Of a stretch of DNA of 33,445 bases, positions 1 to 33,445 are shown piece by piece (the first letter of the stretch is position 1; the number at the start of each line of letters is the position of its first letter). Source of the stretch: Verrucomicrobiales bacterium (GTDB lineage Bacteria > Verrucomicrobiota > Verrucomicrobiia > Verrucomicrobiales > DEV007); contig JABSSQ010000335.1 in assembly GCA_013213905.1 (NCBI GenBank), forward strand, positions 1 to 33,445. The letters run 5' to 3'. Under the pieces are notes generated by a model that was given only the letters and a program-made list of their open reading frames with translations, made no database searches and was not told where the DNA came from. The position numbers and the translations under genes are program-made.

Positions 1-558
1 AAATTCCAGCTTGTAGCGGGGAATGCTGGAGTCGACTTCCTGCGCGTAGGCGTCGATGCCGCCTCGAAGAGCGCGAGTGTTCTTGTAGCCGTGCCCGATC
101 AGGTAGGCGGCTGCATCGAGAACTTTGTCGCCGGTGTGATCATACATCACAATCACTCGATCCTTGGGTTCGCTGCCGAAAATGTCCTGCATGAGGTCGT
201 TGCTGAACATCTCCGAGCCCGGCAGGGCGACGGCTTCGTGCTCTTCGCTTGTCCTGAGATCAAGCAGACGAGGGGCAGGTTCGGATTCGAGGGCTTCGGC
301 GAGATCGGACGGATCAATCAGGATCTTCCGGTCCGTTTCGTGGGCCTGGAGAATGTGGTTGATCACTTCGTCGACGGGAAGGTTCTCGTTCCGTTCGCAG
401 ACCTCGGCGAGCGTTTCGTCGTTGTCATAGCTGCAGCTCTGGCAGCCGCCGATATGATAGGCCGCAAAGAGGGCTCGCTTGGCACCGGGGAAGCGGTCGA
501 GGACGTCTCCCATGGTGATATTGGCGTCGATTTCTGGAGGTTGGGCGGTGGAAGCCAT
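1..558 (-). CDS. Rhodanese-like domain protein with N-terminal DUF1858-like module (3' end outside window)
   Basis: The reverse frame is open from an ATG at 558 to the window edge, giving 186 residues with no stop, so the C-terminus is missing. Residues about 13-58 (ITMGDVLDRFPGAK..., then GGCQSC) resemble the small DUF1858/ScdA-N type module with conserved cysteines, here C39, C42 and C54. Residues about 80-180 have the rhodanese layout (LLDLR, then a glycine-rich loop, then LRGGIDAY). The residue expected to be the catalytic cysteine of the CRSG-like loop is aspartate (YDHTGDK, D140). By family knowledge, a rhodanese fold without the cysteine cannot transfer sulfane sulfur and is usually a binding or regulatory module. 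It is divergent to pssA. Function is unproven; a role in sulfur or Fe-S handling is only a guess. Confidence 0.8.
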   Translation of the reverse strand, partial: MASTAQPPEIDANITMGDVLDRFPGAKRALFAAYHIGGCQSCSYDNDETLAEVCERNENLPVDEVINHILQAHETDRKILIDPSDLAEALESEPAPRLLDLRTSEEHEAVALPGSEMFSNDLMQDIFGSEPKDRVIVMYDHTGDKVLDAAAYLIGHGYKNTRALRGGIDAYAQEVDSSIPRYKLEF

Positions 559-634
559 TTCTAGACTATGGACTTAACTCAGCTGTTTCTCATTTGAAAA
601 TTGAATTTTGGGGTTCGAAGCGGATCTTAGCGCC

Positions 635-1495
635 ATGAAACGCCACGTCCCCGGCCCCTGGAGCACTCCGAGTGTTTATCTATGGCCCAATCTGATGACC
701 GCCGGGAACCTGGCATGCGGCTTCAGCGCCGTTTTGGTGATTTTCGAGGGAATGCGCGACGCTGACGGCGGAGCCAAGGACTTTCATCTCGCGATTTTCC
801 TCATTCTCGGCGCCTGTTTCTTCGACGCACTCGATGGCCGCCTCGCCCGGATCAAGGGGCAGGAGTCGATGTTCGGACGCGAGTTCGATTCTCTGGCCGA
901 TATCGTCTCCTTCGGGATGGCGCCGGCTTTGCTGGTGATGGACATCGTTCTGAGTTCATTCGACAACCGGCTGGGATGGACGATTGCGTTTATCTACCTT
1001 TTGTGCGGCGGCATGCGGCTGGCGCGATTCAACTGTCTGGCGCAATTGGCCCAGGAGAACCCTGACGAGGTCAGGGAGAGAGACTTTGTCGGCTTTCCGA
1101 TTCCGGCGGCGGCAGGGCTGATTGCTTCGCTGACCATATTTATTCTCTGGCTCAACGAGGGGCACAAAGAGATCGGCGCGTGGCGATATGTGCTGCTGGC
1201 GCTGATGCTGCTGCTTTCCTTCATGATGTTGAGCGAATTCCGCTATCCCAGCTTCAAGGCGATGAACTGGAGAGCCCGACGCTCCATGGTGTGGCTGTTT
1301 GTGGCGATCGTGGTTCTCGTCTGCGCCGTGAACTTCGTAGAGTTCGTGCCGCTAATCATTTTCCTGAGCTATTTCGTCTACGGACTCTTGCGCCCCTGGA
1401 TTTCTCTCAAATGGCAGCGTGAGATTGAAGTCGGCGATGATCCAGCGATTGAGCCCGATCTCATTGAGGAATCTGAAGACGGCAACTCAGCCTGA
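635..1495 (+). CDS. pssA: CDP-diacylglycerol--serine O-phosphatidyltransferase (phosphatidylserine synthase)
   Basis: Integral membrane enzyme that makes phosphatidylserine from CDP-diacylglycerol and L-serine, the first step towards phosphatidylethanolamine. The CDP-alcohol phosphatidyltransferase signature is complete (DALDGRLAR, then G, then REFDSLAD), with the spacing D-x2-DG-x2-AR-x8-G-x3-D-x3-D. Hydrophobic segments flank it ([56 protein letters not shown]). The start is put at the ATG at 635, giving 286 aa, because the protein from [19 protein letters not shown] resembles family N-termini; the frame also opens at a TTG at 608. No strong Shine-Dalgarno sequence precedes it. The C-terminal 25 residues are acidic and soluble. 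No phosphatidylserine decarboxylase gene is adjacent. Confidence 0.93.
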
Positions 1496-1572
1496 ATTCC
1501 AGTCAGAATTGCGCAGATTTCGGTGAAGTTTCCGGTCGTTGCACTCCCGTCAGGGTAGGGTATCAATCCTCC

Positions 1573-2349
1573 ATGAGTTATGTAGAGGATCTCTTTTCGC
1601 TGGAAGGACAAACAGCTGTGGTTGTTGGTGGAACCGGCGTTCTGTGTGGCGAGATGGCGAAAGGCCTGGCTCAGGCCGGTGCTGACGTTGTCGTGGTCGG
1701 TCGCAGCGAGGAAAAGGGAGCGGAACGGGTTTCCGAGATTGAAGCGCTTGGCGGGAAAGCCTCTTTTGTCGCTGCGGATGTGGCTTCCCGTGAGTCTCTC
1801 GAATCGCTTCTGGCAGAAGTCCTCGAAGCTCACGGCAAGGTCGACATTCTTGTAAATGGTGCCGGGGTGAATTCTCCCACACCTCTGCTCGAGATCGAAG
1901 ATGAAGAGTTTGCCCGCATCCTCGACATCAACCTCGGGGCCATCCTGAGAAGCTGCCAGGTTTTCGGCAGGCAGATGCTGGAGCAGGGCAGTGGTTCCAT
2001 CATCAATGTTGGTTCGATTTCCGGCCTTGGCCCGCTCAGCAAGGTCTTTACCTACTCAGCAAGTAAGGCTGCAGTTCACAACCTTTCCAAGAACCTGGCC
2101 CGTGAGTGGGCGGAGCAGGGCGTGCGCGTAAACACGCTTGTTCCGGGGTTCTTCCCGGCAGAGCAGAACCGCAAGGTGCTGACGGAAGACCGGGTCGCAG
2201 CGATTATGGGGCACACTCCGGCCAATCGCTTCGGGGATGCCCATGAGCTGAACGGAGCCACCCTGCTACTCGCATCGGCTAATGCCGGCTCTTTCGTGAC
2301 CGGAATCGAGATGATCGTCGACGGGGGTTTCTCGGCGATGTCAATTTAG
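1573..2349 (+). CDS. SDR-family NAD(P)-dependent oxidoreductase
   Basis: Short-chain dehydrogenase of 258 aa, a normal length for the classical family. The N-terminal dinucleotide loop is GGTGVLCG, a variant of TGxxxGIG. Other landmarks are ADV near residue 73, NGAG near 96, the catalytic serine in VGSISG, YSASK (Tyr and Lys of the active site) and the GFFPAEQNR segment after VNTLVP. The C-terminus has the usual [14 protein letters not shown]. The FPAEQNR stretch recalls the SDR group containing mannonate/fructuronate oxidoreductases (Bacillus YjmF type), so a sugar acid or polyol substrate is plausible but not shown. It stands 77 bp after pssA with no functional link visible. Confidence 0.9.
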
Positions 2350-2352
2350 GTC

Positions 2353-2394
2353 AGGAGGCGCTTCAGTCTTCCGTCGAGGCGATTCGCGCCTCCT
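2353..2394. repeat. 9-bp inverted repeat downstream of the SDR gene
   Basis: AGGAGGCGC at 2353-2361 is perfectly complementary to GCGCCTCCT at 2386-2394, with a 24-nt loop. It starts a few bases after the SDR stop. There is no T-tract, so an intrinsic terminator is not supported, though the transcript could form a 3' stem-loop. Confidence 0.4.
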
Positions 2395-2485
2395 GGATCT
2401 CACTGTAGAGGTAGAGTAGCGTCTGTGGGGCTTCGGGCTCCTCGGCGTCAGCTTCGCGTCGTGAAAAAGGGGCGACTCTAATCAC
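2363..2485 (-). CDS. Possible 40-aa small ORF or remnant of a gene end
   Basis: A GTG at 2485 opens a reverse frame ending at TGA 2363-2365. The peptide has a coding-like composition: MIRVAPFSRREADAEEP, then QTLLYLYSEIQEARIASTED. It is acidic, with an amphipathic helix-like end, and has no obvious homologue that I recognise. No Shine-Dalgarno sequence is visible, and its last part overlaps the inverted repeat. It may be the surviving 3' end of a deleted gene, a real small protein, or chance. Together with the AT-rich stretch after it, this accounts for the 215-bp gap between the SDR gene and the next gene. Confidence 0.22.
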   Translation of the reverse strand: MIRVAPFSRREADAEEPEAPQTLLYLYSEIQEARIASTED

Positions 2486-2514
2486 TTGACGTAGTTAATA
2501 TTTCTTAATATTCT
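2486..2514 (+). promoter_or_regulatory. Sigma-70-like promoter candidate for the TPM gene pair
   Basis: TTGACG at 2486-2491 and TATTCT at 2509-2514 are separated by 17 bp, inside an abruptly AT-rich stretch (about 2481-2562) before the ATG at 2565. This would give a leader of about 45 nt. It matches the consensus in 5 and 4 of 6 positions. Prediction by eye only. Confidence 0.45.
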
Positions 2515-2564
2515 TGTAAAATTAATAATTTAGATAAAACTGAGGAGTATTCTGTAATTTCGAA

Positions 2565-3215
2565 ATGAAGTGCCCGAAGTGTATGCGTCCAGTCGATCAT
2601 GAGGCTGAGAGCTGCTACTCCTGCGGCTACAGCGAGAAGGAATCGGCCAAGAAATTCGGGTCGAACCAGGTAGTGCTGAGCCGGGTGCACGATGCTGCCC
2701 ACTGTCTCCGCAAACAGGAGAAGGATGTGCTCAACTCAGCGATCGATCAGCTTGAGTTGAAGTTTCCCCAGATGCTCTTCTGTGCCTACCTCGGGACGCT
2801 CCCGGAAGGTCTTAATATGAGCGAACTCGGTTTCTGGCTCTTGAATCACGGTCAGGTGAAAGGGGCCGAGTATGCCCGGCCTAATGAGAATGCGATCCTG
2901 GTCATCCTTGACATGAACACCAAGCAGGTCGGTATTTCCCTCGGCTACTTTGCCGAGTCACTCATTACTGAAGAGGACAGTTACCGTGCCTTGATGAAAG
3001 CGCGCCCCAATCTGCTGAACGGGGAATACGGGGAAGCGATTGAAACTATTTTCCGCCGACTTTGCAAAGTCCTCGAGAAGAAGGGCAAGAAAATGCGGAA
3101 GCTGTCACACGAAGAACTGCAGGCTCAAAGCAAAGCACTCAACGAAAACACGCTCGACCTGCCCGAACACTTCGCGCCCATGCTGGGGCGGAAAAGAAGA
3201 TTACGGGCTGTCTGA
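2565..3215 (+). CDS. Zinc-ribbon plus TPM-domain protein, probably frameshifted near its 3' end
   Basis: The 216-aa reading frame begins with a zinc ribbon of two CxxC pairs (C3/C6 and C17/C20). Residues about 45-190 look like a TPM fold (LNSAIDQLELKFPQM, ISLGYFAE, then a helical end). It has no signal peptide or membrane segment, so it should be cytoplasmic. The frame ends GRKRRLRAV at 3215. The -1 frame from the GGGG run at 3185-3188 instead reads AEKKITGCLSDCDSCDTS, continues through four CDTS repeats and stops at 3284-3286, directly against the ATG of the next gene. That fit suggests the true or ancestral C-terminus lies in the -1 frame, through a lost G, a sequencing error or ribosomal slippage. 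TPM proteins are loosely linked to phosphatase activity and membrane quality control; the exact role here is unknown. Confidence 0.75.
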   Translation: MKCPKCMRPVDHEAESCYSCGYSEKESAKKFGSNQVVLSRVHDAAHCLRKQEKDVLNSAIDQLELKFPQMLFCAYLGTLPEGLNMSELGFWLLNHGQVKGAEYARPNENAILVILDMNTKQVGISLGYFAESLITEEDSYRALMKARPNLLNGEYGEAIETIFRRLCKVLEKKGKKMRKLSHEELQAQSKALNENTLDLPEHFAPMLGRKRRLRAV

Positions 3216-3226
3216 GCGACTGCGAT

Positions 3227-3274
3227 TCGTGCGACACTTCGTGCGACACTTCGTGCGACACTTCGTGCGACACT
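3227..3274 (+). repeat. Four perfect copies of a 12-bp tandem repeat
   Basis: The unit TCGTGCGACACT occurs four times in a row. In the -1 frame relative to the zinc-ribbon TPM gene it encodes CDTS-type repeats (SCDT x4) just before a stop codon at 3284. The unit length is a multiple of three, so copy-number changes would lengthen or shorten a Cys-rich tail without changing frame. Confidence 0.95.
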
Positions 3275-3286
3275 AAGACCACTTGA

Positions 3287-4435
3287 ATGAGACCACTCTT
3301 CACAGCATTCAGCCTCACCCTGCTTACCGCGGGAGGATTTGCTGCGGACATTGATATGCCCGAATGGGGGAGTTCATCCGACTCCGAAGGATATGCACTG
3401 GGCGGTGGACTTTGGCCTGCCGGGTTGTTGCCGGATGGTGCCCCTGAGGCCGAGGAAGGGGAGGCGACCACGGCCGTAGCTGAAACTCCGACCAATCCCG
3501 ACGGCTCTCCGCTGACGTTCTATGGACCGCTGACGACCACCGACGCGGGTTCCACTGCCGTTGGCAACAATACGGGTGATGCGGGTGAGATTGTGGACCA
3601 ACCGGCCCAGGCGCCGCCCGTCGAGGCTCTTCCGCCGATTGAGGGGGAGTTGCGAAACGTTTACTTTGGTTATCCGCCGGTCGATTATCTCATTGATCCT
3701 CAAAGACTTCTCACTGAGCAGAAGTCCAATGACATTAAGCGCTTCCTCGAGTTCCACTCGGACGAATCCGACTTCAAAATCTACGTGATGGTGATCGGTG
3801 AAACGCAAGCGATCCCTGACGACATCGATCTCCAGAAGATTCACAAGGAATGGTTCTCCGACCAGAACACCGTCTTGATGGTCTATCACCGCGAGCACCC
3901 GGACCTGACTGAGTTCGTCTACAACGAGAACGTTCGCTCTGCGCTGCCCAAGTCGGTCTTTGATCGCATCCGCCAGAACTGTCTTCGCGAAGGTGCGGCC
4001 ACTGACCTTGCGCCGGATCAGGTGGAAAAAATGGCTATCGAGCTGAGTATTCAACTCTACTGGCTCTGGCGTCTCATGGCCGCCGAAGGAGCTGAGGCGA
4101 AGGCGATCAGCGAAGCCGAGTCGGTTTACGATCTTCCGGCATCAGCTGATGCACCGGAGTTGCTGCGCGAGTATGCGCCGAGCATCTTCCTCGAAGAGTC
4201 CAGCCGCCGTGCCATTTCGATCCTGATTACTATTGCTGTGATCCTGGCCTGCCTTGTTCTGGTGGCTTTTGTCGGCTGGATCGTAATCTGGCTTCGCGGC
4301 TTGGATCGCATCGGTGGAGGGCCATTGATTTTCCCGAGTTTCGAACCCGTTACGCGACTGGGCGGGGAATTTTCCGGTGGTGGTTTTGTGAGCATGTCTT
4401 TTGACATCAATGACACTTCGAGCCACTCATCCTGA
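3287..4435 (+). CDS. Membrane-anchored TPM-domain protein
   Basis: 382 aa. A signal peptide is visible (MRPLFTAFSLTLLTAGGFAA), followed by a low-complexity Gly/Pro/Thr region to about residue 115. A TPM domain spans about 118-265 (FLEFHSDESDFKIYVMVIG, then TVLMVYHREHPD, then a helical end). One transmembrane helix lies at about 306-335 (AISILITIAVILACLVLVAF), followed by a Gly/Ser-rich tail. The family layout of signal peptide, exported TPM domain and C-terminal anchor predicts a periplasm-facing domain. Its ATG directly follows a TGA in the -1 frame of the upstream TPM gene, so the two are probably translationally coupled and work as a cytoplasmic/periplasmic pair. Substrate unknown. Confidence 0.8.
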   Translation: MRPLFTAFSLTLLTAGGFAADIDMPEWGSSSDSEGYALGGGLWPAGLLPDGAPEAEEGEATTAVAETPTNPDGSPLTFYGPLTTTDAGSTAVGNNTGDAGEIVDQPAQAPPVEALPPIEGELRNVYFGYPPVDYLIDPQRLLTEQKSNDIKRFLEFHSDESDFKIYVMVIGETQAIPDDIDLQKIHKEWFSDQNTVLMVYHREHPDLTEFVYNENVRSALPKSVFDRIRQNCLREGAATDLAPDQVEKMAIELSIQLYWLWRLMAAEGAEAKAISEAESVYDLPASADAPELLREYAPSIFLEESSRRAISILITIAVILACLVLVAFVGWIVIWLRGLDRIGGGPLIFPSFEPVTRLGGEFSGGGFVSMSFDINDTSSHSS

Positions 4436-4505
4436 CACTGTGCCTCTAAGACCGCTGGATTGAGGGCGCGAACGGGGTGTTTTTTTCTTTGCCGCAATCC
4501 GACTT

Positions 4506-4526
4506 CATGGGGTGAAAAACCCCATG
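4506..4526 (+). repeat. Perfect 7-bp hairpin covering the old start codon of the pseudogene
   Basis: CATGGGG (4506-4512), loop TGAAAAA, CCCCATG (4520-4526). The last three bases are the ATG of the Gfo/Idh/MocA pseudogene, so in RNA the start codon would be paired. There is no T-tract. Confidence 0.5.
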
Positions 4527-5342
4527 GTATATCGGGTAGGTATCATTGGATACGGGTGGGCGGCTGCGGCCCACGCGGACGCGGTCAACGTAACGGAGCA
4601 AGGCGAAGTCACGGCGATTTATTCATCGAGAAAGCATCGACGATGCTGAGGTGTCAGCGACCCACGGGGGCTCGGTCAAGACCTACACCGACGTCGATGC
4701 CATGCTGGCCGCGGACGAGGGACTGATCGGCGATGTGCACTACGGGGAAATTGATTACTACCACAGCATTGGTCCCTGGTATGGACAGTAATGATGGAAT
4801 ACAACGGCTGAGAACGGTGTCAGCAGCCTGCTGTCGGCCGGGTGCCATGCTCTCGATGCTCTACTGCTCTGCATGGGGAACGAGGTTGAAGAGGTCAGCT
4901 CTTACGCGACGACTTCGAAGCACGAAAGCTTCCAGGAATATGAATACGCCACCACGACGGCTTCTATTCTCAAGTTTTCCAACGGCAGCGTTGGAAAGGT
5001 CGCTTCGGTGATCGATTGCTTTCAGCCCTACTACTTTCAAACTCACCTCGTAGGCAGCGAGGGCAGCCTGCTCGACAATAAGATCTACTCCAACAAGTTC
5101 GGTCTCAGGGACAAGAAATGGGCGGACTTGCCCATGGCGATGGCCGATTCCGGCGACGTGGCCGATCATCCCAACCAGGCCCAGTTTCAGGCGTTTTTTG
5201 ATGCTCTGGACAAGGGGGTGGACATGCCGCGGACCAGCATTGGAGAGGCGTTGGAGAGGCATTGGAGACCTTCCGCGTGCTCTTCGCGTGCGACAAGTTG
5301 GTCGCCGAGGGCCGTCCCGTCAAAATCAGCGAAATCAGCTGA
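4524..5342 (+). pseudogene. Gfo/Idh/MocA-family dehydrogenase, decayed
   Basis: The N-terminus reads MVYRVGIIGYGWAAAAHA, a NAD(P)-binding Rossmann start. The frame is lost near 4630-4645 (a stop follows soon after AIYSSRK) and resumes with [20 protein letters not shown]. Around 4724-4728 the text jumps from AADEGL to [13 protein letters not shown], so the middle of a normal protein, including the EKP catalytic-lysine region, is absent. Tandem stops TAA TGA at 4789-4794 interrupt GPWYGQ / WNTTAENGVSS. The C-terminal half (to about 5238) is otherwise well preserved. An 11-bp tandem duplication at 5239-5260 shifts the frame; removing it restores IGEALETFRVLFACDKL and ends at TGA 5340-5342. It probably once oxidised a sugar or inositol-type substrate. 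It cannot make a working enzyme now. Confidence 0.88.
5239..5260 (+). repeat. 11-bp imperfect tandem duplication that breaks the pseudogene frame
   Basis: ATTGGAGAGGC (5239-5249) is followed directly by GTTGGAGAGGC (5250-5260), and then by ATTGGAGACC. Deleting one 11-bp copy restores the family C-terminal frame to the stop at 5340, so the duplication is a frame-breaking slippage event. Confidence 0.85.
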
Positions 5343-5416
5343 GTACGAAAACTGCCGTCATATGCCGTTGAGGCGGTTGCGAACACGGTAACTTGAGGCA
5401 AGAGTGCGGCCAACTA

Positions 5417-6382
5417 ATGGCGATCACTTACCTAGAGGCAATTCGCGAAGCCCAGGCTCGGGTGCTGGAAGAGAACGACAACGTCTACATCTACGGACAA
5501 GACGTGTCGGAGTTCGGTGGTGCTTTCAAGGCGACCAAAGGGCTGTCCGAGCGTTTTCCCGGTCGGGTGCTCGACTCTCCTATCAGTGAGGATGCCATGA
5601 TTGGATCCGCTGTGGGGGCAGCGATCGAGGGGATGCGTCCCATCATTGAGATGCAGTTTGCGGACTTTTCCTCGATTGCTTTTAACCAGATCGTCAACCA
5701 GGCCGCGACTCAGTTTTACCGGACCGGTGTGCCGTGTCCGATTACCGTAAGATTGCCCTCCGGCGGTACGGAAGGCAGTGGCCCCTTCCACAGCCAGTGC
5801 CTCGAATCGATCTACTCCCACTATCCGGGGCTGGTCGTGCTGACTCCGGCCACCGTGGAAGATGCCTATTCCATGCTGATCGAGGCGGTGGAAATTGATG
5901 ACCCGGTCATCTTCTGCGAGCACAAGTTTCTCTACTATCACCTCAAGGCGGAGTCCCTGCCGGAGGAGAACCTGCCGATTGGTAAGGCGAGACTGGCCCG
6001 TGCAGGGCGGCATGCTACTATCGTGACCAACAGCGCGATGGTCCACGAATGTCTGCGTGCGGCCAAGCAACTCGAGGAAGAAGGTTATGATCTGGAAGTG
6101 GTTGATTTGAGATCGGTCAAGCCGATCGACACGGACACTATTCTCGGTTCCGTAGCCCGGACCGGGCGCTTGCTGGCGGTGGGAGAGGGATTTCCCTGGG
6201 GCGGCGTGACATCCGAAGTGGTTTCCCGGGTGGTGGCAGAAGGTTTCCATTTGCTCGACGCTCCGCCGCAGCGCCACAACTGCCGCGACACCCCGATTCC
6301 GTATCACCCGAATCTCTGGAAAGCGCATCGTCCAGCGGCTCAAAGTATCGCTGATGCAGCGCGCTCGTTGCTGCATTTGTAG
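5417..6382 (+). CDS. 2-oxo acid / acetoin dehydrogenase E1 component, beta subunit (transketolase-like)
   Basis: 321 aa from the ATG at 5417 (MAITYLEAIREAQARVLEEN); an in-frame TTG at 5393 is also possible. The pyrimidine-binding E1-beta landmarks are present: GQDVSEFGGAFKATKGL, SPISEDAMIGSAVGAAI, MQFADFSS near residue 90, and a C-terminal transketolase-C domain (LRSVKPIDTDTILGSVARTG, then EGFPWGGV and DTPIPYHPNLWKAHRP). Such subunits pair with an alpha subunit, which binds most of the thiamine diphosphate, and feed an E2 acyltransferase. Neither an E1-alpha nor an E2 gene is next to it; the neighbours are a pseudogene and a tRNA. The partner must be elsewhere, or the gene is an orphan. The substrate (pyruvate, branched-chain oxo acid or acetoin) cannot be told from sequence alone. 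Confidence 0.88.
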   Translation: MAITYLEAIREAQARVLEENDNVYIYGQDVSEFGGAFKATKGLSERFPGRVLDSPISEDAMIGSAVGAAIEGMRPIIEMQFADFSSIAFNQIVNQAATQFYRTGVPCPITVRLPSGGTEGSGPFHSQCLESIYSHYPGLVVLTPATVEDAYSMLIEAVEIDDPVIFCEHKFLYYHLKAESLPEENLPIGKARLARAGRHATIVTNSAMVHECLRAAKQLEEEGYDLEVVDLRSVKPIDTDTILGSVARTGRLLAVGEGFPWGGVTSEVVSRVVAEGFHLLDAPPQRHNCRDTPIPYHPNLWKAHRPAAQSIADAARSLLHL

Positions 6383-6453
6383 CGGCATCGGAAAGGTTTC
6401 AATTCCGTCAAAAAAGGCTTGCGAAGAGGGGAGATTCGCCGAAAGTCACCTCC

Positions 6454-6469
6454 CCGTCGTCCGCGACGG
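6454..6469 (+). repeat. Short GC-rich hairpin upstream of tRNA-fMet
   Basis: CCGTCG (6454-6459), loop TCCG, CGACGG (6464-6469), ending 8 bp before the tRNA. It could be a processing or termination element after the E1-beta gene, but no T-tract follows it. Confidence 0.35.
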
Positions 6470-6477
6470 ATCTAGAC

Positions 6478-6551
<74 letters not shown>

Positions 6552-6558
6552 CTTCTTT

Positions 6559-6591
6559 AAAGGCCTGAGTCGTGTGACTCAGGCCTTTTTT
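6559..6591 (+). terminator. Rho-independent terminator after tRNA-fMet
   Basis: Perfect 11-bp stem, AGGCCTGAGTC (6561-6571) and GACTCAGGCCT (6576-6586), with a GTGT tetraloop and a T-tract to 6591. Two A bases before the stem can pair with the first T bases. It also separates the tRNA from the convergent reverse-strand gene at 6722-7315. Confidence 0.95.
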
Positions 6592-6721
6592 GTTGCCGCT
6601 CTCGACGGATGGCGAGTCATTCCCCGCGAAAAGCGGTTTTCCGGTTGGCGAGGACCGGTCTGATTTTGCCGAGCCCGTAAGGTTCGGTGGTGAGATTGGT
6701 GTGCGGACGGTTATGGTCCAA

Positions 6722-7315
6722 CTACCTCTTTCGCAGCAGCGAGTAATTCTTCGCAGGCGAGTCGTCGATTTCCCACTGCCCGGCTTTCTTCACCACGGTA
6801 ATTCCGGTGAAGTAAATCGGGTTGCCCGCCTGCCACGGGCCCCAGCCGTGGGGCTTTCGATAGTGGCGGTGAGAGATGCTCTTGAGGTTGTAGGTGATCT
6901 TCTGTTGGACGCCGTTGGCCTTGTCCTTCTCAGTCAGAGGCTGAGCGAAAGGGCCCCGGAGTTGAAACTCTTTGAATTGGATCGGAACGGGAATGCCTGA
7001 GCCGAGGAACTGGCTGAACCATTCTCCGTTTTCCTGCACCAGCATCTCGCTCATGAGATCGTCGACCACCTGCATGTGCCTGGGATCGATGAAAGGCTGG
7101 GCCGGTTCGGTTCCAACCGCGATAACAACGGTGGAAGCTTCCTCGTGTTGTTCAACGCGCTCTTCCATTTTGCCCTCAAGCGGGCTGAGGGCGTTCTCGA
7201 CAAAGTTGTTGAGTCCTCCGGGGGCAAGTTGGGCGTGGAGGCCGAGCGGGATCGACGCCAATGCGGCAACGAGGCAACCTCGAGAGAGGGGCCGGGAAAG
7301 AAGTGAAGGGGTCAT
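6722..7315 (-). CDS. Secreted protein of unknown function
   Basis: 197 aa from the ATG at 7315 (MTPSLLSRPLSRGCLVAALA...), chosen because it places a signal peptide ending near LGLHAQ at the N-terminus; the frame is open further upstream to 7417. The mature protein has a Glu-rich helical segment (ALSPLEGKMEERVEQHEE), then mixed alpha/beta text (WFSQFLGSGIPVPIQFKEFQL) and a basic C-terminus with WEIDDSPAKNYSLLRKR. I recognise no family. It is the last reverse-strand gene after the pilus/secretion train and lies 94 bp beyond the receiver gene, so it may be co-transcribed or separate. Confidence 0.7.
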   Translation of the reverse strand: MTPSLLSRPLSRGCLVAALASIPLGLHAQLAPGGLNNFVENALSPLEGKMEERVEQHEEASTVVIAVGTEPAQPFIDPRHMQVVDDLMSEMLVQENGEWFSQFLGSGIPVPIQFKEFQLRGPFAQPLTEKDKANGVQQKITYNLKSISHRHYRKPHGWGPWQAGNPIYFTGITVVKKAGQWEIDDSPAKNYSLLRKR

Positions 7316-7395
7316 GTCAGTGCTGTTGGGAACGCGCTGACTCGAAAGCATCTCTCTGGAAGCCGGCAGCACCGTCAAGCTGCCTGGCATCGGTA

Positions 7396-7425
7396 GAACC
7401 AGGGGGTGATTACTCACCCTGGTTC
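7396..7425 (-). repeat. Stem-loop spanning the stop codon of the receiver gene
   Basis: On the reverse strand GAACCAGGGTGA (7425-7414) pairs with TCACCCCCTGGTTC (7409-7396), with a two-base bulge and a four-base loop (GTAA) that contains part of the stop codon TAA (7412-7410). No T-tract follows, so it is more likely a 3' stabilising or partial-termination structure than a strong terminator. Confidence 0.55.
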
Positions 7426-7844
7426 AACACGTAGCGGAGTTCGGACGCGAGGCGGTCAGCCGTGTAGGGTTTGGGGAGAATGCCAGCGAAGCCATGCTCG
7501 AGAGCGGCATTGCGGGCATTCTGCTCAAGGTAACCGCTGCTGACGATGACCTTGGCTTCTGGATCGATCTGCTTGATCGCAATCGTGGCTTCGAGTCCGG
7601 ACATACCGCCAGGAAGCGCGAGGTCCATTACGACCACGGTAAATGGTTCTCCGGAAGTGAGGGAATCCTGATAAGCTTCTAAGGCTTCTTCGCCGCTGCC
7701 TACGGGAGATCCCTCGTAGCCGAGTTTGTTGACGATTGATGAAGCCAGAATTTGCATCGGCTGTTCATCGTCGACGATTAGAATCCGTTTGGACGCGACG
7801 GGCGCCTCGGACGTGCCATTTGGGGCTGTGACGGTAGCGTTCAT
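7410..7844 (-). CDS. Stand-alone response-regulator receiver (REC) protein
   Basis: 144 aa, consisting of one REC domain after a short Ala/Thr-rich N-terminus. The key residues are all present: acidic pair DD (25-26) in ILIVDDEQ, phosphoacceptor D74 in VVMDLALPGG, Ser102/Ser103 switch position (VIVSSGY) and K125 in LPKPY. There is no output domain, so signalling must go through a partner protein, as in CheY-like or hybrid-kinase relays. LPGGMSGLEA is typical of receivers attached to hybrid histidine kinases. It follows gspE by 33 bp and could report on or control the pilus/secretion machine. No kinase gene is in the window. Confidence 0.92.
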   Translation of the reverse strand: MNATVTAPNGTSEAPVASKRILIVDDEQPMQILASSIVNKLGYEGSPVGSGEEALEAYQDSLTSGEPFTVVVMDLALPGGMSGLEATIAIKQIDPEAKVIVSSGYLEQNARNAALEHGFAGILPKPYTADRLASELRYVLNQGE

Positions 7845-7867
7845 AGGTTGGGTTATTATGGATAAAT

Positions 7868-7873
7868 ATTATA
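7868..7873 (-). promoter_or_regulatory. TATAAT-like box between gspE and the receiver gene
   Basis: Reverse-strand TATAAT in an AT-rich 33-bp gap, 24 bp before the ATG at 7844. No convincing -35 hexamer is seen, so an independent promoter for the receiver gene is only possible. Confidence 0.25.
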
Positions 7874-7877
7874 ATTA

Positions 7878-10058
7878 CTAGAATGCAGTATAACTTACCT
7901 TTTGGATCTCGTCCAGCGTGGTGTTGCCGGCAATCACATGGGTGAGGCCTTCTTGATAGAGTGTTTGGAAGCCCGTCTTCAGCGCGGCTTTCTTCAGCTC
8001 AACCTGGGTGGCTTGGCGCTCGATGAGGTCGGAAATATCGGCGGTCATCTCGGCCATTTCCATCAGGGCGACACGACCGGTGTACCCGGTTCCATTGCAT
8101 TCGTCGCAGCCGTTCGCCATGTAGATGGGCTGATCGGTATTCTCGTAGTGAATGCCCTGGCGCTTAAATAGTTCCAGTATATGTGGGGTCAGTGTGACTG
8201 GCCGTTTGCAGTAGTTGCAGAGACGGCGAACGAGGCGTTGGGCCTGTGACATTGCGAGTGAGTCTCCGACAAGATGAGGCTCAACGCCCATGGACAGGAG
8301 TCGAGAGATAGCACGAAGCGAATCATTAGCGTGGAGAGTTGTCAGAACGAGGTGTCCAGTCAGCGAAGCGTTGATTGCTGAAGTTGCGGTTTCCTGATCA
8401 CGACACTCACCAATAAGGATCACGTCAGGGTCGGATCGAAGCAAAGCCCGCAGTCCATTGGCGAAGGTCAGGTCGTGCGTCGGATCGGTCTGGGTCTGAT
8501 TGATACCTTCGATCTCGTATTCGATTGGATCCTCGATGGTATGGATGTTTAGACCCTCGTCATTAACGCTGTTGATGAGCGCGTAGAGAGTGGTCGTTTT
8601 ACCGGAACCGGTGGGGCCCGTGATAAGAACGAGTCCCTGGTCGCGGCTCATGACCCGCTTCACGATCGTGCTTTGGCGCTGGGAAAAGTTGAGCTCGGAG
8701 AGTTCCTTGAGGCCGTCCTGCTTATCGAGGAAACGCATGATGACTTTTTGCATTTCATTGCGGCACGGAACGGCTGCGACACGAACATCGACACGCCGTT
8801 GCCCAATAGCGAGACCGAAGCGTCCGTCTAGGGCTTCCTGTCGCGACTGGCTCATGTTGGCGTAGTTTTTGATCAAAGCGATGAAGCGCGGCATCATTTC
8901 CTCCGGTGCCGTGTAGACATTGCGAAGGCGACCATCGATGCGGGCACGGAAGCGGGCGACGTTGTAGTATTTTTCGAGGTGAAGATCTGAGGCACGGCCG
9001 TTGATTGCTGCATAGAGAACCCAGTGCATCAGTTCCTCAGGAGAGTGATTGAGATTCTGCGGGTTGATCTCCGCCATGTCGTCGGGTTCGATTTCGACAA
9101 GGCTTTCGGAATCAGAGAGGCTCAGCGTCGACTTCTTGACCTCGATCCCAGCGGCACCTTCGACCTTGGAACCGGTTCGGCTGATGAGATTTCGAATCGC
9201 CTTTTCGTCAGCAAGAACGGTGACGAAGTCGACAGCTTCGTTGCCGTGTGAGAGCCATTCGTCTTCAAAGGCATAGTTACTTTCCTGGGCGGAAAGCAGG
9301 TAGACTTTCTGATCTCCCTTGTAGAGCGGGTAGACGTTGTGCTTCTCCAGCAACGGCGAGGGAAATTCGTCCTGCCGCAGTGTTTCTTCCGGGTTAAAGC
9401 AAAGCAGCGAGGGACCCTGGGTGATATATTGCAGGGCGACGCCGAGCCCGCCCATGATGCCGTTGTAGGCTTCACGATCGAGAGTGCCATGCTTGTCGAA
9501 AGACTCGGCATAAAGCATGGAGAAGCGCTCCCTCTCGTGGTCGTTGTAGGGATAGGTTTCGACGAGCCACTTAAACGCAGACTCCAGGTCTCCGGACGGA
9601 AAGTTTGGGGCAGGTGTATTCTCGAGCGGATTTGCTGACGGCAGCGGTGCGCTGGAAAGGCGCATAACGAGATCCTTGCGGATCTTCTCGTATTGGTCCT
9701 GCGTGATAGCGACGCGAATTGCAAAGCACGACGGGACGCCCCACATGTCGTCTGACTTGGGCGTATGGTGGGCAAAGATGATACAAGGGCCGAGCGTTGA
9801 TACCGGGAGCCACGGGCTGTCGGTTGTTGGGAAGCGGCCCAGCTTACGGAGGGCGTTCTCGGCCTCTACTGAACAGCTTTCGCGAGGCAGGGTGACAGGC
9901 AGCAGACCAAATTGGACTGCGGTGCCCTCCAGAGACATCAAGCCGCCCATATCGGCAAAGGCGCCGAGGGACCCAGCCGCACCTCCATTTGCCGCTGCTT
10001 CAGTAGATGAGGCAACGCGGTTCAGGGGTTCGACAGTGTTGGGGGCGGGGGAGGTCAT
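7878..10058 (-). CDS. gspE: Type II secretion / type IV pilus assembly ATPase, GspE/PilB class
   Basis: 726 aa, hexameric cytoplasmic motor that powers pseudopilus or pilus extension. The C-terminal half is canonical: HSPEELMHWVLYAAINGRASDLHLE, arginine-rich RVDVRVAAVPCR, Walker A GPTGSGKTTT (about residue 480), Asp-box region TQTDPTHDLTFANGLRALLRS, Walker B DVILIGE, His box GHLVLTTLHAND, and a tetracysteine zinc motif (LCNYC ... CDECNGTGYTGR). The N-terminal 340 residues are long and unusual: an Ala/Gly-rich start, then a globular part with no clear match, unlike a plain MshEN/T2SSE-N module. Seventeen bp separate it from the upstream pseudopilin gene, so they are likely one transcript. It is distinguished from the PilT-like ATPase at the other end of the locus by the zinc motif and length. 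Confidence 0.95.
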   Translation of the reverse strand: MTSPAPNTVEPLNRVASSTEAAANGGAAGSLGAFADMGGLMSLEGTAVQFGLLPVTLPRESCSVEAENALRKLGRFPTTDSPWLPVSTLGPCIIFAHHTPKSDDMWGVPSCFAIRVAITQDQYEKIRKDLVMRLSSAPLPSANPLENTPAPNFPSGDLESAFKWLVETYPYNDHERERFSMLYAESFDKHGTLDREAYNGIMGGLGVALQYITQGPSLLCFNPEETLRQDEFPSPLLEKHNVYPLYKGDQKVYLLSAQESNYAFEDEWLSHGNEAVDFVTVLADEKAIRNLISRTGSKVEGAAGIEVKKSTLSLSDSESLVEIEPDDMAEINPQNLNHSPEELMHWVLYAAINGRASDLHLEKYYNVARFRARIDGRLRNVYTAPEEMMPRFIALIKNYANMSQSRQEALDGRFGLAIGQRRVDVRVAAVPCRNEMQKVIMRFLDKQDGLKELSELNFSQRQSTIVKRVMSRDQGLVLITGPTGSGKTTTLYALINSVNDEGLNIHTIEDPIEYEIEGINQTQTDPTHDLTFANGLRALLRSDPDVILIGECRDQETATSAINASLTGHLVLTTLHANDSLRAISRLLSMGVEPHLVGDSLAMSQAQRLVRRLCNYCKRPVTLTPHILELFKRQGIHYENTDQPIYMANGCDECNGTGYTGRVALMEMAEMTADISDLIERQATQVELKKAALKTGFQTLYQEGLTHVIAGNTTLDEIQKVSYTAF

Positions 10059-10075
10059 CGGGAAGTGGCGGCTTG

Positions 10076-10573
10076 TTAGAGTGCTCCTGCAGGGATGAAG
10101 GAGGGATCATGCACGTATGGAGTGCCGAGGTCTGACCCGTCGAAATCAATCATGATTCCTGAGCCGGTGGTGTCGGGTTCAAGAAGCCGCCACGATGAGC
10201 CGGTCCATTCGGCGCGGTAGTCTTTGTCACTAGTCGAAGACACCGGATTCCAGTCACTGCGCATGAAGGGGCCCTTTGGGTTGAGCTCGCCGGACGTATC
10301 GGGGTCGCGCCACTGCAAGGTGCGGAGAATGTAAATTTCGTCTGCTCCGGAACTTGAGTTTGGCGTCGTGGAAATGGTCCACTGGGAGTGCCCGAATTCG
10401 CGAGTGGCTTTGTTCAGGGTGGAAATCACGTTTTCAGCCACGCCTCGACGGGAACCCTCGATGACATTACCGATTGAAGGCACAGCAATTGCGGAAAGAA
10501 TGCCGATCACAGCGATCGTGATCAGCACTTCAACGAGTGAAAAAGCCCGGACATTGGTGTAGGAACGAGTCAT
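10076..10573 (-). CDS. Type II/IV pseudopilin (G/H class)
   Basis: 165 aa with a short basic leader, then the N-methylation motif A|FSLVEVLITIAVIGILSAI, with Glu5. The residue before the predicted cleavage site is Ala10 rather than Gly. The hydrophobic helix is followed by a soluble globular domain with TREFGHSQW and a C-terminal region rich in Gly and Asp (IMIDFDGSDLGTPY). It would be cleaved and methylated by a prepilin peptidase that is not in this window, then added to the pseudopilus. It is the fourth of four consecutive G/H-type genes and lies 13 bp after the third. Confidence 0.92.
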   Translation of the reverse strand: MTRSYTNVRAFSLVEVLITIAVIGILSAIAVPSIGNVIEGSRRGVAENVISTLNKATREFGHSQWTISTTPNSSSGADEIYILRTLQWRDPDTSGELNPKGPFMRSDWNPVSSTSDKDYRAEWTGSSWRLLEPDTTGSGIMIDFDGSDLGTPYVHDPSFIPAGAL

Positions 10574-10586
10574 GAGGAGGAAGAGA

Positions 10587-10982
10587 TCAGTATGCGACTG
10601 CGGTTGATGTCGACGTATCGGTCAGGACTGATTTACTTAGTGCATTGAGATCGGTGGAAAGATTGATCGCATAGCCGGCCGGGGTGTAGTCGGTCAGGTT
10701 GGCCGGAGCGAATGAAAGATAAGGAATCAGCAGGGTGTAGCGCTGCTGGTCGTTTAGTGGAGACCAACCGGCGGAGACGTTGTCTTTTCCGTTGGCCTGG
10801 ATGTAGGAGACTGTTGCCATGTTGATGGCTTCAGCGCGAGAGATCGCAAGATTGCGCTCGGAGTCTCGTTTAATCTGAACAATGTTCGGAATCGCAAGGA
10901 AAGCGATGATCCCGATGATGCCAACGGCGGCAAGCACTTCCACGAGGGAAAAGGCCCTGTGCTTGTTGGGGGACGATATCAT
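10587..10982 (-). CDS. Type II/IV pseudopilin (G/H class)
   Basis: 131 aa from the ATG at 10982, chosen because it gives a 10-residue leader (MISSPNKHRA) in front of FSLVEVLAAVGIIGIIAFLA; the frame is open to 11207 but the longer N-terminus is not prepilin-like. Glu5 is present and Ala occupies the -1 position. The soluble part is short and contains ISRAEAINMATVSYIQANG, like a helical spine followed by a small C-terminal domain. It probably forms a minor or alternative pseudopilus subunit beside its paralogues. Confidence 0.9.
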   Translation of the reverse strand: MISSPNKHRAFSLVEVLAAVGIIGIIAFLAIPNIVQIKRDSERNLAISRAEAINMATVSYIQANGKDNVSAGWSPLNDQQRYTLLIPYLSFAPANLTDYTPAGYAINLSTDLNALSKSVLTDTSTSTAVAY

Positions 10983-10998
10983 TGGGGGAAAGAGGAGA

Positions 10999-11427
10999 TT
11001 ACTTGAGTTCGACCTTTGGATAGGAAGTAACGTCCCAGCTATCGAGGACAAGGTATTGGCCGGTTTTCTTAAGAGCTGCGCTCTTGATCTGGGAGGTGTC
11101 GGTCGTGTTGCTGAGAAAGTGAGCAAGGCTCGAGTCGTCGAGATACAGCTGGACGAGTTGGAGACGGGCCTGGCTGTTGCCTGCAGCATTGTAGGTTGCC
11201 ATGGCACCGGAGATGCCGACCTGGTCAGAGGTGGAGTTCACCCAGGCATTGACCGCGTTTTGTACTGCAGCCTGTTGTTGACGGGCAACAACTCGCCGGG
11301 TGTCCTGCGCGGCGTTTGAGAATGCCGAGATCACCAAGGCTGACATGATACCGATGACGGCAATCACAATCAGCATCTCCACCATGGTGAAGCCTTTGCG
11401 GGCTTTCTGGAGAATTGTGACAGTCAT
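10999..11427 (-). CDS. Type II/IV pseudopilin (G/H class)
   Basis: 142 aa. The leader MTVTILQKARKG ends in Gly12, followed by FTMVEMLIVIAVIGIMSALV with Glu5. The helix continues as a long polar alpha-spine (DTRRVVARQQQAAVQNAVNA) and a small C-terminal domain ending SYPKVELK. It is separated from the upstream pseudopilin gene by 129 bp containing two hairpins, and is tightly followed (16 bp) by the next pseudopilin gene. Confidence 0.92.
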   Translation of the reverse strand: MTVTILQKARKGFTMVEMLIVIAVIGIMSALVISAFSNAAQDTRRVVARQQQAAVQNAVNAWVNSTSDQVGISGAMATYNAAGNSQARLQLVQLYLDDSSLAHFLSNTTDTSQIKSAALKKTGQYLVLDSWDVTSYPKVELK

Positions 11428-11468
11428 GATCAGGAGGGATGCAGGAGTCGGATCTTTGTTTTGAGGGC

Positions 11469-11495
11469 ACCGGCTCCCGAATCACGGGCGCCGGT
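11469..11495 (-). repeat. Intergenic hairpin between pseudopilin genes (distal)
   Basis: ACCGGCTCCCG (11469-11479) and CGGGCGCCGGT (11485-11495) are complementary in 10 of 11 positions with a 5-base loop AATCA. It lies 42 bp before the next start codon (11427) and has no T-tract. It is the second of two stem-loops after the gspG-like gene. Confidence 0.55.
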
Positions 11496-11519
11496 CAGGC
11501 GAAATTTCTCAACAGCAGT

Positions 11520-11538
11520 TCAGCAGGTGATCTGCTGA
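11520..11538 (-). repeat. Intergenic hairpin just after the first pseudopilin gene (proximal)
   Basis: TCAGCAG (11520-11526), loop GTGAT, CTGCTGA (11532-11538): perfect 7-bp stem, 18 bp past the stop codon of the 11557-11970 gene. It may protect the 3' end of a short, abundant transcript covering that gene alone, or cause partial termination. Confidence 0.55.
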
Positions 11539-11556
11539 GCAACCTGTGTAGCTCCG

Positions 11557-11970
11557 TTACTGGCCTCCGGTGTAGAGAAGCTGTCGGCTGGAGGAATCCC
11601 ACTGGAGGTACATAGCAGCACCTGCAGTCTCGCTGACGGCGTCGGTAGCATCGAGGCCGGGGACACCGAAGTAGGTTCCATTGAAAGGACTGTCGGCGTC
11701 GCTCACAGTAGCTCCGGCAATGATGGCATCAATGATGTCAGCTTCAGCGGTGCTGGACGCGGAAAAGTCAACTCCGGCGGCCTGAGCTGAGGCGAAAACG
11801 GAGGCAATGTTCTGGGCATTGCGGCGGTAGGTGGCGTCCTTGGCGGAATCATTGATGCGACCGATGTTCGGGACAGCGATAGCAGCGATGATGCCAATCA
11901 CGGCGATCACCACAAGCATTTCGACCAGGCTGAAACCGGTGTTGGCGGCTTTCTGGGCACGGATTTTCAT
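11557..11970 (-). CDS. gspG: Type II/IV pseudopilin, likely the major subunit (GspG-like)
   Basis: 137 aa. Leader MKIRAQKAANTG, cleavage after Gly12, then FSLVEMLVVIAVIGIIAAIAV with Glu5 and the PNIGR motif that often follows in GspG/PilA proteins. The soluble part is Ala- and Ser-rich (NIASVFASAQAAGVDFSASS) and ends in a W-x-x-x-SRQLLYTGGQ strand. It probably forms the bulk of the pseudopilus: it alone has its own promoter candidate 79-107 bp upstream, a 5' leader and two 3' hairpins. Being first of four G/H genes and best matched to GspG also supports this. Identification as the major subunit is inference. Confidence 0.92.
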   Translation of the reverse strand: MKIRAQKAANTGFSLVEMLVVIAVIGIIAAIAVPNIGRINDSAKDATYRRNAQNIASVFASAQAAGVDFSASSTAEADIIDAIIAGATVSDADSPFNGTYFGVPGLDATDAVSETAGAAMYLQWDSSSRQLLYTGGQ

Positions 11971-12048
11971 GAGGATATGAGGTATTAGTTCGGTTGTTGA
12001 TTGTATGACTTAGAGAAACCTTTGCCTGAGGCATTGCTTCTCAAATTT

Positions 12049-12077
12049 AATATATTCAATAAAAATCATAATTTCAA
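12049..12077 (-). promoter_or_regulatory. Sigma-70-like promoter candidate for the gspG-like gene
   Basis: Reverse strand: TTGAAA (12077-12072), 17-bp spacer, TATATT (12054-12049), in an AT-rich part of the 201-bp gap after gspF. Transcription would begin near 12041 and give a leader of about 70 nt. Both hexamers match the consensus in 5 of 6 positions. Confidence 0.55.
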
Positions 12078-12144
12078 ATAAATTTATATCTTCTTGTTCT
12101 GACGAATAGTTAGAGCGATAAGTTAGCTTTTATGGCTGGATCCA

Positions 12145-12160
12145 GAAAGTTGCGACTTTC
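12145..12160 (-). repeat. Short hairpin after gspF
   Basis: GAAAGT (12145-12150), loop TGCG, ACTTTC (12155-12160), 11 bp after the gspF stop on the reverse strand. Weak stem and no T-tract; it may mark the boundary between the upstream transcript and the gspG promoter. Confidence 0.35.
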
Positions 12161-12171
12161 GTGAATCTTGT

Positions 12172-13395
12172 TTACTTCTTGAGCAGGGCATCACCGAGCG
12201 AGAAGACGGGGGCATAGATGGCGTATATTAACAGGCCGACCATGGTTCCCAGAATGACGATGGTGACCGGTTCGATCAGTTTGTCGATTTGGTTGGCGGC
12301 GGTATCGAGTTCGTCTTCGTAGTCCTCGGCGATTTCGTTCAGCAGTTCCGTTCCGGAGCCGGTCTCGGCCGCGGTCTCCATGAGGCCGCAGATCATGCGT
12401 CCGTCGTCACCCAGCCAGTGTGATTCGATCACGAAGGCGTCGGTTAGCGTCAAGCCTGAGAGAATGTGGTTTTTGACCTTCTCGAAGAAAGTCTGATAGT
12501 GATGATGCCAGGACGTTTGTCCCGTAATCTCGAGTGCCGTCGTAAGACGAACGTTGGCTTCAATCAGGAGTGCCAGAGTCCGGAAACCGACGGCTGCGGC
12601 TGACTTGCGAACGAGGCCTCCCACGACAGGGGTTTTCAGGAAAGCCGTCTGTACAGCCGGAATTCGGGAAATACGTCCCCAGTTCTTGAAGAACAAGAAT
12701 AGCGCGATCACTGGAAGTGCTGCCATCCACGGCTGCTTGAGCAGGATGTTGGAGAACGTCATCATCGCTTCAGTGGCCGCCGGAAGCTGGGTGTCCAGTG
12801 AGGTGTAGAGCTTGGTCATCGCCGGGACAAGTGTGAAGCTCATCGTGATAACCACGCCAATCCCAAGGGTGACGACGACCGCGGGATAGATCATCCCGGA
12901 CTTCAACTTCTTGAGAATCCGGTGCGTTTTCTTTTGGCTGCCTCCGATCCGTTTGAAGATTTCCGGCAGGCGACCGGATTCTTCTCCTGCCCGGATGAGA
13001 GCGATGATGTCAGGGGAAAAGACATCACCCTTCTTCTCCATGGCATCGCTGATCTTTTCTCCCTGGGCGAGGTCTTCTGAAACGTCAGCGATTATCCCGC
13101 GAAAGCGCGGGGTTTTGACCCGGTTGGCCTGGAGGCGGAAGCTTTTAACAATCGGGATATTTCGGTCAAAGCACTTGGCGAGTCCGTTGAAGAGCGCAAC
13201 ACGGTCGTCAAGATTCTTGCTTCGCGAGGTGAGGCGCTGGATGGATTCGTCGAGGCCGACGATATCTGAGATCTCAGCGGTTTCGACCTGGGTTTTTCCG
13301 GACCCGACGATTGCTTTTTCGTCCGTGCCGGTATCAACGACGGTAGTCGCCTTGCGCCCGGTATACACATTGGTCAATGCAACTTTCTTAAGCAT
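12172..13395 (-). CDS. gspF: Type II secretion / type IV pilus inner-membrane platform protein GspF/PilC
   Basis: 407 aa, normal length. It has two T2SF-type repeats: the first around residues 65-190 (FNGLAKCFDRNIPIVKSFR, EDLAQGEKISDAM, IIALIRAGEESGRLPEIF) and the second around 270-395 (FRTLALLIEANVRLTTALEI, MICGLMETAAETGSGTELL). Each is followed by a membrane helix region (IYPAVVVTLGIGVVITMSF, and IEPVTIVILGTMVGLLIYAIY at the C-terminus), with a third hydrophobic part at MAALPVIALFLFF. The cytoplasmic repeats contact the GspE ring and hold pseudopilins. The N-terminal 60 residues are short on clear homology. It is placed between the I-type minor pseudopilin and the G-type genes, as in many type II-like loci. 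Confidence 0.95.
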   Translation of the reverse strand: MLKKVALTNVYTGRKATTVVDTGTDEKAIVGSGKTQVETAEISDIVGLDESIQRLTSRSKNLDDRVALFNGLAKCFDRNIPIVKSFRLQANRVKTPRFRGIIADVSEDLAQGEKISDAMEKKGDVFSPDIIALIRAGEESGRLPEIFKRIGGSQKKTHRILKKLKSGMIYPAVVVTLGIGVVITMSFTLVPAMTKLYTSLDTQLPAATEAMMTFSNILLKQPWMAALPVIALFLFFKNWGRISRIPAVQTAFLKTPVVGGLVRKSAAAVGFRTLALLIEANVRLTTALEITGQTSWHHHYQTFFEKVKNHILSGLTLTDAFVIESHWLGDDGRMICGLMETAAETGSGTELLNEIAEDYEDELDTAANQIDKLIEPVTIVILGTMVGLLIYAIYAPVFSLGDALLKK

Positions 13396-13443
13396 GACTG
13401 AACAGGGTTAGGTGGGGAAGTTAACAGGTTTAAACGGGTAAAA

Positions 13444-13920
13444 TCAGGGAGTGTAGTGGACAACACGGGGTAATGGTTCGCTGACGAAACTATTGGAGCG
13501 AATGACCTCGATGCTTTCACTGCGAGTGACGTCTTTGTCGCCACCAGTCCAGCGCTGAAAGCCGCTGTTGCCGGTGGCCGAGGAGGGCTTGTAGACCATG
13601 GTGATGGTTGTGGCAGGAACGTTTCCTAGTCCTGTCACTGCTATGTTGCGAACGCTGTAGGACATGGAAAGCACCACTGGTTCTGACGGAAGCAGATTAT
13701 TGATATCGGCTGGTTCAACCCCCATCTGGTAAAGTCTGGCAGCGTTATCGAGGTAGGTAAACGCTTTGGCAGAGCGTTCATTCATTTCCTCCTGGGTTAC
13801 CATAGCGAGCGACATCGAGGCCGCGGCCGCGATTCCGATCAACAGAACGCTGCTGGAGACAAGCGCCTCGATCAGGGTGTATCCTCCGGAGCGTTGGTTG
13901 TTCTGTAGGTTCGGTTCCAT
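13444..13920 (-). CDS. Minor pseudopilin, GspI/PilV-like
   Basis: 158 aa. The leader ends RSGG, with cleavage after Gly13 predicted, then YTLIEALVSSSVLLIGIAAA with Glu5. YTLIEALVS-type starts are typical of GspI/PilV rather than GspG. The remaining domain is about 120 aa, Thr/Ser/Val-rich (YSVRNIAVTGLGNVPATTI) and ends PLPRVVHYTP. It lies 3 bp downstream of the K-like gene and 5' to gspF, so it belongs to the I-J-K set that forms the pseudopilus tip in type II systems. The I assignment is by position and length. Confidence 0.85.
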   Translation of the reverse strand: MEPNLQNNQRSGGYTLIEALVSSSVLLIGIAAAASMSLAMVTQEEMNERSAKAFTYLDNAARLYQMGVEPADINNLLPSEPVVLSMSYSVRNIAVTGLGNVPATTITMVYKPSSATGNSGFQRWTGGDKDVTRSESIEVIRSNSFVSEPLPRVVHYTP

Positions 13921-13923
13921 GAT

Positions 13924-15582
13924 TTAGCGGGAGTAGGCTTCGATCCAGGCATTGCGGCTCAGGAGCGATTCGTAGCCTGCTTCGTTGTGTTCCTGCTTGA
14001 TGTTGATGCGTCCGCTGATGACATCGATTTTACGATTCGTCCGGATTCCGCCCACGATGATGGCACCGGCAGGGCCGTTGTTTTCGAAGACACCACCCGT
14101 GTTCTGAAGGTCGAAGATGGTGTGCCATCTTGGAAATGCTGAAGGGCCAGTGAAGACAAACCTCGGGGTGTAGGACGCGGTGGACGCAGGCGGTAGAGTT
14201 TCTGTGGAAATCGCGAGAACGAGCCGGCGATAGTTGTCTCCTTCCATGAAGACATTCTCCATGCCGTGGCCGATTGAGTTGGCGACAACAATTCCGACGG
14301 GGACCATCGACTCGGCCGCTGTTGCGGCGGTGCTGTCGAGTTGTCCGAGGAGGCGCAATTCGCGGACCTGATCGAGAAGCAGGTGGGGAAGTTCAGTCCG
14401 GTCGAGATAGATGCGAACGACACCGGTCCCGTCAATGGAAAGCCAGGTGCCGTTGGCGCGGTTCAGTTCATCGATGCGGCTGCCGAGGCGGGATTGGTAG
14501 GAGGCTCCCATGAGGTAGGTCAGCGCATCGTTCGGAATCGGGATGTGATTCTCAAAGATTTCGTAAATCTGGTCCTCGTTGAAGGGTGGGTTGTTCTTTT
14601 CGACAACCGCTTCGAGGACCCGTGAAGAGAGCGGGAAGTAGGGCGCCAGCGATACCATCAGGGAGGCAGGGCTTTCGCTGGCGATTTGGATTTCAAGGGC
14701 AGCGTCGTTCGTGCTGTCGATAACCGTGTCGAATCCCGGTCCGATAGACGTGAAACTGTTCCCGCCGATGGTGAGACTTGTGCCGGTGTTGGCGAGTCGC
14801 GTGACGTGGTCGTTATGCTGGTTGGCAGTGGAGCGGGTGATATTGAGTTCACCGTCGTAAGCAGGTCCCGAGATTCCCATTCCCGTGGTTTGCAGCGGGA
14901 TCGGATAATTTAGTGGTAGGGTCGATGCACTCGAGGTGTCAGAGAACGTGGTGGGATCAACGATGTTATTCGGCAGCAGGAACTCATCAGCCCGGAGTCC
15001 GGAGTTGAAGTCTCGCTGAACAGCATCCCAGAGAGCAGCACGACCCTCGACGCGGATGTCTCCGGCGACGAGTGGATCGGTCGAGGTGTAGTCGACGGGA
15101 GGTAAGACGGAAAGCAACTCGCCGCCGAGGACGGGATTGTAGTTGCGAAGCTGGAACTCCCAAGGATGTGCCGCTATCCCGTCGCTGATTTCGACAGTGA
15201 CGTCGGTAGAGAAGCTTCGCACAGGGGTGGCGCCGTTTCGAGAATGGCGCACTAGTGCGCCCTGTTGCAGGGGAACATCGCTGTAGGAGCGGATGGTCGC
15301 TTCGCCGAGATTGTCGGGCAAGGTGTAGGTGATGTCGCTGACAAGCGGTGCGCCGGCGTGCAAGTGATTGGCATAGAGAGCACGATAGGCGAGAGCCCGG
15401 CTGTTGTTGTAGACCACTCTTCGCTCCACCGCGGTGAGGTCAGCTTCGACCTGGTGGCTGCGCGCATCCAGCAGCGAAACCCATGCCGCAACCCCAATGG
15501 TGCCAAGGGCAGCCATGACCATACAGACCACGAGGATACTTCCTCGCTGGTTAGATTGGCGCAGTTGGCGGTTGGGCTTCAT
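13924..15582 (-). CDS. Large minor pseudopilin, GspK/PilX-like
   Basis: 552 aa. The N-terminus MKPNRQLRQSNQRG is followed by SILVVCMVMAALGTIGVAAW, a prepilin-like leader and helix that lacks the Glu5 of major pilins. GspK-type tip proteins also lack it, which supports a K role, as does the position between J- and I-like genes. A coiled segment (EADLTAVERRVVYNNSRALA) follows, and then about 450 residues of beta-rich exported protein (repeated Thr/Ser/Gly turns, VLPPVDYTSTDPLV, RIYLDRTELPHLLL). That is much larger than a usual GspK of about 320 aa, so an extra domain is likely exposed at the tip. Related proteins in this phylum are often annotated only as hypothetical. Confidence 0.78.
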   Translation of the reverse strand: MKPNRQLRQSNQRGSILVVCMVMAALGTIGVAAWVSLLDARSHQVEADLTAVERRVVYNNSRALAYRALYANHLHAGAPLVSDITYTLPDNLGEATIRSYSDVPLQQGALVRHSRNGATPVRSFSTDVTVEISDGIAAHPWEFQLRNYNPVLGGELLSVLPPVDYTSTDPLVAGDIRVEGRAALWDAVQRDFNSGLRADEFLLPNNIVDPTTFSDTSSASTLPLNYPIPLQTTGMGISGPAYDGELNITRSTANQHNDHVTRLANTGTSLTIGGNSFTSIGPGFDTVIDSTNDAALEIQIASESPASLMVSLAPYFPLSSRVLEAVVEKNNPPFNEDQIYEIFENHIPIPNDALTYLMGASYQSRLGSRIDELNRANGTWLSIDGTGVVRIYLDRTELPHLLLDQVRELRLLGQLDSTAATAAESMVPVGIVVANSIGHGMENVFMEGDNYRRLVLAISTETLPPASTASYTPRFVFTGPSAFPRWHTIFDLQNTGGVFENNGPAGAIIVGGIRTNRKIDVISGRINIKQEHNEAGYESLLSRNAWIEAYSR

Positions 15583-15587
15583 GAAGT

Positions 15588-16523
15588 TTAAAGGTTCGGG
15601 AACATCGGCAGCGCGATGAGAAAAGTAGATTTAGCGGCCATGTGTTCGTAGGCCTGACGTGGATAGGCGGCAGGATCGACCGGTGTCCAGGCAGTGCCTT
15701 GATAGGGGTTGATGGCAGGATCGGGTAGCCAGACGAGATAGAATGGATTACCCTTCGACATCTTAAAGCGATCGGTATCAGTGCCTTCGAGAACCGCGTT
15801 CCTGGATTCGCGCTCGAACGCAACAAAGGTGGGATGAAACGTGCCGGCAGTGCCGCTGTCGTAGAACACGTCGTAGTAGTCGGTCAGAGAACCGTTCTTG
15901 TAGCGGCGCACGGAAGCATAGGTGCCGGAAATGTTCGTCGTGGTGACGAAGTCGATCTCGTAGATTGCCCGAACCCGGTAATAGCTCTGGTTCGCATCAG
16001 GCGCGAGCATGTAGATCGTCGTGTTCGGCCGACTGGTCGCAGGCACATTCCGGATCGGGCTATCATAGACGGCAGCTGCAGTCGGGTTGAGATCGATGAA
16101 AAAGTTTCGAAATGCTTCGGGAGTATCGAGACGGGGGCGCTGAGTGGTGGTATCAGGATCTCCAGCAAAATAGCGAAGCAGTTCCGGGCGGAAGGTGTTG
16201 TTGATGCTTCGTGGCAGGACGTAGATGGCAGACGACTGGCTTGCGTCCTCGAGGATCTTGTCGCGCATCTCGTTGGCAAATGCAGCTTTACCGAAGTTTG
16301 GCGAGGCGTAGACATTAATCTTGCTGCCCCCTTGGTTGTAAAAGTTGGTCATGGCCGAAGCTCCGATGTCGGCTTCGACGACGCGGGTAAGTCGCTTGGA
16401 ATTGGCACTAATGCTGCCGAGAACGAGCGAAGCGGCTCCCAGGAAGATAGCGGACAATGAAATGGCGACCAGCATTTCCACGAATGTCCAGGCTCGTGAA
16501 CCTTTCTGGAGGCGGCACGTCAT
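15588..16523 (-). CDS. Minor pseudopilin, GspJ-like
   Basis: 311 aa. The leader MTCRLQKGSRA precedes WTFVEMLVAISLSAIFLGAA, a type III-signal helix with Glu5, but Ala11 at the cleavage site and Trp at +1 are atypical. The helix ends in a polar stretch (SKRLTRVVEADIGASAMTNF). The large soluble domain contains YRVRAIYEIDFVTTTN and RRYKNGSLTDYYDVFYD, beta-rich as in GspJ-class tip proteins. It is followed 5 bp later by the K-like gene, so the two are probably translated together. Confidence 0.82.
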   Translation of the reverse strand: MTCRLQKGSRAWTFVEMLVAISLSAIFLGAASLVLGSISANSKRLTRVVEADIGASAMTNFYNQGGSKINVYASPNFGKAAFANEMRDKILEDASQSSAIYVLPRSINNTFRPELLRYFAGDPDTTTQRPRLDTPEAFRNFFIDLNPTAAAVYDSPIRNVPATSRPNTTIYMLAPDANQSYYRVRAIYEIDFVTTTNISGTYASVRRYKNGSLTDYYDVFYDSGTAGTFHPTFVAFERESRNAVLEGTDTDRFKMSKGNPFYLVWLPDPAINPYQGTAWTPVDPAAYPRQAYEHMAAKSTFLIALPMFPNL

Positions 16524-16540
16524 TTCACAAGTTAGTCAGA

Positions 16541-17263
16541 TTACTCTTCTTCGTTTTCTTCAGAGGCGTTGGAGGCCATGCCTTCAATCTGCCTCATCTG
16601 GACGTCATCGGGGCGCAGGAGACCCATGGCGCGGCGTGAGGGGCCGTCCTCCTTATCGATACTGCCCTGTCCCTGAAGGGCATAGGAGACAGACGGTGAG
16701 AGGTCATAGCTGATCTGGACGGTCTTGCCGGTCAGTTCGTGGGTCTCGATGTCGAGCCATCCGAGCAGGACGTTTTCTTTAGTCACCCGAATGACCTGGA
16801 GATGTTCAGTCTGATCGGGGATGAGTTGGGGAACGACTTGACCCTTCTCAAGAATGATGTCGCCGAGGAGGAGGCGAAGTCCGTTCTGCCCGTAGCTACT
16901 CCCCGTAACACTCAGGTTGCTGAGTCGCTCGCGAATCTGCAGCTCTTCAACATTTTCTCCCCGCTGGTTTTCTGTTTCGCGATGAACCGAACGACGGGCG
17001 TAGGGATTGCGCTCGTTCTCCTTGAGAAGGAGTGGACGTTTCTCGGATGGGCGCATCTCGATAGGCATGGAGGGAACGAAGTTCAGCATAGGCTGAATAG
17101 CTCCAGGCATACCGGGCCGTCCCTGGACTGCACCAGAGGCCCCGGACTGACCGGGAGCCGCTCCGGTTGCGTTTCCGGGGACGAATTTGGTCTGGGCGAC
17201 CGCGTCGTGCTGCCCGTGAGCGCAGGCGAGGAAAATTAAAGCAATGGTAGAGAAAATCTTCAT
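16541..17263 (-). CDS. Secreted locus protein, PilP/GspC-like by context
   Basis: 240 aa. Signal peptide MKIFSTIALIFLACAHGQHDAVAQ, then a Gly/Pro/Ala-rich stretch (GNATGAAPGQSGASGAVQGR). A Glu/Arg-rich helical linker (ERNPYARRSVHRETENQR) precedes a compact domain at about 120-190 (VTGSSYGQNGLRLLLGDIIL, then HLQVIRVTKENVLLGWLDIE). That domain resembles the periplasmic homology region of PilP/GspC, which links the platform to the secretin. The acidic tail ends SNASEENEEE. The homology call rests on layout and position (after the PilO-like gene), not on a clear signature. Other scaffold roles are possible. Confidence 0.65.
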   Translation of the reverse strand: MKIFSTIALIFLACAHGQHDAVAQTKFVPGNATGAAPGQSGASGAVQGRPGMPGAIQPMLNFVPSMPIEMRPSEKRPLLLKENERNPYARRSVHRETENQRGENVEELQIRERLSNLSVTGSSYGQNGLRLLLGDIILEKGQVVPQLIPDQTEHLQVIRVTKENVLLGWLDIETHELTGKTVQISYDLSPSVSYALQGQGSIDKEDGPSRRAMGLLRPDDVQMRQIEGMASNASEENEEE

Positions 17264-17283
17264 GGTTGTGTCAGGGCATTGGA

Positions 17284-17820
17284 TTAACTCTTGAGGAGGG
17301 GAATCTGGATCTGCAGCTCCATGTTGACGTTATTACCGCGATCGCCGCGTGTGAGAACGCATTTGGTGATGCGGCATGCGGGAATCGTCTGCTCAAGCTT
17401 CCCCAGCCAGTTGAGTGTTTTGACGTAGTCGTCTTCAAAGACGAGGTCTCCGACCAGCACTTCAGAGATTCTTTCGTTTTTGTCGACTTCGCGTTGATCG
17501 AACTGGCGCGAGATCGGAAGAATGTCTCCCTCACGAATGAGTTCGAGGATGCGACGCTCGGCTTCGTGCTGAGTACCAAAAGAGACGAAGTGCGGTTCCC
17601 ACTCCGAGTAGATCCGGCGAAGATCGGCAGTTTTTGACTCAAGCGATTTCATCTGAATCTCTGCGAGTTGGGATTGCTGCTCCGCGGATTCGGCTTCGGA
17701 ACGTGCCGACTCAGATGTGGTCCGGGCGGAAGCGGTTGAGTTGCGGAGCTGGCTCACGCCGTAAAGCATTCCGGCGATGAAGATCAGGAGCACAAAGCAG
17801 GCTGATTTGTGATTGTTCAT
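17284..17820 (-). CDS. PilO/GspM-like inner-membrane alignment protein
   Basis: 178 aa, bitopic. One membrane helix near the N-terminus (CFVLLIFIAGMLYGVSQL), then a Ser/Glu/Ala-rich coiled-coil-like stretch (TSESARSEAESAEQQSQLAEI). A C-terminal domain at about 75-175 has the alternating helix-strand pattern of a ferredoxin-like module (ERRILELIREGDILPIS, KTLNWLGKLEQTIPACRI, VNMELQIQIPLL). This is the PilO/GspM layout. It follows the PilN-like gene by 21 bp, as PilO follows PilN in other organisms. It is shorter than many PilO proteins, so one ferredoxin-like repeat rather than two seems present. Akkermansia Amuc_1100 is a PilO-like protein in a comparable locus, but the relation is only structural analogy here. 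Confidence 0.7.
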   Translation of the reverse strand: MNNHKSACFVLLIFIAGMLYGVSQLRNSTASARTTSESARSEAESAEQQSQLAEIQMKSLESKTADLRRIYSEWEPHFVSFGTQHEAERRILELIREGDILPISRQFDQREVDKNERISEVLVGDLVFEDDYVKTLNWLGKLEQTIPACRITKCVLTRGDRGNNVNMELQIQIPLLKS

Positions 17821-17841
17821 AGCGAAAAAGGACGGGATGAA

Positions 17842-18387
17842 TTATTCGGCGTAAATGATGGTTCCCTGATAGTCGATCGAGTCGCGGCCCTTCTTCTCGT
17901 CGGAGCTCACGATCTGGTAGTTCATGGAGGAAAGGGCAAGACGTGCTGTTTCAATCTGTTCGCTGCCGCCACCGTCGACTTTCAACATCAACTGGGTGTT
18001 GGAAGGGATTTCTGGATCGCGGGTCAGGGCCAATTCAGCGATCGTAGCATCTTTGCTCATGCTGCGACCGATCGTCACGGTGACGGGTTGGAGCGGACGA
18101 GCGCCTTCCAGCCAACGGGCAATACTTTCGGCCTCCTTTGACTCGCTGATTAGTCCCTGATGCTTGGCACGGTGCTGACCTTCGAGACCTCGGGCGTCGG
18201 TGATCCGCACGCGCATGGCGTTTTCGCTGGTTTCGTAGGCTTTCTTACTCAGGTAAAAGTAGAGGCTCAGCAGCACCGACGCGACGGCGACGAGGTAGAA
18301 GGCGGCCGGGACCAGTTTGTAGGCAGACGGCAAGCCGGCGGAAACGTTTTGTCTCTCGGTTTTAATATCGTGGATAATGTAGTCCAT
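17842..18387 (-). CDS. PilN-like inner-membrane assembly protein
   Basis: 181 aa from the ATG at 18387 (MDYIIHDIKTERQNVSAGLP); the frame remains open to 18441 but the added residues look non-coding. A cytoplasmic tail is followed by one membrane helix at about residues 28-50 (LVPAAFYLVAVASVLLSLYF), a coiled-coil-like segment and a small alpha/beta domain (PVTVTIGRSMSKDATIAELAL, then VDGGGSEQIETARLALSSM). That is the PilN layout. In other systems PilN's cytoplasmic peptide docks in PilM; the only actin-like candidate in the window is directly upstream. Confidence 0.68.
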   Translation of the reverse strand: MDYIIHDIKTERQNVSAGLPSAYKLVPAAFYLVAVASVLLSLYFYLSKKAYETSENAMRVRITDARGLEGQHRAKHQGLISESKEAESIARWLEGARPLQPVTVTIGRSMSKDATIAELALTRDPEIPSNTQLMLKVDGGGSEQIETARLALSSMNYQIVSSDEKKGRDSIDYQGTIIYAE

Positions 18388-18403
18388 GAGAAGTCCGGGG
18401 GGC

Positions 18404-19270
18404 TTAGTGATTGCCAAGGATGTTCCAAAGGTTGTTCTCATCGGTCACGTCAGTGACATGCAGACCGCCCAGGATCGGGAGATAGGAACGTGTGAACTCT
18501 CCCTGCTTCTTGTCTTCCATGAGGAGGACGCGAGTGGTGGGGGCAGCGGCATCGAGAAAGGGGCGAAGCATTTGCGAGACAGTCGATTCGCCTCCCGGGG
18601 CAAGACCGCTTCGGCAGCGAAGGTCCTGCCATTGGCCGTTCTTCTGGCGGATGACGCAAAGAGAGTTGTCGAGCCAGGTAAGGACGATTAGGTCCTGACT
18701 TTTCAGTGAATTGTCAGTGTGAATCTGATTGAGCAGGCGAGCCGTCATGGCGAACAGGCCGACACAGATGCGGGCGGGCTTGAGGTTATGGGTGCGCATC
18801 GTTTCTTCGATCGATTTGATCATGGAATCGTCGCACGCCATCATGAGGCTGGCGCTGGTTTCGGGGTTGTGATGCAGGGCGTATCGCTTGGAGCGATCGT
18901 GCTTGGTGCCGAGGATAGACTTCGGGTTTTGGCGAAGTTCCTCGTCCCAGCCCTTCTTGCGGGAAAGATTATGCTCCAAGCTGATGAGGAAGCGGTTGTT
19001 TACGGAGATGCCAAGCCAGCCGTCTTCGGTCAGGGAAGCCCAGTGTCCGCCCATCTGTGCCGCAACATCACTGAACTCACCATCGGCGACGCCGATATCA
19101 TCGGTTTTGCCTTTCTTGTTGATTGAGCACCATGAGACCTGGCCTCGACTTATATTAATGAGGGTCGATTTCTTTTTAGGAAAGCGGGCCGGCCAGGCGA
19201 AACGGGGATTGTCAGCTTCAGGGCGGAAGGCCGCGAAGCTAAGGACGTCCTTAATGTCTTTAATTTCCAT
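18404..19270 (-). CDS. PilM/GspL-cytoplasmic-domain-like protein
   Basis: 288 aa with no signal peptide or membrane helix. It reads as an alpha/beta protein with actin-like layout: TLINISRGQVSWCSIN (strand-turn-strand start), ISVNNRFLISLEHNLS, ICVGLFAMTARLLNQIHTD, and DLIVLTWLDNSLCVIRQKNG as the second-subdomain start. Those alternate as in PilM and the cytoplasmic half of GspL, but the phosphate loops are too degenerate to call by eye. Position (first after PilT, directly before the PilN-like gene) and lack of membrane segment favour PilM over full GspL. A scaffold protein without nucleotide binding is the main alternative. Confidence 0.62.
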   Translation of the reverse strand: MEIKDIKDVLSFAAFRPEADNPRFAWPARFPKKKSTLINISRGQVSWCSINKKGKTDDIGVADGEFSDVAAQMGGHWASLTEDGWLGISVNNRFLISLEHNLSRKKGWDEELRQNPKSILGTKHDRSKRYALHHNPETSASLMMACDDSMIKSIEETMRTHNLKPARICVGLFAMTARLLNQIHTDNSLKSQDLIVLTWLDNSLCVIRQKNGQWQDLRCRSGLAPGGESTVSQMLRPFLDAAAPTTRVLLMEDKKQGEFTRSYLPILGGLHVTDVTDENNLWNILGNH

Positions 19271-19276
19271 GGAGTT

Positions 19277-20347
19277 TTAGCGGGGTAAAGTGTCAGGGGA
19301 CGATTTGAGTTCCTCATTATGGAGGTATTCGGCGACCTCGTGTTCAGAGAAGCCGGTGCTGGCGGGGATGCTGGATCGCCAGCCTTCGTATTCGCGCAGT
19401 TTCATACTGTGCTCGAAGTTCATCATTCCCTTGGTGATGCCGGTCTCGAGCTCGTGTTCGAGACGCTTGAAGTCGCCGCGGCGGACCATACCGGTGACGG
19501 AGTCGTATGGGAAAAGAACCTCGTGAATGGGGAAACGGCGTTCCTGTTGTCCGTCGAGCAGGAGCTGCTGACAAAGGATCATTCGCATGGAATCGGCAAA
19601 TGAGAGCATGGCGTTTTCCATGCGCTCGGTCGGAATCATCTTGAGAAATCGCTGCACTGTCTGCGCGGCAGATGAGGTGTGCATCGTTGCGATTACGACG
19701 TGCCCGGTCTCTGATGCCTGCAGAGCAATCTCGGCAGTGAGGCCATCACGAATCTCACCAATCATGATGACGTCAGGTGCCTGGCGCAGCGAAGCTCGCA
19801 GCGACATTCCGAAGTCGAGCTCGTCGGAGCCCATCTCGCGCTGGGTCACGAGGGAGGGGAGGTTGGTAGGGAGGATATACTCAATTGGATCCTCAAAAGT
19901 AATGATGTGTTCCCGGCGGCGTTCGGCGCGAGCTTTGATCATGGCCGCAATGGTGGTCGACTTACCGGAGCCAGTCGCGCCGCATACAAGAAAAAGGCCA
20001 TTCTCAGCTTCGAGATAGGCTTTGAGCGCCTGGGGAGGGAGAGAAATCTGCTGTGGCGTCGGAATGTGATTCGGGAGGAGACGCATGACCCAGCGCAGGC
20101 GGCCACGTGTGGTCATTTGGTTCACACGGAAACGAAGGGGGCCGATCTGGGTGGCGAAGTCTTCGGTGCCGGGTTTCACCTCTATTTCTTCTTCCGGCTG
20201 ATAAATGAATGAATCGACAATGAGTTCGCCATTCTTTCGGTAAATCAGCTGCTCGCGGGGAGTGATGTAGAAATCACTGATGCTGTGCTGCTGAGCCAGA
20301 TGGAGGATCCGGTTTCCCAGGGGGCTTCTTTCGTCAATGCCTTGCAT
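19277..20347 (-). CDS. pilT: PilT-like twitching/retraction ATPase
   Basis: 356 aa, the length of PilT rather than of GspE/PilB. It has the Walker A loop GATGSGKSTTIAAM (about residue 122), the Asp box region THHIITFEDPIEY-like HIITFEDPIEYILP, Walker B DVIMIGEIRDG, and the His box TGHVVIATMHTSSAAQTVQR. A PilT-style N-terminal domain is present (SDFYITPREQLIYRKNG). There is no tetracysteine zinc motif. The C-terminal AIRNLIREGK of classic PilT is replaced by VTGMVRRGDFKRLEHE, so the retraction-specific AIRNLIRE motif is divergent. It leads the reverse-strand gene train and is divergent to the secretin. A retraction motor is typical of type IV pili and absent from plain type II secretion. Confidence 0.93.
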   Translation of the reverse strand: MQGIDERSPLGNRILHLAQQHSISDFYITPREQLIYRKNGELIVDSFIYQPEEEIEVKPGTEDFATQIGPLRFRVNQMTTRGRLRWVMRLLPNHIPTPQQISLPPQALKAYLEAENGLFLVCGATGSGKSTTIAAMIKARAERRREHIITFEDPIEYILPTNLPSLVTQREMGSDELDFGMSLRASLRQAPDVIMIGEIRDGLTAEIALQASETGHVVIATMHTSSAAQTVQRFLKMIPTERMENAMLSFADSMRMILCQQLLLDGQQERRFPIHEVLFPYDSVTGMVRRGDFKRLEHELETGITKGMMNFEHSMKLREYEGWRSSIPASTGFSEHEVAEYLHNEELKSSPDTLPR

Positions 20348-20379
20348 GGGTTTTTCAGGTGAAAAGAGAGGGGCGGAAA

Positions 20380-20385
20380 ATTATA
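20380..20385 (-). promoter_or_regulatory. TATAAT -10 box upstream of the pilT-led gene train
   Basis: Reverse-strand TATAAT at 20385-20380, 33 bp before the ATG at 20347. The -35 position holds only a weak T-rich hexamer, so an activator may be needed. It is in the AT-rich 174-bp region shared with the divergent secretin gene. Confidence 0.4.
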
Positions 20386-20465
20386 AAACTTTCGTTAAAA
20401 ACAAAAATTACCATAATTAAAATGGATAACAAGAGTGAAAATTCTTATTTTTATAAAATAAATGG

Positions 20466-20493
20466 TTGATATTTAAAAAACCATAATTATAAT
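20466..20493 (+). promoter_or_regulatory. Sigma-70-like promoter for the secretin gene
   Basis: TTGATA (20466-20471), 16-bp spacer, consensus TATAAT (20488-20493). The start of transcription would be near 20500, leaving a leader of about 22 nt before the ATG at 20522 and excluding the in-frame TTG at 20498 as start. The nonamer CCATAATTA occurs at 20411 and 20481 and could be a repeated operator. Confidence 0.6.
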
Positions 20494-20521
20494 AAATTTG
20501 AAATTATCCACTTCCAGTAAA

Positions 20522-22966
20522 ATGAAGACCTCATTTTTTCTTATTATCACCACAGCCCTTGCTTTTGCAGGATTGAGCCCGCTCCGGGCCCAATACGGTC
20601 AAGACATGGGTATCTATAACGACGCCGAGTATGAAGCGGCGGCCGCGCCATTGAGAAATGTGCCTGCAACTCAATACAGCTTCTCCAAGGCCAACCTGAG
20701 CGACGTCATGAGACTGATCGCTGCCGATGCAGGAATCGGTTTCTTCGGTTTGCCTGACGGCACTGAAGGAGGCGACCGCCTCGTGACCTTCACGCTTACG
20801 GCCCCGCCATTTATCGCTCTCGAAACCCTCGCCAAAGCCAACGGCGTTAGTCTCATCCCTCGAAATGGAATTTGGTATCTCCGCCCGGCTAATGACCGCG
20901 AGCTGATCGGCCGTATCTACGAAATTAACTACAATGCCCAGGAGCTTGTTACTAAGAACAACCAGGGCGGCGGCCTTTCCGGTGGTTCCGGCGCGACCGG
21001 CGCGGGAGGCACTGGTAGTCTTAACCTCCAGGGGGCTCCTGATTTCTTTGTGACCGAACCTTCTCGCATCCTTGAAGATATTCAGAACATTCTTGATATT
21101 CCGACCACGGGCGCGAACGCCGCATTTGCTCCGACCGCTTCTGTCGACAACCTGACGCAGCTGGCTCTCGCCAATGCTGTCGGTGCGGATATCGTGGCCC
21201 GTCCTAGCGGAGGCGCGGCTTCCGAAGATGAGGGAGGCGGCTCCAAGGTGATCTGGAACAGTGACTCGAATACCCTTTACGTTGTCGCAACTCGCCAGCA
21301 GCACCAGTGGATCGAAGCTTACCTCGCTTCTGCAGATCGACCGCAGCCGATGATTTCTGTGGAAGTGAAGTTCCTTGAGACCCGCAAAAACCCGACGACC
21401 GATTTTGGCATCGACTGGGATGGAGTGACAGGTTCCAACGGCCTTGAGCTGACACTCAGTGACAACACGGGGTCGCTTAACCTCGACCGTATCGGTGACT
21501 ACACCCTGCCTACGGCCGTCCTCAGTTACAGTGACCTGAACTGGAAGCTTCGCGCACTTTACCAGGACCAAAACGCGAAGGCGGTTTCCTTCCCTCGCAT
21601 GGTGACGCTCGATAACCGTGAGGTGTCTTTCCGAAGCGTCGTCAACCAACCGGTTCTCGGTTCCAGCGCCAGCGCCAGCCTTGGTGCCGGGGCGACCCAG
21701 ACCTCCTCTGTGGAATACCTGCCTATCGGCACCGTCATCAATATCCTGCCCAAGCGGATGGCAGGGGACAAGATTCTGCTGAACGTCTCCGTTACGATTT
21801 CTGACATTGTGGGAACTGAAATCATCAACGGTAACCCTTTCCCGATTGCAACGTCACGAGTCTACACGGCACCCCTCACGGTGAAGAGCGGCTACACGGT
21901 TGCAATCAGTGGTCTCGACGCCGCCCGCACCAACGAGTCGGATGCCGGTGTTCCGGTTCTCGGTCGCATCCCTGTCATCGGATATGCTTTCAAGAACCGC
22001 CGCGAAGAGCGCAATCGCCAGCATCTCATGATGCTCATCACTCCCGTTGCGCTGGAACCTGGCGTAGAGGGCCTGACCAAGAAGCCTATCACTGCTGAGC
22101 CGTGGAAAGTGCCGCCGGCAGGGGCTGACAACTATGGTGCCAAGGCTCCGGTTTATGACGCGCATTACTATCAGAATCAGCCACATATCAATGAGGTTCC
22201 TGAGTTCAACAGTGCTTCAGTGGAGTCCCGTAAGACGAACCAGACCTTCGGAATGCGCACCAACGCTGATCTCGAGAAGGAACCTGAAGAGGCCGTGGTG
22301 ACCGAGCTCCGCCTCGGCGCCAGTGCCGGAGAGTCTCAGCCGATCCAGGCTATGCCGGTCGATGAGCTATATGCCGGGGTGACTCGCGAGCAGACCGTGA
22401 CTAACAACTCCACCAGTATGCAGGCGATTCCGGATGCCTTGAACACTCCGAATGTGGTCGAGGATATCTCTTCCATCATCGAGGCACCTGCACCGGCGCC
22501 CGAACCGGAGGCCGCACCGCAGGAGCCGGCTGTCGAAGTCGAAGCGCCTGAAGCTGCTGTCGAGGAAGTTCCAACTGCGTCCGCTGAACCGGGTGGGTCG
22601 GCAGCTCCCGTTGAGGGCAAAGAAAGCCCGAGCGCTGTCGCTCCGGCTAAGCCCGGAGGCAACGGGCGCGTCGCTGAAATGCGCTCTTCGCTCGATGGAT
22701 TGAAAGCCGAGTTGGCCAGGATTCCTGAAGGTGATGCCAAGCTTTCGGCTGATGACGCCCAGATGGTAATGAATGTTTATGAAGAGTCCCAAGCCCTCCT
22801 CGGCCAGGTGGACGAAGCCCGCGGAAAACAGTCCGGCCCGCTCCAGGGTGAGCTGGGTGATGTCTGGTGGGAGCTGATCAATGTGAAGACGACTGCTATG
22901 AAAATGAGCCGTCGTTCACCTAAGAGCCTCGCTCTCCGAACCGAGGGAGCAGAGGACTCCGAGTAA
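20522..22966 (+). CDS. gspD: Secretin (GspD/PilQ family) with long C-terminal extension
   Basis: 814 aa outer-membrane channel. A signal peptide (MKTSFFLIITTALAFAGLSP) is followed by an N0-like domain (YSFSKANLSDVMRLIAADAG, then LETLAKANGVSLI). A Gly-rich loop (GGGLSGGSGATGAGG) leads into an N1-like part (SNTLYVVATRQQHQWIEAYL). The secretin core begins near MISVEVKFLET and includes VSFPRMVTLDN and GTVINILPKRM, ending with VPVLGRIPVIGYAFKNR and HLMMLITPVALEP at about residue 512. Beyond the core are some 300 residues: a polar linker, a Pro/Ala/Glu-rich stretch, and a helical C-terminus (MRSSLDGLKAELARIPEG). The start is the ATG at 20522 because the promoter lies just upstream. No pilotin gene is seen; the long tail may replace it. 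Confidence 0.95.
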   Translation: MKTSFFLIITTALAFAGLSPLRAQYGQDMGIYNDAEYEAAAAPLRNVPATQYSFSKANLSDVMRLIAADAGIGFFGLPDGTEGGDRLVTFTLTAPPFIALETLAKANGVSLIPRNGIWYLRPANDRELIGRIYEINYNAQELVTKNNQGGGLSGGSGATGAGGTGSLNLQGAPDFFVTEPSRILEDIQNILDIPTTGANAAFAPTASVDNLTQLALANAVGADIVARPSGGAASEDEGGGSKVIWNSDSNTLYVVATRQQHQWIEAYLASADRPQPMISVEVKFLETRKNPTTDFGIDWDGVTGSNGLELTLSDNTGSLNLDRIGDYTLPTAVLSYSDLNWKLRALYQDQNAKAVSFPRMVTLDNREVSFRSVVNQPVLGSSASASLGAGATQTSSVEYLPIGTVINILPKRMAGDKILLNVSVTISDIVGTEIINGNPFPIATSRVYTAPLTVKSGYTVAISGLDAARTNESDAGVPVLGRIPVIGYAFKNRREERNRQHLMMLITPVALEPGVEGLTKKPITAEPWKVPPAGADNYGAKAPVYDAHYYQNQPHINEVPEFNSASVESRKTNQTFGMRTNADLEKEPEEAVVTELRLGASAGESQPIQAMPVDELYAGVTREQTVTNNSTSMQAIPDALNTPNVVEDISSIIEAPAPAPEPEAAPQEPAVEVEAPEAAVEEVPTASAEPGGSAAPVEGKESPSAVAPAKPGGNGRVAEMRSSLDGLKAELARIPEGDAKLSADDAQMVMNVYEESQALLGQVDEARGKQSGPLQGELGDVWWELINVKTTAMKMSRRSPKSLALRTEGAEDSE

Positions 22967-23010
22967 AAGACTTTCCCGGTTTCTTTGGGAAATATACAAG
23001 AAGTGGATGG

Positions 23011-23043
23011 CTGCCCCGTGGCGTAATGCTGCGGGGCAGTTTT
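23011..23043 (+). terminator. Probable intrinsic terminator of the secretin gene
   Basis: CTGCCCCG (23011-23018) pairs with CGGGGCAG (23032-23039) across a 13-nt loop and is followed by TTTT. It is 44 bp after the secretin stop, so it closes that single-gene transcript. Confidence 0.75.
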
Positions 23044-23112
23044 CACTGCTTTTACAAACCGCCAGTGTCTTTGTAGTTACGGCACGCGGATGTTTGTTTA
23101 TGGTAGGAGGCG

Positions 23113-23730
23113 ATGGCTCTTCCTCCTTCACTTCCGGCCGATCACCGACGTGATCAACTCGTCGCAGCGATTAAGGACAACCTGGTCCTTTTGTTTGGGC
23201 TGGTAGCATTTGCCTGGGCTCTCGAAATTGTAGATGTCCTTCTTTTCGGGCTGCTTGATAACTTCGGAATCAAGCCGCGCACCTTGCCCGGAATTTGGGG
23301 AATCTTCGCTTCGCCATTTCTACATGCCGGATTCGGTCACCTGATTTCGAACACGATACCGTTTCTTATCCTCGGAGGAGTCGTGCTGATGGGGGGACGA
23401 AAGGTGTTCGTATCCGCTTCGCTCTTTATCATCCTCATCGGCGGGGGTGCCTTGTGGACGCTGGGGCCGGGAAATACGGTGCATGTGGGCGCCAGCCTTT
23501 TGATCTTCGGCTATCTAGGCTTCCTCATCGCACGTGGATTGTTTGAGAAATCCGTCTTCTGGGTTGTCGTTGGCGTCGCGATTCTCATCTTCTACGGCGG
23601 GATGCTTCAGGGGATACTGCCCAGCGATCCCTATGTCTCGTGGCGGGGCCATCTCTTTGGATTCATTGCCGGAATCCTTGCTGCCAGGGTCATGTTCACC
23701 AAAGAAAAGGATTCTCCGGCGATCACCTGA
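23113..23730 (+). CDS. Rhomboid-family intramembrane serine protease
   Basis: 205 aa with about six hydrophobic helices. The nucleophile motif GASLLIFGYLGFLIARG (G-x-S-x, Ser in the GAS) and the helix with RGHLFGFIAGILAARVM (catalytic His) form the rhomboid Ser-His dyad. Helix 2 contains HAGFGHLISNT, the usual His/Asn region. The short cytoplasmic N-terminus and lack of extra domains make it a minimal bacterial rhomboid; substrates are not predictable. An AGGAGG stretch at 23105-23110 is only two bases before the ATG, too close to be ideal. It is convergent with recQ, and its 3' end lies next to a 9-bp inverted repeat. Confidence 0.88.
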   Translation: MALPPSLPADHRRDQLVAAIKDNLVLLFGLVAFAWALEIVDVLLFGLLDNFGIKPRTLPGIWGIFASPFLHAGFGHLISNTIPFLILGGVVLMGGRKVFVSASLFIILIGGGALWTLGPGNTVHVGASLLIFGYLGFLIARGLFEKSVFWVVVGVAILIFYGGMLQGILPSDPYVSWRGHLFGFIAGILAARVMFTKEKDSPAIT

Positions 23731-23775
23731 TCCGGGATTCGAATGCTGCCAGTCTAAGAATCGTAGTCCCGGATC
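23729..23775. repeat. 9-bp inverted repeat between convergent rhomboid and recQ genes
   Basis: GATCCGGGA (23729-23737) is perfectly complementary to TCCCGGATC (23767-23775), with an ATTC/GAAT inner pair and a loop that holds the end of the rhomboid gene and the recQ stop. It could work as a bidirectional 3' structure. There is no T-tract on either side. Confidence 0.45.
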
Positions 23776-25898
23776 GCTTCCAGGAACGGCTCGAGGTAGC
23801 GCTCCGCTTTGACTTCACCGATGCCCCGGATTCGCAGGGCTTGCTCTTCGGTTTTGGGGCGGAGACGAGTGAGAAATTCGAGAACTTGGTTGCCGAAGAT
23901 TACGTAGGCCGGTTTGCCTTCCTCCTTGGCGAGGCGGTTTCGGACTGACTTGAGTTCTTCGAAAAGCTCTTCGTCGAAAGCCAGTTCCTGCAGAACCGGG
24001 TGTGAGGTGCCCGCCTTCGACGATCCCTGCTTCTGGTCCCTGTCCGGCCAGGCGAGTTGAAAGTGGCGTTCCCCACGCATCACCTCGGCCCCTCGGCGGG
24101 TGATAGTGAGAAGGGGGTAGGGTGTTTTCTTGATGGCGACGAGCCCGGCACGTTCCATCTCAGACAAGAGTGCGAAGACATACGAAGAACCACAGTCCTT
24201 GAGAATTCCGTAGGTGGTGAGCTCGTCGAGTCGCGCCGCCTTGAGATCCTGTGACTTGGATCCGGTCAACATCTGCACGATCTTGCCCTTGCCGATGCGA
24301 GGTTCCCAATTGCCGCCTCCGTCCCGTCTGCAGGTGCGGGCGACTCCCGACAGGGCCTTCCGTGCAATGACGAATTCCTCGTCATCAGGTTCCCGCCCAT
24401 CGCGGTTGGTGGATTCGTCACAGATGTCGCAACTACCGCAGGGGGTGGAATCAGATTCACCAAAGTATTCAAGGATCCACTGCTGGCGGCAGACGTCCTG
24501 CTCGTAGCAGAACTTGATCATGGCATCGAGTTTTTCCCTGTCGCGTCGTTCTTTCTCGTGAAGCGATTCGCTGTTGATTGCGAGGTCAGAGTCCTTCAGT
24601 TCGGGATTCGCCAGGCGTGTGCCGCGAGCCCGCTCGCCGGGAATGTCATAGCGCTCCAGGTATCCTGATCGGACCAGGTGAGAGATAGCGCTGCTGACCT
24701 GCATCGTGTTCTTCACGTTAATCCGGTCAGCGAGATCGCGAATCGGAATGGCGACACCTTCGTTACTCGCACCGCATAGATGGTAAAGCGCGGTGTAGGT
24801 GTCGAGAATGACCTCGGGGGTCGGGTTGCTGCCCTCGATAAAAAATTCCTGGGTGCGGGTGTCGGCGTAGTTGAACAGCAATTCGCAGACAGCCGGTTCA
24901 CCATCGCGTCCGGCACGTCCGGCTTCCTGGTAGTAGGCTTCGATGCTGCCGGGCACGTCGAAGTGGGCCACAAAGCGAACGTCGGGACGGTCGATACCCA
25001 TGCCGAATGCGTTGGTGGCGACGACGACATCATAGCTGCGGTCGAGGAACATGTTCTGGGCCCATTCGCGATCCTTGTCTTCCATGCCGCCATGGTAAGC
25101 GACCAGCTTGACGCCCATTCCTGACAAAGACGCACTGACCTCCTCAACGCGTTTCCGGGTCGAGCAATAGACAATGCCGGTGCGCTGTGAATCGACGAGG
25201 GATTTGAGGCGATTGTATTTGGTCCGGTGATCCTCACAATGCACGACACGAAGCGCCAGGTTGGGGCGTTCGAAACCGCTGATGGAAACAAACGGGTCGC
25301 GCAGCTTCAGCACCTTCAGAATATCGTCGCGGACGACCGGAGTCGCAGTGGCGGTGAAGGCAGCGGTCTGCGGATGGTCGAGTTCTTCGAGCGCTTCCGA
25401 AAGGCGAATGTAGTCCGGACGAAAGTCATGTCCCCACTGGCTGAGACAGTGGGCTTCGTCGACCGCGAAGAGTCCGATTGGCACCTGTTTGAGTGCGTGG
25501 ATGAACTGGCTGCTGCGGAAACGCTCGGGCGCGATATAGACGAGTTTGAATCTCCCTTCCGCCAGATCCCGAAGCCGGTCGCTCTGCTCAGCGGGGGAGA
25601 GGGTGCTGTTGATCATCGTCGCCGGGATGCCTTTTCGCTGAAGGCCGTCGACCTGGTCCTTCATCAGGGCGATGAGCGGACTCACCACGAGGGTGACGCC
25701 CTCCATCACCATGGCGGGCAACTGGTAGCAGAGTGATTTGCCGCCGCCGGTCGGCATGACGGCAAGGGTGTCCTGGCCAGAGAGCAGGGCGGAAACAACG
25801 GTTTCCTGGCCGGGCAGGAATTCCCCGAAGCCAAAATGATGCTCCAACGCCTCCAGTGGGTCGCGGATCAATCGTGTGTCGGCAACGAGATTCGTCAT
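23754..25898 (-). CDS. recQ: ATP-dependent DNA helicase RecQ
   Basis: 714 aa from the ATG at 25898 (MTNLVADTRLIRDPLEALEH); the frame extends to 25970 (a GTG start), but those 24 residues do not look like RecQ and were left out. Helicase motifs: Walker A MPTGGGKSLCYQLP, DEAH box in AVDEAHCLSQWGHDFRPDY, TATATP, motif IV/VI region GRAGRDGEPA. Then the RecQ zinc domain (four Cys: CYEQDVCRQQW and PCGSCDICDE), an RQC winged helix (LDELTTYGILKD ... YPLLTITRRG) and a C-terminal HRDC domain (FEELKSVRNRLAKEEGKPAY, GEVKAERY). All three domains are intact, so it should be a full-length 3'-5' helicase for recombination and repair. Confidence 0.96.
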   Translation of the reverse strand: MTNLVADTRLIRDPLEALEHHFGFGEFLPGQETVVSALLSGQDTLAVMPTGGGKSLCYQLPAMVMEGVTLVVSPLIALMKDQVDGLQRKGIPATMINSTLSPAEQSDRLRDLAEGRFKLVYIAPERFRSSQFIHALKQVPIGLFAVDEAHCLSQWGHDFRPDYIRLSEALEELDHPQTAAFTATATPVVRDDILKVLKLRDPFVSISGFERPNLALRVVHCEDHRTKYNRLKSLVDSQRTGIVYCSTRKRVEEVSASLSGMGVKLVAYHGGMEDKDREWAQNMFLDRSYDVVVATNAFGMGIDRPDVRFVAHFDVPGSIEAYYQEAGRAGRDGEPAVCELLFNYADTRTQEFFIEGSNPTPEVILDTYTALYHLCGASNEGVAIPIRDLADRINVKNTMQVSSAISHLVRSGYLERYDIPGERARGTRLANPELKDSDLAINSESLHEKERRDREKLDAMIKFCYEQDVCRQQWILEYFGESDSTPCGSCDICDESTNRDGREPDDEEFVIARKALSGVARTCRRDGGGNWEPRIGKGKIVQMLTGSKSQDLKAARLDELTTYGILKDCGSSYVFALLSEMERAGLVAIKKTPYPLLTITRRGAEVMRGERHFQLAWPDRDQKQGSSKAGTSHPVLQELAFDEELFEELKSVRNRLAKEEGKPAYVIFGNQVLEFLTRLRPKTEEQALRIRGIGEVKAERYLEPFLEAIRDYDS

Positions 25899-25988
25899 GC
25901 GGAAACCGTGTGTTAATCTGAACAGTAAATACGGGTTGCGCCCCAAAAACGCAACGATTTTTTCTTTCACCGGATTCAGGACAGGGCT

Positions 25989-27122
25989 ATGCGAAGAGTC
26001 ATGGAAGATCTGCGCATCGCAATTCTAGGTCACCGGTTCATGGGCCGGGCTCACTCCAATGGCTGGAGCCAGACCACAAAGTTCTTTGATCCACCTTATC
26101 GACCCGTTCTGCAAGTGGCCTGTGGCCGCGACGCTGAAGATTTGCAGCAGTTTGCCGATCGCTGGGGCTGGGCCGAGATCGAAACGGACTGGCACAAGGT
26201 GATGGAGCGCGATGACATCGACGTCGTTGATGTGTCTTTGCCCACTCATCTGCATGCCGAGCCGGCGATCGCGGCAGCCGAAGCCGGAAAGCACGTTTTC
26301 TGTGAGAAGCCGTTCTGCCGCACGGCCGACGAAGCGGAAGCCATGCTGGCTGCGGCAGAAAAAGCCGGTGTGGTGCATTACGTGAATCACAATTACCGCC
26401 GTTGTCCGGCCGTTGCGCTTGCCAAAAAGATGATCGATAACGGCGAGATCGGTGAGATTCGCCATTGGCGGGGCGCGTATCAGCAAAGTTGGCTCAACCC
26501 TCTGGAGCACCCGCTCGACTGGAAGCTCAGAAAAGCGACTGCCGGTGCCGGCCCCCTCTGGGACCTTGGTTCCCACGCCGTCGATTTGGCCCACTTTCTG
26601 GTGGGAGACTTCACGGAGTTGATTTGCCATGGCAAGCAATTCGTCAGTGAGCGTCCCTTGGCAGAAGATTCTTCTCAAACGGGGCAGGTCGAAGTCGAAT
26701 GTGCGGCCAATCTTATGGGCGAGTTCAAAAACGGAGCCCTCGCTACGATTGAGACCACCCGCTACGCGACCGGACGTCGCAACCGCCACACGTTTGAAGT
26801 CTATGGGACCAAGGGCGCGATCACTTGGGACATGGAAGACATGAACCGTCTCAAGTTTTACAACGAAGGTGATCCCGAGGGGCTGAGGGGTTTCCGCGAT
26901 ATCATGGTGAATGAGCCAAGCCACGAGTATGCCAACGCCTGGTGGCCTCCCGGCCACATTATTGGTTATGAGCATGCCTTCGTGCATGCCGCCGTTGACT
27001 TCATGGAGGCAATCAAGGATGGAAACGGGATCAAGCCGGACTTCAATGACGGTGTCAAAATCATGAAGGTGCTCGAAGCATCGCTGCGTTCCATGGAGAC
27101 GGGCGAGCGGGTGAAGTTGTAA
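25989..27122 (+). CDS. Gfo/Idh/MocA-family NAD(P)-dependent dehydrogenase
   Basis: 377 aa. Rossmann start IAILGHRFMGRAHSNGW (GxxxxG-type dinucleotide loop), then VDVSLPTHLHAEPAIAAAEA and the conserved catalytic-lysine motif EKPFCRTADEAEAM. The second half has the GFO_IDH_MocA C-terminal domain (GPLWDLGSHAVDLAHFLVGD, with the HAVD/H that binds substrate; YGTKGAITWDMEDMNRLKF). Family members oxidise sugars, inositols or sugar derivatives. The substrate is unknown. A second in-frame ATG at 26001 (MEDLRIAI) is an equally possible start. It is divergent to recQ and precedes the omega-amidase-like gene. It is complete, unlike the decayed relative at 4524-5342. Confidence 0.92.
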   Translation: MRRVMEDLRIAILGHRFMGRAHSNGWSQTTKFFDPPYRPVLQVACGRDAEDLQQFADRWGWAEIETDWHKVMERDDIDVVDVSLPTHLHAEPAIAAAEAGKHVFCEKPFCRTADEAEAMLAAAEKAGVVHYVNHNYRRCPAVALAKKMIDNGEIGEIRHWRGAYQQSWLNPLEHPLDWKLRKATAGAGPLWDLGSHAVDLAHFLVGDFTELICHGKQFVSERPLAEDSSQTGQVEVECAANLMGEFKNGALATIETTRYATGRRNRHTFEVYGTKGAITWDMEDMNRLKFYNEGDPEGLRGFRDIMVNEPSHEYANAWWPPGHIIGYEHAFVHAAVDFMEAIKDGNGIKPDFNDGVKIMKVLEASLRSMETGERVKL

Positions 27123-27205
27123 GATAGAATCTCGGAATCTTGGCAAGTTCCGCTACCTGGTTCAGGAAGTAGCGGAAGATGCCAACCTTTAGAAGTGAGT
27201 CGGCT

Positions 27206-27964
27206 ATGAAAGTCATTGGTTGCCAGTGGGATATCGCCTGGGAGGATCCGCAGGCGAACTATGCCCAGGCCCTAGCTCTGCTTGAGTCTGCTGGCAATGC
27301 TGACCTGATTGTCCTGCCGGAAATGTTCAGCACCGGCTTTACCATGGATGTAGCGAAAGCAGCGGAGGCTGTGCCATCAGGGGCGGAAGCTTTTCTGAAA
27401 CGTCTGGCTTTGCGGCACAATAGCGCTGTGTTAGGAGGGTTGGTCAGGCAGAGCGACGACGGCTCGGGGAGAAATGAGCTGATCGCTTTCGATCCCGCAG
27501 GAGAGGAACTGGTCACGTATCAAAAGAATCGCACGTTTCGTTATACTGGAGAGTCGGACTTTTACGAAAACGGTTCCGAAGTGGTTGTGTTTGAGTGGCA
27601 GGATTGGAAGATCGCACCGCTGATCTGCTACGATCTTCGTTTTCCTGAATTGTTCCGTCGAGTCACGGCAGGGGGCGCTGAATTGATCGTTGTCATCGCG
27701 AGTTGGCCAACCGTTCGCGTGGATCATTGGCTGACCCTGCTTCGAGCTCGCGCAATCGAAAACCTGGCTTACGTCGTCGGGGTGAATCGTTGCGGCAGTG
27801 ATCCGAATTATGACTATCCTGGCCGGAGCGTGGTCGTCGATCCGTGGGGCGTGATCATCGAGGATGCCGGTATAGGGGAAGGCCTGGTCGAAGCGGAAAT
27901 TGACCTCGATAAAGTCAAGGCCTGGCGTGAGGAGTTTCCGGCGTTGAAGGACTTGGAGTTTTAA
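27206..27964 (+). CDS. Nitrilase-superfamily amidohydrolase, omega-amidase (YafV/Nit2) type
   Basis: 252 aa from the ATG at 27206 (MKVIGCQWDIAWEDPQANYA), which is preceded by a GAAGTGAG purine run; an upstream in-frame ATG at 27179 would add nine residues. Catalytic triad: Glu in LPEMFSTGF, Lys in TYQKNRTFRY, Cys in LICYDLRFPELFR. LPEMFSTGF and the ICYDLRFP nucleophile elbow are typical of the omega-amidase branch, which hydrolyses 2-oxosuccinamate/2-oxoglutaramate in methionine salvage and glutamine transamination. The last 30 residues fit (VDPWGVIIEDAGIGEGLVEAE). The gene is probably transcribed with the dehydrogenase 84 bp before it, though no metabolic link is evident. Confidence 0.88.
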   Translation: MKVIGCQWDIAWEDPQANYAQALALLESAGNADLIVLPEMFSTGFTMDVAKAAEAVPSGAEAFLKRLALRHNSAVLGGLVRQSDDGSGRNELIAFDPAGEELVTYQKNRTFRYTGESDFYENGSEVVVFEWQDWKIAPLICYDLRFPELFRRVTAGGAELIVVIASWPTVRVDHWLTLLRARAIENLAYVVGVNRCGSDPNYDYPGRSVVVDPWGVIIEDAGIGEGLVEAEIDLDKVKAWREEFPALKDLEF

Positions 27965-28012
27965 GAGACTTTTACTAGCTCCTCTTAGTTATCGTTCATC
28001 TCCAAGTTGTAC

Positions 28013-28041
28013 TTGATTCCTGGCAACAGAGTTTGCATAAC
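28013..28041 (+). promoter_or_regulatory. Weak promoter candidate for the sugar ABC operon
   Basis: TTGATT (28013-28018), 17-bp spacer, CATAAC (28036-28041). Each hexamer matches 4 of 6 consensus positions. The transcript would start only a few bases before the ATG at 28051, so it would be nearly leaderless. Tentative. Confidence 0.25.
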
Positions 28042-28050
28042 CCAAGTCTG

Positions 28051-29565
28051 ATGTCGACTGAGTTGTCTTCAGTTTCTTTGTTGGAGATGCGAGGAATCCA
28101 CAAGCGGTTTCCCGGAGTGCATGCTTTGAACGAGGTGCATCTGGCCCTGCACGCTGGCGAAGTTTTGGCTCTTCTCGGAGAGAACGGTGCAGGTAAGAGC
28201 ACTCTCATCAAGATGCTGGGAGGCGCTCACCAGCCTGACGAGGGAGATATCCTGATTGATGGCTCTCCGGTGACGATTGACTCGGCGACGGCAGCCCAGG
28301 AGGCCGGGGTTGCTGTCATTTATCAGGAATTCAACCTGGTGCCCGAATTGACGGTGGCGGAAAACCTTTTCCTTGGTCGTGAGAAGACGAGGTTTGGCTT
28401 GGTAGATTTGTCAGGCGAGAAAGGGGAGGCAAAGCGATGGCTAGAGCGCATCGGGCTCGGTATCGATCCGGACGTGAAATGCGGGCAATTAACGGTGGCT
28501 CAGCAACAGGTCGTTGAAATCGTAAAGGCGCTTGCCTTTGATGCCCGCATCCTCGTGATGGACGAGCCTTCAGCGGTGCTGACTGATCAGGAAGTGGAGA
28601 AGCTCTTCGAGGTGGTTCGTGATCTCAAGGAAAGTGGGATTGGAATCATTTACATCAGCCACCGCCTCGACGAGATCGATGCGATTGCCGACCGCTTGCT
28701 CGTTCTCCGTGACGGGCAGTACATCGGGGAGGGGCAGGTGTCGGAGACGGATCGCGATACCCTGATTGAGATGATGGTGGGGCGTTCCCTTGAAGAAGAG
28801 TTTCCTCCGCGTGACGTCGAAAAGGGGGAGGAAGTGCTTCGAGCCGAGGGTCTGAATCGAGGACGAGCCGTTCAGGACGTGAGCTTTTCTGTGAGGGCCG
28901 GCGAGATCGTCGGGTTCGCCGGGCTGGTCGGAGCGGGGCGAACGGAGACGATGCGCTTAATTGCCGGGGCGGATGTTCGGGAGTCCGGCGACATTCGCGT
29001 TCGAGGCGAAGAGGTGGAGGTTCGAACTCCTCGAGATGCGATTGCTGCCGGGATCTGCCTTTTATCCGAGGACCGTAAGGGTGAGGGGCTGGTTCTTTCC
29101 CATTCCTCAGTCGATAACTTCGGGCTGCCCAACCTGGTTCGATTCAGCCGGAGCGGCTGGATCAATGAGCGAGCCGAGCGCGAAGAGTTCGAACGCTATC
29201 GCGGAGAAATTTCCATCAAGGTGGCGGGACCGGACCAGCTGGCCGGGGAGTTGTCAGGCGGTAACCAGCAGAAAGTCGTTTTAGCGAAGTGGTTGGCCCG
29301 GCATGCTGATGTGATCCTTTTTGATGAACCGACCCGCGGCATTGATGTCGGGGCGAAATACGAGATTTATCAACTCATGAACCGTCTCGCGGCCGAGGGG
29401 AAGGCGATCGTGATGGTGAGCAGTGAGCTGCCTGAAATCCTTGGAATGAGCGATCGCATTCTCGTGATGCGGGAAGGGCGATTAGTGGGAGAAATTGAAA
29501 ATTCACCGGAGACGACCCAGGAAGATGTCCTGGTGTTGGCCATGGAAGAGATTGCGACTGGATGA
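28051..29565 (+). CDS. Sugar ABC importer ATPase, RbsA/MglA-type double nucleotide-binding protein
   Basis: 504 aa from the ATG at 28051 (MSTELSSVSLLEMRGIHKRF); the frame also opens at a TTG at 28033. The first ATPase half has Walker A GENGAGKSTLIK, a Q-loop (YQEFNLVPELTV), a signature variant (LTVAQQQVVEIVKA) and Walker B ILVMDEPSAVLT. The second half has a degenerate Walker A (GLVGAGRTETMRL), intact LSGGNQQKVVLAKWLA and VILFDEPTRGIDVG. This unequal arrangement is typical of the CUT2 family, which imports ribose, galactose, xylose and similar sugars. It overlaps the permease by 4 bp (ATGA), so the two are translationally coupled. Substrate not determinable. Confidence 0.94.
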   Translation: MSTELSSVSLLEMRGIHKRFPGVHALNEVHLALHAGEVLALLGENGAGKSTLIKMLGGAHQPDEGDILIDGSPVTIDSATAAQEAGVAVIYQEFNLVPELTVAENLFLGREKTRFGLVDLSGEKGEAKRWLERIGLGIDPDVKCGQLTVAQQQVVEIVKALAFDARILVMDEPSAVLTDQEVEKLFEVVRDLKESGIGIIYISHRLDEIDAIADRLLVLRDGQYIGEGQVSETDRDTLIEMMVGRSLEEEFPPRDVEKGEEVLRAEGLNRGRAVQDVSFSVRAGEIVGFAGLVGAGRTETMRLIAGADVRESGDIRVRGEEVEVRTPRDAIAAGICLLSEDRKGEGLVLSHSSVDNFGLPNLVRFSRSGWINERAEREEFERYRGEISIKVAGPDQLAGELSGGNQQKVVLAKWLARHADVILFDEPTRGIDVGAKYEIYQLMNRLAAEGKAIVMVSSELPEILGMSDRILVMREGRLVGEIENSPETTQEDVLVLAMEEIATG

Positions 29566-30875
29566 AGAAGTTTTTGGCAGAGTATGGAATGGTGTTAGTG
29601 CTGCTGGCGCTTTGTGCGTTGTTCAGTTTGCTGACCCTGAAACAGGAAAGCGCGACGGGAAGTGCCGCTGCGACACGGGTGGCGGTAGAGGTCGAAGCCG
29701 GGGTGCCACCGGGCAGTCACGTCTTTGTGGTCGGGGCTGCGAAGAAGCCGTCGGGGGAATTTGCCGGCCTCGTCGCGTCCGAGTTGGAGAAAGGTGAGGT
29801 TGTCGAGGTCACGCAAGTGATTGGAACGCCGCGCGACCTTCGCCAGGCCTGGGATGCGGCAAAGGCGGATGGAAAGACTCCTGAGGCCCTGGTGGTGAGT
29901 GGCGATGTGTTGAAGTGGACGATCCTGCCGGCCCTGGCTGAGGAGTCAGCTGATCTTCAGCTGATTCAGCCGACTGAGAGAATGGTTTCGGACTTTTTGA
30001 AGCGCGGAAATCTTTTGGCGATTGTCGACCGAATCGTTGTCATCGCTGTCATGGCGATCGGCATGACCCTGGTCATTTTGACCGGAGGGATCGACCTCTC
30101 GGTGGGAAGTCTCGTTGCCTTGTCAGCCGTGATCGCAACGCTGGTGATGAAGATGATGGGTGGACTCGAAGCTGGAGGAGGAGCCGTCTGGACCGGCTTC
30201 CTTGCCGCGACCCTGGCTTGCGGTTTGATCGGGGCGATGGCCGGATTCCTTGTCGCCCGGTTTGAGGTGGCTCCGTTTATCACCACCCTCGCCGTGATGC
30301 TGATTGCGAGGGGGGTGGCGTTCATGATGACGGGCGGCTTTTCCATCTACCAGGTGCCGGAATCCATCACCTGGCTGGGGAGGGGATCGACTCTCGGCAT
30401 TCCTAACACGGTCGTTGTCCTGGTTGTCTTTTACGCCGCGGCTCATGTCTTAATGAGGCACACCCGATGGGGACGCTACATCTACGCGGTCGGTGGCAAC
30501 GAAGAGGCGGCCCGTCTCTCCGGCGTTCCAGTAAAACAGATCCTGCTCTTTGTGTATTTCGTGTGCGGCCTGTGTGCCGGATTTGGTGGCTGCATCCAGG
30601 CGTCGCAACTTGCGACGGGCGCTCCCAACCTCGGCGTGATGTTCGAGCTGTCTGTTATTGCTGCGGTGGTCGTCGGGGGCACGAGTCTCTCGGGAGGATC
30701 CGGGCGCATCATGGGTACCCTGATCGGGGCGTTTATCATTTCGGTGATCCAGAATGGAATGAACCTCCTTGGCTTCGACAGTTACCTGCAGCAAGTCGTT
30801 CTCGGGGCTGTGATCCTGTTTGCTGTCCTGCTCGATAAGGCCCGGCAGAAAGGAACCGCGACGGTTAAACATTGA
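29562..30875 (+). CDS. Sugar ABC importer permease (RbsC-like) with a large insert after the first helix
   Basis: 437 aa, about 110 more than an RbsC protein. Residues about 9-27 form the first helix (GMVLVLLALCALFSLLTL). The CUT2 permease core resumes only at about residue 146 (FLKRGNLLAIVDRIVVIAVM, then GMTLVILTGGIDLSVGSL, a family signature) and continues through several helices, including the TRWGRYIYAVGGNEEAARLSG loop that contacts the ATPase. The segment between (28-145) is soluble with an alpha/beta pattern (HVFVVGAAKKPSGEFAGLVA, EVVEVTQVIGTPRDL, EALVVSGDVLKW), compatible with a Rossmann-like or binding-protein-like subdomain on the outer face. ATGA overlaps the ATPase stop. It is followed by the binding protein. 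Confidence 0.92.
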   Translation: MKKFLAEYGMVLVLLALCALFSLLTLKQESATGSAAATRVAVEVEAGVPPGSHVFVVGAAKKPSGEFAGLVASELEKGEVVEVTQVIGTPRDLRQAWDAAKADGKTPEALVVSGDVLKWTILPALAEESADLQLIQPTERMVSDFLKRGNLLAIVDRIVVIAVMAIGMTLVILTGGIDLSVGSLVALSAVIATLVMKMMGGLEAGGGAVWTGFLAATLACGLIGAMAGFLVARFEVAPFITTLAVMLIARGVAFMMTGGFSIYQVPESITWLGRGSTLGIPNTVVVLVVFYAAAHVLMRHTRWGRYIYAVGGNEEAARLSGVPVKQILLFVYFVCGLCAGFGGCIQASQLATGAPNLGVMFELSVIAAVVVGGTSLSGGSGRIMGTLIGAFIISVIQNGMNLLGFDSYLQQVVLGAVILFAVLLDKARQKGTATVKH

Positions 30876-30910
30876 TCCACGCTCTTGAATTTCGTAAATC
30901 CTACCAAGCT

Positions 30911-31882
30911 ATGAAACGTCTCACTTTTCTTTTGTTCTCGATGGTTGCTCCCTTTATCCTGGGAGGTTGCGGGGGCGACGCTGATTCGCCTATTCATGCC
31001 ATCGAAGCGAAGGGGCGCATCGGAATGACCTGTATGGATCTGACCAATCCGTTCTTCAAGTTGATCGCCAATGTGATGACCGAAGAAGCTGCCCTGCAGG
31101 GCTATACGGTGACAGCCCTCAGCGGGGAGCTCGATCCAGCGAAGCAGAACAGTCAGCTCTCCGATTTCGTGGCTCAAGGATACGATGCCATTTTCCTGAA
31201 CCCGGTAGATTCCAAGGCAGTCGGCCAGGGAGTCAAGGCGGCCCACGAAGCCGGCATTCCCGTGTTCTCTTTCGATATCCAGGTCAGCGACGAGGAGGCT
31301 GCCGAGCTTGTGGTCTCACATATTGGAAGCGATAACTACCAGGGAGGACGACTTGCCGGTGAGAGCATGATGAAAGCGCTGGGCAACAAGGGCAGTGTGG
31401 CGATCCTTTCGCTGCCGGAAGTTTCTTCCTGCATTTTGCGGGTGCAGGGATTTCGCGATGCCCTAGAAGACGCAGGAAGCCCGATCGAAATTGTCACTGA
31501 GTTGAGTGGCAAGGGCAGCCGTGATGCCGGCTACACCGTGGCGACCGACATTCTTCAGGCTCATCCTGACATAAACGGAATTTTCGCGATCAATGATCCA
31601 TCCGGTTTGGGAGCGCACGCAGCCGTGGTGAAGGCAGGCAAAGAAGAGCAGATCACGGTGGTGGCGTTTGACGCGTCGCCCGCGGGCAAGCAGGGAGTAT
31701 TTGAAAAGAAGCTCTACGACACCCCGCAGCAGTTTCCCCGTAGGATGGCAGAGGGAACCGTTCAGGCTTTTGTTGACTACCTGGCAGGAAACGAGGTGGA
31801 GAAGAAGGTGCTGATCCCCTGCGCTCACTATAATCACGAAACCTCTGTTGACGACGAGAGTCGGATTGCGGAGCAGTGGTAG
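30911..31882 (+). CDS. Sugar ABC importer substrate-binding lipoprotein (RbsB-like)
   Basis: 323 aa from the ATG at 30911 (MKRLTFLLFSMVAPFILGGC), which makes a lipoprotein signal with lipobox LGGC; the cysteine would be lipidated. A TTG at 30872 would add 13 residues and bury the signal, so it was not used. The periplasmic-binding-protein type 1 pattern is present: RIGMTCMDLTNPFFKLIANV, LSDFVAQGYDAIFLNPVDS, GIPVFSFDIQVS, GSDNYQGGRLAGESM, GFRDALEDAG, and FAINDPSGLGAHAAVVKAGK. CUT2 binding proteins of the ribose/galactose type share this order. A binding protein anchored by lipid is common in bacteria with an outer membrane. It is the third gene of the operon, after ATPase and permease. Confidence 0.93.
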   Translation: MKRLTFLLFSMVAPFILGGCGGDADSPIHAIEAKGRIGMTCMDLTNPFFKLIANVMTEEAALQGYTVTALSGELDPAKQNSQLSDFVAQGYDAIFLNPVDSKAVGQGVKAAHEAGIPVFSFDIQVSDEEAAELVVSHIGSDNYQGGRLAGESMMKALGNKGSVAILSLPEVSSCILRVQGFRDALEDAGSPIEIVTELSGKGSRDAGYTVATDILQAHPDINGIFAINDPSGLGAHAAVVKAGKEEQITVVAFDASPAGKQGVFEKKLYDTPQQFPRRMAEGTVQAFVDYLAGNEVEKKVLIPCAHYNHETSVDDESRIAEQW

Positions 31883-31915
31883 GATGCTGCGTGATTCTGC
31901 TCTCCAAGCTGAGAT

Positions 31916-32239
31916 TCAGCGTTGGCGTGCCCTAGCCTGCAGCCGCTTGAGGTGTGCCAGCCTGACGAGGGACACGATGAGGAGGATGCCAAAGGCCAAC
32001 GAAATGATCAGCCCGATGGCGGTGGTGTTTATCGAGGTGCTGACGCTTTCTGCAAGAGTTTGCGGATCTCCGGTAGCGGTGGCACCCACCTTTTGGAAGG
32101 CCTGAATCATATTGACGACAGTACTTCCAAGTCCGAGGACAGGCGGCAGAATGATTCCCCCGACGGAAATCCAGAGAACCTTTTTCCAGACGCCGGCTTT
32201 TGCGACGAGGGTCTGATCTTCACTTACTGTCGGATTCAT
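31916..32239 (-). CDS. Short MotA/TolQ/ExbB proton-channel-like protein
   Basis: 107 aa. Two hydrophobic segments: WKKVLWISVGGIILPPVLGL and TTAIGLIISLAFGILLIVSL. The text between them (GLGSTVVNMIQAFQKVGAT, then LAESVSTSINTTAIGLIIS) matches the core of ExbB/TolQ/MotA channels: a G-S/T-V turn after the first helix, then an amphipathic loop and a second helix with T-x-x-G-L. A full ExbB/TolQ has a third, N-terminal helix and about 220 residues, so this is a minimal version or the C-terminal half of a shortened gene. No ExbD/TolR partner lies beside it. It is convergent with the binding protein gene. Confidence 0.72.
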   Translation of the reverse strand: MNPTVSEDQTLVAKAGVWKKVLWISVGGIILPPVLGLGSTVVNMIQAFQKVGATATGDPQTLAESVSTSINTTAIGLIISLAFGILLIVSLVRLAHLKRLQARARQR

Positions 32240-32387
32240 TCACGGCTTCGGTCAGGGGTGAGTGTTCTATGTTAGATTAATTGTGCTGGGCTTGGAGAAG
32301 GCGAAGCCAACAGGCCGGTGTGAAGACTCCATATTCTTATCGAGCAATCGTTCCGAGTCCCACCATTTTTGACGGGGTCAGTTTCAC

Positions 32388-32654
32388 TTAGTCACCGACC
32401 CTGGACCGAAAGAATGCGCCGATCGAGTAAATGTAGAGGTAGGGCATCACGTTGACGTAGTCGTCGGTAGGCCAACCGCCCTTTGGGCAAAGCCACGTTT
32501 CGTCGGAACCGGGTTTGAGGCATCTGGGACAGACGGCCGGGAACTCTTTTCCCCTGACGGCTTCGTCGATTTTTTCATCCCATGGGTCAGGAGTGTCGTC
32601 GACTTGAAAAGCCTTTAGCAGAGCTTGAGCGAGAGGTCCTTTGAAAGTTGTCAT
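32388..32654 (-). CDS. Small zinc-ribbon-like protein of unknown function
   Basis: 88 aa from the ATG at 32654 (MTTFKGPLAQALLKAFQVDD). The N-terminal half is helical and polar (DPWDEKIDEAVRGKEFPAV). It contains CPRC and, about 15 residues later, LCPKGG, in which the second expected cysteine is missing (Gly in its place), so metal binding is doubtful. The C-terminus is aromatic (YVNVMPYLYIYSIGAFFRS) and ends abruptly in GD. It may be truncated at the 3' end. I cannot assign a family. Confidence 0.6.
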   Translation of the reverse strand: MTTFKGPLAQALLKAFQVDDTPDPWDEKIDEAVRGKEFPAVCPRCLKPGSDETWLCPKGGWPTDDYVNVMPYLYIYSIGAFFRSRVGD

Positions 32655-32829
32655 GGAAATTGAATAAGCTGAACAGCGACCCACAGCTTTGAACTGAGAC
32701 AGTTCAGACGTTTATATCAAAACGAATCGAGCGACAGAATTGAACTGTAATCTGCAACGAGTTTTGTAACAGGGTTGGGTGATCGACCAAACCCTATTGA
32801 CAGTAGAAATGGAAGGGCTCGGGTTCGCT
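32655..32829. other. 175-bp intergenic region without a recognisable gene
   Basis: No ORF with coding character, RNA gene or clear terminator was found. A region of moderate AT content separates the small zinc-ribbon-like gene from the PQQ-type gene end. Confidence 0.6.
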
Positions 32830-33445
32830 TTACTTTCCGAACTTCCAAAGGTGTCTGTCGCTGCGAATGTAAAGCGCACCGTTGTCGAGTGAGGCGGTGC
32901 TGAGAATTGTTTCTCCCAGTTCGATCTCACTGACGATCTTACCTTCTTCGCCTGACACATCTACGACCAGCCCGACTCCTGCCTCACTGAAGAGGTAGAT
33001 AAGACCGTCAGCACCCGCAACGGGGCTGCCGCTGAAGGCTCCGACGGGTGTGGCAGACTTGTCAGAACGCTCCAAGCGAATACGCCAGAGACGTTCTCCG
33101 GTTTCGCGGTTGGCGCAGTTGAGGACGCCGGCATTGTTGATCACAAAGACTTTGTCACCGATCACGAGCGGACTGGAGGTTCCTGGTCGTTGGGCTGATT
33201 CATTCCAGTGCTTGACCGGCTCACTGCCGTCCGTTTTCACGGTGATCGCAGTGAGGCCACCGGAAGGAATGTAGAGGGTATCTCCCGCAGGAGCACTCGA
33301 AGGAATAGTGGAGGCACCATTTCCGAAGTTAAACAGTTCAGACCCGGTGTCTGGCACGACGCCGAGAACACCCTTGCTCGATTGCAGGGCGACGACTTCT
33401 TCACCGTCCACATTGAGGATCGTAGGGGAAGTCCAGTTGGCCGCC
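32830..33445 (-). CDS. PQQ-binding-like beta-propeller protein (5' part outside window)
   Basis: The reverse frame stays open from the stop at 32830 to the window edge (204 or more residues), so the true start is not visible; the GTG at 33411 is only an internal candidate. It is built of repeated beta-propeller blades with the motif T-SPLVIGDKVFVINNAGVLNC followed by ETGERLWRIRL, plus GSPVAGADGLIYLFSEAG and GALYIRSDRHLWKFGK at the end. This is the Trp-docking-like blade of PQQ/WD40-like (DUF1668/PQQ_2) proteins. These are frequent exported proteins in this phylum. Function is likely extracellular or periplasmic binding; no PQQ-dependent catalytic residues are seen in the visible part. Confidence 0.88.
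   Translation of the reverse strand, partial: AANWTSPTILNVDGEEVVALQSSKGVLGVVPDTGSELFNFGNGASTIPSSAPAGDTLYIPSGGLTAITVKTDGSEPVKHWNESAQRPGTSSPLVIGDKVFVINNAGVLNCANRETGERLWRIRLERSDKSATPVGAFSGSPVAGADGLIYLFSEAGVGLVVDVSGEEGKIVSEIELGETILSTASLDNGALYIRSDRHLWKFGK

Follow-up and report, generated by a model that had tools for sequence, protein, structure and literature searches.

Do the filament genes of this locus build a pilus or a secretion system, and what would such a machine do for its host? We analysed 33,445 nucleotides from a Verrucomicrobiales bacterium (the window), in which a preliminary description had recognised a hybrid of type IV pilus and type II secretion genes. Verrucomicrobiota take up large polysaccharides, and the type IV-like pilus of the MUL2 locus has been proposed to help hold the substrate (PMC13174399). 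The machine described here matters because relatives of its host carry large pilus subunits, which may be the grip of these polymer-eating bacteria on their surroundings.

A single cassette with a divergent secretin

The genes form one cassette at 7410-22966, with the secretin on the plus strand and all its other genes on the minus strand. The divergent secretin is followed by pilT-M-N-O-P-J-K-I-F, with the PilT-type ATPase at the head of the operon, and in the window by four short prepilins and a PilB/GspE-type ATPase. This arrangement is more than chance, because the order of the detected core genes is the same in all 62 named verrucomicrobial loci that have both PilT and GspF; the secretin is divergent in all 54 loci in which it and PilT were both found. 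Carriers of the cassette include the cultured relative Brevifollis gellanilyticus (L106). The literature that we found, at the level of titles and abstract openings, does not name the cassette. At its far end a stand-alone response-regulator receiver (7410..7844; PF00072 E 1.7e-18) adjoins PilB in 8/10 same-genus loci (L042-L051); of the other two, L046 lacks the response-regulator half and L047 ends at a contig end. The locus had earlier been taken to start at 6722, but ORF 6722-7417 found no match across 20 loci (19 of relatives and one of the own genome). Only about six of these extend more than 1.2 kb beyond the response-regulator match, so few that we place this ORF outside the system probably, not surely.

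The secretin (20498..22966; PF00263 E 8.8e-32) carries a long C-terminal extension and scores 108 bits with GspD, 97 with PilQ and 87 with MshL, none reaching its cut-off (250.2 for MshL, of the MSHA pilus); against the Amuc_1098 family it scores 62.5 bits, with a cut-off of 750. The GspF/PilC platform protein (12172..13395; PF00482 E 8.5e-38) likewise stays under the cut-offs of HofC (204 bits) and GspF (193 bits). Both proteins are thus present as first described, as are seven prepilin-like genes. Five of the seven pass the Pfam N_methyl cut-off: the I/PilV-like minor prepilin (13444..13920; 23.5 bits), on which the PilV and GspI models are both weak; p1, the candidate main subunit (11557..11970; 30.0 bits); p2 (10999..11427; 31.8 bits); p3 (10587..10982, its start moved in from 11207; 24.9 bits); and p4 (10076..10573; 27.9 bits). 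The GspG model reaches at best 31.7 bits on p1-p4, against a curated cut-off of 88.85. The J/PilW-like minor prepilin (15588..16523), with Ala at -1, falls under the N_methyl cut-off (17.6 against 21.2 bits) and was assigned from its N-terminus, by eye, and the conserved order. The K/PilX-like large minor prepilin (13924..15582; 552 aa) has neither a family match nor, by eye, a Glu at +5, so its assignment rests on place and on a hydrophobic N-terminal segment seen by eye; its order is conserved where it was detected, and it went undetected in 13/62 loci. As stated earlier, the window holds no match to a prepilin peptidase and no identified pilotin. The own genome has two partial Peptidase_A24 matches above cut-off, at the ends of contigs C398 and C516.

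Two motors and a probably split inner-membrane set

The preliminary description had proposed two ATPases of opposite type, one of them PilT-like, and this holds. ORF 19277-20347 has TIGR01420 (pilT_fam) as its best family, at 264 bits against 149 for the second-best and under the cut-off of 319, and its nine top PDB matches are all PilT or PilU. The ATPase tree splits into a PilB/GspE half and a PilT half with support 100/100, and the window protein forms its own PilT-type clade on the PilT side, a clade among the long branches that the program warned may be meeting. The other motor (7878..10058; T2SSE E 2.8e-104) lies in the opposite half, so that the two do not both fall in ordinary GspE clades. 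It scores 411 bits with PilB and 407 with GspE, each under cut-off. Its tetracysteine motif is present as described, but the PilB reference 5zfr has it too, and the motif is therefore no marker of GspE. In the tree, which holds one sure PilB reference besides HofB (an unannotated gene labelled REF_PilB_Abaum grouped with GspE and was left out of the PilB references), this ATPase is not part of the proteobacterial GspE group. Nor is that of a T2SS-like locus on contig C66 of the same genome, also on the PilB side; the position is thus compatible with a role in secretion, and for the window protein the tree does not separate PilB from GspE use.

Both window motors have the catalytic motifs expected of such ATPases, and the motifs are invariant among 14 PilT homologues. 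Because both motors keep their motifs and sit in opposite halves of the tree, a retractable filament that serves adhesion or uptake is a reasonable proposal. The PilT C-terminal motif, AIRNLIRE in the Aquifex PilT reference, reads DSVTGMVR-RG in the window ATPase; other PilT references and the C464 pair of the own genome also differ, so we dropped this change as a distinctive feature and give it no weight.

After the PilT-type ATPase come four genes that look like a split PilM/P set, M and P by fold and N and O by place only. ORF 18404-19270 (M, 288 aa) is predicted to fold like PilM/GspL: its model (pLDDT 91.9) finds by Foldseek PilM 5eou as best match (E 2.3e-12) and the cytoplasmic part of GspL 4pht (3.4e-11), as well as FtsA and other actin folds. 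M has no membrane part, and N (17842..18441), which overlaps it by 38 bases, is a separate gene. N is a PilN-like candidate from its place, conservation and topology by eye; it has a conserved motif of the (I/C)HDLK type at the N-terminus, a single membrane segment and a periplasmic part. On the same grounds O (17284..17820), with an N-terminal membrane segment and a periplasmic part, is a PilO-like candidate, for which profile searches gave family matches at chance level only. The preliminary description found no clear PilP, having overlooked ORF 16541-17263 (P), whose N-terminus looks exported and whose predicted domain at about 105-190 best, if weakly, resembles PilP/GspB domains. The first seven VIA rows for this model are four PilP, one GspB and two T4P complexes with the chain unnamed, at Z 4.0-5.2, where Z below 8 may mean just a common arrangement (the best here is about 5); later rows are other folds at Z 3.9 or less. 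Foldseek matches are weak, the best (E 0.04) being chain Pa of the pilus-machine model 3jc8. The models were built from 51/78 M homologues and 47/72 P homologues; comparing sequence profiles of M and P with the PDB yielded no useful match.

Modular prepilins

A long modular prepilin, mostly of 500-600 aa, lies between secretin and pilT in 38/54 loci, as counted by a crude motif. The window has none there, and three homologues occur elsewhere in its genome. All four locus copies scanned contain a choice-of-anchor K domain (E 8e-20 to 1e-25), and the modular-prepilin profile (A5) also matches p1 (E 6e-10). Streptococcus sanguinis type IV pili reportedly contain modular pilins (PMC8179133), similar in joining a pilin N-terminus to an extra module; here, in contrast, the module is choice-of-anchor K and the host has two membranes.

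We counted scattered copies by hand, accepting every ORF beyond the core locus with an E-value of 1e-20 or lower and treating the pieces on G004:C113 and G032:C14 as halves of the copy at the locus. Scattered copies occur in 17/17 near-complete same-genus genomes with M, our marker of the machine, against 1/6 without it, and at all completeness levels in 19/20 against 4/13. Genomes with M are larger than those without; among genomes of up to 5.5 Mb the counts are 6/6 and 1/6 (p 0.015; these Fisher tests are on presence alone and ignore shared ancestry). Four genomes outside the genus carry the machine; in two of these, G040 and G044, M is present and scattered copies are absent.

The three scattered copies of the own genome have sulfatase matches within about 6 kb, which suggested an association with glycan loci. 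The 43 regions compared (40 of relatives and the own three, covering part of the scattered copies) contained 12 sulfatase ORFs over 572 kb, and 16 control regions chosen by contig number contained 5 over 241 kb; there being no enrichment, we dropped this idea.

Pilus, secretion system or both

No T4P-specific or T2SS-specific model reached its cut-off on the window proteins; curated cut-offs thus decide for neither system. Like a type IVa pilus, it has assembly-type and retraction-type ATPases, a platform, a separate cytoplasmic PilM-like protein, a probable PilP-like protein, a secretin and prepilins, with peptidase matches in the genome. Unlike one, it is a single divergent cassette, and its PilT-type ATPase forms a clade of its own; M, N, P and K have no family match in profile searches; no PilY1 tip protein was matched among the locus proteins scanned; and relatives carry large modular prepilins. 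We consider it rather probable that these genes specify a single dedicated machine for a type IV filament, which works in the manner of a type IVa pilus and is equipped with a retraction-type motor of its own. Judged from sequence, the machine is probably closer to a type IV pilus than to a type II secretion system, its filament is probably pulled back, and it probably serves attachment or capture.

In such a machine N and O would act as PilN/PilO-like parts, and J-K-I would prime a filament built of p1-p4, after processing by a prepilin peptidase supplied from elsewhere in the genome. PilB would extend the filament and PilT withdraw it. With less confidence, the filament may exit via the secretin, be used for attachment or substrate capture, and display large modular prepilins, encoded in the secretin-pilT slot in most relatives and scattered in this genome.

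A variant type II secretion system, in which a short periplasmic pseudopilus exports folded enzymes via the secretin and the PilT-like ATPase merely disassembles the pseudopilus, would share the secretin, the E/F-type proteins, the compact locus, the I/J/K-like subunits and the large subunit without Glu at +5. Among the secretin models GspD leads by a small margin, the C66 and window ATPases share the same broad half of the tree, and at least 151 sulfatase matches may need export. We nevertheless find this reading doubtful: the window has a PilM-like protein separate from any membrane part where GspL fuses the two, no T2SS model reaches its cut-off, and a dedicated PilT-type ATPase is present, a type reported as frequently lost in T2SS (PMC6668835). 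Moreover, the T2SS-like locus on C66 is separate, with a GspG at 115 bits, above its cut-off of 89. This and the apparently split PilM/P-like set leave the hybrid label with weak support, although most of the preliminary description holds. A DNA-uptake (competence) pilus, which the retraction-type motor, the secretin and the several prepilins would all fit, is improbable. PF03772, a ComEC-type family, is matched in 40/40 near-complete genomes searched, but these include all six near-complete same-genus genomes without M, and the genome has other type IV filament loci.

Our preferred reading of the locus as a pilus leaves the question of what the modular prepilins do. Tentatively, and we would not call it likely, they are exchangeable large adhesive subunits of a retractile pilus: the secretin-pilT slot would hold one in most relatives and the scattered homologues would be others, and lineages like this one would have emptied the slot and would use the scattered set to choose the polymer or surface that is gripped and drawn in by the same machine. 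Alternatively, the machine is a pilus but other filament systems assemble the scattered copies; the genome has 12 T2SSE-type matches above cut-off (two within the window) and seven secretin matches; G040 and G044, machine-bearing and without scattered copies, fit this, and it is a possibility of some weight, if still a minor one. Against it, the cassette itself holds a homologue in most loci, and in the genus their presence follows that of M, whereas 12/13 genus genomes without M have an Amuc_1098 secretin above its cut-off. If exchangeable subunits do grip substrates, capture becomes directly testable via one motor or one modular prepilin.

The Akkermansia MUL2 locus (Amuc_1098-1102) combines type IV-like pilus genes with a secretin and a protein of PilM type (PMC13174399), and in this the window resembles it. 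The window secretin, in contrast, is not of the Amuc_1098 family, whose members exceed the cut-off in 47/52 genomes, against M in 28/56, own genome included. Verrucomicrobiota have in this cassette a second pilus-like machine, whose distribution is independent of that of the MUL2 secretin and which brings a retraction-type motor of its own. It is also distinct from the Verru_Chthon cassette (TIGR02596, TIGR02599), whose C and D models give 13-22 bits against cut-offs of 256.5 and 70. An Amuc_1098-type secretin fragment (661 bits, under cut-off) lies at a contig end of the own genome, on C101, next to dephospho-CoA kinase-like and Rho-like ORFs.

Gene series and motor ATPases

The window is contig C263 of a 4.96 Mb genome in 535 contigs. 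A minus-strand gene series runs from 20347 down to 7410, in the order pilT-like gene, PilM-, PilN-, PilO- and PilP-like ORFs or candidates (M, N, O, P), minor prepilin-like genes J, K and I, GspF, four short prepilins (p1-p4), a PilB/GspE-type ATPase and a response regulator. Its genes are tightly packed, with fewer than 50 bases in 12 of the 14 gaps. The secretin, starting at 20498, is divergent from this series. Of the seven prepilins, five exceed the Pfam cut-off for N_methyl; J scores below it, and K had no family match in profile scans. The I/J/K-type minor prepilins have type IVa pilus counterparts in PilV/W/X.

ORF 6722-7417 overlaps the response regulator. It had no family match in profile scans and no counterpart in 20 fetched loci, about six of which reach more than 1.2 kb past the response-regulator match. 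Elsewhere in the window, ORF 4873-5391 (within 4733-5391) resembles, by eye, a cut or frameshifted oxidoreductase remnant, and 2565-4435 holds a neighbouring gene pair with TPM-domain matches, the first beginning zinc-ribbon-like and the second scoring below cut-off.

The first ATPase is of the PilT family: it scored 264 bits against a cut-off of 319 (runner-up family, 149), and PilT and PilU account for all nine of its closest solved structures. For the second, of PilB/GspE type, the two family models tie (PilB 411, GspE 407 bits). A 41-row ATPase tree, with few PilB references and a program warning of long branches meeting, gave full support to the split between PilB/GspE and PilT halves. 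The window PilT-type ATPase lies on the PilT side, inside a clade of verrucomicrobial relatives; the PilB-type ATPase falls in a clade separate from the proteobacterial GspE group, but the ATPase of locus C66 in the same genome also lies outside that group. On contig C66, GspG exceeds its cut-off, and genes resembling GspE, GspF, GspD and GspK score under their own, which makes this a type II secretion system (T2SS)-like locus.

Two further loci were seen. L060 (G034:C35) carries PilT-, PilB-, M-, GspF- and secretin-like matches together on a single contig and represents another system of greater divergence, whose PilB and PilT are long-branched sisters to the window clades in the tree. L067 (G000:C201), in the own genome, has a PilT-like ATPase that diverges strongly, along with prepilin N-termini that look I/J/K-like by eye.

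Type IVa pilus and type II secretion

M (18404-19270) has a confidently predicted structure (pLDDT 91.9). PilM and the cytoplasmic domain of GspL are among its best matches, and further actin folds, including FtsA, rank below these. The model of P (16541-17263) has one well-predicted domain, at about 105-190; its first seven VIA rows are PilP (four), GspB (one) and type IV pilus complexes with the chain unnamed (two), at Z 4.0-5.2. N and O candidates were assigned from their position in the series, their conservation and a membrane segment recognised by eye.

Because it combines these motors with a PilM-like part and a probable PilP-like part, we read the cassette, from sequence and models, as one that would operate in the manner of a type IVa pilus machine. 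Profile scans of the locus proteins gave no PilY1 match. T2SS resemblance lies in the minor prepilins. Denise et al. (2019; PMC6668835) state that T2SS frequently lost PilT and that the system called T2SS in Bacteroidetes groups with type IVa pili, a case comparable to the window machine. For the latter we infer retraction, surface display and cargo.

Locus conservation and the modular prepilin

Loci were gathered with the M alignment: 92 were confirmed in named genome records and 80 kept, every title verrucomicrobial; several come from the same genomes as the relatives' genome set. Detected core genes keep constant order and strand in all 62 loci holding PilT and GspF, among which a single-sequence search left K undetected in 13, I in 4, J and P in 2 each and O in 1. 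Secretin and PilT, both detected in 54 loci, are divergent in every one; among the 57 loci that extend 4 kb or more upstream of PilT, secretin went undetected in 10. Of 49 loci reaching at least 2.6 kb beyond GspF, 21 have two or more of p1-p4 behind it, and p1-p4 were undetected there in the remaining 28, including that of Brevifollis gellanilyticus (L106). In L046 (G020:C6, same genus), p1-p4 and the PilB-type gene are absent behind GspF despite 6 kb there.

The secretin-pilT slot measures 150 bases in the window. In 38 of the 54 loci it holds a long ORF whose N-terminus is prepilin-like by a crude motif, the modular prepilin. These are mostly 500-600 aa, with one of 844 and one of 1805; the last belongs to L108 and far exceeds the other loci. 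Six further loci have a motif-negative slot ORF (two prepilin-like by eye), and in ten the slot lacks any ORF of 120 aa. A choice-of-anchor K domain is present in all four slot copies that were scanned.

Homologues also lie outside the core locus. In the own genome they are on C71 (choice-of-anchor K domain present), C75 (prepilin matches only) and C14 (no family match in a profile scan). Across 33 genus genomes, 19 of the 20 with an M homologue, our marker for the machine, have such scattered copies, versus 4 of the 13 without. Among those at least 90% complete the counts are 17/17 versus 1/6 (Fisher p 0.0002, kinship ignored), and with size also at most 5.5 Mb, 6/6 versus 1/6 (p 0.015, kinship ignored). 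Of four searched genomes with M outside the genus, G034 and G043 have scattered matches, and G040 and G044 showed the locus copy only; G037, outside the genus and without M, has a single match, to the C-terminal part.

Other systems in the genome and its relatives

C101 carries an Amuc_1098-type secretin at its contig end (661 bits; cut-off 750), adjoining dephospho-CoA kinase-like and Rho-like ORFs; genes for dephospho-CoA kinase and Rho are drawn near MUL2, the Akkermansia Amuc_1098-1102 pilus locus (PMC13174399). C464 has a pair of adjacent PilT-type genes. Amuc_1098 is above cut-off in 47 of 52 genomes, including 12 of the 13 that belong to the genus and lack M; sub-cut-off matches in other genomes may be other secretins. 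PF03772 matches occur in 46 of 52 genomes and all 40 near-complete ones. Neither distribution explains the patchy distribution of the machine. The whole 4.96 Mb genome (G000) has at least 151 sulfatase matches, with 150 of 235 candidates scored.
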